Assembly: GCA_029289325.1 (NCBI GenBank)
Contig: JARFTV010000010.1
Span: forward strand, 1-64,000
Source: Alphaproteobacteria bacterium
GTDB lineage: Bacteria; Pseudomonadota; Alphaproteobacteria; Rhodobacterales; Rhodobacteraceae
DNA length: 64,000 nt
Reading direction: 5' to 3'
This document shows, one piece after another, positions 1-64,000 of this stretch; the stretch's first letter is position 1; every line of letters begins with the position of its first letter. Below the pieces are notes generated by a model, which ran no database searches, had not been told where the DNA came from, and worked only from the letters and a program-made list of their open reading frames with translations. A program made the translations under genes and the position numbers.

Positions 1-643
1 GGCCGTGGGTCACGACGCCGATATCCTTGCCTTCGGCCTCCAGGATCGGGCCCTGCTCGATGTGGAGTTCCAGCATCGCGTGCATCTTGCGGGCGCCGAC
101 CTCTTCGTCGCCGATCCAGCCGATGCGGGCCAGTTCCTCACCAAAGACCTTGCCATCCAGATCCTTGCGGGACTTGGCGTAGTCTTCGGTATGGATGCCC
201 GCGAACACCCCGGATGCCAGCATGGCCGGGGCAAAGCGTGCCCCCTCCTCATTGGTCCAGTTCGTCACCACGATGGGCCGGCGCGTCTTGACGCCCATGT
301 CGTTCAGCGTCCGCACCACCTCCAGCGCGCCGAGGACGCCCAGAACCCCGTCATATTTGCCGCCGGTCGGCTGGGTATCAAGGTGACTGCCCATATAGAC
401 CGGCAGCGCGTCAGGGTCCGTCCCCGGGCGCGTGGCGAACATGTTGCCCATCGTGTCGACGCCCATCGTCATCCCCGCCGCCTCGCACCAGCGCTTGAAG
501 AGATGGCGGCCTTCGGAGTCCGCATCGGTCAGGGTCTGCCGGTTGCAGCCCCCCGCCACGCCGGGGCCGATCTTGGCCATCTCCTCTAGGCTATCCCACA
601 GGCGTGCAGGATCGATCCGCAGGTTGTCCCCGGTGGCTGGCAT
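1..643 (-). CDS. Zn-dependent hydrolase, N-carbamoyl amino acid hydrolase / beta-ureidopropionase family (partial)
   Basis: Start and first 214 codons of an M20-family amidase; the C-terminus runs off the left edge. The N-terminal metal-binding segment GSHLDTQPTGG and the downstream NEEGARFAPAM glutamate motif are those of the carbamoylase/allantoate amidohydrolase group. The enzyme hydrolyses a carbamoyl amide to ammonia, CO2 and an amino acid. The substrate is inferred from context: RutR-like regulators and preA/preT nearby point to N-carbamoyl-beta-alanine, the last step of reductive pyrimidine breakdown. The ATG lies 122 bp from a divergent TetR gene, with two operator-like boxes between. 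An allantoate or hydantoin role is the alternative. Confidence 0.88.
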   Translation of the reverse strand, partial: MPATGDNLRIDPARLWDSLEEMAKIGPGVAGGCNRQTLTDADSEGRHLFKRWCEAAGMTMGVDTMGNMFATRPGTDPDALPVYMGSHLDTQPTGGKYDGVLGVLGALEVVRTLNDMGVKTRRPIVVTNWTNEEGARFAPAMLASGVFAGIHTEDYAKSRKDLDGKVFGEELARIGWIGDEEVGARKMHAMLELHIEQGPILEAEGKDIGVVTHG

Positions 644-699
644 CTCGTAGCTCCCTGTTCGCGCCGGGACCATGCTGCCCCTTGCCGCGACTCATTTCC

Positions 700-713
700 T
701 GACCGTATGGTCA
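700..713. promoter_or_regulatory. RutR-like operator box 1
   Basis: Perfect inverted repeat TGACC-GTAT-GGTCA in the divergent promoter between the hydrolase and the first TetR gene. It agrees with the TTGACCA-N2-TGGTCAA type of site known for E. coli RutR at its TGACC/GGTCA core. Assignment to the adjacent regulator is inference. Confidence 0.7.
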
Positions 714-733
714 AGGTGAAGCGCAGCACAACC

Positions 734-747
734 TGACCAGACGGTCA
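734..747. promoter_or_regulatory. RutR-like operator box 2
   Basis: Second perfect inverted repeat TGACC-AGAC-GGTCA, centred 34 bp from box 1, about three helical turns, so two dimers could bind the same DNA face. It ends 18 bp before the TetR start codon, which suggests autorepression. Confidence 0.7.
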
Positions 748-765
748 ACAAAAATCCGGAGAGCG

Positions 766-1413
766 ATGACCGGCGACGCCCAGATTTCCCGCCTGAAGCC
801 CGGCCGTCGCACGGATATCCGGCGCGAGAATGAGCGCGCGATCCTGGAAGCGGCGGAGAAGGTCTTTGCCGAGGCCGGTTTCGGCGGCGCAACCATGCAG
901 CTGATCGCCGACATGGCGGGGCTTCCGAAGGCGAACCTGCATTACTACTTCGCCACCAAGGAAGACCTTTATCGCCGCGTGGTGAGCCGGATCTTCGAAA
1001 TCTGGCTGGATGCGGCCTCCAGCTTCGACGATGCGCCGGGGCCGGTGGAGGGGATCGGCGCCTATATCGACGCCAAGATGGACATCAGCCGCACGCATCC
1101 GCATGGGTCGAAGGTCTGGGCGTCGGAGGTGATGCATGGCGCGCCGGTGATCCAGGATTATCTGGAAACCACGCTGCGCGCCTGGACCGAGGGCCGGATC
1201 ACGGTGATCCAGCGCTGGATCGACGAAGAAAAGATGCAGCCGGTGAATCCGCGGCATCTGCTGTACATGCTCTGGGCCACGACGCAGCATTACGCGGACT
1301 TCGGGCACCAGATCCAGACGCTGAACGGAGGCAAGCCGCTCTCGGACAAGCAGTGGCGCGAGGCCAAAGCCAGCGTCAAGGAGATGGTCCTGCGTGGCAT
1401 CGGCGCAATCTGA
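766..1413 (+). CDS. TetR/AcrR-family regulator, RutR-like (paralogue 1)
   Basis: 215 aa. An N-terminal TetR helix-turn-helix (about residues 24-70, with AGLPKANLHYYFATKEDLY) is followed by a RutR/YcdC-type ligand domain containing WASEVMHGAP and WATTQHYADF, both near-copies of conserved RutR segments. It probably senses uracil or another pyrimidine catabolite and represses the divergent hydrolase and itself through the two boxes just upstream. It is followed after 9 bp by the UPF0303 gene, presumably cotranscribed. A second RutR-like gene lies at 2318, so division of labour between the two is unknown. Confidence 0.88.
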   Translation: MTGDAQISRLKPGRRTDIRRENERAILEAAEKVFAEAGFGGATMQLIADMAGLPKANLHYYFATKEDLYRRVVSRIFEIWLDAASSFDDAPGPVEGIGAYIDAKMDISRTHPHGSKVWASEVMHGAPVIQDYLETTLRAWTEGRITVIQRWIDEEKMQPVNPRHLLYMLWATTQHYADFGHQIQTLNGGKPLSDKQWREAKASVKEMVLRGIGAI

Positions 1414-1422
1414 GGGGACGAG

Positions 1423-1875
1423 ATGGACGTTTCGGAGATCGAGGCCGAATTCGCCGGACTGGAGCTGGTGAGGTTCGACGAGACCACGGCCTTGCGGCTG
1501 GGGCAGCTGCTGGTGGACCTCGCGCGGGCGGAGAATCTTGCGGTCGTCATCGACATCCGGACGCCAGACCGGACCCTGTTCCACGCCGCCCTGCCCGGCT
1601 CGGCGCCGCTGAACGATCTCTGGGCGCGGCGGAAGTCGAACACGGCGTTGATGTTCCAGCTGCCCTCGCTTCTGGTCGGACAGCGGAACCGGGCGAGGGG
1701 CGAGGGGCTGGAGCGGCACGGTCTGCGGCCGGACGACTTTTCCGACAGCGGTGGCGCGGTGCCGATCCGGGTGCGGGGGCTGGGCGTGGTGGCCGTGGCC
1801 ACGGTCTCGGGCCTGCCCCAGGTCGAGGATCACAAGCTGGTCGTCCGCGCGATCAGGATGCTGGCGGCCGGGTAA
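1423..1875 (+). CDS. UPF0303 / heme-degrading-domain (DUF336, HbpS-like) protein
   Basis: 150 aa, full length for UPF0303. Family hallmarks are LAVVIDIRTPDRTLFHAALPG near residues 39-59, a WARRKSNT segment, and the C-terminal GLGVVAVATVSGLPQVEDHKLV. The fold is that of GlcG/HbpS; a heme-linked role is annotated by similarity for some relatives but the biochemical function of UPF0303 proteins is not established. It is 9 bp downstream of the RutR-like regulator and so probably under the same promoter, which ties it to pyrimidine catabolism only by context. Confidence 0.85.
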   Translation: MDVSEIEAEFAGLELVRFDETTALRLGQLLVDLARAENLAVVIDIRTPDRTLFHAALPGSAPLNDLWARRKSNTALMFQLPSLLVGQRNRARGEGLERHGLRPDDFSDSGGAVPIRVRGLGVVAVATVSGLPQVEDHKLVVRAIRMLAAG

Positions 1876-2029
1876 GGGGCAGATCCTTCGGCAAGGATAG
1901 AAACCTTCGGGGCATCACGCCCGTCCGGTTCGGGAACGGTCCCTGCGCTGCCATTTTGTCCCACCCTGCCTCCCTTGCAGGACCACGGCCCGCACCTATC
2001 TGAACGGCACAACAGCTAGGGAGATCAAC

Positions 2030-2116
2030 ATGTTCACGGGACTGAAGCGCTCGCTCCTCGTCATTGTCGCCATGCTGACCGTGGTGCCCTGGGGCATGAT
2101 GCAGCTCGTGCAGTAG
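2030..2116 (+). CDS. small single-span membrane protein (28 aa), hypothetical
   Basis: ATG preceded at good spacing by an AGGGAG ribosome site (about 2018-2023). The 28-residue product is one hydrophobic segment after a short basic start (TGLKRS) and reads through LLVIVAMLTVV to the C-terminus, typical of a small inner-membrane protein. It stands alone between the UPF0303 gene and the second RutR gene. No function can be assigned; existence rests on the ribosome site and the membrane-like composition. Confidence 0.5.
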   Translation: MFTGLKRSLLVIVAMLTVVPWGMMQLVQ

Positions 2117-2317
2117 GGCCGCCGGGGCGCGCTGGGGCTGGGCCCCATTGCGGCGGCAGGGGGCGGTGGTATCGCGCTGGCGTTGCCGCCTTGCCAGCAC
2201 CCGGTTGGCAACCCATTCGACTGGATATCTCCGTCCAGCCCTGCGCCGATCGGCGAATGGTTTGACCTTGCACTTGCGGCCGCGCTATCCAAGGGGTCCG
2301 TCCGCCCAAGGTCCCGC

Positions 2318-2944
2318 ATGTCGCCCACTTCCCGCCCCCGCTCTCGCATCCAGCAACGGAACCGCGAGGTTATCCTGGACGCGGCCCTCGAGGTCTTCTC
2401 GCAGCATGGTTTCCGCGGCGCGACGCTGGACCAGATCGCCGAGGTCGCAGGGCTGTCGAAGCCCAACCTCCTGTATTACTTCCCCTCGAAAGAGGCCGTG
2501 CACAAGGCGCTGCTGACCGGGCTTCTTGACACCTGGCTTGACCCGCTGCGCGCGATGGACCCAAGAGGAGAGCCGCTGGCCGAGATTCTGGCCTATGTCC
2601 GACGCAAGCTGGACCTCGCGCGGGATTTCCCCCGCGAAAGCCGCCTTTTCGCCGGGGAGATCCTCCAGGGCGCCCCCCGGATGCGCGAGGCGATCGAGGG
2701 CGACCTGCGCGATCTGGTCGAGGAAAAGGCCCGGATCCTTACCCGCTGGATGGATGAGGGCCGGATCGCCCGCGTCGATCCGGTGCATCTTATCTTCTCG
2801 ATCTGGGCGCTGACCCAGCATTACGCCGATTTCGACGTGCAGGTGCGCGCGGTGCTTGGCCCGGGCCACGATCCCTTTGCCGAGGCGGGTGGCTTCCTCA
2901 AGACCCTGTTCTCGCGCCTGCTGGCGACGGACCAGGCGGGCTGA
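2318..2944 (+). CDS. rutR: RutR-type pyrimidine regulator (TetR family, paralogue 2)
   Basis: 208 aa from the ATG at 2318; 45 extra upstream codons are open but read through intergenic-looking sequence. It is closer to E. coli RutR than paralogue 1: LSKPNLLYYFPSKEA in the DNA-binding domain and RDFPRESRLFAGEILQGAP, HLIFSIWALTQHYADF in the ligand domain match RutR segments closely. RutR binds uracil/thymine and controls pyrimidine degradation. It lies apart from preA, preT and the hydrolase but in the same locus. Only a TTTGACC half-site (2261-2267) is seen upstream, with no full palindrome. Confidence 0.9.
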   Translation: MSPTSRPRSRIQQRNREVILDAALEVFSQHGFRGATLDQIAEVAGLSKPNLLYYFPSKEAVHKALLTGLLDTWLDPLRAMDPRGEPLAEILAYVRRKLDLARDFPRESRLFAGEILQGAPRMREAIEGDLRDLVEEKARILTRWMDEGRIARVDPVHLIFSIWALTQHYADFDVQVRAVLGPGHDPFAEAGGFLKTLFSRLLATDQAG

Positions 2945-3035
2945 TCGCTCGACTTTTCGGCATTTCTAGCGCGCCGATCTGGGCCGGTTCCGCTATGGTT
3001 GCGGATGGGGGCATCGGTTTTTTGGGGGACGCGAA

Positions 3036-3335
3036 ATGTCGATCATGTCAGCCGTCCGGTCGCAGGTGCCGGTACCGGCCTCACCATCACCACCTGCCCA
3101 GCCGGCCAGCGAAGGCATCGCAGCCGCGCAATCCGTGCCCGCCGTGGCACAGCCCGAACAACCGCAGGCGGTGCGTCAGCCGGACCGGGCGACGGGCAAT
3201 GTACGCGTTCAGCTTGCCGCCGTGGATGAGCAGCATGAGCCAGTGGTGGCGGCCCGCGCCGCTGCCGAGGCCGCGCGCGACGCCTACATCCGCGCCAGCA
3301 TCGCCGCTGGGGTCAGCGCCCTGCCGCTGCCCTAG
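3036..3335 (+). CDS. hypothetical protein, Pro/Ala-rich
   Basis: 99 aa preceded by a GGGGGA ribosome-site-like run seven bases before the ATG. Residues 10-60 are rich in Pro, Ala, Gln and probably disordered; the last 40 residues (AAVDEQHEPVVAARAAAEAARDAYIRA) look helical. There is no signal peptide or recognisable domain. It converges with preA. Probably real because of the ribosome site and the bias-free stop, but unassigned. Confidence 0.5.
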   Translation: MSIMSAVRSQVPVPASPSPPAQPASEGIAAAQSVPAVAQPEQPQAVRQPDRATGNVRVQLAAVDEQHEPVVAARAAAEAARDAYIRASIAAGVSALPLP

Positions 3336-3404
3336 AAAATGGGGCCAGCAGACGCGGCAAGCCCGGGATCTTCACTGGACATCCATGGGCTTGCCGCAGC
3401 TCCT

Positions 3405-4703
3405 TCACTCCGCGGCCTGGGCCATCGGGTTGTTCGGATGCGTGGTCCAGTTGGCATAGTCACCGACGACCTTGCCCGTCCGGGGATCGACGCTGCCCTT
3501 CGGCAGTTCGCGCATCGTGATGCAGTTGTCGACCGGGCAGACGTCGATGCAAAGGTTGCAGGCGACGCATTCCTCATCCTTCACGGTGAAGACGCGGTCG
3601 GGCGACATGGCGATGGCCTGGTGGCTGGTGTCTTCGCAAGCCGCATAGCAGCGACCGCAGTTGATGCAGAGATCCTGGTCGATCTGCGCCTTGGTGACGT
3701 AGTTCAAGTTCAGATGCTGCCATTCGACGAAGTTCGGCACCGCGCGGCCGATGAGGTCGTTGAGCGACATCTGCTTCTCGTCCAGGTATTGCGAGAGGCC
3801 CGAGATCATCTCTTGTACGATCTTGAAGCCATAGGTCATGGCGGCGGTGCAGACCTGTACATTGCCCGCGCCAAGCGCCATGAACTCGGCCGCATCGCGC
3901 CAGGTCGTGACGCCGCCGATGCCGCTGATCGGCAGGCCCCGGGTTTCCTCGTGCCGGGCGATCTCGGCCACCATGTTCAGTGCGATGGGCTTCACCGCCG
4001 GGCCGCAATAGCCACCGTGCGAGCCCTTGCCGTCGATCATCGGGAAGGGCGAGAAGTGGTCGAGATCGACATTGGTGATCGACTTGATCGTGTTGATCAG
4101 GGACACGGCATCCGCCCCGCCCCGGTTCGCCGCCATCGCGGGCGGCAGGATCGAGGTGACGTTGGGCGTCAGCTTCACGATGCACGGCATCCGGCTGTAT
4201 TGCTTGACCCAGCGCGTCACCATCTCGATGTATTCCGGCACTTGGCCCACGGCCGAGCCCATGCCGCGTTCTGCCATGCCGTGCGGGCAGCCGAAGTTGA
4301 GTTCCACACCGTCGGCCTCGGTATCCTCGATCTGCTTGAGGATCGCCTTCCAGTGGTCCTCCTCACACGGGACCATCAGCGAGATGACGAGGGCACGGTC
4401 CTTCCACTTGCGCTTGACCTCCTTGATCTCGCGCAGGTTCACCTCGAGTGGGCGATCGGTGATGAGTTCGATGTTGTTCAGGCCCAGAAGGCGGCGGTCC
4501 GCGCCCCAGATCGCGCCATAGCGCGGGCCGTTGACGTTGACGATCGGCGGACCTTCGGCGCCCAGCGTCTTCCAGACCACGCCGCCCCAGCCCGCCTCAA
4601 ACGCGCGTTCGACGTTGTATTTCTTGTCCGTCGGCGGGGCCGAGGCCAGCCAGAACGGGTTCGGGGACTTGATGCCAATGAAATTCGAGCTGAGGTCAGC
4701 CAT
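3405..4703 (-). CDS. preA: NAD-dependent dihydropyrimidine dehydrogenase subunit PreA
   Basis: 432 aa. Start chosen at the ATG preceded by AAGGAGG; 21 upstream codons are open but unsupported. Residues 1-320 form the FMN-binding dihydroorotate-dehydrogenase-like barrel (ELNFGCPHGMAERGMG, ISGIGGV, the active-site region). Two C-terminal 4Fe-4S motifs follow: CINCGRCYAACEDTSHQ and CVACNLCIDVCPVDNC. With PreT it reduces uracil or thymine to the dihydropyrimidine. It is the last gene of preT–DedA–preA, all leftward, and lies in the same locus as a probable ureidopropionase and RutR regulators. Confidence 0.96.
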   Translation of the reverse strand: MADLSSNFIGIKSPNPFWLASAPPTDKKYNVERAFEAGWGGVVWKTLGAEGPPIVNVNGPRYGAIWGADRRLLGLNNIELITDRPLEVNLREIKEVKRKWKDRALVISLMVPCEEDHWKAILKQIEDTEADGVELNFGCPHGMAERGMGSAVGQVPEYIEMVTRWVKQYSRMPCIVKLTPNVTSILPPAMAANRGGADAVSLINTIKSITNVDLDHFSPFPMIDGKGSHGGYCGPAVKPIALNMVAEIARHEETRGLPISGIGGVTTWRDAAEFMALGAGNVQVCTAAMTYGFKIVQEMISGLSQYLDEKQMSLNDLIGRAVPNFVEWQHLNLNYVTKAQIDQDLCINCGRCYAACEDTSHQAIAMSPDRVFTVKDEECVACNLCIDVCPVDNCITMRELPKGSVDPRTGKVVGDYANWTTHPNNPMAQAAE

Positions 4704-4744
4704 GGGACGCCTCCTTGCGGCACGCTGGGAGTGATGGGGGGAAA

Positions 4745-4767
4745 GTAGGGTGGGCGATGCGCCCACC
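4745..4767. repeat. REP-like hairpin element, copy 1
   Basis: A 23-bp unit beginning GTAGGGTGGGCG and ending GCCCACC sits between the DedA stop and the preA start. It holds the inverted repeat GGTGGGC-N5-GCCCACC. Matches 21 of 23 bases of the right arm of the larger hairpin at 63569-63591, so it is a dispersed repeat. Confidence 0.6.
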
Positions 4768-4772
4768 GACGC

Positions 4773-5303
4773 CTAGAAGAGCGACCAGATCCAGCCGATG
4801 ATGTCGCCGCCGAACTGGCCGAGTTTCGGGATCAGGAAGGCCCAGGCCACGCAGCCCAGGACGTTCCAGAACAGGAAGCGCGGGAGCGTCATGCCGCTCA
4901 TGCCCGCCATCAGGAAGACCACCGGCCGGAAGACCGTAGTGAAATGGCCGATGATGATCGTGACCGGCCCGTAGCGGTCGAAGGCGGATTGCGCCTTCTC
5001 GACCATATCGGGATGGTCCTTCAGGGGCCGCATCCGCAGCACGGTGCTGCCATAGCGCCGACCCAGCCAGTAGCTGAAGCCGGAGCCGATCAGCGCGCCC
5101 AGCGTCGCACCGGCCCAAAGCGGCCAGAAGGCGACCGCGCCGGTCGCGGCCAGTGCGCCCACCGCGACAAGGACCGCGGTCGAGGGGATGAGGATCGACA
5201 GGAAGGCCGTGGTCTCGGCCGCCGCGAACACCACCATGATCAGCGGCAACCACTCGCGATTGCGCTCGATGAAGGCAATGAAGGCGTCGGTCCAGCCGTC
5301 CAT
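4773..5303 (-). CDS. DedA-family membrane protein
   Basis: 176 aa with five or so hydrophobic segments and the DedA (SNARE-associated/VTT) hallmark region: a re-entrant loop around TAFLSILIPSTAVLVAVGALAA, then GHFTTVFRPVVFLMAGMSGM with the conserved F-x-R-P motif. The family includes undecaprenyl-phosphate and other phospholipid flippases; it is not known as a pyrimidine enzyme. It is sandwiched between preT (66 bp upstream) and preA (70 bp downstream) on the same strand, so it is likely cotranscribed with them. Confidence 0.9.
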   Translation of the reverse strand: MDGWTDAFIAFIERNREWLPLIMVVFAAAETTAFLSILIPSTAVLVAVGALAATGAVAFWPLWAGATLGALIGSGFSYWLGRRYGSTVLRMRPLKDHPDMVEKAQSAFDRYGPVTIIIGHFTTVFRPVVFLMAGMSGMTLPRFLFWNVLGCVAWAFLIPKLGQFGGDIIGWIWSLF

Positions 5304-5369
5304 GAAAGCTCCCTGCCCCGTCAGCTAGTGGCGGGGAAGTGCCCGGAAGGCAAGGGAAATCTCGGAGCA

Positions 5370-6689
5370 TCACTGGCCTGCAAGGGCTGCGTGGATCGCC
5401 TCGGCGGCATCCCGCCCCTCGGCCACGGCGGTGACGGTCAGGTCCTCGCCCCCCGCGGCGCAGTCGCCGCCGACCCAGACCTTGCCCGAGGGCCCGGCGA
5501 TCTTGCCGCCCGTCACCGGCAGCCCCTCCGGCGCACCTTTCAGAGTCTGGCCGATGGCCTTGAACACCTGATCGGCCTTCAGCGTGAAGGTCTCTTCGGA
5601 CAGGACCAGCCCGTTCGGTCCTTCCAAGGTATAGGCGAATTCCACCGCCTCGGCGCTGCCATTGCCAAGGACGCGGACCGGGGCCGCGTTGTGGATGATC
5701 CGCACCCCCGCCTGCGCCGCGTGGTCCTGTTCATATCCCGAGGCCGACATCTTCTCTTGTCCGCGACGGTAGACGATGGTCACGTTTTCGGCGCCGAGGA
5801 GTTTCGACTGCACCGCCGCGTCGACGGCCGTCATGCCCCCGCCGATCACCACCACGTCCCGGCCCACCGGCAGGCGCGACAGATCCTCGGTCTGGCGCAG
5901 TTCGGCGATGAAATCGACCGCATCGCGGACCCCGGCCAGATCCTCGCCCACCGCCCGCAGCGCGTTCACGCCGGCAAGCCCGATGCCAAGGAAAACAGCG
6001 TCGTAGTCGGCCTGCAACTGGTCAAGCGAGATGTCGCGGCCCAGTTCCACCCCGGTTCGGATCTCGATCCCGCCAATCTGCAGAAGCCAGTCGACCTCCT
6101 TCTGCGCGAAGCCGCCGGTCGCCTTGTAGCTGGCGATGCCGTATTCGTTCAGTCCCCCCGCCTTGGCGCGGCGCTCGAAGATCACGACGTCATGGCCATG
6201 CATGGCAAGGCGATGGGCACAGGCCAGACCCGCCGGGCCGGCGCCGACCACCGCGACCCGCTTGCCGGTCGAGGCGTCACGCGAGAACGGATGCATCCCT
6301 TTCGCCATCGCAACATCGGTGGCATAGCGCTGCAGTCGCCCGATCTCCACCGGCTTGCCTTCGGCGGCCTCGCGCACGCAGGCCTCTTCGCAGAGCGTCT
6401 CGGTCGGGCAGACCCGGGCGCAGATGCCGCCCAGGATGTTCTGGCTCCAGATCGTGGTCGCCGCGGCCTCGGGCGTGCCCGTGGCGATCTGGCGGATGAA
6501 GAGCGGGATGTCGATCGAGGTCGGGCAGGCAGTGATGCAGGGTGCATCATGGCAGAAATAGCAGCGATCCGCCGCGACGCGGGCCTCGTGCCGGTCAAGC
6601 GGCGGCTCGTGGTCGCCGAAGTTATGGACATAGGCCTCGGCCGGCAGGCGACCGGCAACGATTCCTGGGGTGAGCGGGCTGTTCGACAT
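5370..6689 (-). CDS. preT: NAD-dependent dihydropyrimidine dehydrogenase subunit PreT
   Basis: 439 aa from the ATG preceded by GGGAGG; 26 further codons upstream are open but lack support. The N-terminal domain carries cysteine-rich iron-sulfur motifs (CYFCHDAPCITACP and GGICARVCPTETLCEEAC), followed by the FAD-binding GAGPAG and NAD-binding GGGMTAVDA dinucleotide folds, as in GltD-like oxidoreductases. It passes electrons from NADH to PreA for uracil/thymine reduction. It is the first gene of the leftward preT–DedA–preA operon. The 239-bp divergent region before accB contains no clear RutR palindrome. Confidence 0.95.
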   Translation of the reverse strand: MSNSPLTPGIVAGRLPAEAYVHNFGDHEPPLDRHEARVAADRCYFCHDAPCITACPTSIDIPLFIRQIATGTPEAAATTIWSQNILGGICARVCPTETLCEEACVREAAEGKPVEIGRLQRYATDVAMAKGMHPFSRDASTGKRVAVVGAGPAGLACAHRLAMHGHDVVIFERRAKAGGLNEYGIASYKATGGFAQKEVDWLLQIGGIEIRTGVELGRDISLDQLQADYDAVFLGIGLAGVNALRAVGEDLAGVRDAVDFIAELRQTEDLSRLPVGRDVVVIGGGMTAVDAAVQSKLLGAENVTIVYRRGQEKMSASGYEQDHAAQAGVRIIHNAAPVRVLGNGSAEAVEFAYTLEGPNGLVLSEETFTLKADQVFKAIGQTLKGAPEGLPVTGGKIAGPSGKVWVGGDCAAGGEDLTVTAVAEGRDAAEAIHAALAGQ

Positions 6690-6928
6690 CGGCTGGGGGC
6701 CTCCCTGGCTTATATTTTCCGTCAGGCTGGCACAGGTCGATTTTTTTATCAAACGGTAAATTTTCAACAGGGCAAGGATTCTGGCGGTCAGGCACCGCCA
6801 CCTGCTTTCCGGCCGCTGTTTCGCGGCTTTTCACCCCTGATTGCGTGGCGTATAAGCGCCGGACAATACCAGACGGGGCCCAATGCCCCGCACAGGGACC
6901 CAGGGCGTGTAGCCAATCAGAGGACGGC

Positions 6929-7420
6929 ATGAGCAAGCAGAACACCGACACCGACGTCGCCTTCATCTCGGCGCTGGCCGAGCTGCTGAACAAGAACGAC
7001 CTGACCGAGCTGTCGGTGAAGCGCGAATATGGCGAGGATGACAGCCTCGAGGTCCGCGTCGTCAAGCAGGCCAATGTGGTGACGGTCCAGGCCGCAGCAC
7101 CGGCCCCTGCCATCCATCACGCCGCACCGGCCGCCGCCGCGGCCCCGGCCGCAGCACCCGCCGCGCCCGAGGATCCGGCCCAGCATCCCGGCGCCGTGAC
7201 CTCGCCCATGGTCGGCACTGTCTATCTTGCGGCCGAGCCCGGCGCCTCGCCCTTCGTGACCGTGGGCGCGCAGGTCAGCGAAGGCCAGACCGTCCTCATC
7301 ATCGAGGCGATGAAGACGATGAACCACATCCCGGCCCCGCGCGCGGGCACGGTGAAGCGCATCCTGGTCGAGGATGGCCATCCCGTCGAATACGGCGCTC
7401 CGCTTCTGATCATCGAGTAA
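6929..7420 (+). CDS. accB: acetyl-CoA carboxylase biotin carboxyl carrier protein
   Basis: 163 aa, usual for BCCP. The N-terminal domain (1-50) is followed by a long Ala/Pro linker (about 55-85) and the biotinyl domain with EAMKTMN, whose lysine is biotinylated. Start at the ATG after AGAGGA; 28 upstream codons are open but are not BCCP-like. It carries the carboxyl group between the biotin carboxylase AccC, encoded 4 bp downstream, and the carboxyltransferase in fatty-acid synthesis. Confidence 0.97.
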
Positions 7421-7424
7421 GCCG

Positions 7425-8771
7425 ATGTTCGAGAAAATCCTGATTGCCAACCGCGGGGAGATCGCGCTGCGCGTGATCCGGGCCTGCCGGGAGATGGGGA
7501 TCAAGTCGGTCGCGGTCCATTCCACCGCCGATGCCGATGCGATGCATGTCCGCATGGCCGATGAAAGCGTCTGCATTGGTCCGGCGCCTTCGTCCGAAAG
7601 CTATCTGAACAAGGCCGCGATCATCTCGGCCTGCGAGATCACGGGTGCCCAGGCTGTCCATCCGGGTTATGGCTTCCTGTCCGAAAACGCCAGCTTTGCC
7701 CAGGCGCTGCAGGACCACGGCCTGACCTTCATCGGCCCGAACGCGGAACATATCCGCATCATGGGCGACAAGATCACCGCCAAGGACACTGCCAAGGACC
7801 TGGGGATTCCCGTCGTCCCAGGCTCGGAGGGCGGGGTACCGGATTTCGAGACGGCGAAGAAGGTGGCCGAGCAGATCGGCTATCCCGTCATCATCAAGGC
7901 CACCGCCGGCGGTGGCGGGCGCGGGATGAAGGTGGCGAAATCAGCCGAAGAGCTGGAGATCGCCTTCCGCACCGCGCGCTCGGAAGCCAAGGCCGCTTTC
8001 GGCAATGACGAAGTCTATATGGAGAAATACCTCCAGAAGCCTCGGCATATCGAGATCCAGGTCTTTGGGGACGGCAAGGGCAAGGCCGTCCATCTTGGGG
8101 AGCGGGACTGCTCGCTGCAGCGCCGCCACCAGAAGGTGTTCGAGGAAGCCCCCGGTCCGGTCATCACGCCAAAGCTCCGCAACGAGATTGGCGAGATCTG
8201 CGCCAATGCGATGCAGAAGCTGAAATACATCGGCGCCGGGACGATCGAATTCCTTTACGAGGACGGCAAGTTCTACTTCATCGAGATGAACACCCGCCTG
8301 CAGGTCGAACATCCGGTGACCGAGGCGATCTTCGGCGTCGACCTCGTGCGGGAGCAGATCCGCGTCGCCTCGGGCCTGGGCCTGTCCTTCACGCAGGAAG
8401 AGCTGGAAATCAACGGCCACGCCATCGAGGTGCGGATCAACGCCGAGAAGATCCCCAACTTCTCGCCCTGCCCCGGCCGGATCACCCAGTTCCACGCACC
8501 CGGCGGCCTTGGCGTCCGGATGGACAGCGCGATCTATGACGGCTACCGGATTCCGCCCTATTACGACAGCCTGATCGGCAAGCTGATCGTGCACGGGCGT
8601 GATCGGCCGGAGGCGCTGGCGCGGCTGAAGCGTGCCCTGTCCGAGCTGATCATCGACGGCGTGGACACCTCGATCCCCCTCTTCCACCTGTTGTTGGCCG
8701 AGCCGGACATCCAGCACGGGGAATACAACATCCACTGGCTGGAAAAGTGGCTGGCCGAAAAATTCGCCTGA
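7425..8771 (+). CDS. accC: acetyl-CoA carboxylase biotin carboxylase subunit
   Basis: 448 aa, full length. N-terminal [17 protein letters not shown], the ATP-grasp glycine-rich loop [10 protein letters not shown], the active-site [14 protein letters not shown] and the carboxylase C-terminal domain with [10 protein letters not shown] are all present. It carboxylates biotin on AccB using bicarbonate and ATP. It forms an operon with accB and ends before three consecutive hairpins. Confidence 0.98.
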
Positions 8772-8775
8772 CCTG

Positions 8776-8848
8776 AGGGGCGCCCGCCACGGCGCCCCTG
8801 CCGCAAAAGTTTTCCGTAAACTTTTGCAAAATCCTTCGAGGGATTTTG
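8776..8848 (+). terminator. three tandem hairpins between accC and aat
   Basis: Three perfect inverted repeats follow one another. AGGGGCGCC/GGCGCCCCT (8776-8784 with 8791-8799), GCAAAAGTTT/AAACTTTTGC (8803-8812 with 8818-8827) and CAAAATCC/GGATTTTG (8827-8834 with 8841-8848). The first probably ends or stabilises the acc transcript; the second and third share base 8827. None has a long U-tract. The last one ends two bases before the aat ATG and covers its likely ribosome site. Confidence 0.65.
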
Positions 8849-8850
8849 CG

Positions 8851-9513
8851 ATGCCCGACTCGGTCGAGGAGATCACCCCCGAGATCCTGCTGCGTGCCTA
8901 TGCCATGGGCATCTTTCCCATGGCTGAAGGCCGCGATGATCCCGATATCCACTGGGTCGATCCCCGTCGCCGGGGCATCCTGCCGCTGGACGGGTTCCAC
9001 ATCTCGCGCTCCCTCGCACGACGACTGCGGTCCGGTGAGTTCACCGTCACCGCCGACCGCGCCTTCTCGCAGGTGGTCGCGGCCTGCGCCGAGCGGGATG
9101 AGACCTGGATCAGCCGTCGCATTCAGGCGCTATACGAACGGCTGCACGCGCTGAACCACGCCCATTCGATCGAGGTCTGGTCCGACGGGCGACTGGTGGG
9201 CGGCGTCTATGGGGTGACACTGGGGGCGGCCTTCTTCGGCGAAAGCATGTTCAGCCTGGCCACGGATGCGTCGAAGATCGCGCTGGCCCATGCAGTCCGC
9301 GGGTTGAAGGCAGGTGGATTCCACCTTTTCGACACCCAATTCCTGACACCGCATCTGGCAAGCCTCGGAGGCCAGGAAATCCCCCGCGCTGAATATCACA
9401 GGCTTTTGGCCGCGGCGCTGGAGCGTGACGCCCGCTTCGATCCGGCGGCCTATTCCTCGGCGGCCGGTGCCGCACCTTCGGGAAGCACACAGGACAGCAC
9501 CCAGACGTCATAG
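8851..9513 (+). CDS. aat: leucyl/phenylalanyl-tRNA–protein transferase
   Basis: 220 aa. Family segments [58 protein letters not shown] and [15 protein letters not shown] are all present. Adds Leu or Phe from charged tRNA to N-terminal Arg/Lys of proteins, the bacterial N-end rule step that feeds ClpAP. The ATG at 8851 was chosen over a TTG at 8824 that lies inside a hairpin. The 3' end overlaps the convergent DUF2155 gene by 64 bp. Confidence 0.96.
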
Positions 9514-9827
9514 CGCGGGTGGTCCAGAGCCGAAAGCGCGGGCGAGGATGCCAGCATCCAGCCCGCAAACAGCTGGCTTTGCGTGGTTTCCTCGATGATC
9601 GTCAGATGCGCCTCACTGTCCGAGGCGGGGTTCGCCAGCGGATAGCGGCAGCTATCAAGACGCACCACCAGTCGCCCGAATTTGGCCGCCTGTCCGGCGC
9701 TGAGCGTCACATCACCGGTTTCGCTGGTCAGCTTGTCGAGAAAACGCAGCGAGGCCCCGGTCGAATCGGCGAACTCCTGCGCCGCGGCGGGGCTGGCCAA
9801 CGCCAGCAGAAGCGCCAAGACCCTCAT
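9450..9827 (-). CDS. DUF2155-family exported protein
   Basis: 125 aa with a signal peptide ([17 protein letters not shown]). The rest carries DUF2155 features: [24 protein letters not shown], a conserved cysteine pair region (DSCRY and VLSCV) and [21 protein letters not shown]. The cysteines probably form a periplasmic disulfide. Function is not known. The ATG overlaps the MlaD-like stop as ATGA, so translation is coupled. It is the last gene of the NDUFA12–MlaD–DUF2155 operon. Confidence 0.9.
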
Positions 9828-10288
9828 TCCGCGGCCGGGGCCGCGCCCCCCTCGCCACCAGCGAACTTCATCAGAAGCGACAGGAAGCTGACCGCGCCCT
9901 GGGTGTCCTCGATCTCGTCGCCGGGTTCCAGCGTCTCAAGCGCGCCACCGGGCAGGAGTTCGACGAAATTCCCGCCCAGTAGCCCCTCGGACGAGATCAG
10001 GATCGTCGTATCGGTGGGCAGCAGCACGTCTTTGCGCAGGGAGAGCGTGGCATCGGCGAAATAGGTTTCGGGGTTCAACCGCAGGCCGGTAATCGCCCCG
10101 ACCTTGACCCCGGCCAGTCGCACATCCGAGCCGACTGCGATCCCCTCCACCGACCGGAAGCTCGCCGTCAGCGAATAGCTGTCCGGCTGCCGGCCGAGGC
10201 CCGCGCCTTGCGCCGCGTAAACGGCAAAGCCAAGCGCCACGGCCAGTACCGCCGCGCCAGTGACAATCTCTGCCTTCTCGTAGGCCAT
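9824..10288 (-). CDS. mlaD: MlaD-like outer-membrane lipid asymmetry protein
   Basis: 154 aa from the ATG that overlaps the upstream stop as TGATG; an alternative start lies five codons earlier. An N-terminal transmembrane anchor (about residues 6-26, EIVTGAAVLAVALGFAVYAA) is followed by the MCE domain (SYSLTASFRSVEGIAVGSDVRLAGVKVG and LLGGNFVELLPGG). MlaD binds phospholipid in the periplasm as part of the MlaFEDB retrograde lipid transporter. The other Mla genes are not in the window. Confidence 0.92.
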   Translation of the reverse strand: MAYEKAEIVTGAAVLAVALGFAVYAAQGAGLGRQPDSYSLTASFRSVEGIAVGSDVRLAGVKVGAITGLRLNPETYFADATLSLRKDVLLPTDTTILISSEGLLGGNFVELLPGGALETLEPGDEIEDTQGAVSFLSLLMKFAGGEGGAAPAAE

Positions 10289-10662
10289 CACTCGGGCTGC
10301 CATGCCTCATAGTCGCGGCGTGCGACGGGTTCGACGCGACGGATGGAGCCCGGCGGCGCATAGGCGGCATCGGTGCCGGTCAGGTTTTCCTGATGCGGCT
10401 TCTGCCAGGGCTTGCGCTTGAGGGGCGCTGTGGTCGGCGGCTCGTCCCAGGTATGGTGCAGCCAGCCGTGCCAGTCGGGCGAGACGCGGGACGCCTCCAT
10501 CTCGCCGTTGAAGATCACCCAGCGCCGCTTGCCGTCGCGGGTCTGGTAAAAGATGTTTCCAGCCTCGTCCTGACCGACCTTCACGCCCTTGCGCGCGGTG
10601 AAGAGCTGGGTGCCAAGCGTCTGGCTGTTCCACCAGGTCAGCAGGCGTTTCAGGAAATACAT
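10288..10662 (-). CDS. NADH:ubiquinone oxidoreductase accessory subunit NDUFA12 (B17.2-like)
   Basis: 124 aa, the bacterial length for this family. Motifs [55 protein letters not shown] and the [10 protein letters not shown] tail match the mitochondrial B17.2 subunit and its alphaproteobacterial homologues. It docks on the peripheral arm of complex I. It is the first gene of a three-gene leftward operon with mlaD and DUF2155, a coupling with no obvious functional reason. Confidence 0.94.
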
Positions 10663-10752
10663 GGGCGGCCTCCGGATCTTTGGCCCTGATATGGCGGAAA
10701 GCGGGGCGAAGGTCTAGGGCCTGGCGGGCCCGCAAGAGGCCCTTCGCCCATG

Positions 10753-10778
10753 AAAAAGGCGGGCACATGGCCCGCCTT
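10753..10778 (-). terminator. intrinsic terminator of clpX
   Basis: Inverted repeat AAGGCGGGC-ACATG-GCCCGCCTT; on the minus strand the stem is followed by a run of five T. It lies 17 bp past the clpX stop in the direction of transcription. Confidence 0.8.
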
Positions 10779-10794
10779 CCGAAGGTGTCGGCGG

Positions 10795-12054
10795 TTACGC
10801 CTTCACTGGTTCCTTTTTCTTCTCGGTATAGACCAGCATCGGCTTGGCACCGGCGGTCACAGCCTCGTCCTTGACGACGACTTCCTCGACCCCGTCCATG
10901 CCCGGCAGTTCGAACATGGTGTCGAGGAGGATGTCCTCCATGATCGAGCGCAGTCCGCGCGCGCCGGTCTTGCGCTTGATCGCGCGCTTGGCGATGGCGA
11001 TCAGGGCGTCCGGCGTGAAGGTGAGCTTGACGCCCTCGATCTCGAACAGGCGCTGGTACTGCTTGACCAGAGCATTCTTCGGCTCGGTCAGGATGGTAAC
11101 CAGCGCGGCCTCGTCGAGGTCGGTCAATGTGGCGATGACCGGCAGGCGGCCGACGAATTCCGGGATTAGACCGAATTTCAGCAGGTCTTCCGGCTCCAGC
11201 TCCTTGAACAGATCACCGACGCTGCGTTCGTCGGGACCCTTGACCTCGGCGCCGAAGCCGATGCCCGAGCCCTTGTTGCGCTGCGCGATGATCTTTTCCA
11301 GCCCCGCAAAGGCGCCGCCGCAGATGAAGAGGATGTTCGTCGTGTCCACCTGCAGGAATTCCTGCTGCGGATGCTTGCGGCCGCCCTGCGGGGGGACCGA
11401 GGCGACGGTGCCTTCCATGATCTTGAGCAGCGCCTGCTGCACGCCCTCCCCGCTGACGTCGCGGGTAATCGAGGGGTTGTCGGACTTGCGCGTGATCTTG
11501 TCGACCTCGTCGATGTAGACGATCCCGCGCTGCGCACGCTCGACGTTGTACTCGCTGGCCTGCAGGAGCTTGAGGATGATGTTCTCCACATCCTCGCCCA
11601 CGTAACCCGCTTCGGTCAGCGTGGTGGCATCTGCCATCGTGAAGGGCACGTCCAGGATCCGGGCCAAGGTCTGGGCCAGAAGCGTCTTGCCGCAACCCGT
11701 GGGACCGATCAGCAGGATGTTCGACTTCGACAGCTCGATGTCATTCTTCGACGAATGGTTCAGCCGCTTGTAGTGGTTGTGCACCGCGACCGAGAGGACC
11801 CGCTTGGCGTGGATCTGGCCGATCACGTAGTCGTCCAGCACCTTGCAGATCTCGCGCGGGGTCGGCACGCCATCCGAGGACTTCAGACCCGTGGTCTTCG
11901 TCTCCTCGCGGATGATGTCCATGCAAAGCTCGACGCATTCGTCGCAGATGAACACGGTCGGACCCGCGATCAGCTTGCGCACCTCATGCTGGCTCTTGCC
12001 GCAGAACGAGCAGTAGAGCGTGTTCTTGCTGTCGCTGCCGGAATTGTTCGCCAT
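10795..12054 (-). CDS. clpX: ATP-dependent Clp protease ATP-binding subunit ClpX
   Basis: 419 aa from the ATG preceded by AGAGGA; 41 further codons are open upstream but read through the clpP-clpX spacer. Zinc finger [11 protein letters not shown] plus CDECVELC at the N-terminus, Walker A GPTGCGKT, Walker B YIDEVDKI, sensor and pore-loop regions are intact. It unfolds substrates for ClpP, encoded just upstream. Ends before an intrinsic terminator. Confidence 0.98.
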
Positions 12055-12173
12055 CCAAAGTCCTCTGGGACACCAGTCCGTTGCCACGGGCGTTCGGGCG
12101 AAGTCTAGGACAAGCCCCCGGCCACCACAATCCGAAAAACCCCGCGCCGCGTCAGCTGGCGAGGGGTCTGGGT

Positions 12174-12806
12174 TCACTTCGTCGTATCGTCCGCCTTGCC
12201 GCGGCTTTCGAGGATCTGGTCGATCAGACCCCAGGCCTTGGCATCTTCGGCGGACATGAAATTGTCCCGCTCCAGCGCCGCTTCGACCGTGTCATAATCG
12301 TTGCCGGTATGCTTGACGTAGATCTCGTTCAGGCGGCGTTTCAGCTTTTCGGTCTCGCGCGCGTGGATCATGATATCTGTCGCCTGGCCCTGATAGCCGC
12401 CCGAGGGCTGGTGGACCATGACGCGGGAATTCGGCAGCGAGAAGCGCATCCCCTTTTCCCCGGCCGTCAGAAGAAGCGAGCCCATTGAGGCCGCCTGCCC
12501 TATCACCAGGGTCGAGACCTTGGGGCGGATGTACTGCATCGTGTCGTAGATCGAGAGGCCCGAGGTCACCACGCCGCCGGGGCTGTTGATGTACATGCTG
12601 ATTTCCTTGGTCGGGTTCTCCGATTCCAGGAACAGGAGCTGCGCACAGATCAGGCTGGACATGCCGTCATGCACTGGGCCGCCGAGGAAGATGATCCGTT
12701 CCTTTAGCAAGCGGCTGAAGATGTCATAGGCGCGTTCGCCCCGGCTGGTCTGTTCGACGACCATGGGGACCAGAGTGTTCATGTAGAAGTCAACGGGATC
12801 GCGCAT
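12174..12806 (-). CDS. clpP: ATP-dependent Clp protease proteolytic subunit
   Basis: 210 aa from the ATG at 12806, preceded by an AGAGGCAGG ribosome site; 14 open codons upstream are not ClpP-like. The catalytic triad is visible: Ser107 in GQAASMGS, His132 in VMVHQPSGG, Asp181 in ERDNFMS. Forms the tetradecameric protease fed by ClpX. Gene order clpP-clpX with a 119-bp spacer is the usual one. Confidence 0.98.
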
Positions 12807-12973
12807 CGGGGCCTGCCTCTTCGTGTCTTTGCCGAGGAATATCGTCAATTGTATTGCCAGAGTCTTAGTGGGGTGTCACAGGGGCTGCAAGGGCACCACC
12901 GCCGATTTCCCGCGCCCTGCGACTTGCCGTTCCTGTGGATTGAAATCCGCCCGCGGCAGCCTAAACCCCGCCC

Positions 12974-14137
12974 ATGGACCTGATCCCGACCCGATCCGAA
13001 GCGCTTGCGCGACTGGCGCGATTCCTGCCCCGTGCGGGGCGCGACTATGCCAGCCTGCGCAACCTCGACCTGCCTGGCCACCCGCATGTTTCGGCCCTGT
13101 CGCCCTGGCTTCGTCATCGGCTGGTGACCGAGGCCGAGGTGATCGACGCCACGCTTCGCGCCCATCCCCAGGGGGCCGAGAAATTCCTGGCCGAGGTCTG
13201 GTGGCGCACCTATTGGAAAGGCTGGCTGGAACTGCGCCCCGCCGTGTGGACTGCCTATCGGGCAGGCGTACAGGCCGCGTTGAACCGGCTTGCGGTAGAA
13301 CCGGGCCTGGCGGCGAGGGCCGAGGCGGCCATGATGGGTGATACCGGGATCGATGGTTTCGACCACTGGGCGCGGGAACTGGCAGCCACCGGCTATCTGC
13401 ATAACCACGCCAGGATGTGGTTCGCCTCGATCTGGATCTTCACCCTGCGGCTGCCGTGGGAGCTGGGGGCAGACTTCTTCCTGCGCCACCTGATCGATGG
13501 CGACCCGGCGTCGAACACGCTGTCCTGGCGCTGGGTCGCGGGTCTGCAAACGCCCGGCAAGACCTATCTCGCCACGACCGAAAACATTCGTCTGAACACC
13601 CGTGGCCGCTTCGCGCCCGAGGGCCTTGCCCCCGAGGCCCCTGCCCTTCCCCTCTCTCCCCTGCCCACTCCCCGTCCCGCGCCGCGCGGTGATGCTTGGG
13701 ACCCTACCCTGCCCTCCCTCCTTCTTGTCACCGACGAGGACCTGAGCCCCGAGTTCCTGTTGACCACGGGGCTTCGCCCCAGTGCGGTGGCCGTGTTGAC
13801 GGATGTGGCGGGCCGCTCGCCCCGCGCCGTGGCCGAGCCGGTGCATCGTTTCACCCAAGGCGCCATCGCCGATGCCCTTGCCCGCCTGCAGGCGCCGGAG
13901 GCTCCGGTCCTGACCGACACCGCCGCGGTGCTGGACCTTGCCCGGCGCGAAGGGGTCGCACAGATCGTCACGCCCTATGCGCCGACCGGACCGATCGCCG
14001 GGCGGCTCGCCGAACTTGACCACCTCGCCCGGCCAGAGGGGATCGTGCTGGCCCGCATCCTGCGCGACCACGACCGGCGGGCGTGGCCCCATGCGACGCA
14101 CGGGTTCTTCCGCTTCCGCGAGGCCGTGATGGGCTAA
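12974..14137 (+). CDS. photolyase/cryptochrome-like FAD-binding protein with apparent inverted domain order
   Basis: 387 aa. Residues about 1-210 resemble the helical FAD-binding domain of photolyases: FLAEVWWRTYWKGWLE, YLHNHARMWFASIW, WELGADFFLRHLIDGDPASNTLSWRWVAG and the GKTYLATTENI close. After a Pro-rich linker (about 216-242) residues 245-385 look like an alpha/beta domain (SLLLVTDEDLSPEFL, AVAVLTDV, IVTPYAPTGPI). Canonical photolyases carry an alpha/beta domain first. FAD binding is likely; DNA repair is not shown. Start is the first ATG. It converges with the CDP-alcohol transferase gene, overlapping by 4 bp. Confidence 0.82.
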   Translation: MDLIPTRSEALARLARFLPRAGRDYASLRNLDLPGHPHVSALSPWLRHRLVTEAEVIDATLRAHPQGAEKFLAEVWWRTYWKGWLELRPAVWTAYRAGVQAALNRLAVEPGLAARAEAAMMGDTGIDGFDHWARELAATGYLHNHARMWFASIWIFTLRLPWELGADFFLRHLIDGDPASNTLSWRWVAGLQTPGKTYLATTENIRLNTRGRFAPEGLAPEAPALPLSPLPTPRPAPRGDAWDPTLPSLLLVTDEDLSPEFLLTTGLRPSAVAVLTDVAGRSPRAVAEPVHRFTQGAIADALARLQAPEAPVLTDTAAVLDLARREGVAQIVTPYAPTGPIAGRLAELDHLARPEGIVLARILRDHDRRAWPHATHGFFRFREAVMG

Positions 14138-14742
14138 CGGAAGGTCCGGAACGCCAGCCCGACCCGAGCCGAAGCCGTCACGAGGCAAAGCGCGCCAAAG
14201 ACCCAGGCGGCAGGGACGAAGACTTCGGGCACCATGACGATGAGGAGGAAGAACAGTATGGTCTCCGTCCCCTCCAGAAGCCCGGCGGTGAAGTACAACG
14301 ACTTCTCCCCGCGCGAGCTTGTCTCCATCCCGCGTCGCTCGGCCAGGACGGCATAGCCGAGAAAGGTCGCGCCGTTGACGTAGAACGAGGCGAGCAGGAA
14401 AGCCCCCGCTGCCCCGTTGGCCGCCGGATCGGCAAGGACGAACGCCAGCGGGATCGCCCCGTAGAAGGCGAAGTCGCAGACGATGTCGAGATAGCCGCCG
14501 AAATCAGACTTGCCCCCGGCCCGCGCGACCGCGCCGTCCAGGCCATCGGCCAGACGGCTTGCCATGACCAGCGCCGCCACCTCCAGTCCGGAACAGCCCA
14601 CCGCCACCAGCGCCGCCGCGGCCAGCCCGAGCATAAGGCCCGCCAGCGTCACGACATCGGCCGAGGTCCCACGCGCCGCCAGCCAGCGCCCGCCCCGGTT
14701 CAGGGGCGCATCGATCACCCCACGCATCAACCCGTCCAACAT
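14134..14742 (-). CDS. CDP-alcohol phosphatidyltransferase family protein
   Basis: 202 aa from the ATG at 14742; 15 open codons upstream are uncertain. The catalytic signature D-x2-DG-x2-AR-x8-G-x3-D-x3-D is complete in ADGLDGAVARAGGKSD and GGYLDIVCD. About six membrane spans follow the family pattern. It transfers a phosphatidyl group from CDP-diacylglycerol to an alcohol in the inner membrane; the alcohol cannot be read from sequence. It overlaps the photolyase-like stop by 4 bp tail to tail. Confidence 0.9.
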   Translation of the reverse strand: MLDGLMRGVIDAPLNRGGRWLAARGTSADVVTLAGLMLGLAAAALVAVGCSGLEVAALVMASRLADGLDGAVARAGGKSDFGGYLDIVCDFAFYGAIPLAFVLADPAANGAAGAFLLASFYVNGATFLGYAVLAERRGMETSSRGEKSLYFTAGLLEGTETILFFLLIVMVPEVFVPAAWVFGALCLVTASARVGLAFRTFR

Positions 14743-14939
14743 GTACTTGCTCCCTGATCCGGGCAGAGTGCCACAAAGCCGCTGCAATGATTGTCACGTT
14801 TTCGCTGAACGCGCTTCGCAACCCTGAATTGCGGATGGCTCTACATTTTCGCGCGAGTTTCACGATCTTGCCGCAATCCGCCGAAGTGTCGCCGCACTGG
14901 CGTGTTAAGATCTTCCGGCAAGTTACGGGGAATTTGCCA

Positions 14940-15425
14940 ATGTCTTTCCGTCCGATCCTCGCCGCGCTGGCCGCGGCGGTCGCGCTGTCGTCGGCTCCGG
15001 CGCTGGCGGGCTGCATCCTGCCGCCCAATGCCAAGGCGTTGCAGCAAGAAGTCCTGGCGCAACTCAACACCGAACGCAGGGCCCATGGCCTGCCTGACCT
15101 CCGACTCTCGCCGAAGCTGGACAAGGCGGCCCAGGGCCATGCCTGCGACAATGCACGCCGACGCTCGATCAGCCACGATTCTTCGGACGGCGGCACGTTG
15201 AAGACAAGGCTTCAGCGCGCGGGCTACCGCTTCCGCGCAGCGGCCGAGAATACCGGGCGCGGCTTTGGCACCGGCTCCCGGGCGGTCGACTGGTGGATGA
15301 ATTCGCCCAAGCACCGCAGCAATATCCTTCTCGGCAAGGTGCGCGAAGTCGGGATCGGCATCGCCCTGTCGGAAGCGCCCGACAGCAAGTTGCACTGGGT
15401 GGTCAACTTCGGGGCTACGCAATAG
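14940..15425 (+). CDS. CAP (SCP/PR1) domain secreted protein
   Basis: 161 aa. The ATG at 14940 gives a clean signal peptide (MSFRPILAALAAAVALSSAPALAG); 51 upstream codons are open but not signal-like. The CAP domain has LNTERRAHGLPDLRLSPKLDKAAQGHACD, an AAENTGRG active-site-like segment and WWMNSPKHRSNILLGKVREVGIG. Bacterial CAP proteins are exported and of unclear role. Monocistronic and convergent with the sensor kinase, one base apart. Confidence 0.92.
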   Translation: MSFRPILAALAAAVALSSAPALAGCILPPNAKALQQEVLAQLNTERRAHGLPDLRLSPKLDKAAQGHACDNARRRSISHDSSDGGTLKTRLQRAGYRFRAAAENTGRGFGTGSRAVDWWMNSPKHRSNILLGKVREVGIGIALSEAPDSKLHWVVNFGATQ

Positions 15426-16736
15426 TCACCGCGCCAGCGTCAGCTCGGCCTTGAGACCCCCAAGCCGTGCGCTTTGCCCCAGTCGAAGCGCGCCGCCATG
15501 GCTCAGCGCGATGTCCGAAGCGATGGAGAGCCCCAACCCGACCCCACCGCCCTGGTTTGGATCCCGCGACGCGTCCAGCCGCGTGAAGGGTCGCAGTGCC
15601 TCATCCCGCTTTTCCGGTGGGATGCCCGGCCCGTCATCTTCGACCGTGATCCAGAGACTGCCCTCGCGGAACCAGAGCGACAGTTCCACCCGCTGACCGA
15701 ACCGCCGCGCGTTTGAGACTAGGTTCTCCACCGCCCGCGTCACCGCTTGCGGCCGCATCACCACGGGCGCGGGTGTTCCCCGTATCTCGGCAAGCGTCAC
15801 CCCTGTCCGCTCGACAATCCCCCGCACGAGGGCAACGGCATCGGTCGGCTCGCTCCCCTCCATCGCATCGCCGCGAACAAAAGCCAGGAACTCGTCCACC
15901 ATCCGCTCCATCTGCGCCACATCCGCCTGAAGATCAGCGACCTCCGGGTCCTCGGGCAGCATCGCGAGGCCCAGCCGCAGCCGGGTCAATGGCGTGCGCA
16001 GGTCATGGCTGACGCCGGACAGCATCAGCGTGCGCTGCTCGATCTGCCGCTCGATCCGCTCGCGCATGTCGAGGAAGGCCCGCCCCGCCGCCCGCACTTC
16101 AAGCGCCCCGCGCGGCCGATAGGGGGCCATCCGCCCTTTGCCGAAATCTTCCGCCGCCTTGGCCAGCCTCGTTATCGGCCGCAGCTGGTTTCGCAGGAAG
16201 AGGAAGGCCACCGCCGTCATCAGAAGCGAGGTGAAGATCATCAGAACCAGCAGCTGATGCGGATTGGTCGTCGACATGCGGCGCCGGGCCAGCTGCGCCT
16301 GCACCGGACCGACCGCGCTTTCCAGCCGGATGTTGACCACCCGGTCCGGGTCGGTCACGTCGACCGCCACAAGACCGGGCACCTCGGCGCGAAGCGTCTG
16401 CACGATTGCCCGTCCGGAAAGATCAAGGAACCCCGTCCGATCCTCCAACGGCGCGTCCGGCCCCGCAGGCAGCGTCAACGTGATCGCCAGTGTCTCGGCC
16501 AGCGGCACGACCGCCGCACGTGCCGCCTCGATCGACCCGGCTGCCGCGATTTCCTGCTGCAGAAGCTCCAGTTCCAGCGCCACGCCCTCGGTCAACTGCT
16601 GCGTGACGCGCTCATAATGGCGCTGGATGAATTCGGTGGACACTACAAGCTGGATCGTGACGATGGGCACGATCAGGATGAGAGCCGCGCGCCAGTAAAG
16701 ACCCCGGGGAAGGAACCGCTTGAAGATCGTCATCAT
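15426..16736 (-). CDS. EnvZ-like sensor histidine kinase
   Basis: 436 aa from the tandem ATGs at 16736/16733. Layout: transmembrane helix about 17-35, periplasmic domain to about 165, second transmembrane helix near LLVLMIFTSLLMTAVAFLFL, HAMP (RNQLRPITRLAKAAEDFGKG), HisKA with the phosphorylated His in SGVSHDLRTPLTR, then HATPase N box NLVSNARRFG and G boxes VEDDGPGIPPEK and GGVGLGLSI. Senses an envelope signal and phosphorylates an OmpR-type regulator, which is not adjacent here. It is divergent from the MBL gene with 41 bp between starts. Confidence 0.93.
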   Translation of the reverse strand: MMTIFKRFLPRGLYWRAALILIVPIVTIQLVVSTEFIQRHYERVTQQLTEGVALELELLQQEIAAAGSIEAARAAVVPLAETLAITLTLPAGPDAPLEDRTGFLDLSGRAIVQTLRAEVPGLVAVDVTDPDRVVNIRLESAVGPVQAQLARRRMSTTNPHQLLVLMIFTSLLMTAVAFLFLRNQLRPITRLAKAAEDFGKGRMAPYRPRGALEVRAAGRAFLDMRERIERQIEQRTLMLSGVSHDLRTPLTRLRLGLAMLPEDPEVADLQADVAQMERMVDEFLAFVRGDAMEGSEPTDAVALVRGIVERTGVTLAEIRGTPAPVVMRPQAVTRAVENLVSNARRFGQRVELSLWFREGSLWITVEDDGPGIPPEKRDEALRPFTRLDASRDPNQGGGVGLGLSIASDIALSHGGALRLGQSARLGGLKAELTLAR

Positions 16737-16777
16737 ACGGCAGCCTAGCCGCCCCGCCGCCGCTTGGAAAGTCCGCC

Positions 16778-17644
16778 ATGTCCTTGTCTGACCCACCGAT
16801 CCGCTGCCTGCTGGCGCCCAATCCCTCGCCCCTGACCGGCACCGGGACCAATACCTATCTGGTCGGCGCGACCGAACTTGTGGTGATCGACCCCGGCCCC
16901 AACGACGAGGATCACCTCGCAGCGATCCTGGCCGAGCTTGCGGGCTGCACTGTCACGCGAATCGTGGTGACCCACGCCCACCGAGACCACTCCGCCCTCG
17001 CCTCGCGCCTCGCGGCACTCACGGGCGCGGAGATCCTTGCTTTCGGAACCGCGACCGAGGGGCGCAGCCCCCGCATGGCCGCCTGGGCCGACCGTTTGCC
17101 CCCGGCAGGCGAAGGGCTGGACCTCGCCTTCACCCCCAACCGTCGCCTTGCCGATGGCGACCTGATCACCGGCGCCGACTGGGAGCTTTCGGTCCTCCAC
17201 ACCCCCGGCCATCTCGGCGGCCACATCTGCCTTGCCTTGGGCGGTACGCTGTTCTCCGGGGATCATGTCATGGGCTGGTCGACCAGCATCGTCGCGGCCC
17301 CCGATGGCGACATGACCGACTACATGGCCTCCCTTCACCGGCTGGCTGAAACCGCGTGGACCCGTTTGCTCCCTGGCCACGGCGTGCCGGTAGAGGAGGC
17401 CGAAGCGCGTCTGACCGGCCTGATCCGTCATCGCCAAGAGCGCGAAGGCTCCGTTCTTGCTGCCCTGTCCGATGGACCGGCCACGCCAACCGAACTGACA
17501 GGGCGAATCTACCGGGAAATCCCGCGCCACCTCTGGCCTGCCGCGCGCCAAAACGTCCTCGCGCATCTCATTGATCTTGCCGGAAGAAGCCTGGTCGCCG
17601 CTGCTCCAGACGCCAGCGCCGACCCGATCTTCCACCGCCTGTGA
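16778..17644 (+). CDS. MBL-fold metallo-hydrolase (LACTB2-like)
   Basis: 288 aa. The zinc motif is THAHRDHS (H-x-H-x-D-H), with further ligands in HTPGHLGGH, LFSGDHV and LLPGHG. The C-terminal winged-helix-like extension (RQEREGSVLAALSDGPATPTELTGRIY) is typical of the LACTB2/beta-lactamase-like subgroup. Hydrolase of unknown substrate; an RNA or thioester substrate is possible in relatives. Located between a divergent histidine kinase and tRNA-Asn. Confidence 0.9.
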   Translation: MSLSDPPIRCLLAPNPSPLTGTGTNTYLVGATELVVIDPGPNDEDHLAAILAELAGCTVTRIVVTHAHRDHSALASRLAALTGAEILAFGTATEGRSPRMAAWADRLPPAGEGLDLAFTPNRRLADGDLITGADWELSVLHTPGHLGGHICLALGGTLFSGDHVMGWSTSIVAAPDGDMTDYMASLHRLAETAWTRLLPGHGVPVEEAEARLTGLIRHRQEREGSVLAALSDGPATPTELTGRIYREIPRHLWPAARQNVLAHLIDLAGRSLVAAAPDASADPIFHRL

Positions 17645-17712
17645 CACGTCGCCATTTTTGCCACTTTTGCCCCTTGCCGCCCCCAGAAGGCCTTGCTATA
17701 CGGCCCCTGTGT

Positions 17713-17787
17713 TCCGGCGTAGCTCAGCGGTAGAGCAGTTGACTGTTAATCAATTGGTCGTAGGTTCGATCCCTACCGCCGGAGCCA
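17713..17787 (+). tRNA. tRNA-Asn (GTT)
   Basis: Complete cloverleaf: acceptor TCCGGCG pairs with CGCCGGA, D arm GCTC-AGCGGTA-GAGC, anticodon stem GTTGA/TCAAT with loop CTGTTAA (anticodon GTT at 17745-17747), T arm GTAGG-TTCGATC-CCTAC, discriminator G and an encoded CCA. It is followed by an integrase remnant, which fits a tRNA-borne integration site. Confidence 0.97.
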
Positions 17788-17817
17788 AAAACCTCATAAC
17801 CCATTGAGATCAACCGA

Positions 17818-17844
17818 AAAAACGGCCCAGCCAGGGCCGCTTTT
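17818..17844 (+). terminator. terminator of tRNA-Asn
   Basis: Inverted repeat CGGCCC-AGCCA-GGGCCG flanked by A-rich sequence on the left and CTTTT on the right, about 30 bp after the tRNA. Confidence 0.75.
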
Positions 17845-18519
17845 CGCGTTATGGCACAGACTCTGACACAGAGCTCGGCACAAACTCGGCACATGCCACA
17901 CCGGAGTCCGTCGTCTTGCCCAAGGTCAACCATCCCCATCTCGAGCATCGCGCCAAAGGCTACTACTTCCGCCGCCGCATCCCGGCAGCGCCCCACGACG
18001 GCCACGACATGCGGCCCCGACCGAAATAGGAGTCAAACCGATTTCTCACCCTCTACCCCGCCGCGCGCCTGGCCAGGGTCGCCATTATGAGCTTGTCGAA
18101 GAAGGATGTGTGTTCGACTGCTGCCTCCGCTCAGGCTTCCACCAGGTGGCGGCCGCTGCGGACGGCGTCGATCGCGACGGATTCGACCGTAGTCATATGG
18201 GTGTCTCTCTCCCTATTGCGTCCGGATCGGTCCGGCCGCGACATCGGTCAATGAGCGGGAAATACTCCGTCACCGGCGCGTCGAAATCCCACACATCAGT
18301 AAGGCAAAGTGGGCGACGCAGAAGGAGCAGCTCGCGCGCGACGCGGCGCGACAGGTCAGCTCGGGAGTAGACAGAGCCTCGATCAGCCCGCGTACACGTT
18401 GCGCGGCACTGGGATGGCGACAACTTAACCCTCGGCAGCCAGTTACGCCGGATCCGGGTCTGGGGACTCGACCCGGCGGAAGGGAACCGTTCCGCTGTGA
18501 CATTCCAAAAGTAGTATGG
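17845..18519. other. decayed region without intact gene
   Basis: Apart from the integrase fragment no convincing gene is seen. A 150-codon minus-strand frame (18193-18645) begins inside the CoA-transferase remnant and continues into unrelated sequence. A 20-codon minus-strand reading frame starting near 18197 has a GGGAGAGAGA ribosome-like run but no recognisable product. The stretch appears to be island debris. Confidence 0.55.
17916..18029 (+). pseudogene. tyrosine recombinase (integrase) N-terminal remnant
   Basis: 37 codons from a TTG read LPKVNHPHLEHRAKGYYFRR followed by RIPAAP and then meet a stop. This is the usual beginning of tyrosine recombinases of alphaproteobacterial genomic islands (a short N-terminal segment ending YYFRRRIP). 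Nothing of the catalytic domain is found downstream. Its place 128 bp after tRNA-Asn supports a former island inserted at that tRNA. The identification rests on pattern recall of the N-terminus only. Confidence 0.6.
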
Positions 18520-18964
18520 CACCCGCAGATAGCGCGTTCGAGGATTAGGTCTTGCCGTCGAAATCCTTTGTTCCTTGCCTTCGGCGATGAAGGTGCCGAG
18601 GCCGTTGGGCGTATAGAAACCGTGGGGTGCCCGAGCGGCCTGCACGCATCCGTTCGGCCAGCGTGCGTTACCGGCCGAATTCCAGCCCCAGATCGCCCGA
18701 CAGTCACTGGCGCTTGTATTCGGCGTTTTCGCCGGAGGAGATCATTTTCTTTACTTGCCTGCCCTCCAGCAGGAGGCCGAGGTCGAAGCCGTCCACGCCA
18801 GCGTTGTTGGAGTCGACGGTGAGGGCGCGCTTTCCTGCCTTGCGGATCGCGGCGACCAGCAGTTTGAGAACGCCGCAGAGGCTGAAGCCCCCGAAGCGAT
18901 GGTCATACCGTCAGAAATCACACTGTCCAGCGGGTGGCTCAGGCGCTGGACAGACCTTCTTCAT
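18520..18964 (-). pseudogene. 3-oxoacid CoA-transferase subunit A remnant (ScoA/AtoD type)
   Basis: Read on the minus strand in several frames, the sequence gives MKKVCP, then ISDGMTIASG, GGFSLCGV, SNNAGVDGFDLGLLLEGRQ, KKMISSGENAEYKRQ, stop, LSGDLGLEFGR, stop, TLAERMRA, GFYTPNGLGTFIAEGKEQ, DFDGKT and LILERAI. These are in order the conserved blocks of succinyl-CoA:3-ketoacid CoA-transferase subunit A. At least two stops and about three frameshifts separate them, so no product is made. The remnant begins 14 bp after the BKACE stop and on the same strand, so it was probably the next gene in that operon. The end coordinate is approximate. Confidence 0.85.
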
Positions 18965-18977
18965 GCTGCGGCCTCCA

Positions 18978-19832
18978 CTACGGCGGCGGTAGGCCGAGGA
19001 TGGTCCGGGCCTCATACGGGGTCGCGACGGGGCGTTCGGTGCGGCCACAGAGGCCCACGACCCGGCGCACCAGCGCGGCGTTGGAGGGGGCAAGGCGGTC
19101 GCGGTCGAGGCGGACATTGTCCTCCAGCCCCGTACGGGCGTGGCCTCCTGCGGACACGGCCCATTCGTTCAGCACGAATTGGTTGGGACCGATCCCCGCC
19201 GCGCACCAAGGCGCATCGGCGCCGAAGAGGCGCTTGACGGTGCGGATGTAGTAATCGAACACGTCGCGGTCGGCGGGCATGGCGTTCTTCACGCCCATCA
19301 CGAACTGCACGTATGGGCGCCGCGCGATCTGGCCGGCATGCCACATCTGGTGGGCCTTCAGGATGTGGGAGAGGTCGAAGGCCTCGATTTCCGGCATGAC
19401 TCCGTAGGTCTTCATCTCCGCCGCCAGCCAGTCCACCAGGTCCGGCGGGTTTTCATAGACGCGGGTGGGGAAGTTGTTCGACCCCACCGAAAGCGAGGCC
19501 ATGTCGGGCCGCAAGGGCAGCATCCCGCCCCGGGTCCGCCCCGCACCAGAACGGCCGCCAGTCGAGAGCTGAACAATCATGCCGGGGCAGTGCTGCCGGA
19601 TACCCTCCATCAACCGGGCGAAGCGGTCGGGGTCCGAGGTGGGCTTTCCTTCGTCATCGCGGACATGGGCGTGGACGATGGACGCGCCAGCCTCGAAGGC
19701 CTCATGGGTGCTTTCCACCTGCTCGGCGATGGTGATCGGGACGGCAGGATTGTTGTCCTTGGTGGGAAGGGAGCCCGTGATGGCCACGCAGATTATGCAG
19801 GGTTGTCCGGCGATTGCGGCGGTGTCAGACAT
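18978..19832 (-). CDS. beta-keto acid cleavage enzyme (BKACE / Kce family)
   Basis: 284 aa. ATG at 19832; a TTG three codons earlier is less likely. Zinc ligands of the family are visible: His54 and His56 in SIVHAHVRDDEGKP and Glu237 in TGLEDNV. Other hallmarks are QLSTGGRSGAGRT, GSNNFPTRVYENPP and GIGPNQFVLN. BKACE enzymes convert a beta-keto acid plus acetyl-CoA to acetoacetate plus a new acyl-CoA. Beside an alpha/beta hydrolase and the benzoate/catechol genes, the likely substrate is 3-oxoadipate, giving succinyl-CoA and acetoacetate. The gene overlaps the hydrolase stop by 8 bp. Confidence 0.92.
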   Translation of the reverse strand: MSDTAAIAGQPCIICVAITGSLPTKDNNPAVPITIAEQVESTHEAFEAGASIVHAHVRDDEGKPTSDPDRFARLMEGIRQHCPGMIVQLSTGGRSGAGRTRGGMLPLRPDMASLSVGSNNFPTRVYENPPDLVDWLAAEMKTYGVMPEIEAFDLSHILKAHQMWHAGQIARRPYVQFVMGVKNAMPADRDVFDYYIRTVKRLFGADAPWCAAGIGPNQFVLNEWAVSAGGHARTGLEDNVRLDRDRLAPSNAALVRRVVGLCGRTERPVATPYEARTILGLPPP

Positions 19833-20676
19833 GGGCGGCAACTTTCATGCGGGCCAGGCCATCGGCGAAGAAGGGCCGGAAGGCGGCGGGGTGTTCGGAC
19901 ATGGGGAAATGACCGAGTTCGTCCATCACCGTGCAGGTCGCGCCGGGGATGGCGGCGGCGGTGCGGCGGGCGTCCTCGGGCGTGCAGGTCAGGTCGTAGG
20001 CTCCGACGAGGAGGTGGACGGGGGTGCGGGCGGTGTCGATGCGGGCGAGCCGCCCGATCAGGCTGTCGTCGCGGGTGTAGAACGACAGGTCGCCACGGAA
20101 AACGCCCGGCCCAGACTGCATGAACATCCACAGGGTGTTCCAGCGTTCGGCCTCGGGCGCATGGGGGCTGATGTTGGCGGACACCAGCGCCGCCCCCATC
20201 TCGCCGCCATGGGCATCCGGGCGATGGAACCAGTCGATGTCGTACCAGGCGGGCTGATAATCCGAGGCCTCGATGGCGATGAAGCCCGAGAAGGCGTCGC
20301 CGTGCAGGGCTGCAAGTTGCAGGGCGATGCGCCCGCCCATCGAACAGCCCGCCAGGATGGGCCGGTCGAGGCCCAATGCCCGCGACACCGCCAGGACGGT
20401 CTCGATATAGGCCTCGGTCGTCAGCAGGTATTCCTCGGTCTGGAAGCCCTCGGGCGGGAGGCTTTTGCCGTGCCAGGGCATGTCGAAGGCGTAGAAGCGG
20501 TGGTCCTTGGTCAGGCCCGCATCGTTCAGGATATGCCGCCACTGGCGCGTATCGGCCCCGGCGGTGTGGAGGCAGAGGACGGGAGTCCCTTCGCCTGCCA
20601 TTTCCACATAGATCCGCTGGCGGCGGCCCTGGACGGTGACGGTAAGGTAGCGGCCGGTGATGGGCTCGAAGGTCAT
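19825..20676 (-). CDS. alpha/beta hydrolase, PcaD-like (3-oxoadipate enol-lactonase candidate)
   Basis: 283 aa from the ATG that overlaps the upstream stop as ATGA. Catalytic triad: Ser112 in the nucleophile elbow GCSMGG, Asp228 in GAYDLTC, His256 in GHFPM; LCLHTAGADTRQW is the oxyanion region. PcaD enol-lactonase belongs to this fold, and the place between the aromatic dioxygenase and BKACE suggests hydrolysis of 3-oxoadipate enol-lactone. General alpha/beta hydrolases look alike, so the exact substrate is inferred from context. Confidence 0.85.
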   Translation of the reverse strand: MTFEPITGRYLTVTVQGRRQRIYVEMAGEGTPVLCLHTAGADTRQWRHILNDAGLTKDHRFYAFDMPWHGKSLPPEGFQTEEYLLTTEAYIETVLAVSRALGLDRPILAGCSMGGRIALQLAALHGDAFSGFIAIEASDYQPAWYDIDWFHRPDAHGGEMGAALVSANISPHAPEAERWNTLWMFMQSGPGVFRGDLSFYTRDDSLIGRLARIDTARTPVHLLVGAYDLTCTPEDARRTAAAIPGATCTVMDELGHFPMSEHPAAFRPFFADGLARMKVAAHV

Positions 20677-21059
20677 GCCAGTTTCTCCATCTGGGGCGCG
20701 GGGCGGGCCAGCGCCATGAAGTCCTTGAAGAAGCGCAGGTTCTTGACCAGGCAGAGGATGTCGCCGTCGATCCGCCCCCGCCCGATCTTCACCAGACCGA
20801 AGATGTCGTGGAAGCCGGGCTTCGGCACCGGCTGCCAGAACTGCGCCAGCGCCTCGCCGTCGGTGCGCAGCGCAAAGCTCCAGGGCGTCTTGCGGCTGGG
20901 GCCCTCGGCAATCTGTTCCAGGCGGCCGTCGCGGAAGGTCAGATAAAACTCGGCCCCGTCCACCTCCAACAGCACGGTTTCGGAAAAAAGCCGACCGAGT
21001 CGGAGCAGATAGGGCGTCGCTTTCAGCCGCGACTGCATCCTGTCCAGTGTGGCGCGCAT
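20673..21059 (-). CDS. SCP2-like small protein of aromatic catabolic operon
   Basis: 128 aa from an ATG preceded by AAGGAGGA. The pattern TVLLEVDGAEFYLTFRDGRLEQIAEGPS and WSFALRTDGEALAQFW resembles a sterol-carrier-protein-2 (SCP2) type lipid-binding fold. It has no signal peptide. It is the first gene of the leftward operon with the hydrolase and BKACE. It is not a muconolactone isomerase by sequence, although its position is where catC would be expected. Its function is unknown; a small hydrophobic-ligand carrier is a guess. Confidence 0.7.
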   Translation of the reverse strand: MRATLDRMQSRLKATPYLLRLGRLFSETVLLEVDGAEFYLTFRDGRLEQIAEGPSRKTPWSFALRTDGEALAQFWQPVPKPGFHDIFGLVKIGRGRIDGDILCLVKNLRFFKDFMALARPAPQMEKLA

Positions 21060-21134
21060 GGGGTTCCTCCTTGGCCCGACAGGGGCCTTGGACCTGAAAA
21101 AGCGCCGCCCGGCCCATTCCCGCAATGACGTGCA

Positions 21135-21152
21135 GGGTATCCTGCGATACCC
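21135..21152. promoter_or_regulatory. operator-like inverted repeat (copy A)
   Basis: Perfect inverted repeat GGGTATC-CTGC-GATACCC in the 255-bp divergent promoter between the SCP2-like gene and the intradiol dioxygenase. Likely target of the LysR regulator encoded at 22295; the same half-site recurs upstream of catB. Confidence 0.65.
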
Positions 21153-21184
21153 TTTCCCGGGCCAAGGGGCCGGACACGGGTCGC

Positions 21185-21202
21185 GAGTATCGGGCCATAC
21201 CC
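21185..21202. promoter_or_regulatory. operator-like inverted repeat (copy B)
   Basis: Degenerate copy GAGTATC-GGGC-CATACCC with the same 7-4-7 layout, centred exactly 50 bp from copy A. Paired sites with different symmetry are usual for LysR-type promoters. Confidence 0.55.
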
Positions 21203-21314
21203 AGGCGGTCATTGGCGGGGGGTCGGACGGCGTGGATAGTCGGGTCATCGGCGGGAGGGAGTGGCCTTCAAGGCAACCCGCACCAGATCAGACCCACGCC
21301 CGGAGGAGGGACAC

Positions 21315-22190
21315 ATGAGCAAGGTTACCATCGACAACGTCACCGATGTGGTCGTCGCATCGCTGGGCCAGAATGGCCAGATCACCGAGCGTCAGCGCGA
21401 GATCATGACGGCGGCCATCCGCCACTTGCACGGCTTCTGCAAGGACGTGAACCTGACCCACGCCGAGTTCATCGACGCCTGCATGTTCCTGGCCCGCGCC
21501 GGCGCCGTCTGCAGCGACAAGCGGCAGGAGTTCATCCTTTTGGGCGACATCCTGGGCGTCGAGGTCCTGTGCGACATGCTGACGAACCCGGTCACCGGAT
21601 CGGAATCGGAATCCACCGTGCTTGGCCCCTTCTACCGCGAGAACCCGCCGGTCCTGCCGCATGGCGCCTCGACCGCGCAGAAGCACTTCGACAATGAAGA
21701 GACCGTCTTCATGGAAGGCTACATCAAGGACACTTCGGGCCGCCCGCTGGCTGGCGTGACGCTGGACATCTGGGAAGACGCGCCGAACGGGCTTTATGAG
21801 AACCACGACCACGACCAGCCCGACTACAACCTGCGCGGCCGGTTCGAGACCGACGAGAACGGCTACTTCGCGCTGCGCGCCCTGCGCCCGGTGCCCTATC
21901 CGATCCCGGCGGACGAAACCGCGGGTGAGCTTCTGCGCTACATGGGCCACCACCCGAACCGCCCGGGCCACCTGCACTTCATCGTGGCGAAGGAGGGCTA
22001 CCGCACGCTGGTGAGCCAGGTCTACGACAGCTCCTCGTCCTATCTCGACAATGACTCGGTCTTCGCGGCGAAGGACAGCCTCGTGGGCAACTTCCAGAAG
22101 GGCAAGCCCGAGCATGGCACCGACCTTTACCTGCGCTTCGACTTCACGCTGAAGCCCGAAGCTGCCGCCTCGGCCCTGGCGGCCGAGTGA
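21315..22190 (+). CDS. intradiol ring-cleavage dioxygenase (catechol / hydroxyquinol 1,2-dioxygenase)
   Basis: 291 aa; ATG after CGGAGGAGGG. The non-heme Fe(III) ligands are Tyr161 (NGLYENH), Tyr195 (VPYPIP) and His219/His221 (RPGHLHF). N-terminal helical dimerisation domain precedes SESTVLGPFYRENPP and the beta-sandwich catalytic domain. Cleaves an ortho-diol between the hydroxyls. With catB and benABCD in the locus the expected substrate is catechol, giving cis,cis-muconate. However PYPIP, RPGHLHFIVAKEGY, DSVFAAKDSLV are more like hydroxyquinol dioxygenases, so specificity is open. Divergent from the BKACE operon, with LysR downstream. Confidence 0.88.
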   Translation: MSKVTIDNVTDVVVASLGQNGQITERQREIMTAAIRHLHGFCKDVNLTHAEFIDACMFLARAGAVCSDKRQEFILLGDILGVEVLCDMLTNPVTGSESESTVLGPFYRENPPVLPHGASTAQKHFDNEETVFMEGYIKDTSGRPLAGVTLDIWEDAPNGLYENHDHDQPDYNLRGRFETDENGYFALRALRPVPYPIPADETAGELLRYMGHHPNRPGHLHFIVAKEGYRTLVSQVYDSSSSYLDNDSVFAAKDSLVGNFQKGKPEHGTDLYLRFDFTLKPEAAASALAAE

Positions 22191-22213
22191 GCCTTACTTC
22201 CCGGTTGGACCTT

Positions 22214-22244
22214 GCCGCGCCCTGGAAACGGGGTGCGGCTTTTT
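22214..22244 (+). terminator. terminator after the intradiol dioxygenase
   Basis: Stem GCCGCGCCC/GGGTGCGGC with one G-T pair and an eight-base loop, followed by TTTTT. It separates the dioxygenase transcript from the LysR gene. Confidence 0.75.
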
Positions 22245-22294
22245 CCTTTGGGGAATGGGCGCTGGCGGATTAGTTTCTGCGCGGGGGGACGCGG

Positions 22295-23182
22295 ATGAAC
22301 ATCAAGCAGCTGGAATACTTCATTGCGCTCGCCGAGGAGCTGCATTTCGGCCGCGCGGCGGAACGCCTGGGCATGGCGCAGCCGCCCTTGAGCCGCCAGA
22401 TCAAGCAGATCGAGGATGACCTTGGCGCGCTTCTGTTCAACCGGGGCCGCAACGCGCTCACCCTGACGCAGGCGGGGGAACGGCTCTATGCCCGCGGGAC
22501 CGCGATGCTGGCCGAGTTCAACGACATCAAGCTGGAGGTGCGGCGGATCGGTCAGGGGGCCGAAGGGAGGCTTCGGGTGGGCTTCGTGGGATCGGCGACC
22601 TACGGCATCCTGCCCACGATCCTGAAGAGTTTCCGCGCCTCCTACCCGGATGTGAACCTGTCGCTGATCCCGATGAACAACGCGCAGCTGCACCGCAGCC
22701 TGATCCGGCGCGAAATCGACATCGCCTTCGCCCGACCCGCCCTGGACGATGCCGAGATCACGACGCGGAAGCTCGGGGAGGAACCGCTGGTGCTTGCGGT
22801 GCCGGACACCTTGGACCTGCCCAAGGGTCCGGTGGACCTCCGCCAGCTGGCGGGCGAGGCCTTCGTCCTCTATCCCGAATTCCCCCGCCCCTCCTTCGCC
22901 GATTTCGTGCTGAACAGCTGCGCCGAACTGGGGATCGAGGTGAAGCGGCGGGTCTTCACGATGGACTTCCAGACCGCGATCGCGCTGGTGTCCGTGGGCG
23001 AAGGGGTGGCGATCGTGCCGCAGTCGGTGGGCTCGGTGCAGCGGACCGGGGTGCGCTTCCACGACATCGTCAACCCGCTCGCCAAGACCGGGGTATCGGT
23101 GAACCACCGCCTGGACGAACAGGGCGTGCATGTCCGCAACTTCGTGGCCATCGCCCAGAAGGTCGCGCGGAAGACGTTCTGA
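22295..23182 (+). CDS. LysR-family regulator, CatR/BenM-like
   Basis: 295 aa. N-terminal winged helix-turn-helix (MNIKQLEYFIALAEELHFGRAAERLGMAQPPLSRQIKQIE, written here only to show its position at residues 1-40 is avoided; key parts are HFGRAAERL and QPPLSRQI) is followed by the periplasmic-binding-like effector domain. HFGRAAERLGMAQPPLSRQI is the usual start of the CatR/CbnR/BenM subgroup that responds to muconate or benzoate. GGGGGGA lies before the ATG. It likely controls the adjacent dioxygenase, the BKACE operon and the cat-ben operon through GGGTATC half-sites. Confidence 0.9.
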   Translation: MNIKQLEYFIALAEELHFGRAAERLGMAQPPLSRQIKQIEDDLGALLFNRGRNALTLTQAGERLYARGTAMLAEFNDIKLEVRRIGQGAEGRLRVGFVGSATYGILPTILKSFRASYPDVNLSLIPMNNAQLHRSLIRREIDIAFARPALDDAEITTRKLGEEPLVLAVPDTLDLPKGPVDLRQLAGEAFVLYPEFPRPSFADFVLNSCAELGIEVKRRVFTMDFQTAIALVSVGEGVAIVPQSVGSVQRTGVRFHDIVNPLAKTGVSVNHRLDEQGVHVRNFVAIAQKVARKTF

Positions 23183-23183
23183 T

Positions 23184-23969
23184 CTATGCCCGCCGGGCGA
23201 TCAGGCAGCGGAAATGCGCGGGAACGTGGTAGCCGCCATCCGCCTGCTGGAAGGGCGCAAGGGCCGTCGCATGGGCTGCGCTGACCGCGTCCTCACCCGC
23301 CCGCTCCATCGCCGCCGCCGCGACGCCCGAGGAGTTCAGCCCGCGCAGCGCGGTGGGCAGGTCGGGATAGGTGAAGGGGCTGTCCACGTCAAAGACGCTT
23401 TCCGGCTGCAATCCCGCCGCCTCGGCAAAGCCGGTCAGTGCGGCCTTGTCGGCAAGGGCGAAGGGGCCGGGGGCGTTGGGAGGCGGTGGCGGCAAAAGCG
23501 GGCGCAGCGCGGTGATGACGCTGGCGGCGGGCATGTTCTGCGGCTCGCCCCAAGCGACCACGACCACGGCGCCGCCGGGACGGACCACGCGGGCGGCCTC
23601 GACCAGGGCGCGGGCGAGGCTGGCGACGAACTGGAAGGCGTTGAAGCCGGTGACGAGGTCGAAGCTCGAGTTTGCATGGGGCAGCGTTTCCAGGTCGCCC
23701 TTGCAGAAGTTGCCGGCGGGCACGCGCTCCCGTGCGATCTCCAGCAACGGCATTGCGGCGTCGATCCCGGCGACTTTCAGCCCGGCAGCGGAGGCGAGGC
23801 TCGCGAACATGCCCGACCCGCAGCCCATGTCGAGAAGCCTAAGCCCCGGGGCCGGCTCGAGCGCCTTGAGCACGGCCTCGTAGACCGGCCGCACCATCGC
23901 CTCCTGCACCTCGGCCCAGTCGCGGGCGCGCTGGCCCCAGAGATGCGCGTGGCGCGCCTCGGTCGTCAT
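23184..23969 (-). CDS. class I SAM-dependent methyltransferase
   Basis: 261 aa from the ATG preceded by GGAG; a TTG seven codons earlier overlaps livF and is less likely. Motif I is LLDMGCGSGMF, acidic residue of motif II in VAGIDAAMPLLEIAR, motif IV in SFDLVTGFNAFQF and ARVVRPGGAVVVVAWG. This is the UbiE/Methyltransf_11 type that acts on small molecules. It is the last gene of the cat-ben-liv operon, 17 bp after livF, and converges with LysR one base apart. The substrate is unknown; an aromatic intermediate is possible from context. Confidence 0.85.
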   Translation of the reverse strand: MTTEARHAHLWGQRARDWAEVQEAMVRPVYEAVLKALEPAPGLRLLDMGCGSGMFASLASAAGLKVAGIDAAMPLLEIARERVPAGNFCKGDLETLPHANSSFDLVTGFNAFQFVASLARALVEAARVVRPGGAVVVVAWGEPQNMPAASVITALRPLLPPPPPNAPGPFALADKAALTGFAEAAGLQPESVFDVDSPFTYPDLPTALRGLNSSGVAAAAMERAGEDAVSAAHATALAPFQQADGGYHVPAHFRCLIARRA

Positions 23970-23986
23970 GTCAGACACTCCAGACT

Positions 23987-24688
23987 TCAAACGCCAAGCC
24001 AGCGGTGCTGCGCTTCGATGTCCGCCCGGATCGCCTCGGCGCTGCCCTGCCAGACGATGCTGCCCTTTGACACCACCACCACGTCATCGGCCAGCGAAGT
24101 GGCGAAACCGAAGTTCTGTTCCACCAGCACCATCGACAGGCCCTCGCGCTTCAGGTCCGCCAGCTTGTCGTGGATCAGCTTGACGATGATCGGGGCGAGC
24201 CCCTCGGTCGGCTCATCCAGGATCAGCAGACGCGGGTTCATCAAGAGGCCCCGCGCGATGGCCAGCATCTGCGCCTCGCCCCCCGACAGCTGGTCGCCGC
24301 CGTTGTCGAGGCGTTCGCCAAGCCGGGGGAAAAGCTCGATCACCCGCGCCACCGTCCAGCCGCCCGGTGGGCAGGGAAAGCGGCGGGCGGCGAGGTCGAG
24401 GTTCTCGCGCACGGACAGCGAGCGGAAGATGTCGCGGGTTTCCGGGACATAGGCGATGCCCAGTTTGGCGATCTTGAACGGAGTCATCCCGCTGATCTTG
24501 CGCCCGTCGAAGGTGACGCTTCCACCCTTCGCGGGCAGAAGGCCCATGATCGTCTTCAGCGTCGTTGACTTCCCCGCGCCGTTGCGGCCGAGGATCGCCA
24601 GTACCCGGCCCGGTTCGGCCCTCAGCGACAGGCCATGCAGGACCTGCGTCTCGCCATAGCCCGAGGAAAGGTCTGTCAGGTCAAGCAT
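23987..24688 (-). CDS. livF: branched-chain-type ABC transporter ATPase LivF
   Basis: 233 aa. Walker A GRNGAGKST, signature LSGGEAQ, Walker B LLILDEPTEGL and the LivF-type H loop VEQNF are present. One of two cytoplasmic ATPases of a HAAT-family importer; the operon also contains livG, livM, livH and a nonsense-interrupted livK downstream of benABCD. The likely substrate is an aromatic acid such as benzoate. The livG stop overlaps the start by 8 bp. Confidence 0.94.
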   Translation of the reverse strand: MLDLTDLSSGYGETQVLHGLSLRAEPGRVLAILGRNGAGKSTTLKTIMGLLPAKGGSVTFDGRKISGMTPFKIAKLGIAYVPETRDIFRSLSVRENLDLAARRFPCPPGGWTVARVIELFPRLGERLDNGGDQLSGGEAQMLAIARGLLMNPRLLILDEPTEGLAPIIVKLIHDKLADLKREGLSMVLVEQNFGFATSLADDVVVVSKGSIVWQGSAEAIRADIEAQHRWLGV

Positions 24689-25424
24689 CTTCCCACGCCC
24701 CCAGATAGATGTCCTTCAGAAGCTGGCTGCCGCGTGCGGCCTCCGGCAACCCGTCGAAGACGACCTCGCCGTAGTTCAGCACGGTGATCGTGTCGGCTAC
24801 GTCGAAGGCGAGGTCCATGTCATGCTCAATGATCAGGATCGTCAGGTCGCGGGGCAGCGCCTTGAGCAGGCGGTGGAAACCCTTCGACATCTCCGGTCCC
24901 ACACCGCTGGTCGGTTCGTCCATCAGGATGACCTTGGGCCCGGTGGCCAGCGCGATGCCCACCTCCAGCTGGCGGCGGATGCCGTAGCTGACGGCGTCGA
25001 CACGGGCGTCGAGGTATGGCGCAAGGTCCACCTGCGCCGCGACCTCGCGCACCGTCTCGCGCACCTCGACACTTTGCAGCGGGTCGGACCAGAGGCCTTG
25101 GCCCTTCCCCAGCGCGACGGCGGCGGCGAGGCCCAGGTTCTCGCGGATCGTCAGCCCGTCGAAGAGGGTGTTCTTCTGGTAGCTGCGGCTCAGGCCCCGG
25201 CGCGCACGCTCGGCGACGCGGAGACCGGTAACATCCGCCCCGTCGAGGTGGATCGTGCCGCTGTTCGGCGTGATTTCACCCACCAGCTGGTTAAACAGCG
25301 TCGTCTTGCCCGCGCCGTTCGGGCCAAGGATCACCCGGCGCTCGCCCTTTTCCAGCTTCAGGCTCACGCCCCTGGTCACCTGGATCGGGCCGAAGGATTT
25401 GGTCAGGTTGCGCGTTTCAAGCAT
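24681..25424 (-). CDS. livG: branched-chain-type ABC transporter ATPase LivG
   Basis: 247 aa from the ATG at 25424; 24 open codons upstream lie within livM. Walker A GPNGAGKTT, the DEPTSGVGPEM Walker B region and the EHDMDLAF switch histidine are intact; the signature region reads SYGIRRQLEVGIAL, as is common in LivG. It overlaps livM by 8 bp and livF by 8 bp, so the set is translationally coupled. Confidence 0.94.
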   Translation of the reverse strand: MLETRNLTKSFGPIQVTRGVSLKLEKGERRVILGPNGAGKTTLFNQLVGEITPNSGTIHLDGADVTGLRVAERARRGLSRSYQKNTLFDGLTIRENLGLAAAVALGKGQGLWSDPLQSVEVRETVREVAAQVDLAPYLDARVDAVSYGIRRQLEVGIALATGPKVILMDEPTSGVGPEMSKGFHRLLKALPRDLTILIIEHDMDLAFDVADTITVLNYGEVVFDGLPEAARGSQLLKDIYLGAWEDA

Positions 25425-26397
25425 CGGCGGTGGCCTCCTTGCCCTGTGGTTTCCGGGTGCGAGCGGTCCAGCGGGCTTCGATGAACCCGAAGACACCCGG
25501 CGCGCGGCTCATCACAACCGCGATCAGGATCAGGCCCACGATGGCGTGCCAGTACGGGGTGATGGCCGAGATCTCGTGCTTCAGCACGACGAACAGGATC
25601 GCGCCGAGGAGCGGGCCAACCAGGGTGCCGAGGCCGCCGAGAATGACGACGACCAGCGCCTCGCCCGAAACGGTCCAAGACAGAAGCCCCGGAGAGATGA
25701 ACTGCGTGTGCTGGGCGGCGAGGCAGCCTGCCAAGCCCGCAAGTGCACCGGAGATGGCGAAGGCGGTGGCCTTGGCGCGCCAGACGGTCAGTCCAAGGGC
25801 GCGCAACCGTTTTTCATTGTGATGGAGACCGACGAGGCTGCGCCCGAGCCCGGAGCGAAGGGTGGCGGCGGCGACGAGGTAGGCCAAAGCAACCAGAAGG
25901 ATGGCGTAGACCGCGAAGGCTCGGCTGTCGGTCAGGTCGATGCCGACGACGCTCAAGTCCGGGCGCGGAGCACCGGAGAGGCCGTCGTCGCCCCCGAACA
26001 ACGGGGACTGGAAGACGAAGCTGTAGGCCATCTGCCCGAAGGCCAAAGTCGCCATGATGAAGTAGATGCCGGTCGATCGCGCGCAGACCGCGCCGATCGG
26101 GAACGCCAGGGCGGAGGTTAGCGCCACGGCCAAGATCATAGCGGGCAGCGCGGTCAACCCGGCCTCATTGGCGGCCACGGTGAAGGCATAGGCCCCCACG
26201 CCCAGAAGCGCGCCGTGGCACAGCGAGACCATCCCGCCGAACCCGGCGACAAGGTCCAGCGCGATGACGAGGATCGCCAGGATCGCGATCTCGGCCAGGA
26301 TCTCCAGCCCGTAGAACCCGGCGGCGAAGGCATAGGCCAGCGACCCGGCGGCAATGATTGCCAGCGTGGTCAGGCGCAGGGGAGTGTGCGTGAACAT
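25417..26397 (-). CDS. livM: branched-chain-type ABC transporter permease LivM
   Basis: 326 aa from the ATG at 26397 after AAAGGGTGA. About nine to ten hydrophobic segments; family signature in LDLVAGFGGMVSLCHGALLGVGAYA and GGLGTLVGPLLGAILF. Forms the transmembrane channel with LivH. A four-base gap separates it from livH. Confidence 0.93.
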   Translation of the reverse strand: MFTHTPLRLTTLAIIAAGSLAYAFAAGFYGLEILAEIAILAILVIALDLVAGFGGMVSLCHGALLGVGAYAFTVAANEAGLTALPAMILAVALTSALAFPIGAVCARSTGIYFIMATLAFGQMAYSFVFQSPLFGGDDGLSGAPRPDLSVVGIDLTDSRAFAVYAILLVALAYLVAAATLRSGLGRSLVGLHHNEKRLRALGLTVWRAKATAFAISGALAGLAGCLAAQHTQFISPGLLSWTVSGEALVVVILGGLGTLVGPLLGAILFVVLKHEISAITPYWHAIVGLILIAVVMSRAPGVFGFIEARWTARTRKPQGKEATADA

Positions 26398-26401
26398 CGG
26401 A

Positions 26402-27271
26402 TCACCCTTTCGCGGGCAGAAGGCCCTGCGGACGGGTGACAAGCACCGCCGCGAGAAGCGCGTAGATCAGGACGGAACTCAGCGTCGGCAGCAGCACCGC
26501 GCCGAAGGTCTGGACGAAGCCGAAGATCAGGGACCCCGCGACCGCGCCCTTCAGGCTGCCAAGGCCGCCGATGACGATGACAATCAGCGTCGGGATCAGG
26601 ATCTGCAGGCCCATGTCGGGCGTGACGGACAGGACGGGCGCGGCGACGGCCCCGGCAAGGCCCGCCAGCGCGCAGCCGACGACGAAGACCAGGAAGAACA
26701 TGCGTTCCACGTTGATCCCAAGGCAGGCGGCCATCTGGTCGTTGTCGACCCCGGCGCGGATCATCGCTCCGATCTGGGTGCGGGTCAGGATCAGGGTCAG
26801 GATGCCGAGGACACTCAGACCCAGGGCGATGATGAACAGCCGGTAAACTGGGTATTGCACGCCGAGAAGTGCCACCTGCCCGTCCAGCACGGCCGGGATG
26901 GCGATGCCGATGGGCAGATCGCCCCACACCAGCCGCGTGGCGTCGACGGCCACGAAGATCAGCCCGAAGGTCACCAGCACCTGCGCCATCGGCCCGGCCC
27001 GGCGCTGTGAGCGGATCAGGGTGTAGTAGAGAACAGCGCCAAGGGCCGCCACGGCGACGGGGGCCAGCAGGAACCCTCCCCAGTAGCCCAAGGTGCCCGC
27101 GAGAGTCGCCGCGACATAAGCGCCGAATGCGTAAAGCGAGCCATGGGCAAGGTTCACGAAGTGCATCAGCCCGAAGATCACCGTCAGGCCGACAGAGAGA
27201 AGAAAAAGCAGCATGGAGAGTTGCAGCGCATTCAAGGTCTGCAGCACCCAGAAGCCAAGGTCTGTGGTCAT
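26402..27271 (-). CDS. livH: branched-chain-type ABC transporter permease LivH
   Basis: 289 aa, polytopic. LivH hallmarks are GLTVIFGLMHFVNLAHGSLYAFGAY near the N-terminus and VIGGLGSLKGAVAGSL near the C-terminus, with the final RPQGLLPAKG. Pairs with LivM. It follows the substrate-binding protein gene by 53 bp. Confidence 0.94.
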   Translation of the reverse strand: MTTDLGFWVLQTLNALQLSMLLFLLSVGLTVIFGLMHFVNLAHGSLYAFGAYVAATLAGTLGYWGGFLLAPVAVAALGAVLYYTLIRSQRRAGPMAQVLVTFGLIFVAVDATRLVWGDLPIGIAIPAVLDGQVALLGVQYPVYRLFIIALGLSVLGILTLILTRTQIGAMIRAGVDNDQMAACLGINVERMFFLVFVVGCALAGLAGAVAAPVLSVTPDMGLQILIPTLIVIVIGGLGSLKGAVAGSLIFGFVQTFGAVLLPTLSSVLIYALLAAVLVTRPQGLLPAKG

Positions 27272-27324
27272 GGTCGCACCTTTCGGGCTGGGGACGGGGG
27301 CCGACCTGCGGCCCCCGGATCGCG

Positions 27325-28506
27325 TCAGTTGGTGGCTACGGGCATTTCGCAGCCGTTGACCGGGTCCGCCTCGGCCGGAAGGGTGGCGAGCACCTTCTGA
27401 GTCAGGCCATCGGGACCGGCGACGTTTTCGTAGACGTGGATCGGCTGGACGACGTTGTTCGTCGCAGGATCAATCCGCAGCTCGCCCCGCGGGCCGGTGA
27501 AGGCCACCTTCGGCAGCGCGGCGGCCAGCGCGGCACGGTCGGTCGCGCCCGACTTCACCTTCTCGACCAGAGCACGGGCGCTGTCATAGCCCTGCACCGC
27601 GTATTCCGAGGGGATACGGCCGGTCTTGGCCTTGAACGCCTCGACGAAGGCCGCGTTCTCCGGGTTGTCCAGCGTCGGCACATAATGCAGCGCGGTGATG
27701 ACACCTTCGGCCGCCGGGCCTTCCGCCTCGACATAGAGGGCCGAGGTCAGGAAGCCCTAGCCGTACAGCGGCATCCCGGCCTTCAGGCCGAAGCTGTCAT
27801 ACTGCTTGACGAAGGAAATCGCCTCGCCGCCAGCGAAAAAGACATAGACCGCATCCGCGCCGCTCGCCTTGGCATTGGCAAGGAACGGGCCGAAGTCCTG
27901 CGTCTTCTGGAAGGCGGGCCATTCCTGGCCCACCACCTCGCCGCCCGCAGCGGTGAAGGCGGCGGTGAAGGCGTCGATCATCTGGCGGCCGGCGGCGTAG
28001 TCCGGCGCGATGGTGAAAACTTTTTTCACACCTTGGTCGACCATCCACTGGCCCATCGGCCGGTTGACCTGGCTGTTGGAAAAGGAAATGCGAGTGATGT
28101 AGGGGCTGCAGGCCTCGCCCGTCGCCTCGTCGTTGCCGGCATTGGCCACGATCAGCGGCACCCCCGCGCCGTCCACGGTGTCGCGGATCGCGCCCAGGAC
28201 GCCCGAGGAGACCACGCCGACCATCACGTCGACTTCGTCCTGCAGGATCAGCTTCTTGGTCTTGGCCAGACCGACCGGCGGTTTCACCTCGTCATCCTCG
28301 CGGACGATCTCGAAGGTCGCGCCCCTGTCCGCGCCGAAGGTTTCCAGACCCAGCGCGAAGGCATCGTCGATGTCCTGCCCAAGCGAAGCATAGACGCCCG
28401 AATAGGGCAGCAGGAGGCCCACCTTGATGTCCTCGGCCCAAGCTGTCGAAAGCATGGCCGTGCTGGTGACGAGCCCGGCAAGGGCCGCCCGAATGGTCGT
28501 CTTCAT
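27325..28506 (-). pseudogene. livK: ABC transporter substrate-binding protein (LivK type) interrupted by an in-frame amber codon
   Basis: One frame of 393 sense or stop codons encodes a LivK-like periplasmic protein: signal peptide MKTTIRAALAGLVTSTAMLSTAWA cut after about residue 24 (key part LVTSTAMLSTAWA), then DIKVGLLLPYSGVYASLGQD and the receptor domain. Codon 250 is TAG (27757-27759), between MPLYG and GFLTSALYVEAEG. There is no frameshift; both halves match the family. Thus a single base change separates it from an intact gene: a real nonsense mutation, a sequencing error or readthrough. All other transporter genes are intact. Confidence 0.85.
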
Positions 28507-28557
28507 CTGTCTCTCTCCCTTTGTGGCGCCCTCCTCGGCGCCGGTGTGGCGGGCCTG

Positions 28558-29331
28558 TCAGCCCAGGTCGCCCCCTCCTACCGGGATCGTGACCCCGGTC
28601 AGGTAAGAGGCATCGTCGGATGCCAGGAACAGGATCACCCCCGCCTGTTCATCCAGAGTTCCGTAGCGTTTCATCAGGCTGGACTGGACCGTCTGGTCGA
28701 CGATCTGCTGGTACCAGACCTTCTCCTGCGCGGTCTGTTCGTTTGGGTTGCGCGGCACGCCGCGGGGCGGTGCTTCGGTTCCGCCTGGCGCGGTGGCGAC
28801 GACGCGGATGCCGCGCTCGGCCACTTCCCAGGCGAGGCTGGCGGTGATCGCGTTCACCCCGCCCTTGGCGGCCGCATAGGGCACGCGGTTCAAGCTGCGG
28901 GTGGCGATCGACGAGACATTGACGATCACGCCCTTGCCCGCCGCCAGCATGTGCGGCAGGACCGCGTGGCAGGAATAGAGCGTCGGGAACAGCGACCGGC
29001 GCACCTCGGCGTCGATCTGGTCGGCCTCGTAAAGCTCGAAGGGCTTGGCCCAGATCGTGCCGCCGACGTTGTGGACCGACACGTCGATCCGGCCGAATTC
29101 CCTGATGACTCCCGCCATCGCATCAACGGCCCCGGCATGGGTCTCCAGGTCGGCCGCCAGATAGACCGCCTTGCCACCCGCAGCCGTGATGGTCTCCGCC
29201 ACCTCGGCCCCGATGGGCGAGCGGTCGATCACCGCGACCGAAGCGCCCTCCAGCGCCGCCCGTTCCGCCACGCGCCGCCCAATGCCCTGCGCGGCCCCGG
29301 TGATGGCAAAGACCTTGCCCTTGAACCGCAT
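28558..29331 (-). CDS. benD: benzoate diol dehydrogenase (1,6-dihydroxycyclohexa-2,4-diene-1-carboxylate dehydrogenase)
   Basis: 257 aa, short-chain dehydrogenase/reductase. The ATG overlaps the benC stop as TGATG; earlier open codons lie in benC. Cofactor motif TGAAQGIG, NVGGTIW (N-x-G-G variant), catalytic Ser in NVSSIATR and Tyr/Lys in YAAAKGG. BenD oxidises the cis-diol made by BenABC to catechol with loss of CO2, using NAD. The position after benA-benB-benC fixes the assignment. Confidence 0.94.
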   Translation of the reverse strand: MRFKGKVFAITGAAQGIGRRVAERAALEGASVAVIDRSPIGAEVAETITAAGGKAVYLAADLETHAGAVDAMAGVIREFGRIDVSVHNVGGTIWAKPFELYEADQIDAEVRRSLFPTLYSCHAVLPHMLAAGKGVIVNVSSIATRSLNRVPYAAAKGGVNAITASLAWEVAERGIRVVATAPGGTEAPPRGVPRNPNEQTAQEKVWYQQIVDQTVQSSLMKRYGTLDEQAGVILFLASDDASYLTGVTIPVGGGDLG

Positions 29332-30344
29332 CACGCCGCCGCCTTGGTTTCCGAGGGGTTGAACTTCTCGAACAGGAAGGACGCGGGGGTGACGCCCAGG
29401 CCCGCCATGTGGGTCCGCACCGCCTCGACCATCGGCGGCGGGCCGCAGAGATAGACATCGGCGGCACCGTCCCAAAGGTCGGAAGCCGTCAGGTGGTCGG
29501 TGACGAAGCCCTTCTTCGCATGGGTGCTCGCGGCATCGGCGACGATGGTGACGATCTCCAGCGAGGGGATCAGCGCCGCAAGACTCTCCAGCCGGTCAAA
29601 CTCCACCAGGTCGGCGTCGCGGGTGACGGCATAGAACAGGCGGACCGGTTGGTCAGTGCCGGTGGTGGCGATCTGTTCCAGCATCGACAGGAAGGGGGCA
29701 AGGCCCGTGCCGCCGGCGAGGAAGACCTGCGGGCGCGTGACGGGGCGAAGGTAGAACGCGCCCATCGGGCCGGTCAGGATCATGGCGTCGCCAGCCTTGG
29801 CGCGGGCGAGGTAGCCCGACATCAGCCCGCCCTGGATGTTGCGGATCAGGAATGAAGCCTCCGTCGCCTCCGGGTGGCTGGAGAAGGAATAGGCGCGGGT
29901 CGCGGCGGTGCCCGGGACCCGCACGTTGACATACTGGCCCGGCAGGAAGGGCATCGCGGCGGGGAGCGTCACGCGCAGGCGGAAGGAGGTTTCCGACAGC
30001 GCCTCGACCCCCGCCACGCTGGCCTGCACGCTTTGCGCTCCTGTCTTGCAGGCGATGGAAGAGGCAGGGATCGCCACGACGCAATCGGACTTCGGCATCA
30101 TCTGGCAGGTCAGGACCATGCCTTGCGCCGCTTCCTCCTCGGTCATCGCGTCTTCCAGGTAGAAGCCCAGCTCATACTCGCCCCGCTCCGCGCGGCATTT
30201 GCAGGTGCCGCAGACGCCATCGCGGCAGTCCATCGGCACGTTGATCTTTTGCCGGAAGGCGGCGTCGGAGACTTTCTCGTCAGCCTCGCAATCGATGATG
30301 CGGGTGACGCCGTCCTCGAAGTTCAGGGCGATCTTGTAGGTCAT
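29331..30344 (-). CDS. benC: benzoate 1,2-dioxygenase reductase component
   Basis: 337 aa from the ATG after GGAGGAG. Plant-type 2Fe-2S ferredoxin domain (CRDGVCGTCKCRAE with a fourth Cys in VLTCQM), then FAD-binding RAYSFSSHP and NAD-binding GGTGLAPFLSMLEQ. It carries electrons from NADH to the BenAB oxygenase. The benB-benC spacer holds a strong hairpin. Confidence 0.95.
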   Translation of the reverse strand: MTYKIALNFEDGVTRIIDCEADEKVSDAAFRQKINVPMDCRDGVCGTCKCRAERGEYELGFYLEDAMTEEEAAQGMVLTCQMMPKSDCVVAIPASSIACKTGAQSVQASVAGVEALSETSFRLRVTLPAAMPFLPGQYVNVRVPGTAATRAYSFSSHPEATEASFLIRNIQGGLMSGYLARAKAGDAMILTGPMGAFYLRPVTRPQVFLAGGTGLAPFLSMLEQIATTGTDQPVRLFYAVTRDADLVEFDRLESLAALIPSLEIVTIVADAASTHAKKGFVTDHLTASDLWDGAADVYLCGPPPMVEAVRTHMAGLGVTPASFLFEKFNPSETKAAA

Positions 30345-30356
30345 GGCTCCTCCTCT

Positions 30357-30396
30357 CCCCCGGTGCCTTCCCCTCCTCAAGGGTCGGCACCGGGGG
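30357..30396 (-). promoter_or_regulatory. intercistronic hairpin between benB and benC
   Basis: Perfect 11-bp inverted repeat CCCCCGGTGCC/GGCACCGGGGG around an 18-base loop, inside the operon. There is no U-tract. It may stabilise the benAB message or reduce downstream expression. Confidence 0.55.
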
Positions 30397-30425
30397 TGCC
30401 GGTCTGGGGGCCGGCAGTTGCGGTG

Positions 30426-30935
30426 TCAGATGTGGTAAACGTCGATCACATGGTGGATGCGGTCGTTCTTCAGGATCACCTTCTTCGAGGTGATGAGCGG
30501 CGCGCCCGAGGCAACATCGACCGTGTAGAAGGACGTGCCCCAATAGGTGTCGGTCGTCCCGTAGCGGTAATTGTGCGTCATCCAGTTGAAGCGCAGGTGG
30601 ATCTTTGTCCCCTCGCGCCCCAGCACCTCGACATTGGTGATGTTGTGCCCAGTGCGGGGTTCGGGCAGCGAGGTCGCGCTGGAACGGTCGGTCTTGATGC
30701 GGAACACGCGGTCCTCGATCCCCGATCGATTGGGGTAATAGATCAGCGACATCTCGTTGGCCGGGTCTTCGGTCAGCGTGTCGAAATCGTCCCAGGCTGG
30801 CATCCAGAACGGGCAGTCCGGGTGGTAGAACTGGATCCAGTCGTCGAAGCGGCGGTCGTCGAGCGCCCGCGCTTCGGCATAAAGGAAGGCGCAGAGCGCG
30901 TCGTAGGAAAGCTGGGTATCGGTCACAGCGTTCAT
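30426..30935 (-). CDS. benB: benzoate 1,2-dioxygenase small (beta) subunit
   Basis: 169 aa, standard for ring-hydroxylating dioxygenase beta subunits. The cone-like fold signature is seen in LYAEARALDDRRFDDWIQFYHPDC, DDFDTLTEDPANEMSLIYYP and HLRFNWMTHNYRYG. It is structural for the alpha3beta3 oxygenase. It begins 4 bp after the benA stop. Confidence 0.95.
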   Translation of the reverse strand: MNAVTDTQLSYDALCAFLYAEARALDDRRFDDWIQFYHPDCPFWMPAWDDFDTLTEDPANEMSLIYYPNRSGIEDRVFRIKTDRSSATSLPEPRTGHNITNVEVLGREGTKIHLRFNWMTHNYRYGTTDTYWGTSFYTVDVASGAPLITSKKVILKNDRIHHVIDVYHI

Positions 30936-30939
30936 GGGG

Positions 30940-32319
30940 TTACTCCGCTGCGATCTGGGTTGCGGTCTGACGCTCGGCCGCGACGGCGGCGGCCATGCGT
31001 TCGGTCCATTGCGTGTGCTGGATGACGAAAAGACCCTCGTCTTCCGTCCGCGCGCCGGACAGGATGGGCTTCAACCCGATCCGCTGGGCCTCTTCGTCCG
31101 CGCCGGTGATCCACTGGGTCGCGCCGCGGGTCAGGTCGTTCCACTGCGCCGTGGGGGCGGCGGCGTAGCCCATCTGGGTCGCCCGGAATTCCTCCAGGTC
31201 ATCCGGCGTCGCCATGCCGGAGGCGTTGAAGAAGTCCTCGTACTGGCGGATGCGGCGGGTGCGGGCCTCCTGGCTCTCGCTCTTCGGGGCGATGCAGTAG
31301 ATCGTGACTTCGGTCTTGTCGACGCTGATCGGGCGGAACACGCGCAGCTGGCTGGAGAACTGGTCCATCAGGAACAGGTTCGGATAGAGGCAGAGGTTGC
31401 GAAGGTATCCGATCATCCAGTCGGCCTTGGCCTCGCCGTACTTTGCCACCAGTTCATCCCGGCGGGGCGCGAGGGGGCGGTTCGACGGGTCGGCCCATTT
31501 CGTCCACAGGACCAGGTGGCCGTTGTCGAAGGAATAGAACCCGCCCTTCTGCTTGTTCCACTTCGAGGCGTCGACCGACTTCACCTCGTCCTTGCCCTCA
31601 TCCGCGCGGTGGCTGGTGGTGGCGACATAGTTCCAATGGACGGCCGAGACGTGATAGCCGTCGGCGCCGTTCTCGGCCTGGAGCTTCCAGTTGCCCTGGT
31701 AGGTGTAGGTCGAGGAGCCGCGCAGCACCTCCAGCCCCTCGTCGGACTGGTCGGCGACCATGTCGATCATCACCTTGGCCTCGCCCAGGTAATCCGACAG
31801 CGGCTGCACGTCGGGGTTCAGCGACCCGAACAGGAACCCGCGATAGGACTCAAAACGAGCCACGCGCTTCAGGTCATGGCTGCCGTTCTTGTTGAACTGC
31901 TCGGGGTACCCTGCGCCGTCGGGATCCTTCACCTTCAGAAGCTTGCCGGTGTTGTTGAAGGTCCAGCCGTGGAACGGGCAGGTGAAGGTCGCCTTGTTCT
32001 GCCGCTTGTGCCGGCAGAGCATCGCGCCCCGGTGCGAGCAGGCGTTGATCAGCGCGTGCAGCGTCCCGGTCTTGTCGCGGGTGATCATGATCGGCTGGCG
32101 GCCAATATGCGTGGTGAACACGTCGTTCGGATGTGGGATCTGGCTTTCATGCGCCAGGTAGATCCAGTTGCCCTCCCAGATGTGGCGCATTTCCAGTTCA
32201 AAGAGCTCAGGGTCGGTGAACATGTCGCGGCGGGCGCGGAAGATGCCCTCTTCGGGCTTGTCTTGAACGATGCCGTCCAGGCGGCGGGCGATCTCGTCGA
32301 GACCGGCTTCGGTGAACAT
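30940..32319 (-). CDS. benA: benzoate 1,2-dioxygenase large (alpha) subunit
   Basis: 459 aa from the ATG after GGGAGAGAG. Rieske 2Fe-2S ligands Cys94, His96, Cys114 and His117 (ACSHRGAM and TCPFHGW). Mononuclear iron site around Asp220, His223 and His228 in [12 protein letters not shown]. It adds O2 to benzoate to give the cis-1,2-diol carboxylate. Close relatives (anthranilate, toluate oxygenases) cannot be excluded, but the four-gene benABCD order with catB favours benzoate. Confidence 0.93.
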
Positions 32320-32415
32320 GGCTCTCTCCCTCCATGATGCCCCTTGCGGGACAAGTCTCCTCCGTTCCCGGAAAAGCGTGGCTTTCCCGGGCCTTCCTTG
32401 CCCCAAGGGGGCTGA

Positions 32416-33564
32416 TCATTCCCCCGCGACGGCCCGTGTAAGGCTGCTGCGGTCGCGCCGGTAGAACGCGACCTTGTCGTCGTCGAGGCTTACCCCGATG
32501 CCCGGCCCGGTCGGGACGATCACCGAGAAGTCCCTGTATTCCAGCGGCGTGGCCAGAATTTCGTCCTTGAGGAGCAGCGGCCCGAACATCTCGGTTCCGA
32601 ACTGCCACTCGGGGATGGTGGCGAAAAGCTGGATCGCGGCGGCGGTGCCAAGCGCGGATTCCAACATGGTGCCGCCGTAAAGGTCGATCCCTGCCGCCCG
32701 CGCGATGGCGATCACGTCCGAGGCCGGTTTCAACCCGCCCGACTGGCAGACTTTGACCGCGAACACATCCGCCGAGCGGTTGGCGGCCACCCGCATCGCG
32801 TCGGCGGGGCCTTGCAGCACCTCGTCGGCCATGATGGCGATCTCATACCCATCGGTCAGCGCCTTCAGAGCCGCCAGCTTGTCCCGCGCCACGGGCTGTT
32901 CCACCAGGATGCAGCCGATCTCTTGCAGCCCGCGCGCGCCGTAGCGGGCTTCGGTCAGGCTCCAGGCCTGATTCACGTCGACCCGGATCGTGCCGCGGTC
33001 GCCCACGGCCTTGGCGATGGCCGCGACATGGGCGATGTCCTGCTTCACCGGGCGCTTGCCGATCTTCAACTTGAAGTCGCGGTGGCGGCGGGTGTCCAGC
33101 ATCCGCTCGGCTTCGTCGATGTCGGTCTGGCTGTTGCCCGAGGCCAGCGTCCAGGCCACCGGCAACCGGTCATGGATCCGCCCGCCGAACAATTGCGCCA
33201 CGGACAGCCCGGCGCGGCGGCCAAGCCCGTCCCACAGCGCGCATTCCACGGCGGCGCGGGCGATGGGGTTGCCCTTTACCGCCTTTTCCATATGGGCGCT
33301 GGCGGCGACGATGGCGTCGGCATCCATGCCCACCAGCGCCGGAGAAATATAGGTGTCGATGGCGAGCTTGACGCTTTCCACGCTTTCCGGCCCGTAGGAG
33401 AGCCCGCCGATCGATGCGCCCTCGCCCAGCCCCTCGGACCCGTCCGAGAAACGGATGCGCACGAGAACGACCGACTGGGTCAGCATCGTGGTCATGGACA
33501 GAACATGTCCGCGCACCGTCGGCACGTCGATGATGATGGCATCTATGCGGTCGATCTTGGTCAC
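32416..33564 (-). CDS. catB: muconate cycloisomerase
   Basis: 382 aa from a GTG at 33564; the nearest in-frame ATG-like codon upstream adds 37 residues of unlikely sequence. Enolase-superfamily residues: catalytic K-x-K in FKLKIGKR, metal ligands in RVDVNQAW, LVEQPV and IMADEV, second catalytic lysine in VFAVKVCQSGG. It cyclises cis,cis-muconate to muconolactone. First gene of the long leftward cat-ben-liv operon, 96 bp before benA. Confidence 0.93.
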   Translation of the reverse strand: MTKIDRIDAIIIDVPTVRGHVLSMTTMLTQSVVLVRIRFSDGSEGLGEGASIGGLSYGPESVESVKLAIDTYISPALVGMDADAIVAASAHMEKAVKGNPIARAAVECALWDGLGRRAGLSVAQLFGGRIHDRLPVAWTLASGNSQTDIDEAERMLDTRRHRDFKLKIGKRPVKQDIAHVAAIAKAVGDRGTIRVDVNQAWSLTEARYGARGLQEIGCILVEQPVARDKLAALKALTDGYEIAIMADEVLQGPADAMRVAANRSADVFAVKVCQSGGLKPASDVIAIARAAGIDLYGGTMLESALGTAAAIQLFATIPEWQFGTEMFGPLLLKDEILATPLEYRDFSVIVPTGPGIGVSLDDDKVAFYRRDRSSLTRAVAGE

Positions 33565-33913
33565 GGTCTGGCCTTTGGTTCGGATCTTTCGATGATCCGA
33601 AGATGGCACCGTGGCGTGCCGCCGGTCCAATACCCAAGTGGTCTGGTGCGATACCCGGAAGCGCCGGCGGCGCACCGATCCGCGGCGGGCCGTGCAGGCA
33701 GAATGGTCAGAGGGTAAGTGAAGGACGATGGCTGACAGTGGCTTTCCGAGCGGGCGATGGACGCATCCGAGAAGTTCCGCGTGCTAGGAATCGTGGATGA
33801 TAACCCGGGCATCACTTTCATCGAAATCTGATGGAAGAGCTGTCTGAACGCGGCGTTACCTCGGACATCGTGCAAGAGCAGAGCCCGCCGACGGAGACCT
33901 TTGACGCGCCTCG
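33565..33913. promoter_or_regulatory. promoter region of the cat-ben-liv operon, with GATACCC half-sites
   Basis: 349 bp without a gene, upstream of catB. AATACCC (33629-33635) and GATACCC (33650-33656) are direct repeats 21 bp apart, two helical turns, and match the half-site of the inverted repeats upstream of the dioxygenase. A LysR target is therefore likely here. No other feature seen. Confidence 0.55.
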
Positions 33914-36229
33914 TTATATATTCTGTCGACCGTCCTGATCGGGCTCAGGCGAAGAAAGGATCGTCACCGGCACCCCCTTGAAGGCCGGGGTTTTGGAGAG
34001 TTCGTCGTGATAGCTTAAAGGTATCAGTGGATTGATCTCGGGGTAATAGGCTGCGACGCAGCGGTCGGGAAGGTCGTAGGGTGTCACCGCCAAAGGATGT
34101 GAAACGCGGTCATGACCATCCTCTACTGCACTGCGCAACCGGACGCGCTGCCCCTCTTTAAGCCCGCGACGCTCAATTTCTTCCGGGTTGATCAGAAGGA
34201 TGTCGCGGGAGCCTTCCAATCCGCGTAACCGGTCACTGTAGCCATAGATTGTCGTGTTGAACTGGTCGTTCGAGCGCAACGTAATGAGTGTGCATTCCGC
34301 TTCCCTTAGCGGGGCCTTCAGCGCGTGTTGTCGATGGGGGACGGTGAACTGCGCCTTTCCGCTGTCCGTTTCCCAGATCCGCTCACGGGCAGCATTTCCG
34401 CGGTAGAAGCCGCCGGGTTCGAAAAGGCGGGCATTGAAATCGCGGAAGTCGTCAGGATAGGTCCGTTCGATCAGGTCCCGGATCAGCCCGTAGTCAGCGA
34501 CCCAGTCATCCCAGTGCACATTCGGATTGGGGAGGAGCGTCGCCTTGGCGATCTCCGCGATGATGGCGGGTTCGGATTTCAGGGAGGGGCTGGCGGGTTT
34601 GCGCCGCCCGAGTGACCCGTGGATATGGCTGAGCGAACATTCCATCGATACAGCCTGCGGACCGCTGGCCTGCATGTCCTCTTCCGACCTGACGAGGCAG
34701 GGCAGAAGGAAGGAGGTCTTCCCCGGATGAAGATGGGTGCGGTTCAACCGAGTGGCGACCTGTACGTTCAGAGCAAGCGTCTCCCATCCGGATTCTGCCC
34801 GCGCGCTGTCCGATATCGCGCGGGCGAAGTTGCCGCCCAGGCCGACGAAGCCCTTGACCGATCCGTCAAGCACACCTTCCACCACCTCGACCGTGGTGCG
34901 CCCTGTCTTGCGAGGCGGCTCGAAGCCGAACATCTCGCCCAGCCGGTCGAGCGGGACCAGCTCTGGCTTCTCCGATATGCCGACCGTACGCTGGCCCTGC
35001 ACGTTGGAATGACCACGCACTGGCGAAATGCCCGTCCCTTCTCGCCCGATATTCCCGCGCATGAGCAGGAGGTTGACGAGCATCGCGATACTCAGCGATC
35101 CATGGACATGCTGCGTAAGCCCCATGCCATAGATACCGATGACGCGGCGCGACTGGGCGTAGATACGGGCAACCTCTGCGAGATCCTCCCGAAGAAGGCC
35201 CGAATGGACCTCGATACCGTCCCAGTCAGCCGAACGGATTTCGGCAGTGAAACTATCGAAATCCGCGGTGTGTTCGGCAAGGAAGGCATGGTCCAGGATG
35301 CCTTCCTGCGCGGCCTCCAGCTCGAGCAAATGCTTGCAGACGCCCATCAACGCTGCAATGTCGCCACCGGGTCGGACTTGCAGGTAGATGTCCGAGATAG
35401 GTGTTGCCCCGCCAATTGTCATCTGCACAGGGTTCTGCGGGTTGACAAACTTCACATAGCCGGCCTCTCGCACCGGGTTGAAGGTGATGATGCGACAACC
35501 CCGGTCTACCGCGGACTTGAGCGTGTGCAGAAAGCGGGGACTGTTCGACCCGGTGTTCTGACCGAAAACGAGCATAAGATCACATTTGTCGAAATCGGAC
35601 AGGATGCAGGTCCCGACCGGGGATCCAATCACCTTCTTCAACCCCACGCTGGTGGTTTCGTGGCACATGTTGGAACTGTCGGGTAGGTTGTTGTGCCCGT
35701 AGAGCCGGGCGAAGAGCGAATAGAGATAGGAAGTTTCAAGGCTCGCCCGGCCCGACGCGTAGAAGACGACGGACTGCGGATCCAAGGCGCGTAGCGATGC
35801 GCCGATCTCCTCGAACGCTTCATGCCAGGAGCATTCAGAATAGTGGTCGCTCTCAGGGTCGTAGCGTAGGGGGTGGGTCAGTCGCCCCGCGCGCTCCAGG
35901 TCGTGATCCGACCAGTTGCGCAATTCGGTGACCGTGTGCCCGGCAAAGAAATCCGGTGTGCAACGGGCGCGCGTCAGATCCCAGATCGTAGCCTTCGCAC
36001 CGTTCTCGCAGAATTCGAACAGGTGCGGTTCGGGCGGCTTGGTCCAGGCGCAAGAGGTGCACATGTGCCCGCCCGGTTTGTTCTGGACGCGCAGGGTCTG
36101 GGCTATTCCCAAGTGGGGCCGTTCGCGCAGGATCGTCTGCGACACGCTTCGAAGCGAGCCCCAGCCCCCGGCAGCCCGGTCGTAGCTCACCGTATCGGAG
36201 CGCTGGGATTTCGTGTGGTCGTCGCCCAT
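33914..36229 (-). CDS. FdhF/YdeP-family molybdopterin oxidoreductase
   Basis: 771 aa from the ATG at 36229 (preceded by GGAGAGAAGG); a longer form starting at 36307 also has a good GGAGG site. It matches YdeP: AAGGWGSLRSV, CTSCAW with a further Cys in FEFCENGAKA, PDSSNMCHETTSVGLKKVIG, DKCDLMLVFGQNTGSNSPR, LLMRGNIGREGTGISPVRGHSNVQGQRTVG. Cofactor is a bis-MGD molybdenum centre. YdeP is linked to acid resistance in E. coli but its reaction is unknown. There are no partner subunits or Moco genes here. Confidence 0.9.
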   Translation of the reverse strand: MGDDHTKSQRSDTVSYDRAAGGWGSLRSVSQTILRERPHLGIAQTLRVQNKPGGHMCTSCAWTKPPEPHLFEFCENGAKATIWDLTRARCTPDFFAGHTVTELRNWSDHDLERAGRLTHPLRYDPESDHYSECSWHEAFEEIGASLRALDPQSVVFYASGRASLETSYLYSLFARLYGHNNLPDSSNMCHETTSVGLKKVIGSPVGTCILSDFDKCDLMLVFGQNTGSNSPRFLHTLKSAVDRGCRIITFNPVREAGYVKFVNPQNPVQMTIGGATPISDIYLQVRPGGDIAALMGVCKHLLELEAAQEGILDHAFLAEHTADFDSFTAEIRSADWDGIEVHSGLLREDLAEVARIYAQSRRVIGIYGMGLTQHVHGSLSIAMLVNLLLMRGNIGREGTGISPVRGHSNVQGQRTVGISEKPELVPLDRLGEMFGFEPPRKTGRTTVEVVEGVLDGSVKGFVGLGGNFARAISDSARAESGWETLALNVQVATRLNRTHLHPGKTSFLLPCLVRSEEDMQASGPQAVSMECSLSHIHGSLGRRKPASPSLKSEPAIIAEIAKATLLPNPNVHWDDWVADYGLIRDLIERTYPDDFRDFNARLFEPGGFYRGNAARERIWETDSGKAQFTVPHRQHALKAPLREAECTLITLRSNDQFNTTIYGYSDRLRGLEGSRDILLINPEEIERRGLKEGQRVRLRSAVEDGHDRVSHPLAVTPYDLPDRCVAAYYPEINPLIPLSYHDELSKTPAFKGVPVTILSSPEPDQDGRQNI

Positions 36230-36657
36230 TACCTTCTCTCCATCCGCATGCGCTTCAGCTCCTTGGTCGTTCCTTTGGCAACCGGTGGAATGGGTAGAAA
36301 GTTCCATGAAAGCCTCCGCCACTTCCCGGAACCGGGGTCGGCAGCTTCCGGGAAGAACCGCACGTGGCCTCCGCAAGATTGGCTTTTCGATGCACGCCCA
36401 AGGGAGGGAGGAAATGCTACGCCTTGCGCTCCTCGGCCCATGCTGCTTTCGACAAAGCCAACCGGTCCTCAGCGATCCCCTTGACGGGAAGCCAGATTAG
36501 CAAGTTGGCGCGACATCCAGACAAGCCACCCGAAAGCAGGAAATCTTCGCACCCAAATCCGCCGCAGCATCACCACATTCGTGGGCCACTCGCGCCAATA
36601 ACTCGACAAAAATAGGCGCCATGGTTGGCCGCAGTACCAGTGAAGTTGGTGAACGAT
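36230..36657. other. divergent intergenic region
   Basis: 428 bp between the YdeP-like gene and the TadE-like gene. It contains the inverted repeat CTTCCCGGAA/TTCCGGGAAG (36322-36331 with 36346-36355), just upstream of the alternative YdeP start. No gene or RNA recognised. Confidence 0.5.
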
Positions 36658-37077
36658 ATGATTGCGGCCCGGCACTGTCACGGACTTCGGAAGCGGCTAC
36701 TGGAGTTCGTCGACGACGAGAAGGGATCGCAGACGATGGAATTCGTCGTGCTCCTCCCTCTCTTCACCTCTCTCCTGCTGCTTGCGACGGACGCCAGCCT
36801 CCTCTTTCTGCGGCAGACAACACTGATGGATGTTGCCCGCGATACGGCACGCGCGGTGTCACGCTACGGAATGACCCCAGCCGAAGGTGAGGCCTATGCC
36901 TTGAACCGGGCGGCCAATGGTCAGGGGCCCGTTACAGCCGAGGTGACCATCGCCGGCGGCTTCGTGACCGTCGTTCTCACTACCAGCTCTCAGGGCGCCG
37001 CCCCCTTCGGAATAATCAAGTTCGCCGTGGGTGACACTTTGGTGGGCACCGCGATCAACACGATGGAGCCTGTATAA
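36658..37077 (+). CDS. TadE-like pseudopilin family protein
   Basis: 139 aa from the ATG at 36658; a TTG at 36625 would add 11 residues. A basic N-terminus is followed by GSQTMEFVVLLPLFTSLLLL, the TadE-type cleavage/membrane segment with its conserved Glu, and a short outer domain. TadE proteins are minor pseudopilins of Flp pili. The stop overlaps the next ATG (TAATG), so it is coupled to the TadG-like gene. No tad ATPase or secretin gene is near. Confidence 0.82.
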   Translation: MIAARHCHGLRKRLLEFVDDEKGSQTMEFVVLLPLFTSLLLLATDASLLFLRQTTLMDVARDTARAVSRYGMTPAEGEAYALNRAANGQGPVTAEVTIAGGFVTVVLTTSSQGAAPFGIIKFAVGDTLVGTAINTMEPV

Positions 37078-38573
37078 TGATTTCCTCGGTAAACGCCCGT
37101 TTGGCACGTTTCGCCTACGACGAACGCGGGGCGATGACGGTACTTTGGTTGTTCGGGGTGATGTTCCTGTGTCTTCTTGCTGGCCTTGCCATTGATGTCA
37201 CCAATGTGCACCGACACAAGCAGCGCCTGACCCTGGCAGCCGATGCTGCCGCAATGGCCGGGGTCATCGCCCTGTCAGAGGCCAGAAGCGCGTCCGATGT
37301 TCAGGCGGCTGCCCTGGCCTCGGTCGAAACGAACGCTCCGAAGTCCATCATGGGGACAACATCCGGTCCGGGCGATATCCAGCTCGTGCGGTTCGATCCC
37401 AGGACCAAAAGACTGGTCTCCGGAACACCGAACGCCGTCAAGGTGACCCTCCACCGGGACAAAAGCGTGCTGAACCCGGTTCGTACCGGCTTTTTGCGCC
37501 TGGTCGGGCTCGAGACTTTCGATGTGGCGGTAACCAGCGTTGCATACTACGGCGCACCAGGAAACTGCACCTCGTCCGACATGCTTTACGGCAAGGGACA
37601 GGTCACCCTTACCTCAAGCAATTACATCGGGCCGAACTTCTGCATCCACAGTCAGACGGGCGTGTGGCTTCCCCAGCAGAACTTCTTCGAGGCAGGCTCC
37701 GGCGTGTCGATGCCAAGCCTCGCCGCCTGCAAGGGGAAGTGCGTCAATGCTGCCAATCCGGGAATCGAGGAGGCGGTCTTCGCGATGAACCTCAACCTGA
37801 CCAGACTCTCGGATCACATCACCAAGGTGCGCAGTGCGATGCTCGCGCCGAGTTCGGATCTGAAGACAGAGTTCTTCAAGGACAAGGTTCTGGCTTCCGA
37901 TCTTTCGCCACTGGTTACGGCGAAGATCACAACGACCGCTGGAACAAAGAAGCTGGTCAAGGGATCGGTCGTCGACGTCACGCCGGCGCAATACAATGAC
38001 CTGATGATCGCCACAAACGGCAAGCTCCCAACTGGACTGGTCTACAACGTAGATTGCCGCGACAAGGGGAATGGGCCGACTACCTCGATCTCGATCGGTG
38101 CCGGAAAGGACCGCAAGAACAACACACTGACCAGCGCGACCATCGAAACGGTAAGCCAGGTGGCCCTGATCACGGACTGCGGGTTCGAAGTGGGGGCCCA
38201 GGCGAGGATTGACGCTGCCCTTGCCATCAGCACCCGCATCTCATCCTCTTCGGTCATCAGCGCGGCGGAAGGTGCGGTGATTGGCGACCCGCTGAAGAAC
38301 TGCGACCTGTCGCGAAAGGTCTACCTGATGACCATGAGCGGGGTCAGCGTTAACGCGGATTTCACCGCGTCGAACATTGCGATCATGGCCAATGGAAACA
38401 TCAATGTCGCGGCCAACAGCAGCTCCTCGGCTGTAACCCACAAGGGCACCAGCCTGCATGCGGAAGGGTCTGTCCAGATCCCGGCAAACAATACCTTCAA
38501 CAGCTGCGCCGAGGACCCAAGCGGCCTGATCCCGCAGGTCAGGACCTTCAAATTCGTGGCTCCGAAGACCTGA
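37077..38573 (+). CDS. TadG-like protein
   Basis: 498 aa. The N-terminal segment DERGAMTVLWLFGVMFLCLLAGLAIDVTNV (key Glu in ERGAMTVL) is the TadG/Flp-associated membrane anchor, then RLTLAADAAAMAGVIAL. The large remaining domain is beta-rich and rich in Ser/Thr and Asn and includes several Cys, exposed outside the membrane. No von Willebrand MIDAS motif was recognised. Second gene of an orphan TadE-TadG pair; less GC-rich and different codon use from the neighbouring metabolic genes, suggesting acquisition. Confidence 0.8.
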   Translation: MISSVNARLARFAYDERGAMTVLWLFGVMFLCLLAGLAIDVTNVHRHKQRLTLAADAAAMAGVIALSEARSASDVQAAALASVETNAPKSIMGTTSGPGDIQLVRFDPRTKRLVSGTPNAVKVTLHRDKSVLNPVRTGFLRLVGLETFDVAVTSVAYYGAPGNCTSSDMLYGKGQVTLTSSNYIGPNFCIHSQTGVWLPQQNFFEAGSGVSMPSLAACKGKCVNAANPGIEEAVFAMNLNLTRLSDHITKVRSAMLAPSSDLKTEFFKDKVLASDLSPLVTAKITTTAGTKKLVKGSVVDVTPAQYNDLMIATNGKLPTGLVYNVDCRDKGNGPTTSISIGAGKDRKNNTLTSATIETVSQVALITDCGFEVGAQARIDAALAISTRISSSSVISAAEGAVIGDPLKNCDLSRKVYLMTMSGVSVNADFTASNIAIMANGNINVAANSSSSAVTHKGTSLHAEGSVQIPANNTFNSCAEDPSGLIPQVRTFKFVAPKT

Positions 38574-39262
38574 TCTGGACGTGCCTCGAGGCAGTGCGAA
38601 GGCCGTCCAGATTTGCGCCAGATACACCATATCCCGCTGCTGTGGCTTTAGGCAGGCTATTCCTGCCCCGCGAAGACGCCGCTCTGGCTGATCTAAGGAC
38701 GCTCCACAGCAGGCTAATGGGAAGGCTGGCCAGATCCACGTCGATGAAGCAGAGCATCACCTGTTGCGGGATCTCTCGAACGGTGACGCTAACCCGTCAC
38801 ATCCCTATTTCACGAAGAAGGCCACGGCTGCTTCTAGAATATCGCGCTACTTGAACTAAATCACATTCTCACGCCGCGGCCTCGTTAACTCGGCATGGGC
38901 AGTGACCGTCGCACCGCTTCACCCGAAACCCCGGCGTCGGCCTTTTCCCGATCTCACCGGGTTCCTCAGACGGTGCTCTCCACATTTTCTCGACAAATCC
39001 AGTCATCTCGTGCGGCTGAGATATGAAGGCGAGGACCGTGATTGGCTTGTGGTGCGCCCGTACGCTGACACTTTCGATTGCAGACGATCAATCCTATGCG
39101 CGGTTGCCCGGCTAGCTGACAGCCGTATGAATCCGAACGCGGGCTCCTCTTTGCACCGCCCGTAAGGTCCGCAGTGCTGCTGAAAAACCTCGGCCTCGCA
39201 CTCTGGCTTTTTGGACGGCACAGCGGACACTTGCTCTTTCTAATTCTGGCCCGAGAGGAACC
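38574..39262. other. long region without a supported gene
   Basis: 689 bp between the TadG-like gene and the small secreted protein. Open frames exist on both strands (for example 38902-39165 plus and 38966-39706 minus) but lack ribosome sites, family resemblance or coherent composition. The base composition is less GC-rich than the flanks. Nothing recognised. Confidence 0.45.
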
Positions 39263-39553
39263 ATGATCAACAAGTTTGCAATAGCTATGCTCGCCATCCT
39301 TGTGCCATTCGCATCGATTGCCGAGCCGACGAAAAACAACAGCCGGAAGGATGGCCAAATACCCGCTGGCGAAAAAATGAACAGCGGTGCGCCGGTCGAA
39401 ATTACGTTGGAAAACGGGAACGCTAAGATCGATACCCTGACGCGGCAGGAGGGGGAATTGGAGTCGCTTGCCATCGGGCCTGCCAAGCCGATGAGTCGCG
39501 GCACGTTCCCCACGTTTGATACTCCCGGGTTCGCTTGGCTTGGCATCCGCTGA
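39263..39553 (+). CDS. small secreted protein, hypothetical
   Basis: 96 aa; GAGAGGAA precedes the ATG. A signal peptide of about 20 residues (MINKFAIAMLAILVPFASIA) is followed by a polar mature part with KNNSRKDGQ and a middle segment APVEITLENGNAKIDTL. No domain recognised. Standing alone in a poorly coding stretch; it may belong to the same acquired segment as the TadE/TadG genes. Confidence 0.55.
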   Translation: MINKFAIAMLAILVPFASIAEPTKNNSRKDGQIPAGEKMNSGAPVEITLENGNAKIDTLTRQEGELESLAIGPAKPMSRGTFPTFDTPGFAWLGIR

Positions 39554-39844
39554 ACGGGCGGGAGGTACCATGAGCCTTTGAACTAAGGTCTGGGCTTGCT
39601 CTGCGCAGTTGGCCCGGCCAATCGTTGGTTTTGCATTGCTACGAAACTGGGCTCCCGCGGATCCCGCAACCTGCCAGAAGTAGCCTACGATCTTCGATCG
39701 GCCCACGCAGGCGTGTTGCGTTCCTGGACTTCCAGCGGCGGTCGTTAAACACCGTTACAGGCCCAAGGCGCAGTGCAGGGCGGCGCTGTCGCCCTTGCGG
39801 AACGCATCGACCTCCTGCGAAAGTGGAAAGGATCGAGAACGATA

Positions 39845-40927
39845 CTATTCCGAGTGTTCTTGGAAATCCTCGGCAGCTAGGGTGAACAGCGGGACAAAGC
39901 TTGCCGGCGCAAGCGATCCGGCGACAGCTGAACCATCGGCCGTGTCCGGAACGATAATCGAGATCGGCGGTCCGGCGTGCTGGACCACAAGCTTGCCCTC
40001 AAGCGCGCGAACCGCCATCTCTACTGCCAGCCTGCCCTGAAGAACCGGGGAATCTGTCGGAGCTGCAAGGATCTTCTTGCGCTTCAGGCCGCGATAGACG
40101 GAATGGCTGAAATAGGTTGAGACCACGTCGATCCTGTCGCTCAGCCCCCTTGCGCGCAGGATCGAGACCGCAGCCTCGGCCATCGGCCCGCTGCCGACGA
40201 GGTAGTCGATCTCGGGCATCTCATCCAGCAGTTCCTCAACGAGGAGAACCTGCTCCTCCGTGCCGGTATCGCCATAGCGGGTGGCAACAATCCGGGCAGA
40301 GCTTTCTGCAATGGCGTCGCGGAACCCGGCCTCGACAAACCCCACCCAGCCTGCACGCTCGGGACCCGGAAACCAGCCGACTTCGACCGGGGCGCTGCCG
40401 GGCGGATGTCGCTCTGCAATGAAGCGTCCCGCTGAAGCCCCCATTTCGTACCAGGGCACGCTGGCCTTGGCCGTTATGCCCAAATCGTCAATGTCGTTGA
40501 CCGTCGCGATCACCGGCTTCAGTGCGGCGATCTCCTCGACCTCCGGGGTCAGACCTTCGTAGGATACGGCACCAAGGATCACGGCATCGAAATTCCCGCC
40601 GGCGCAGCCTCTCAGCTGTTCGATCTGTCGGGTAAGATTTGGATAGCCGCCGGCCTCGAACACATCGAACGCGACGCCTAGGCGCATGGCCTCTTCAACC
40701 ATCCCGTAGTTGACGGACAGCCAGTAGGCATCCTTGAGATGCGGATACAGGATGCAAAGCCGCCAAGGCCGCGCCGCCCGCTCCAGCGGCTCATAGGCCA
40801 GTGGCACACCGGCGCTGCCGTCATCGAAAGGCACCGCCCGCGCCTCAAGCTGCCAGACCTCTTGCGCCGCGGCCTGCCCTGCGGCAAGCGCCAGCAAAGA
40901 TGCCAAGAGGCTGCGAACAGCGAACAC
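39845..40927 (-). CDS. torT: TorT-like periplasmic TMAO-sensing protein
   Basis: 360 aa from a GTG preceded by GGGGGGAGAAGGAA; a TTG seven codons earlier is less likely. A signal peptide (RSLLASLLALAAGQAAA) is followed by a sugar-binding-protein-like fold: LCILYPHLKDAYWLSVNYGMVEEA, GGYPNLTRQIEQLRGC, GAVSYEGL, YLVGSGPMAEAAV. TorT binds TMAO in the periplasm and signals to TorS. Divergent from torS with 43 bp between the starts. Confidence 0.88.
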   Translation of the reverse strand: MFAVRSLLASLLALAAGQAAAQEVWQLEARAVPFDDGSAGVPLAYEPLERAARPWRLCILYPHLKDAYWLSVNYGMVEEAMRLGVAFDVFEAGGYPNLTRQIEQLRGCAGGNFDAVILGAVSYEGLTPEVEEIAALKPVIATVNDIDDLGITAKASVPWYEMGASAGRFIAERHPPGSAPVEVGWFPGPERAGWVGFVEAGFRDAIAESSARIVATRYGDTGTEEQVLLVEELLDEMPEIDYLVGSGPMAEAAVSILRARGLSDRIDVVSTYFSHSVYRGLKRKKILAAPTDSPVLQGRLAVEMAVRALEGKLVVQHAGPPISIIVPDTADGSAVAGSLAPASFVPLFTLAAEDFQEHSE

Positions 40928-40970
40928 TTCCTTCTCCCCCCGGCACAAACGGTGCTAGCCTCGATGCGGG

Positions 40971-45684
<4,714 letters not shown>

Positions 45685-45719
45685 AGCCCGGTGTCACCTT
45701 CCGGTGACGACCCCAACTT

Positions 45720-45748
45720 GCCACCTGGCCTTGCCGGGTGGCCCTTTC
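45720..45748 (+). terminator. attenuator-like hairpin between tmoX and tmoW
   Basis: Stem GCCACCTGGC/GCCGGGTGGC with one G-T pair and a three-base loop, followed by CCTTTCTT. A smaller GTCACC/GGTGAC hairpin lies at 45693-45708. Partial termination here would give more binding protein than ATPase and permease. Confidence 0.6.
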
Positions 45749-45765
45749 TTCCCAGGAGGCTGCCC

Positions 45766-46794
45766 ATGACCGGGAACGATGTAGTGATTTCGTGCAGGAA
45801 TGTCTGGAAGGTCTTTGGCGACCATCCGGAACGCCTTGCACCCAGCCTGACGCCCCAGACCACGATGGAGGAGCTGCGCGCCCTTGGCCATATCGCCGCA
45901 GTCCGCGATGTTTCGCTCGACATTCGACGTGGCGAAATGCTGGTGGTCATGGGGCTTTCCGGCTCGGGCAAATCCACACTCGTCCGCTGCCTCGCGCGCC
46001 TGCTTGACATCACCGCGGGCACCATCACGGTCGAAGACCGCGACATCGCCAAGCTGTCCGAGGCCGGCCTCATCGACCTGCGCCGTCGCAAGATGGGGAT
46101 GGTCTTTCAAAGCTTCGGCCTGCTTCCCCATCGCACTGCGCTTGAGAATGTGGCCTTCCCGCTGGAAATGCGCGGGCAGGACCGCACCTCCCGCATTGCC
46201 CGGGCGCGCGACATGCTGGCGCTGGTCGGCCTGAAGGGCCGCGAAGGCTATTTCCCGCGTGAGCTTTCCGGCGGTCAGCAGCAGCGCGTGGGCATCGCAC
46301 GCTCGCTGGCGGTAGAGCCCGACATCTGGTTCCTGGACGAGCCCTTCAGCGCGCTCGACCCCCTCATCCGGCGCGAGATGCAGGATGAATTCCTGCGGCT
46401 GAAGGGAATGCTGGCCAAGACCATCGTCTTCATCACCCACGATTTCGACGAGGCCCTCCGCCTGGCTGACCGTATCGCGATCATGAAGGACGGGGCGGTC
46501 GAACAGATCGACACGCCGGAACGCATCGTCATGGCCCCGGCCACGCCCTATGTAGCCAAGTTCACCGAATCCGTCGACCGTACCCGCGTGGTCCATGCCG
46601 GCGCACTTGCCCTGCCGGTCGAGGACCGCCAGATTGACGGCGATCCCCTGCCTGCGGGTGAGACCCTTCACGCTCTGGCTCGGCGGATCGTGGGCGATAG
46701 CCGCCCCCTGATCCCGCTGACATCCGAGGGGCGGATCGCCGGCCTTCTGGACCGCAACGCCGCACTCGACCTGCTTCTAGGGCCGGCAGCATGA
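45766..46794 (+). CDS. tmoW: TMAO/glycine-betaine-type ABC transporter ATPase (TmoW-like)
   Basis: 342 aa from the ATG after AGGAGGC. Walker A GLSGSGKST, signature LSGGQQQR, Walker B IWFLDEPFSAL and switch ITHDFDEAL are intact. An N-terminal region containing LTPQTTMEELRALGH and a C-terminal regulatory tail are as in ProV-type ATPases. Stop and next start overlap as ATGA, coupling it to the permease. Confidence 0.9.
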   Translation: MTGNDVVISCRNVWKVFGDHPERLAPSLTPQTTMEELRALGHIAAVRDVSLDIRRGEMLVVMGLSGSGKSTLVRCLARLLDITAGTITVEDRDIAKLSEAGLIDLRRRKMGMVFQSFGLLPHRTALENVAFPLEMRGQDRTSRIARARDMLALVGLKGREGYFPRELSGGQQQRVGIARSLAVEPDIWFLDEPFSALDPLIRREMQDEFLRLKGMLAKTIVFITHDFDEALRLADRIAIMKDGAVEQIDTPERIVMAPATPYVAKFTESVDRTRVVHAGALALPVEDRQIDGDPLPAGETLHALARRIVGDSRPLIPLTSEGRIAGLLDRNAALDLLLGPAA

Positions 46795-48767
46795 TGGCTG
46801 AAACGCTTCCCGCCCCGTCTGTCCGTCTGGACCAAAAGCGCATCGCCCAGGCCGTTCTGCTTGCCGCGCTGGTTCTTGTCGTCTTTCGCAATGGTTTGCC
46901 GGATGCGCTGGTCCGGCTGCCGGATGCCCTGATCCTGCCTTTCGCGGATTGGATCAACGCCGCCTTCGGCTTTGCCCGCGACGACCTGGGTCTGATGGCC
47001 GTTACACGCGCCTTTTCGGATCTGGTGGAGTTCTGCCTCGATGTGACGGCGAACCTCCTCTATGGCAAATCGCGCTGGCCCCGGATCGGACCGATCCCCT
47101 GGGTGGTGATAGCGGCCACGGCCACCGTCGCGGGCTACGCTCTGGGTGGCTGGCGGCTGGCGGCGCTGGCGGGCGGAACCTTTGTCTGGATCGCCGTCAT
47201 GGGACAATGGAAATGGGCGATGGAGACGCTGTCGGTCATCGTCGTGGCCGTTCCTTTCTCGGTCGCCCTTGGTCTGGCAATGGGTACGCTGGCCTGGCGT
47301 TACAAGACGGCCGAACGCATCCTGAACCCAGTGCTGAACATCGCCCAGTCCCTGCCGCATTTCGCCTACATGATCCCGGTGGTGGTCTTCATCGGGGTCG
47401 GCCCCAAGGCGGGCGCTATCGTCACCATCATCTTCTCGGTCCCGCCGATGATCCGGATGACCCTCCTCGGTCTGCGCGCCGTTCCGCCCGAGATCATCGA
47501 AAGCGGCAAGATGAGCGGTACGACCAGGTGGCAGTTGATGACCCGCGTCCGCCTGCCGGCCGCCCGGACCGAACTCTTGATCGGCGTCAACCAGGTGATC
47601 ATGCAAAGCCTGGCGATGGTCGTTCTGGCCAGCTTTATCGGCATGCCGGGCCTGGGGCAGAAACTCCTGCAACTCCTCCAGGCGCTGAAGATCGGCCTTT
47701 CGGTCGAGATCGGCATCACCATCGTGCTGCTTGCCATCGTGCTGGACCGGATGTCGAAGGCCTGGGCGGTCAAGCAGCCGGTGCATCACGAGGAAGGGGT
47801 CACCTGGCTTTATCGCCACCGCCTGCTGGCAATCTGGGTCGGCCTTGTCGCGCTTGGCTTTCTGCTCGCCACGGTTCACCCGTATTTCGCCGAGGTCGGC
47901 CGGAAAGAGGCCCTCAGCCTGGCCAGCCCGCTTGACGCAATGGTCGGCGCATTCATCGGAGCGGTCTCTCCCGTCACTGACTGGTTGCGCTGGTTCCTTA
48001 TCACCTGGGTCCTGATCCCGGTGCGCGACGCGTTTCTCTGGCTGCCGGTCTCGGCCGTCCTGCTTCTGCTCGCCGGTGTCGGCTACCGGATCGGCGGGCT
48101 GCGTTCAGCCTTGATCTGCATCGCCTTCATCCTGCCGATTGCGCTTTCCGGCTGGTGGGACCGGGCAATGATCACGGCCTACACGGTCGTCGTCGCAGTC
48201 ACGCTCGCCCTAGCCATCGGAATTCCGTTGGGACTTCTGGGGGCCGCGAACGGGACACGCGCCAGCCGCTTCCTCCTGGTCTGCGACACGCTTCAGACCT
48301 TCCCCAGCTTCATCTACCTGATCCCGGTGGTGATGCTGTTCGGCGTGAACGACGTCGCCGTCATCGCGGCCGTCATGGTCTTCGCAACGGTCCCGATCAT
48401 CCGCTACACGATCGAGGGCCTCCGCAGCATCCCGCCGGAAATCGTGGAATCCGCGCAGATGTCAGGGGCCAGCCCAAGCCAGCTTATGTGGCATGTCAAA
48501 CTGCCGCTGGCGGTTCCGACCCTGGTCGTCGGCGCCAACCAGTCGATCATGTTCGCGCTGTTCATGGTCATCATCGCCGCTTTCATCGGAACGCAGGATC
48601 TTGGCCAAGAGATGCAACGCGCCCTCTCCTCGACGGATGTCGGCAAGGGCTTGGTCCTTGGCTTCGCCGTCGCCTTCATTGGGTTGATGGCCGACCATCT
48701 GCTTCTGAAATGGGCCCGCGGGCGTAACACGATTCGGAGCGGAGATGCCGGATTTGGCGGTCATTGA
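46791..48767 (+). CDS. tmoV: TMAO/glycine-betaine-type ABC transporter permease, double-length (TmoV-like)
   Basis: 658 aa, two ProW-like permease modules in one chain. Each has the EAA-type loop: IPPEIVESAQMSGASPSQLMW near the C-terminus and VPPEIIESGKMSGTTRWQLM in the first half (key part PEIIESGKMSG). About 12 to 14 hydrophobic segments. Double-length permeases are typical of TmoV. Start is the first of two overlapping ATGs. It ends before a perfect hairpin shared with the convergent Hint gene. Confidence 0.88.
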   Translation: MMAETLPAPSVRLDQKRIAQAVLLAALVLVVFRNGLPDALVRLPDALILPFADWINAAFGFARDDLGLMAVTRAFSDLVEFCLDVTANLLYGKSRWPRIGPIPWVVIAATATVAGYALGGWRLAALAGGTFVWIAVMGQWKWAMETLSVIVVAVPFSVALGLAMGTLAWRYKTAERILNPVLNIAQSLPHFAYMIPVVVFIGVGPKAGAIVTIIFSVPPMIRMTLLGLRAVPPEIIESGKMSGTTRWQLMTRVRLPAARTELLIGVNQVIMQSLAMVVLASFIGMPGLGQKLLQLLQALKIGLSVEIGITIVLLAIVLDRMSKAWAVKQPVHHEEGVTWLYRHRLLAIWVGLVALGFLLATVHPYFAEVGRKEALSLASPLDAMVGAFIGAVSPVTDWLRWFLITWVLIPVRDAFLWLPVSAVLLLLAGVGYRIGGLRSALICIAFILPIALSGWWDRAMITAYTVVVAVTLALAIGIPLGLLGAANGTRASRFLLVCDTLQTFPSFIYLIPVVMLFGVNDVAVIAAVMVFATVPIIRYTIEGLRSIPPEIVESAQMSGASPSQLMWHVKLPLAVPTLVVGANQSIMFALFMVIIAAFIGTQDLGQEMQRALSSTDVGKGLVLGFAVAFIGLMADHLLLKWARGRNTIRSGDAGFGGH

Positions 48768-48808
48768 TCCAGACCACGTCACTGCGCGGGCGTTGCCGGG
48801 GTTCGAAT

Positions 48809-48832
48809 GCAGGGGATCCGTCGATCCCCTGC
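48809..48832. terminator. bidirectional hairpin between tmoV and the Hint gene
   Basis: Perfect 10-bp inverted repeat GCAGGGGATC-CGTC-GATCCCCTGC between two convergent stop codons. It lacks a U-tract on either strand but is placed as a shared terminator. Confidence 0.6.
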
Positions 48833-48845
48833 CAGAAATCAAAAG

Positions 48846-49913
48846 CTACAGGTGCGCGCTGGCGCTGCGGGCCACGGTCTGCCTGTAGGCCAGTGCGCTC
48901 CGTCCGATGCGGCGCAGAAGAACCGCAGCCTCGGTCGATTTCAGCGTTGGCAGGGCGTCGGGACGCGACAGCATCGCCTCGGCGCCCAGAGCGTCAAGCG
49001 TCGCGTCCAGCGCGGTCCGGGTCGGGCCGGTCATAAGCTCGACCATTCGGCGAGCGGGCTGGAAGCTCTCGACCGGCAGGCCCTCGGCCAGAAGGATCTC
49101 GTGCCGCTCCAGAAGGATGTGGACATAACGGACGCCCTCGGCCTCGTTCAGGACATGGGCCAACGTGCCGACAAGATGCCGGGCGACGACGAACACCCGC
49201 GGCTCGCCGAAAAGCAGCTCGCAGGCCGGATCCTCAAGCGCGACGCGGTGCTGCGGCGAAAGGTCGAGGTCACATTCCGGCAAACCGGGTCCGATGGAGC
49301 CCGCCGGGATGCGGATCGGACGCAGGGCGGGATCGGCGGCAAGCGCCGAGCCACTGTAGCTGGAGATGCCGACCCAGGCGACGGGCACGGCGCGGCCGTC
49401 CTCAGTCAGGACCATGTCTCCGGGACGCAGGGTTTCGGCCGCCTGCGGGCCCGTAGGCGTGGCGATCCGGGTCCCGGCGCAGAAGCAGATCGGCGGCGGA
49501 TTAAGGTTCACGCCGGTCAGCGGGATGGCACCGTTGCCGATGGCGTTCATCTGCGCCTGGGTCGCCGGGGGTTCGCCGAGGACGTAGAAGTATTCCCGAA
49601 GCTGGCCGTTGACGGTCACGTTCAGTACGACGACTGTCCGCCCGACCAAAGCAGCGGGAACCTGAGAATTGCCGGGCAGGACACCAGTCAGGACGACGGT
49701 GAAATTATAGGTCACGCCGTTGATTATGACCTGGGTGTCCGGGTCCGGCAGGCCGTTGTTCTGCTCGAGCAGCAGGTCGCCGGTGCCGTTGTCGGTAAAT
49801 GTCAGAAGCGTGGTCGGAGCCTGATTTGTCCCGATCGGGTTCAGGGTCTGATTGTTGGCCGTGATCGAATCCTGCCGGGCCCAGACTGTAAAAGTGGCCA
49901 TCGAAGCACCCAT
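48846..49913 (-). CDS. Hint-domain protein
   Basis: 355 aa (351 from a second ATG at 49901). Residues 1-140 are beta-rich with no recognised family. The Hint domain begins at CFCAGTRIATPTG and continues RPGDMVLTEDGRAVPVAWVG, LSPQHRVAL, RHLVGTLAHVLNEAEGVRYVHILLERHEIL, the Hint_2 type seen in many Rhodobacterales exported or calcium-binding proteins. No Asn-Cys type C-terminal splice junction is seen, so self-cleavage rather than splicing would be expected. No signal peptide. Confidence 0.88.
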   Translation of the reverse strand: MGASMATFTVWARQDSITANNQTLNPIGTNQAPTTLLTFTDNGTGDLLLEQNNGLPDPDTQVIINGVTYNFTVVLTGVLPGNSQVPAALVGRTVVVLNVTVNGQLREYFYVLGEPPATQAQMNAIGNGAIPLTGVNLNPPPICFCAGTRIATPTGPQAAETLRPGDMVLTEDGRAVPVAWVGISSYSGSALAADPALRPIRIPAGSIGPGLPECDLDLSPQHRVALEDPACELLFGEPRVFVVARHLVGTLAHVLNEAEGVRYVHILLERHEILLAEGLPVESFQPARRMVELMTGPTRTALDATLDALGAEAMLSRPDALPTLKSTEAAVLLRRIGRSALAYRQTVARSASAHL

Positions 49914-50061
49914 ACATTAACAACTGGTTGATGGGAGACAGACGGCTGCTCCAGGTCAAGCCCCTGCAGCTGGGAAAGGGATTGCAACCACTGGTTTGCG
50001 GGCAAGTGCAGCGCGCCGGCCACGCACGATTCTCTCCCTGGTTGCAGGAAGCGAGACCCGC

Positions 50062-51192
50062 TCACCTGGGGGCGATATCGCCCTCGGCGCGTTGCCGATG
50101 GAACTGGTCGACGAAGTCCGACAGCGTCCCGGCCGCAATCGAATCGCGCAGGCCCTGCATGAGCACCTGATAGTAATGCAGGTTGTGCCAGGTCAGGAGC
50201 ATGGAGCCGATGATCTCGTCCGCCCTGACCACATGGTGAAGGTAGGCGCGCGAGTAGCTGCGGCAGGCGGGGCACTGGCAGCCTTCCTCGAGCGGGCGGG
50301 GGTCATCCTTGTGGCGGGCGTTGCGCAGGTTGACCTGACCCCGCGCGGTCCAGGCCTGCCCGGTGCGGCCCGAGCGGGACGGGAGCACGCAATCCATCAT
50401 GTCGACCCCGCGCTGGACCGCGCCGACGATGTCGTCGGGCTTGCCCACGCCCATCAGGTAGCGCGGCTTGTCCTCTGGCAGGAAGCCGGGGGCGTAGTCG
50501 AGGACGCAGAACATCGCCTCCTGCCCCTCGCCCACGGCAAGGCCGCCGATGGCATAGCCGTCGAAGCCGATGGCTTTCAGCGCCTCGGCCGATTCCTCGC
50601 GCAGTTCGCGGGTGACGCCACCCTGCATGATGCCGAACAGCGCATGGCCCGGTCGGTCGCCAAAGGCATCGCGGCTGCGCTGCGCCCAACGCATGGACAG
50701 GCGCATGGATTTGGCCACCTCGGCCTCGGTCGCAGGCAGCGCGGGACATTCGTCGAAGCACATGACGATATCCGAGCCGAGGAGCTTCTGGATCTCCATG
50801 CTGCGTTCAGGGGTCAGCGTGTGTTTCGAGCCGTCCAGATGCGAGGAAAAGCGGACGCCTTCCTCGGTCAGTTTGCGCAGGGGACCCAGCGACATGACCT
50901 GAAAGCCGCCGGAATCGGTGAGGATCGGCCGGGGCCAGTTCATGAAGCGGTGCAGCCCGCCAAGCGCGGCGATCCGTTCGGCCGTGGGGCGCAGCATCAG
51001 GTGGTAGGTGTTGCCCAGCAGGATGTCGGCCCCCGTCGCGCGGACGCTTTCCGGCAGCATCGCCTTGACCGTCGCCGCCGTGCCCACGGGCATGAAGGCG
51101 GGGGTGCGAATCTCTCCCCTTGTGGTCTGGATCACCCCGGTGCGCGCCGCGCCATCGGTTGCCGTCACGCTGAAACTGATGCCCGTCGCCAT
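50062..51192 (-). CDS. tgt: tRNA-guanine transglycosylase
   Basis: 376 aa from the ATG at 51192; 26 open codons upstream are not Tgt-like. Catalytic aspartates lie in [14 protein letters not shown] and in [19 protein letters not shown]; the zinc site is C-x-C-x2-C in [17 protein letters not shown]. Exchanges guanine for preQ1 at position 34 of tRNA-Asn, -Asp, -His and -Tyr in queuosine synthesis. Divergent from the TetR gene. Confidence 0.97.
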
Positions 51193-51318
51193 TCGCGCCA
51201 CCCCTGTGTTGCCGTCTCCTTGGGCCAAAACGGCGGAAAAGTGAAGCAGAAGGCATCCAATCCCCCGCAACGCCCGTATTCGTGCTTGACCTGTGTAAAG
51301 ATGTGTCTATCTGCGAGT

Positions 51319-51334
51319 GAATGAACGTTCATTC
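51319..51334. promoter_or_regulatory. TetR-type operator palindrome
   Basis: Perfect 16-bp palindrome GAATGAACGTTCATTC, ending six bases before the chosen TetR start and 127 bp from the tgt start. It is of the kind bound by TetR-family repressors of RND pumps, so autoregulation is likely. Confidence 0.7.
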
Positions 51335-51340
51335 CCGCCC

Positions 51341-51961
51341 ATGGTGACCATGCCCCCCCTGCCCCATCCCATTCCCCCCGCCGAAGAGCGCAGCCTGGAA
51401 ATCCTGGCCTCGATCCGCCGTGCCTTCGCCGAAAAGGGCTTTGACGGCGCCTCGATGCAGGATCTCGCGCGGGCGGCCGGGATGAGCGTGGGGAACTTCT
51501 ACCGCTATTTCCCGTCGAAGATGGCGATCGTCCAGGCGATGTGCGGCTACGACCTGGCCGAGATTCAGGGCGAGTTCGCCGAGATCCAGAAATCCGACAA
51601 GCCGATGGCCGAATTGCGGGCGCGGATCCTGGCACATTTCGACGAGGAGCAGCTGAAGGATGGCCAGCTCTGGGCCGAGATCACGGCGGCGGCGATCCGC
51701 AAGCCCGAGATCGGCGCGGCGGCGCGCGAGATGGAAGAGACCATCGTCTCGCTGCTGACGACGATCTTTGCCCGCGTCACCGACCGCCCGATGGACGAGG
51801 CTCGGGCGAGGTATGAAGGGCAGTGCCAGATGCTGGTCATGCTGGTGAAGGCCATGGCGATGCGCACCGCGCAATGCGGCCCGGCTGGCCCCGCGCTTGA
51901 AGCCCAGGTTCATGCGGTGATTGACCGCATCCTCGCCGATATTTCCACCGACAAGGCATAA
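51341..51961 (+). CDS. TetR-family regulator of the RND efflux operon
   Basis: 206 aa from the ATG at 51341; a GTG at 51317 would place codons inside the operator. The DNA-binding domain reads AFAEKGFDGASMQDLARAAGMSVGNFYRYFPSKMA (key part MSVGNFYRYFPSK). The C-terminal ligand pocket is not assignable. The stop is 11 bp before the adaptor gene, so regulator, adaptor and pump are one operon. Confidence 0.9.
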   Translation: MVTMPPLPHPIPPAEERSLEILASIRRAFAEKGFDGASMQDLARAAGMSVGNFYRYFPSKMAIVQAMCGYDLAEIQGEFAEIQKSDKPMAELRARILAHFDEEQLKDGQLWAEITAAAIRKPEIGAAAREMEETIVSLLTTIFARVTDRPMDEARARYEGQCQMLVMLVKAMAMRTAQCGPAGPALEAQVHAVIDRILADISTDKA

Positions 51962-51972
51962 GGCTGATCCCG

Positions 51973-53142
51973 ATGCGCCCGACCCCGTTCCTGTTCCTGG
52001 CCCTGTTCCTGGCCCCTGCCCTGACGCTGGCCCCCTCCTTGCCCGCCGCCGCCGAGGAGGCTCTTCCGGCGATCACCGTCACCGAGGTGGTGCCGCAGCC
52101 GCTGGCCGAGCGCATCATCGCCTCGGGCCTGGTCGCGGCGGTCGAGGAGGTGCAGGTCGCGCCCCTGATCGAGGGCCAGCCGCTTGAGGCGCTGCGCGCC
52201 GATATCGGCGACCGGGTGGCCGAGGGTCAGGTGCTGGCGGTCCTGTCACGCTCGACGCTGGAATTGCAGCGGGCGGAGACGGTCGCGGCGCTCGCGGCGG
52301 CGCAATCGGGGATCGCGCAGGGCGAGGCGCAGCTGGTCGAAGCCGAGGCAGCGGCGGCCGAGGCGGCCCGGGTCGCGGAACGGACAGCGCGGCTGCGCGA
52401 ACAGGGGACCGCCCCGCAGGCGCAATCGGATGCGGCGACAGCGGCGGCGACTTCAGCGGCGGCGCGGGTGTCGGTGGCGAAACAGGGGCTGGAATCGGCC
52501 CGGGCACAGTTGGCGCTGGCCGAAGCGCGGCTGGAGAATGTGGACCTGCAACTCAGCCGGACCGAGGTGAGGGCCCCGGTCGCGGGCGAGATCGTGGCGC
52601 GCAACGCGAAGATCGGCGCCATCGCGACGGGCGCCGGGCAACCGATGTTCGTCATCGTGCGGGACGCGGCGCTGGAGTTGCGGGCCGATGTCGGCGAGGC
52701 GGATGTGCTGCGCCTTGCCCCCGGCCAGACGGCGCGGCTTCGGGCGGTGGGCATGGCCGAAAAGCTGAGCGGCACGGTGCGGCTGGTGGAACCCACGATC
52801 GACGCGACGACCCGGCTGGGTCGGGCCCGGATCGCGATCGATGACGGACAGGCGGCGCTGCGCCCCGGCATGTTCGTCGAGGCCGAGATCCTCGTGGCCG
52901 AGCGCGAGGGGCTGGCGGTGCCGGTGACTGCGCTGGGATCCTCGCCCGAGGGGCCGGTGGTGATGCGCGTCAGGGATGGCGTGGTGGAGCGGGTCGTGGT
53001 GGCCACGGGCATCCGCGACAATGGCTTGGTCGAAGTGATCTCGGGCCTGTCGGCAGGCGATCAGGTGGTGACCAAGGCCGGTGCTTTCGTCCGGGCCGGC
53101 GACCGGATCAATCCGGTCCCGGCGGCCGGTCCGACGAACTGA
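51973..53142 (+). CDS. RND efflux periplasmic adaptor (membrane fusion protein)
   Basis: 389 aa with a signal peptide to about residue 27 and no lipobox. Biotinyl-lipoyl-like halves flank a long Ala/Glu-rich coiled coil (about 90-175, rich in AAEAARVAE-type heptads) and are followed by beta-barrel (SRTEVRAPVAGEIVARN) and membrane-proximal domains (GIRDNGLVEVISGLSAGDQVV). Links the RND pump to an outer-membrane channel, which is not encoded in the window. Confidence 0.93.
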   Translation: MRPTPFLFLALFLAPALTLAPSLPAAAEEALPAITVTEVVPQPLAERIIASGLVAAVEEVQVAPLIEGQPLEALRADIGDRVAEGQVLAVLSRSTLELQRAETVAALAAAQSGIAQGEAQLVEAEAAAAEAARVAERTARLREQGTAPQAQSDAATAAATSAAARVSVAKQGLESARAQLALAEARLENVDLQLSRTEVRAPVAGEIVARNAKIGAIATGAGQPMFVIVRDAALELRADVGEADVLRLAPGQTARLRAVGMAEKLSGTVRLVEPTIDATTRLGRARIAIDDGQAALRPGMFVEAEILVAEREGLAVPVTALGSSPEGPVVMRVRDGVVERVVVATGIRDNGLVEVISGLSAGDQVVTKAGAFVRAGDRINPVPAAGPTN

Positions 53143-53152
53143 GGGGCGCAAG

Positions 53153-56100
53153 ATGAACTTTTCCGCCTGGTCGATCCGCAATCCGGTTGCGCCGCTTCTG
53201 GCCTTCTTCCTGCTCATGGTGCTGGGTTGGCAAAGTTTCAACACTCTGCCGATCACCCGTTTCCCGAATATCGACGTCCCCCTCGTCGCCGTCAACGTGG
53301 CCCAGTCCGGCGCCGCCCCGGCCGAGATCGAGACCCAGATCACCAAGGAGATCGAGGATGCCGTCGCGGGCCTGACCGGGGCCAAGCGCGTCACCTCGAC
53401 CGTGACAGACGGGCTGTCCACGACGGTGATCGAGTTCCGCATGGAAGTTCCGACCGACAAGGCGGTGCAGGATGTGAAGGACGCAGTCGACCAGATCCGC
53501 GGTGACCTGCCGGGCGGGATCGAGGCCCCCATCGTCAGCCGCATCGACGTGGAAGGCCAGGCGATCATGACCTTCACGGTCGAGGCGCCGAACCGCACGA
53601 TGGAGGAACTGAGCTGGTTCGTCGACGACACCGTGACCCGCGCCCTGCAGGGCCGGCCGGGCATCGGTCGCGTCACGCGGATCGGCGGGGCGGACCGGGA
53701 GATCCGGGTCGAGCTCGATCCGGTGCGGATGGACAGCTATGGCGTGACCGCTCAGGCCGTCAGCGCGCAGATCGCGGCGACGAACACCAACCTCGGCGCG
53801 GGGAAGGTGAACCTCGGCGAGGGCGAGCAGGTGATCCGCACGCTGGGCGACAGCGGCACGGTCGAAAGCCTGGCGCAGACGACCATCGCGCTGCCCTCGG
53901 GGCGATTCGTGAAGCTGACCGACCTTGGCCGGGTGGTGGACAGCTATGAAGAGTTGAAGAGCTTCGCCCGTTTCGACGGCAATCCGACGGTGGCCTTCCT
54001 GGTCTTCCGCTCCAAGGGTGCGTCCGAGGTCAGCGTGGCCGAGACGACGAACGCGGTGGTGGATGATCTGCGGGCGCAGAACCCGGATGTGACCATAAGC
54101 ATGGTCGATGACAGCGTCTTCTACACCTATGGCAACTACGAGGCGGCGATCCATACGCTGCTGGAAGGGGCGCTGCTGGCGGTGCTGGTGGTGCTTGCCT
54201 TCCTGCGCAACTGGCGCGCGACGCTGATCGCGGCTGTGGCGCTGCCGCTGTCGGCAGTGCCGACCTTCTGGGTAATGTCGCAGCTGGGCTTCTCGCTGAA
54301 CCTTGTCAGCTTCCTGGCGCTGACGCTGGCGACGGGGATCCTGGTCGACGACGCGATCGTCGAGATCGAGAACATCGCGCGACACATCCGCATGGGGAAA
54401 ACCCCGTTCCGCGCCGCGATCGAGGCTGCGGACGAGATCGGCCTGGCGGTCATCGCGACCACTTTCACCATCGTCGCGGTCTTTGTGCCTGTGTCGTTCA
54501 TGCCGGGTATTCCGGGCCAGTACTTCCGCCAGTTTGGCCTGACAGTGGCGATTGCGGTCCTGTTCTCGCTGCTGGTGGCGCGTCTGATCACGCCGATGAT
54601 GGCGGCCTATCTGATGCGCGACAAGGATGCGGTCGGCCATGACGAGGGCCACGGCGACGGGCTGATCATGCGCGGCTATCTGCGACTGGTCAGCGCCACG
54701 ACCAAGGTGCGGCGGTCGGAAAAGCGGCGCTGGCTGGCTCTGCCGACCTATTACGTCACGCTGGTGGTCGCCATCGGGGTGGTGATCCTGTCGGTCATCG
54801 CCATGCTGCAGGTGCCCGGCAGCCTGTTCCCGCCCGAGGATGAAAGCCGGATCGTCGTCTCTGTCGAACTGCCGCCGGGGTCCACGCTGGAGGACACCGC
54901 CGCGACGACCGACTGGATGCGCGAGGCGGTGCTGGACATCGACGGGGTGAAATCGGTGCTGGTGATCGGCGGCTCGACCCCGCTGGGCGACCGGGATATC
55001 CGGCGGGCAACCTTCACCATCATCCTCGACCGGCTGGACAACGGGCTGGGGCGGAAGCTCTCGGACCTTGCGCAGCGGATCCCGGTGATCGGGCCGATCT
55101 TGCCCGAGGCGCCGATCCAGGGCCGCATCCGCCCGCAGGCCGAGATCGAGACCGAGGTCTTCACCATGCTACGCGACGTCCCCGACCTGCGCGCCTTCAA
55201 GGCGGCGGCGATGGGCGGCGGCGCGCGTCCCTTCAGCTTTGACATCCTGTCGGATGACGAGCGTGACCTTGACGAGGCAGTGCGCAAGATCGACGAGGCG
55301 CTCCGGGTGGAGCCGATGTTCCTCAACGCCTCGACCGAGGCTTCGCTGCCCCGGCCGGAGATCCAGATCACCCCCAAGGCGGAAGAGGCCGCTCGACTGG
55401 GGGTCACCGTGCAGCAGATCGCGACGGTGGTGCGGGTGGCGACCATCGGCGATATCTCGGCGGCGCTGGGGAAGCTGTCGATCGACAACCGGCAGGTGCC
55501 GATCCGGGTGCAGCTGGACGAAGCCTCACGCGATGATCTTGCGCGGATATCGGCCCTGAAGCTGATGACCTCGGCGGGGCCAGTGCCCCTGTCGGCGGTG
55601 GCGACGGTTGAAGTGGCCGAGGGGCCATCGGTGGTGAAGCGCCTGAACCGGCTGCGGGTCGCGACCGTGGGGGCGGATATCGCGCCGGGCTATGTGCTGG
55701 ACCAGGCGACCGCGCGCTTCCAGGAGATCCTGCCGGGGCTGAACCTGCCGACTTCGGTGCAGGTCTCGCCCTCGGGCGATGCGGAGGTGCAGGCGGAACT
55801 TCTGGGCAGCTTCCAGAATGCGATGATCCTTGGCGTGCTGCTGATGATGTTCGTCCTGATCCTGCTGTTCCATTCGGTGCTGCAGCCGGTGACGATCATC
55901 TTCTCGCTGCTTCTGTCGGTGGGAGGCGTGGCGGCGGCGCTGATCGTGACGCAGAACCCGCTGTCGATGCCGGTGCTGATCGGGATCCTGATGCTGATGG
56001 GCATCGTGGCGAAGAACGCGATCCTGCTGATCGACTTCGCCATCGAGATGCGGGTGCGGGGCATGTCCCGGATCGAGGCGGTGATCGAGGCGGGCCACAA

Positions 56101-56476
56101 GCGGGCGCGGCCGATCGTGATGACCTCGATCGCCATGTCGGCGGGGATGCTGCCCTCGGCGCTTGGGGTGGGCGAAGGCGGGGCCTTCCGCGCGCCGATG
56201 GCGATCGCGGTGATCGGCGGCATCATCGTCTCGACCGTGCTGAGCCTGGTCGTGGTGCCGTCGATGTATCTGGTGATGGACGATCTGTCGCGGCTCTTCT
56301 CTTGGGTTCTTGGTCGCTTCCTTGGGAAGAAGGAGGTCGAGCCGGAAAACCCCGAGACGCATGTCCTGGCCGAGAGGATCGAGAAGGGCCGCGAAGAACT
56401 GGCGCTGGTGCAGGGTCGGCTGATGGCGCTGGAGGCGCAGCTGACCGGCAAGTCCCGGCCCCACGCCGCCGAATAG
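53153..56476 (+). CDS. RND-family efflux permease
   Basis: 1107 aa from the ATG 10 bp after the adaptor stop; 24 further open codons lie in the adaptor gene. The 12-helix RND layout is complete. TM4 carries the paired aspartates in GILVDDAIVEIENI, and TM10 the lysine in GIVAKNAILLIDFA. Two large periplasmic loops follow TM1 and TM7. The C-terminal 50 residues are a charged helix. Proton-driven export of unknown compounds. Subfamily is closer to the multidrug HAE1 group than to metal pumps. Confidence 0.94.
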   Translation: MNFSAWSIRNPVAPLLAFFLLMVLGWQSFNTLPITRFPNIDVPLVAVNVAQSGAAPAEIETQITKEIEDAVAGLTGAKRVTSTVTDGLSTTVIEFRMEVPTDKAVQDVKDAVDQIRGDLPGGIEAPIVSRIDVEGQAIMTFTVEAPNRTMEELSWFVDDTVTRALQGRPGIGRVTRIGGADREIRVELDPVRMDSYGVTAQAVSAQIAATNTNLGAGKVNLGEGEQVIRTLGDSGTVESLAQTTIALPSGRFVKLTDLGRVVDSYEELKSFARFDGNPTVAFLVFRSKGASEVSVAETTNAVVDDLRAQNPDVTISMVDDSVFYTYGNYEAAIHTLLEGALLAVLVVLAFLRNWRATLIAAVALPLSAVPTFWVMSQLGFSLNLVSFLALTLATGILVDDAIVEIENIARHIRMGKTPFRAAIEAADEIGLAVIATTFTIVAVFVPVSFMPGIPGQYFRQFGLTVAIAVLFSLLVARLITPMMAAYLMRDKDAVGHDEGHGDGLIMRGYLRLVSATTKVRRSEKRRWLALPTYYVTLVVAIGVVILSVIAMLQVPGSLFPPEDESRIVVSVELPPGSTLEDTAATTDWMREAVLDIDGVKSVLVIGGSTPLGDRDIRRATFTIILDRLDNGLGRKLSDLAQRIPVIGPILPEAPIQGRIRPQAEIETEVFTMLRDVPDLRAFKAAAMGGGARPFSFDILSDDERDLDEAVRKIDEALRVEPMFLNASTEASLPRPEIQITPKAEEAARLGVTVQQIATVVRVATIGDISAALGKLSIDNRQVPIRVQLDEASRDDLARISALKLMTSAGPVPLSAVATVEVAEGPSVVKRLNRLRVATVGADIAPGYVLDQATARFQEILPGLNLPTSVQVSPSGDAEVQAELLGSFQNAMILGVLLMMFVLILLFHSVLQPVTIIFSLLLSVGGVAAALIVTQNPLSMPVLIGILMLMGIVAKNAILLIDFAIEMRVRGMSRIEAVIEAGHKRARPIVMTSIAMSAGMLPSALGVGEGGAFRAPMAIAVIGGIIVSTVLSLVVVPSMYLVMDDLSRLFSWVLGRFLGKKEVEPENPETHVLAERIEKGREELALVQGRLMALEAQLTGKSRPHAAE

Positions 56477-56498
56477 GCGGGCAGATGAAGCCGGGACT

Positions 56499-56544
56499 AA
56501 ATTCCTTGAGGAAGGAATTTGTCGAAATCCTTGATCAAGGATTT
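56499..56544. terminator. two tandem palindromes, bidirectional terminator overlapping the hyuB stop
   Basis: AAATTCCTT-GAGG-AAGGAATTT (56499-56520) is followed by the uninterrupted palindrome AAATCCTTGATCAAGGATTT (56525-56544). The hyuB stop codon (56535-56537) lies in the second. They end the convergent RND and hyuB transcripts. Similar A/T-edged CCTT/AAGG hairpins occur before aat. Confidence 0.7.
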
Positions 56545-58232
56545 TGGGTCCCGGTCCCCGCGTCCGGCCAGAGGCGCGCCGCTACTTCCGCCGTGTAGCG
56601 GCCGAGGCGAACATCCTCGGCCACCAGCGCCGGGTCGCGCTTGGCAGGCGGGCCGTAGCCTCCGCCTCCCGGCGTGCGCACCCGCACGCGATCCCCCGGT
56701 TTCAACGCGATGTCCTGTGCCTTGGACAGATGTTCCGGCACCAGCGTCACGCCGTCGCGGATCACCTCCACCCGGTTCACCGCGCCGTCCTGCCCGCCAA
56801 GCGCGCCCTGCGGCCCCACGCGCCCGTGGTCCATGACAAAACTCGCCCGGGCCTGGCCACGCAGCAATTCGATCTCGTAATCCAGCCCGAAGCCCCCACG
56901 ATGCTGCCCTGCCCCGCCAGATCCTTCGTGCAGCGCGTAGCGGCGATAAAGGACCGGGTAGGTCTGCTCCATAATCTCGACCGGGGGGGCCTTTGAGATG
57001 CCGATGGTCGAACAGCCGTTGGCGATCCCGTCCCCGCCGGCAAAGCCGCCATAGCCGCCGCCCGAGATCTGGTACATCACATAGTCCCGCCCCTTCTCGG
57101 GGTCGTGGCCGCCAAGGCCGAAGTTGCCCGAGGTCCCGGCGGGGGCGGCAGTCACCCGGTCGGGGATCGCCTGGACGAGCGCCGCAAAGACCGCTTCGGC
57201 GATGCGCTGGCTGACCTCCGCCGCGCAGCCCGAGACCGGGCGGGGGTAATGGGCGTCAAGGAAGGTGCCCTCGATCCCCGTGACCTCCAGCGGCTCGAAC
57301 GCCCCGGCACTGATCGGCACGTCGGGGAAGATATGGCGCATGGCAAGATAGACTGCCGACAGCGTCGTCGCCCGGACCGAGTTCATCGGGCCGAGGCAAG
57401 GCGGCGAAGACCCGGCGAAGTCGAAGGTCAGGCCATCGCCCCTGGTCACGGTCAGGGCGATGGTCAGGGGCTGGTTCACCACCCCGTCGCTGTCCACGAT
57501 TGCGGTACTGCGATAGCTGCCGGGCGGGATCAGGTCGATCATCGCGCGCATTTGCCTGGCCGCAAGCTCGCGCATCCGGGCTATCGCTTCGACCACGGTC
57601 GCGTCGCCATAGCGGTCCAGAAGCGCGCCAAGGCGTTCCGCGCCGACCAGAAGCGCCGAGGCCTGGGCCTGCACGTCGCCGATCCGCTGTTCCGAGACAC
57701 GGATGTTGGAGCAGATGACCTGCCAGAGTTCCTGGTCCAGCGCGCCCCTCTTGAACAGCTTCACCGGCGGGAGACGCAACCCCTCCTGCTCGGCGCTGAT
57801 CGCGCTGGCGGAAAAGCCGCCGGGCACCGCGCCGCCGGTGTCGGGCCAGTGGCCGGTGTTTGACAGCCAGCAGAATATCCGGCCGTCTCGCCAGACCGGC
57901 ATGGCGAAGCGCACATCCATCAGATGGGTGCCGCCGAGATAGGGGTCGTTGACGATGTAGATGTCGCCGGGTTCCGGCGCGGCGGTGATCCCCTGGCGGA
58001 TCCGGTCAAGGATCGTGTGGGTCGAGAACTGCATGACGCCGACAAAGACCGGTAGGCCCTTCGAGCCTTGCGCGATGAGCGACCCGTCCTCGGCCGAATA
58101 GATGCCGTCGGAGCGATCGTCCGCCTCGGCGATCACCGGGCTGAAGGCCGCGCGGGAGAAGGTCAGGTCCATCTCGTCGCAGACCTGCTGCAGGCCCGCC
58201 TGGATGACGGCAAGGGTGACGGGATCGATCAT
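56535..58232 (-). CDS. hyuB: hydantoinase B / oxoprolinase-family protein
   Basis: 565 aa. Family segments: FSPVIAEADDRSDGIYSAEDGSLIAQG, DIYIVNDPYLGGTHLMDVR, LSNTGHWPDTGGAVPGGFS, RYALHEGSGGAGQHRGGFGLDYEIE and RTPGGGGYGPP near the C-terminus. With HyuA it forms an ATP-dependent cyclic amide hydrolase acting on hydantoins or 5-oxoproline, or an acetone-carboxylase relative. Substrate not readable from sequence. Last gene of the liv-hyuAB operon, 76 bp after hyuA. Confidence 0.92.
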   Translation of the reverse strand: MIDPVTLAVIQAGLQQVCDEMDLTFSRAAFSPVIAEADDRSDGIYSAEDGSLIAQGSKGLPVFVGVMQFSTHTILDRIRQGITAAPEPGDIYIVNDPYLGGTHLMDVRFAMPVWRDGRIFCWLSNTGHWPDTGGAVPGGFSASAISAEQEGLRLPPVKLFKRGALDQELWQVICSNIRVSEQRIGDVQAQASALLVGAERLGALLDRYGDATVVEAIARMRELAARQMRAMIDLIPPGSYRSTAIVDSDGVVNQPLTIALTVTRGDGLTFDFAGSSPPCLGPMNSVRATTLSAVYLAMRHIFPDVPISAGAFEPLEVTGIEGTFLDAHYPRPVSGCAAEVSQRIAEAVFAALVQAIPDRVTAAPAGTSGNFGLGGHDPEKGRDYVMYQISGGGYGGFAGGDGIANGCSTIGISKAPPVEIMEQTYPVLYRRYALHEGSGGAGQHRGGFGLDYEIELLRGQARASFVMDHGRVGPQGALGGQDGAVNRVEVIRDGVTLVPEHLSKAQDIALKPGDRVRVRTPGGGGYGPPAKRDPALVAEDVRLGRYTAEVAARLWPDAGTGTQNP

Positions 58233-58308
58233 AGGGCCTCTCCGGGACGGCTCATCGCGGCGCCGGCGCTTGGTCTTCGTGGACGGACGAGGAGCGACCG
58301 GAGCGGTT

Positions 58309-60327
58309 TCATGCGCCGACCTCCACGATCAGGTTGCCATCGGCATCCTGCGTCACCCTCGCCCCGGGGTCGATGACGATTGTCGTGTCCATTTGCTCAA
58401 TGATCGCAGGGCCTTGCAAGTCGATCTTCACAGGAAGGTGGTCGCGCCAATAGACCGGGGTGTCGTGCCAGCCGTCGAACCAGACGCTGCGCGTCGCGGA
58501 AGGTACCGCCTTCGCCTGCCGCCCTGCCGGGTCGATGAGCCGCGACAGGTCCAAGGCCGGACGTTCACCTATGACCGAGCAGTTCAGGTTCACCAGATGG
58601 GCCCGGATCGTCGGCAGTTCGACCCGGAACCGGGCGTGATAGGCGGCCTCGAACAGGCGTTGCAGCAGCTCGCGGCCGGGGGTCGCCGAGGGTAGCGGCA
58701 CACGCAGCAGATGGGTCTGGCCGACGAATTGCATGTCCGCGGAAAACTCGGCGCGAGTGGTGGTGAGGGCGATCTTCTCCTGTCCGATCAGGCGGCGACC
58801 CTCGGCTTCCTGCGCTGCGAGGATGGCGTGGACCTCGGTCATGTCCACCGTGTCAAGCGGACGGTTCAGGGTGCGGACGAAGTCGTGGCGCAGGTCCGCA
58901 ACCACGCAGCCAAGTGCATTGGTGATGCCGGGGCGGGCTGGGATCAACACCTTGGGAACATTGAGCTCTCTGGCCAAAGCCACGGCATGCAGCGGCCCCG
59001 CCCCGCCAAAGGCGAACAGCGCGAAATCGCGCGGGTCCGCCCCGAGAGAGATCGAGACCATGCGGATCGCCCCGGCCATATGGGTATTGGCGATGCGGAT
59101 CACCGCCTCGGCTGCCGCTTCCACCGACAGCCCCAGGGGTGCCGCGATCTGATCCTGCATGGCCCGCTGAGCGGCCTCGGCAGCCTTGCCGAAACGGCTG
59201 GCAGGCAGGCGACCGAGGATCAGGTTCGCGTCGGAAATCGTGACCTGTGTCCCGCCACGACCATAGCAGACCGGGCCGGGGGTGGAACCCGCGCTGTCCG
59301 GGCCGACCCGCAGCATACCGCCCGCGTCGATCCGGGCGATCGAGCCGCCGCCCGCGCCCACGGTGCGAACGTCCACCATGGGCACATGGATCGGCATGGC
59401 ATATTCGACCTCGATCTGGTTCGAGACGGGCGCGACACCTCCCCGGATCATCGCCACATCGGTGGAGGTTCCGCCCATGTCATAAGTCAGAAGGTTCGGC
59501 ATCCCCGCCCGCCGCCCCGTCGCCAGCGCCGCCATCACGCCCGAGGCGGGGCCGGACATGACCGTCTTGACCGCCTCTCTCGCCACGTCCCTGGCGGCGA
59601 CCATGCCGCCATTGCCGTTCATCACCAGAAGGTCGCGCTGATAGCCCTGCGCGGCCAGCTGGTCGGCCAGTCGGGCGACGTAGCGTTCCAGCAGCGGCTG
59701 AACCGAGGCATTGACAGCCGCCGTGACGCCCCGTTCGTACTCCCTGGATTCCGACAGAAGAACGTGGCCCAAGGTAATGTAATCATTGGGCCAAATCTCG
59801 CGCGCGATCTCGGCGGCGCGCAATTCGTGGGCGGGGTTGGCATAGGCGTGGAGGAAGTGGATCACCAAGGCCTCGCAGCCCTGATCAAGGAGGTGGCGAA
59901 GCGAGTGCCGCAGCGCCTCTTCGTCCAGCGCCGTCAGCACGCGGCCACGCGCATCCATCCGCTCAGGCACTTCAAGCCGCAGGTCGCGGGGGATGACCGG
60001 ACGGAAATATCCATGCATCCCATAGGCTTGTGGGCGGGTCCTGCGGCCAAGCTCCAGCACGTCGCGGAAGCCTTCGGTGGTGATGAGGCCGGTCCGCGCC
60101 AGCTGGCGTTCAAGAACGGCATTGGTCGTGGTGGTGGTGCCGTGGACGATCAGGTCGATCGCGGAAAGCTCGGCCCCTGCCTCGGCGAAGGCGTCAAGGA
60201 CGCCGGCCGACTGGTTCGGCAAGGTGGTCGGCACCTTGGCCAGCCGGACCGTGCCCGAGGCGGGGTCGAAGATCACCAGATCGGTGAACGTCCCGCCCAC
60301 ATCGACGCCCGCCACAAGCCCGGTCAT
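58309..60327 (-). CDS. hyuA: hydantoinase A / oxoprolinase-family protein
   Basis: 672 aa. ASKHA-type ATP-binding start VAGVDVGGTFTDLVIFD; then HGTTTTTNAVLER, NGNGGMVAARDVAREAVKTVMSGPASGV, LTYDMGGTSTDVAMI and FGGAGPLHAVALARELNV. HyuA supplies the ATP-binding half of the HyuAB complex. The ATG directly abuts the livF stop. The coupling to a HAAT importer suggests uptake and opening of a cyclic ureide or lactam. Confidence 0.93.
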   Translation of the reverse strand: MTGLVAGVDVGGTFTDLVIFDPASGTVRLAKVPTTLPNQSAGVLDAFAEAGAELSAIDLIVHGTTTTTNAVLERQLARTGLITTEGFRDVLELGRRTRPQAYGMHGYFRPVIPRDLRLEVPERMDARGRVLTALDEEALRHSLRHLLDQGCEALVIHFLHAYANPAHELRAAEIAREIWPNDYITLGHVLLSESREYERGVTAAVNASVQPLLERYVARLADQLAAQGYQRDLLVMNGNGGMVAARDVAREAVKTVMSGPASGVMAALATGRRAGMPNLLTYDMGGTSTDVAMIRGGVAPVSNQIEVEYAMPIHVPMVDVRTVGAGGGSIARIDAGGMLRVGPDSAGSTPGPVCYGRGGTQVTISDANLILGRLPASRFGKAAEAAQRAMQDQIAAPLGLSVEAAAEAVIRIANTHMAGAIRMVSISLGADPRDFALFAFGGAGPLHAVALARELNVPKVLIPARPGITNALGCVVADLRHDFVRTLNRPLDTVDMTEVHAILAAQEAEGRRLIGQEKIALTTTRAEFSADMQFVGQTHLLRVPLPSATPGRELLQRLFEAAYHARFRVELPTIRAHLVNLNCSVIGERPALDLSRLIDPAGRQAKAVPSATRSVWFDGWHDTPVYWRDHLPVKIDLQGPAIIEQMDTTIVIDPGARVTQDADGNLIVEVGA

Positions 60328-61044
60328 TCAGACACCCACATAGGTTCGGAAAACTTCACCATCGGCCGTCAAGCCATTGACATTAATTGCCTTCTCGACG
60401 CGCCCAGCGACCATGAAAGCCACCCGATCGGCAAGTTTCAGCACCGCATCCACCCGTTGTTCGACCAGCACCACGGCAACGCCTTCGGCCCGCAGCGTCA
60501 GGATCGCCTCCTGGATCAGCGCGATCATCGAGGGTTGCAGCCCCTCGGTCGGCTCGTCGAGGAGAAGGACCTTGGGCCGCAGGCAAAGCGCGCGGGCGAT
60601 GGCGAGCATCTGCTGCTCACCCCCTGACAGGGTCCCTGCGGTTTGGTCGAGACGTTCGCGCAGGCGGGGAAAAAGCGTCAGGACATGCGCCAGAGTGGCG
60701 GCGTCGTTGCCCCGGACAAGACCGCCGACCGCCAGATTCTCGGCCACGGTGAGCGGACCAAAAAGGCGGCGGCCCTGCGGGACATAGGCGAGGCCACGTT
60801 TCGGGACCTCATGCGCGGGCAGCCCGTGCAGCGCTGCGCCATCAAGGGTAATGGTCCCGGCGGCTGCTGGAAGAAGACCCATCAATGTCTTGAGAAAGGT
60901 GGATTTTCCGACGCCGTTGCGCCCCATCAGGCAGGTGATCCGGCCCGACTCCGCGCGAAAATCGACCCCTCGCAGGACGGTGACGGGCCCGTAGCCCGCG
61001 ATCAGGCCCTGCACCTCAAGCGCCAAGATAGGCCTCCTGCACAT
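60328..61044 (-). CDS. livF: branched-chain-type ABC transporter ATPase LivF (second set)
   Basis: 238 aa from the ATG at 61044, overlapping livG by 29 bp; a TTG at 61026 would give a more usual LivF start. Walker A GRNGVGKST, signature LSGGEQQ, Walker B LLLDEPTEGLQ, VEQRVDAVLK switch region. Works with LivG of the same operon. Substrate inferred to be the HyuAB substrate. Confidence 0.92.
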   Translation of the reverse strand: MCRRPILALEVQGLIAGYGPVTVLRGVDFRAESGRITCLMGRNGVGKSTFLKTLMGLLPAAAGTITLDGAALHGLPAHEVPKRGLAYVPQGRRLFGPLTVAENLAVGGLVRGNDAATLAHVLTLFPRLRERLDQTAGTLSGGEQQMLAIARALCLRPKVLLLDEPTEGLQPSMIALIQEAILTLRAEGVAVVLVEQRVDAVLKLADRVAFMVAGRVEKAINVNGLTADGEVFRTYVGV

Positions 61045-61720
61045 GCGGGTTCGCGCGAATTTCTGCCGGCGTGCCCGTCGCAAGGACACGGCCGAAGGTC
61101 AGGACGGTGATCCGGGTGGCAAGATCCATCACCACCTCCATGTTGTGTTCGATCAGAAGGACGGTCGTTTCCGGCACCAGACTGCGGACCAGCGACTTGA
61201 ACCCCTCGATCTCGGAGGCGGCGAGGCCTTGGGTGGGTTCGTCCAGGATCAGGAGGCGGGGGTGGAGCGCGAGGCCCATCGCGACCTCCAGAAGGCGCTG
61301 GTGGCCGTAGGACAGGGTCTGCGCCTCCTGCTCCTCCAGACCGTCAAGGCCGACCCGGACCAGGGCGGCACGGGTGCGGGCCGTGAGATCGCGCGTGCCT
61401 TGCGACTGGACGGCAAGGGCCACGTTGTCAAAGACCGACAGGCGCGGGAAAACGCTGGTGATCTGGAAGGTGTAGGCGATGCCCTTGCGCGCACGGTGGT
61501 GCGCGGGAAGCCGGGTGATGTCCTCTCCGTTCAGGCTGATGGTACCGGACTGGGCCGGAAGGCGGCCGGAGAGGAGGCTGACGAAGGTGGTCTTGCCAGC
61601 CCCGTTCGGACCGATCAGGCCATGGATCTCACCTTGGGTCAGGGTGAAATCGACGCCGTCCACCGCTTTCAGGCCGCCGAAATGCCGGGTCAGGCCGCGC
61701 GTCTGGATCAGGGGAGCCAT
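61016..61720 (-). CDS. livG: branched-chain-type ABC transporter ATPase LivG (second set)
   Basis: 234 aa from the ATG preceded by AAAGGTGG; a GTG three codons earlier is possible. Walker A GPNGAGKTT, LSYGHQRLLEVAMGL signature, LILDEPTQGLAA Walker B and IEHNMEVVMDLA. Overlaps both neighbours, so translation is coupled. Confidence 0.93.
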   Translation of the reverse strand: MAPLIQTRGLTRHFGGLKAVDGVDFTLTQGEIHGLIGPNGAGKTTFVSLLSGRLPAQSGTISLNGEDITRLPAHHRARKGIAYTFQITSVFPRLSVFDNVALAVQSQGTRDLTARTRAALVRVGLDGLEEQEAQTLSYGHQRLLEVAMGLALHPRLLILDEPTQGLAASEIEGFKSLVRSLVPETTVLLIEHNMEVVMDLATRITVLTFGRVLATGTPAEIRANPHVQEAYLGA

Positions 61721-62640
61721 CTCAGCCACCTTTCCCGGATCGTACCCAGTATGCCCTTCGGTGCGAAAAGGATCAGGACCACCAGCGCCGCGCCGACGAT
61801 GAACTGATGCGCGGTGGTCAACACCGTCGCCGCCTCGATCAGCGCGAACATCAACAGCGCGCCGAGGAACGGGCCAAGCGTGGTCCCTGCCCCGCCCATC
61901 AGGACGTAGAGCATGGGCAGGATCGAATACTGGATCGTCGCGAAGCTTGCCCCGACATAGCCGAAGAGAAGCGCATAGGCGGCCCCTGCGGCCCCGGCGT
62001 AAAGGCCCGAGAGGGTTAGAGCCGCAAGTTTCACCGTGAAGGGGTTGTAGCCGAGCATGCGGCTCCGCTCCTCATTCTCGCGCATCGCGACCATGGTGCG
62101 GCCGAAGGGGGAGCGGACGAGGGCGAGGCTGGCGAGCAGGCCGATGGCAAAGATCGTCAGCGCAGCAAGGAAGCGCGGGGTGTCGGTGGACAGGTCGGAG
62201 CCAAGGAGAACGCGGCCGCTGCTCACGACGGCGAAGCCATCCTCGCCGCCGGTGACATGGGCGAAGTAGAGGAGCGTCAGATAGCCGGCCTGGGCGAACA
62301 TGAGCGTCACGATCATGAAGCTGACACCCGCGGTGCGCAGCGCCAGAAGGCCAAGGGCGGCGGCGATCAGGCCCCCTCCGGCGATCCCGGCGATGAAGGC
62401 GGGGCCTGCCGCCCAACCCCAGAGCTGCGCGGGCAGGCCCGCGGCATACATGCCCGCCGCCAGCAGAAGCGCATGGCCAAGGCTGAGAAGGCCGGTGTAG
62501 CCAAAGGCGAGGTTGTAGCCCATGGCGAAGACGGCCAGCACCATGATCCGCGCAAGGTTCGTCGCGTGGTAGGGCGAGAGCCAGAGCGGCGCGGTGGCAA
62601 GGACGGCGATCAGCGCGATGTGCAGGATCCAGGGCTTCAC
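61708..62640 (-). CDS. livM: branched-chain-type ABC transporter permease LivM (second set)
   Basis: 310 aa from a GTG that overlaps the livH stop as GTGA. A longer open frame into livH is rejected as out-of-family. Polytopic, with NLAFGYTGLLSLGHALLLAAGMYAAG and MGGAGTTLGPFLGALLMFAL signatures. Confidence 0.93.
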   Translation of the reverse strand: MKPWILHIALIAVLATAPLWLSPYHATNLARIMVLAVFAMGYNLAFGYTGLLSLGHALLLAAGMYAAGLPAQLWGWAAGPAFIAGIAGGGLIAAALGLLALRTAGVSFMIVTLMFAQAGYLTLLYFAHVTGGEDGFAVVSSGRVLLGSDLSTDTPRFLAALTIFAIGLLASLALVRSPFGRTMVAMRENEERSRMLGYNPFTVKLAALTLSGLYAGAAGAAYALLFGYVGASFATIQYSILPMLYVLMGGAGTTLGPFLGALLMFALIEAATVLTTAHQFIVGAALVVLILFAPKGILGTIRERWLRWLP

Positions 62641-63515
62641 GCCTTCGCTCCGAACAGGCCCTGCGGGCGGAAGACGAGGACCATGGCCACAAGCAATGTC
62701 GCAAGGATCTTGGCCAGCGTGGGCGTGAAGAACATGGAGATCACGCCATCGGAAAGGCCGATGACAAGGGCTGCGATCAGGGTGCCCCGCAACGAGCCGA
62801 GGCCGCCGATGATGACCACGATGAAGGACAGCAGGAGCGGGTCGTGGCCCATCAGGTACTGCGCCTGCTGGACCGGGACGATCAGCACTCCGGCCAGCGC
62901 GGCGAGGCCCGCGCCAAGCGCGAAGGTGCCCATGTAGACGCGGTCGACGTTGATCCCGAAGGCCTGGGCGGTGGTGCGGTCCACCTGCGTCGCGCGCATG
63001 ACGAGGCCGGCCCTCGTGCGGGTCATGAAGGCCCAGAGCGCGAGGAGGACAAGGATGGCGGCGAGGACGACGAAGAGCTTGTAGCCGGAATAGCCGAACC
63101 ACGGCAGCTGGATGCGCCAGGTGAAAGGCGCGGCGACGGGGTTGGCGTTCGGGCCGTACAGCGAAAGCGCGGCCTGCTGGAGGATGTAGAGCAGGCCGAT
63201 GGTGGCGACGATGGTCGCCTCTGGGTCGTAGTTCAGCCGTTTGAGGATCAGCCCGTCGGCGGCGGCGGCAAGCGCGGCGACGAGAAGCGGCGCGATCAGG
63301 ACGGCGGCGAGGAAGGCCATGGCGGGCGGGCCAGGGATCATCGTGGTGACCGCCCAGGCGAGGACGGCGCCCAGCATGTAGAATTCGCCATGCGCCACAT
63401 TCACCACGCGCATGACGCCGAAGACGAGGGAAAGGCCCGAGGCCGCCAGCGCAAGGATGGCGGCGGTCACGAGGCCCTCCATCAGGGCGAGAAGCAGGAA
63501 GGGTCCGAAGGCCAT
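62637..63515 (-). CDS. livH: branched-chain-type ABC transporter permease LivH (second set)
   Basis: 292 aa. LivH hallmarks GLSLVFGVMRVVNVAHGEFYMLGA, IIGGLGSLRGTLIAALVIG and the terminal FRPQGLFGAKA. Follows the binding-protein gene across an 85-bp spacer that carries a long hairpin. Confidence 0.94.
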   Translation of the reverse strand: MAFGPFLLLALMEGLVTAAILALAASGLSLVFGVMRVVNVAHGEFYMLGAVLAWAVTTMIPGPPAMAFLAAVLIAPLLVAALAAAADGLILKRLNYDPEATIVATIGLLYILQQAALSLYGPNANPVAAPFTWRIQLPWFGYSGYKLFVVLAAILVLLALWAFMTRTRAGLVMRATQVDRTTAQAFGINVDRVYMGTFALGAGLAALAGVLIVPVQQAQYLMGHDPLLLSFIVVIIGGLGSLRGTLIAALVIGLSDGVISMFFTPTLAKILATLLVAMVLVFRPQGLFGAKA

Positions 63516-63536
63516 GCTTGTCCGTCAGCTGGGGAA

Positions 63537-63591
63537 GGTGGGCGGATCGCCCACCCTACGCGGGTCAGGTAGGGTGGACGATCCGCCCACC
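63537..63591. repeat. REP-like long hairpin between the binding-protein gene and livH
   Basis: Two 23-bp arms (63537-63559 and 63569-63591) are inverted repeats with one mismatch around a nine-base loop; each arm contains its own shorter palindrome. The right arm resembles the element at 4745-4767 in 21 of 23 positions. It could protect the upstream binding-protein message and lower permease expression. Confidence 0.7.
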
Positions 63592-63600
63592 CCCCGATGC

Positions 63601-64000
63601 TCAGAAGGACATCGACGTGTAGTCGACCGCATCCTCGTAAAGCCCCTCGTCGATCGTGGTGGCATGGACCTTCACGAGCTTGCCGCCCTGGACCTGGCTG
63701 ATGTGCTGCGAGCCGAAGACCTGGTGGGTCTTGCCGTTGAAACGCTTGGCCCCCTGCGGCCGCTCGATGCCATAGGGCAGGTCGGTGATCGCCTCCATCG
63801 CCTCGACAAGCTTCTGCCGGTCGGCCGGTCCGGCATAATCCACCGCCTCCATCGCCTGCTTGATGAAATACAGCGTCTCCCAGGTCGAGAACATGTGGCT
63901 GTAGGTCGAGACATCCTTGGCGTCACTGACGCTTGCGCCGTTGTCGTCCACCCCCACGGCGGCACGGTAGTGGTCCTCATGCTCGCCCGCGTCGGCGGCC
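63601..64000 (-). CDS. livK: ABC transporter substrate-binding protein, LivK type (partial)
   Basis: The C-terminal 132 codons of a periplasmic binding protein that begins beyond the right edge. Features are YSHMFSTWETLYFIKQAMEAVDYAGPADRQKLVEAMEAI and the closing FNGKTHQVFGSQHISQVQGGKLV, typical of the type I periplasmic binding fold of LivK/UrtA relatives. It is the promoter-proximal gene of livK-H-M-G-F-hyuA-hyuB as far as visible. Ligand unknown. Confidence 0.88.
   Translation of the reverse strand, partial: AADAGEHEDHYRAAVGVDDNGASVSDAKDVSTYSHMFSTWETLYFIKQAMEAVDYAGPADRQKLVEAMEAITDLPYGIERPQGAKRFNGKTHQVFGSQHISQVQGGKLVKVHATTIDEGLYEDAVDYTSMSF

Follow-up and report, generated by a model that had tools for sequence, protein, structure and literature searches.

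Genes of the ben/cat cluster

The window analyzed here is a 64,000-nucleotide stretch of contig JARFTV010000010.1 from a member of the Rhodobacteraceae, in which a set of benzoate and catechol genes ends at a BKACE gene. The identities, order, and overlaps of the genes in this ben/cat cluster were observed directly and are listed below.

ca. 18574-18892, minus strand: decayed fragment of ScoA (succinyl-CoA:3-ketoacid CoA-transferase alpha subunit); PF01144, 45 bits; tblastn
18978-19832, minus strand: BKACE, predicted 3-oxoadipate:acetyl-CoA acetyltransferase; NF053568, PF05853, PDB 3fa5
19825-20676, minus strand: alpha/beta hydrolase (HYD), candidate enol-lactone hydrolase; PF00561
20673-21059, minus strand: small protein of predicted SCP2 fold (SCP2-like), 128 aa, partner of HYD; AF2 model and Foldseek
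21060-21314, no strand: intergenic, between the divergent SCP2-like and dioxygenase genes; gene positions
21315-22190, plus strand: intradiol dioxygenase; PF00775 and PF04444; catechol ring cleavage by context
22295-23182, plus strand: LysR regulator; PF00126 and PF03466; BenM model, 152/600 bits
23184-23969, strand not given: methyltransferase
23987-27271, minus strand: ABC transporter, two ATPases and two permeases; Pfam
27325-28506, minus strand: ABC substrate-binding protein gene with one in-frame stop (27757-27759)
28558-29331, minus strand: BenD; NF040811, 424.7 bits (cut-off, 380)
29331-30344, minus strand: BenC; NF040810, 512 bits (cut-off, 430)
30426-30935, minus strand: BenB; PF00866, 144 bits (cut-off, 27)
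30940-32319, minus strand: BenA; TIGR03229, 799 bits (cut-off, 781)
32416-33564, minus strand: CatB, muconate cycloisomerase; TIGR02534, 489 bits (cut-off, 335)

An earlier note on this DNA had listed benABCD, catB, an intradiol dioxygenase, a hydrolase, and a BKACE, and all of them are present: BenA, BenC, BenD, CatB, and BKACE exceeded their NCBIfam cut-offs, and BenB was recognized by Pfam. The 128-aa SCP2-like gene and the absence of catC had been overlooked. From catB to BKACE, every enzyme gene has an open frame, and the products either scored above a curated cut-off or matched relatives from the nearest nine loci at 80 to 97%. The SCP2-like gene precedes the HYD gene with a 4-bp overlap, and the HYD gene in turn overlaps the start of BKACE by 8 nt, an overlap that the note had described. 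We rejected the open reading frame at 19825-21198 as a single gene: residues 1 to 174 lie over the SCP2-like gene in a different frame, and the Pfam match starts downstream of them. The methyltransferase was rejected as a pathway member, being matched in only 2 of 80 loci.

Directly after BKACE, the scoA remnant contains one TGA, one TAA, and a frame break. With the intact ScoA of a relative (L037) as a tblastn query, residues 25 to 118 aligned at 69% and residues 117 to 132 in another frame, and no match to ScoB was found by tblastn at positions 16000 to 19500 of the window. We thus rejected the idea that the window contains an intact CoA-transferase gene, and the claim that the island has no CoA-transferase holds for intact genes only, given this decayed fragment. 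In the transporter, three relatives have a 393-aa substrate-binding protein that aligns across the whole stretch carrying the stop, which may be an assembly error. With a damaged transporter and a damaged scoA, this strain may be losing the route. That the island is decaying and partly inactive here, which would be compatible with any of the readings below, nevertheless seems rather unlikely to us: the scoA remnant and the in-frame stop point that way, whereas the open catB-to-BKACE genes and the possible assembly error argue against it.

The SCP2-like/HYD pair and the absence of catC

The muconolactone isomerase CatC (PF02426) had no match in the whole genome of the strain, which is 99.9% complete. 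We traced 50 of the 80 HYD loci to whole genomes, and a catC match was absent from 47 of these and present in 3. A single draw of 295 genomes of the family, our own among them, contained 24 catB genes in 21 genomes; 18 lay within 14 kb of HYD, 4 adjoined catC, none did both, and 2 did neither (P = 0.0014 for the lack of overlap by a hypergeometric test, with shared ancestry ignored). Among the 20 genomes of the draw with a HYD at least 73% identical, catB was near HYD in 18. Two genomes (G130 and G239) have catB near HYD, yet catC elsewhere; two others (G113 and G005) have HYD and no catB above the cut-off, and one (G254) has catB with neither the HYD nor the catC system.

The SCP2-like protein gave no Pfam match at an E value of 0.1 and no NCBIfam match at 1e-20. 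Its AF2 model (pLDDT, 92.4) matched 27 PDB entries at an E value of ≤0.001 in Foldseek, with SCP2 proteins on top and UbiJ-SCP2 (6h6p; E value, 1.9e-5) as the best, and on this model the protein is predicted to have the SCP2 fold of UbiJ-SCP2, AF1534, and human SCP2. This fold has been described chiefly in lipid carriers. The present protein differs from those in having no Pfam match and in the overlap of its gene with that of an alpha/beta hydrolase.

The SCP2-like gene stands directly before HYD in all 80 HYD loci, whose hydrolases are 79 to 95% identical to that of the window, with the identical 4-bp overlap in 68. Where a flavin monooxygenase-like set takes the place of benABCD upstream (10 loci), a catB-type gene and the dioxygenase still lie close to the pair, and Alloyangia pacifica has the unit transporter-cycloisomerase-SCP2-like-HYD-LysR. 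In Xanthobacter dioxanivorans, which has a closely similar pair (HYD, 81%), the 13 kb covered by the analysis contains no annotated cycloisomerase or dioxygenase. Besides, SCP2-like sequence was found beside HYD in 10 of 10 noncatechol contexts (8 as separate adjoining genes and 2 as N-terminal extensions with weak scores), 4 of which have a succinate-semialdehyde dehydrogenase nearby. The extensions, in hydrolases of Rhodococcus DK180 and R. etli p42d, scored 17.4 and 8.9 bits on a second-round model, on which none of 238 decoys exceeded 2.7. Because the first-round model gave 9.8 bits for DK180 and no match for R. etli, and because the second included five distant partners, we rejected these fusions as proof of SCP2-like/HYD coupling and regard them as suggestive only.

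HYD has the alpha/beta hydrolase fold (PF00561) with a Ser-Asp-His set, S112, D228, and H256, kept at at least 97% in 81 sequences. The description of HYD as PcaD-like is valid at the superfamily level only, and by model score it is not PcaD: the long open reading frame reached 65 bits on the PcaD/CatD enol-lactonase model TIGR02427 (cut-off, 255.85), and the best protein of the whole genome 190.6. The Foldseek list of the HYD model (pLDDT, 73.6; weak in the cap) was headed by the enol-lactonase 2xua, tied with the hydrolase 6i8w, and it is a family-level hint only because of the weak cap; the superfamily is very large. With an enol-lactonase on top, HYD alone could be CatD, and the locus would then be an ordinary ben-cat cluster whose sole peculiarity is the BKACE end; an unrecognized isomerase would act elsewhere, and the SCP2-like protein would be irrelevant to isomerization. 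The equivalog match of BKACE (see below) suits this explanation as well. We consider it unlikely, because it leaves aside the invariable position of the SCP2-like gene in the 80 loci, its recurrence beside HYD in the 10 noncatechol contexts, and the division of catB genes between HYD and catC, none lying near both.

We regard it as possible, though we lean against it, that HYD is bifunctional, catalyzing both the proton shift and the lactone hydrolysis, with the SCP2-like protein as a structural or substrate-delivery subunit; this would be a sub-case of the pair proposal set out in the last section. Indeed, the SCP2-like sequence is more variable than HYD (56 to 95% versus 78 to 95% identity to the window protein), and the HYD cap (about residues 142 to 202) is conserved but poorly modeled alone. 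Moreover, in three distant pairs away from catechol genes (L194, L198, and L199), inspection by eye showed another residue in place of the SCP2-like protein's conserved His, and a general catalytic role of this His is therefore doubtful. Many polar residues of the protein are nevertheless near-invariant in the catechol clade, which in our judgement goes beyond what would be expected of a lipid carrier. Our literature search found no paper linking muconolactone isomerase with SCP2, none on catC absence under that wording, and none relevant for sterol carrier protein with butenolide or enol-lactone.

The dioxygenase scored 135 bits on the catechol 1,2-dioxygenase model TIGR02439, below the cut-off of 392. 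Among solved structures, the five closest relatives carry the names hydroxyquinol or chlorohydroxyquinol dioxygenase, PnpC, or simply intradiol dioxygenase. The enzyme looks to be of the hydroxyquinol type, and the Asp of its LL-x-D-x-LG motif is retained. It was not in its usual place in 12 of the 80 HYD loci, and 4 of the 80 had no match at all. Judging from the nearest PDB relatives, the dioxygenase and its adjoining genes might serve hydroxyquinol instead of catechol, with the ben genes as mere neighbors. Hydroxyquinol cleavage requires no cycloisomerase, however, and catB accompanies HYD in nearly all genomes of the draw with a close HYD, as described above; on contig C71, a separate cluster holds another two intradiol dioxygenases together with a putative maleylacetate reductase. 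In addition, according to the report on it, Sulfitobacter sp. D7 uses benzoate as a sole carbon source and has all catechol-branch genes except CatC (PMC9873259). We found the SCP2-like/HYD pair inside the ben cluster of its plasmid p5SUD7 (record L190), in the same order as in the window (catB-benABCD-ABC-LysR-dioxygenase-SCP2-like-hydrolase) and with hydrolase and dioxygenase identities of 82% and 69%, respectively. A hydroxyquinol role is thus most improbable.

BKACE and the end of the route

BKACE passed the NCBIfam equivalog NF053568 (3-oxoadipate:acetyl-CoA acetyltransferase) with 486.3 bits (cut-off, 350), and its PF05853 domain spans positions 1 to 274 of 274. H54 and H56 of the His-x-His metal motif are kept at at least 97% in 53 sequences, and the nearest PDB chains are 3fa5 (516 bits) and 3chv. 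BKACE directly follows HYD in 53 of the 77 loci with enough sequence. Based on the equivalog, the closest PDB chains, and this gene order, the predicted substrate is most likely 3-oxoadipate, as the earlier note had proposed, and a BKACE end route is likely given the score above the equivalog cut-off. It need not be the sole one, since the genome has another BKACE that belongs to this NCBIfam family (contig C60; 81% identical), along with two CoA-transferase pairs and two thiolases above the 3-oxoadipyl-CoA thiolase cut-off.

The label "thiolase-free" given to this route is misleading, because acetoacetate still needs activation and acetoacetyl-CoA thiolase. Where at least 3.3 kb of sequence follows HYD (57 loci), BKACE is the next gene in 33, and ScoA and ScoB then follow in 15 of these.

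The idea that no natural operon of this kind had been described does not hold, and the BKACE end route is not new. It was proposed in 2019 for a ben-cat operon (PMC6449761) and in 2022 and 2025 for Methylobacterium pca operons (PMC8963497 and PMC12379598). In Cupriavidus necator (Ralstonia eutropha) H16, a BKACE-family gene (COG3246) is co-regulated with ben-cat genes (catA-benABCD and catBCD-COG3246) and its product was suggested in that paper to be possibly the enzyme that cleaves beta-ketoadipate (PMC6449761); H16 has catC and catD, whereas the present strain has the SCP2-like/HYD pair, no catC match, and no protein above the PcaD-model cut-off. The Methylobacterium operons (kce/DUF849) likewise contain no pcaIJ or pcaF, in the available text, and their BKACE was proposed to yield succinyl-CoA and acetoacetate, but they belong to the protocatechuate branch and not, like the window cluster, to the catechol branch (PMC8963497 and PMC12379598). 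Sulfitobacter sp. D7 differs in having no BKACE match in 26.8 kb, and PcaIJ and PcaF were assigned to it by the authors (PMC9873259). BKACE specificity groups are named in PMC4922564 and PMC12133276, whose consulted passages list no specificity residues, and a BKACE in deoxyribonate catabolism is reported in PMC6365646.

Proposed route and its meaning

On balance, we think it probable that the cluster is a route from benzoate to central metabolism, assembled from unconventional parts, in which the SCP2-like/HYD pair takes the place of CatC and CatD/PcaD. BenABCD would convert benzoate to catechol, the divergent intradiol dioxygenase would open catechol to cis,cis-muconate, and CatB would form muconolactone. 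The SCP2-like protein and HYD together would then turn muconolactone into 3-oxoadipate, as CatC and CatD/PcaD do elsewhere, the SCP2-like protein being a candidate for the muconolactone isomerase function or part of it. BKACE would convert 3-oxoadipate and acetyl-CoA to succinyl-CoA and acetoacetate, which in a fair share of the relatives would be activated by the ScoAB that follows; with scoA decayed here, CoA-transferases encoded elsewhere in the genome may take over. We infer every one of these reactions, above all the division of isomerization between the SCP2-like protein and HYD. Compared with the canonical CatA-CatB-CatC-CatD-PcaIJF branch, the intermediates up to 3-oxoadipate would be the same, as judged by CatB and context, although the window cluster is without CatC, a PcaD-model hydrolase, a model-level CatA, and PcaIJ.

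More broadly, and tentatively, it is quite possible that the pair forms a two-component enzyme, so far undescribed, that acts on unsaturated gamma-lactones, with a role in catechol degradation and a candidate role with butenolides in distant organisms. One or both components would shift the butenolide double bond, and HYD would open the resulting enol-lactone; catechol degraders would thereby convert muconolactone to 3-oxoadipate, replacing CatC plus CatD, and distant bacteria and haloarchaea would convert simple butenolides to semialdehydes.

The new point thus lies upstream of BKACE, in the missing catC and in a conserved SCP2-like/HYD pair that recurs in dozens of related bacteria. The CatC gap was noted for Sulfitobacter sp. 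D7 and, in the available part of that paper, not followed up (PMC9873259); the pair is a specific and conserved candidate for the missing muconolactone isomerase. If this is true, a protein of the SCP2 fold would gain a catabolic role, pathway predictions that require catC would be corrected, and a second design of the catechol branch would be completed, with the pair standing for CatC and CatD, and BKACE with ScoAB for PcaIJF.

Gene order and proposed route

The cluster is arranged on the minus strand in the order catB, benA, benB, benC, benD and ABC transporter, followed further on by a small SCP2-like gene, an alpha/beta hydrolase gene and BKACE, a predicted 3-oxoadipate:acetyl-CoA acetyltransferase gene.

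Main features of the cluster
18978-19832, minus strand, BKACE
19825-20676, minus strand, alpha/beta hydrolase
20673-21059, minus strand, small SCP2-like gene
21315-22190, plus strand, intradiol dioxygenase, divergent from the small gene
22295-23182, plus strand, LysR gene, divergent from the small gene
23987-28506, minus strand, ABC transporter
32416-33564, minus strand, catB

The small gene shares 4 bases (ATGA) with the hydrolase gene, which in turn shares 8 bases with BKACE. A methyltransferase gene (23184-23969, minus strand) lies between the transporter and LysR genes; 2 of the 80 related loci have a match to it. Two genes are damaged in this strain, namely, scoA and the transporter's substrate-binding gene; the latter, located between benD and the permeases, has an in-frame stop (27757-27759, minus strand) that may represent decay or an assembly error, and its protein is full length in three relatives.

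We propose that benzoate would be converted to catechol by BenABCD, catechol to muconate by the dioxygenase, and muconate to muconolactone by CatB. Muconolactone would then be taken to 3-oxoadipate by the SCP2-like protein and the hydrolase, one or both of which would shift the double bond, and BKACE would convert 3-oxoadipate and acetyl-CoA into succinyl-CoA and acetoacetate. These last two steps are not equally well supported: the BKACE step is backed by a curated family, the step of the pair by gene context only.

A proposed catechol branch without catC

No match to muconolactone isomerase (PF02426) was found in the whole genome (99.9% complete), by a search whose controls were positive in 2 of 14 genomes, including Corynebacterium glutamicum. 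Besides, no protein of the genome reached the PcaD cut-off: the best, on another contig, scored 190.6 versus 255.85 bits, and the window hydrolase, scored as part of a long ORF, had 65 bits. The genome has four intradiol dioxygenases, one of them on contig C78; the other three were scored with the catechol 1,2-dioxygenase models, and all fell below the cut-off. The window dioxygenase is nearest in sequence to hydroxyquinol-type enzymes, and its assignment to catechol is proposed from gene context. On contig C71 (L021 7649-19517), two further intradiol dioxygenases occur with an FAD monooxygenase and a putative maleylacetate reductase (an iron-type alcohol dehydrogenase); together they may form a hydroxyquinol route, which would likewise yield 3-oxoadipate.

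The small gene product matched nothing in Pfam at E 0.1 and nothing in NCBIfam at 1e-20. Its AlphaFold2 model was confident (mean pLDDT, 92.4; pTM, 0.85), and the best Foldseek matches in the PDB were SCP2 proteins, with UbiJ-SCP2 first (E 1.9e-5). A scan of public genomes gave 150 hydrolase relatives, and among the best 80 loci (79-95% identical), on which our counts rest, the SCP2-like gene directly precedes the hydrolase gene in all 80, with the same 4-base overlap in 68. In 68 of these loci the divergent dioxygenase is no more than 1.5 kb away from the hydrolase; in 4 it was not matched within the sequence stretch searched. Upstream genes vary, with benB matches in 43 and benD matches in 55 (weak ones included, flanks of 10 kb). 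Ten of the 80 carry an upstream set that we take, from its sequence, to be a flavin-dependent monooxygenase and its reductase; the same 10 also hold a catB-type gene and the dioxygenase.

We further searched one draw of 295 family genomes, including the window's own, for the hydrolase, catC and catB. In 20 genomes the hydrolase is present with at least 73% identity along most of its length (28 genomes pass at E <= 1e-30); catC scores over the cut-off in 14 (15 at E <= 0.001), and 21 hold catB over the cut-off, with 24 genes in total. On their contigs, 18 of these 24 catB genes are found no further than 14 kb from the hydrolase. Another 4 neighbour catC (two in G171, and one each in G130 and G023), 2 have neither as a neighbour (one in G239, one in G254), and no catB gene has both. 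For such a lack of overlap the hypergeometric probability is 0.0014, a value that ignores shared descent. Some genomes speak against a strict swap: G130 and G239 have catC as well as the hydrolase, at separate sites, and in G113 and G005 the hydrolase occurs but no catB gene scores over the cut-off. Whole genomes were examined for 50 of the 80 named loci (picked before the result, isolates favoured), and no catC match was found in 47 of these genomes, the exceptions being L066, L088 and L090. At least one genome is common to both samples (G130 and G329, identical places).

The BKACE end and the fate of acetoacetate

The earlier note had BKACE acting on 3-oxoadipate, and this is the likely reaction judging from the curated family: the protein passes the NCBIfam equivalog "3-oxoadipate:acetyl-CoA acetyltransferase" (486 bits versus a cut-off of 350). 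Its closest solved relatives, 3fa5 and 3chv, are both titled DUF849 of unknown function. The route as given in that note, which knew of no natural operon of this kind, is already known in kind. In R. eutropha H16, a COG3246 protein whose gene is transcribed together with catBCD was proposed as a possible beta-ketoadipate cleavage enzyme (2019, PMC6449761), and the BKACE reaction was proposed for pca operons of Methylobacterium that lack pcaIJ and pcaF (2022, PMC8963497; 2025, PMC12379598). Among the best 80 of the 150 hydrolase relatives, BKACE directly follows the hydrolase in 53 of the 77 loci with enough sequence. Contig C60 (L027 7089-7943) carries another BKACE, which belongs to the same NCBIfam family and shares 81% identity with that of the window; the genes beside it are presumably tricarboxylate-transporter and two-component genes, not aromatic genes.

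The term thiolase-free, used in that note, is probably misleading, because the acetoacetate would still need activation and cleavage. Where at least 3.3 kb of sequence follows the hydrolase (57 loci), BKACE is next in 33, and ScoA and ScoB, the subunits of succinyl-CoA:3-ketoacid CoA-transferase, come after BKACE in 15 of the 33. Behind the window BKACE lies a ScoA fragment interrupted by two stops and a frame break, with no match to ScoB after BKACE in the window; the claim that the island lacks a CoA-transferase thus holds for intact genes only. At a distance of about 1.2 kb from the end of BKACE, beyond the scoA remnant, is a tRNA-Asn gene (17713-17787, plus strand), a possible integration point. 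Elsewhere in the genome there are two CoA-transferase pairs, and two thiolases of the genome exceed the cut-off for 3-oxoadipyl-CoA thiolase. The alpha subunit on contig C49 is closest to solved ScoA proteins, but a PcaIJ role is possible, because the NCBIfam CoA-transferase model does not tell PcaI from ScoA. One thiolase gene adjoins a PaaA/PaaC-family phenylacetate gene, and the other adjoins genes that we take, from their sequences, to encode electron-transfer flavoprotein.

Relatives within and outside catechol degradation

Sulfitobacter D7 grows on benzoate (100 uM) as the sole carbon source, and its authors state that they found every catechol-branch gene but CatC (PMC9873259). Its plasmid p5SUD7 has the order of the window (catB-benABCD-ABC-LysR-dioxygenase-SCP2-like-hydrolase), with identities of 82% (hydrolase), 65% (catB) and 69% (dioxygenase); unlike in the window, BKACE and ScoA had no match in the 26.8 kb examined. 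Alloyangia pacifica has a reduced unit of anion symporter, muconate cycloisomerase (sharing 38% identity with the window's catB), SCP2-like gene, hydrolase and LysR, which is what muconate use would need. Against our reading of the pair, no cycloisomerase or dioxygenase is annotated in the 13 kb examined around a close pair in Xanthobacter dioxanivorans. Plasmid pP88_c of Phaeobacter inhibens P88 (L203) carries the dioxygenase/SCP2-like/hydrolase unit twice, with an ABC transporter and BKACE after the second copy. Compared with the BKACE route, the stronger result is the catechol branch proposed here from gene context, which lacks catC and has the conserved pair of SCP2-like protein and hydrolase; no description of it was found in the literature searched, a coverage that leaves out most subscription journals.

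Hydrolase relatives also turned up on plasmids, in 113 records that include Rhizobium, Rhodococcus, Peribacillus and haloarchaea; distant pairs in Agrobacterium, Peribacillus and Rhodococcus (L192, L193, L195 and L199) lie near an annotated succinate-semialdehyde dehydrogenase. Fourteen gene contexts were examined in all, and the partners in 11 (10 non-catechol contexts and D7) were scored against the SCP2-like family profile together with 238 decoys, the best of which reached 2.1 bits in the first round. Nine partners are encoded by a gene of their own next to the hydrolase gene; eight of these score at least 42 bits, and that of A. tumefaciens 9.1 in the first round. The other two are N-terminal extensions (first round: DK180, 9.8 bits; R. 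etli, no match), and the partners in the remaining three contexts match the SCP2-like protein directly. By eye, L194, L198 and L199 have another residue in place of the His conserved in the catechol clade (H84 from the ATG), which argues against one catalytic role of the SCP2-like protein throughout the family. The ten non-catechol contexts include an annotated succinate-semialdehyde dehydrogenase in four, another aldehyde dehydrogenase in three and neither in three; these neighbours suggest that the substrates of the pair there may be lactones opening to semialdehydes.
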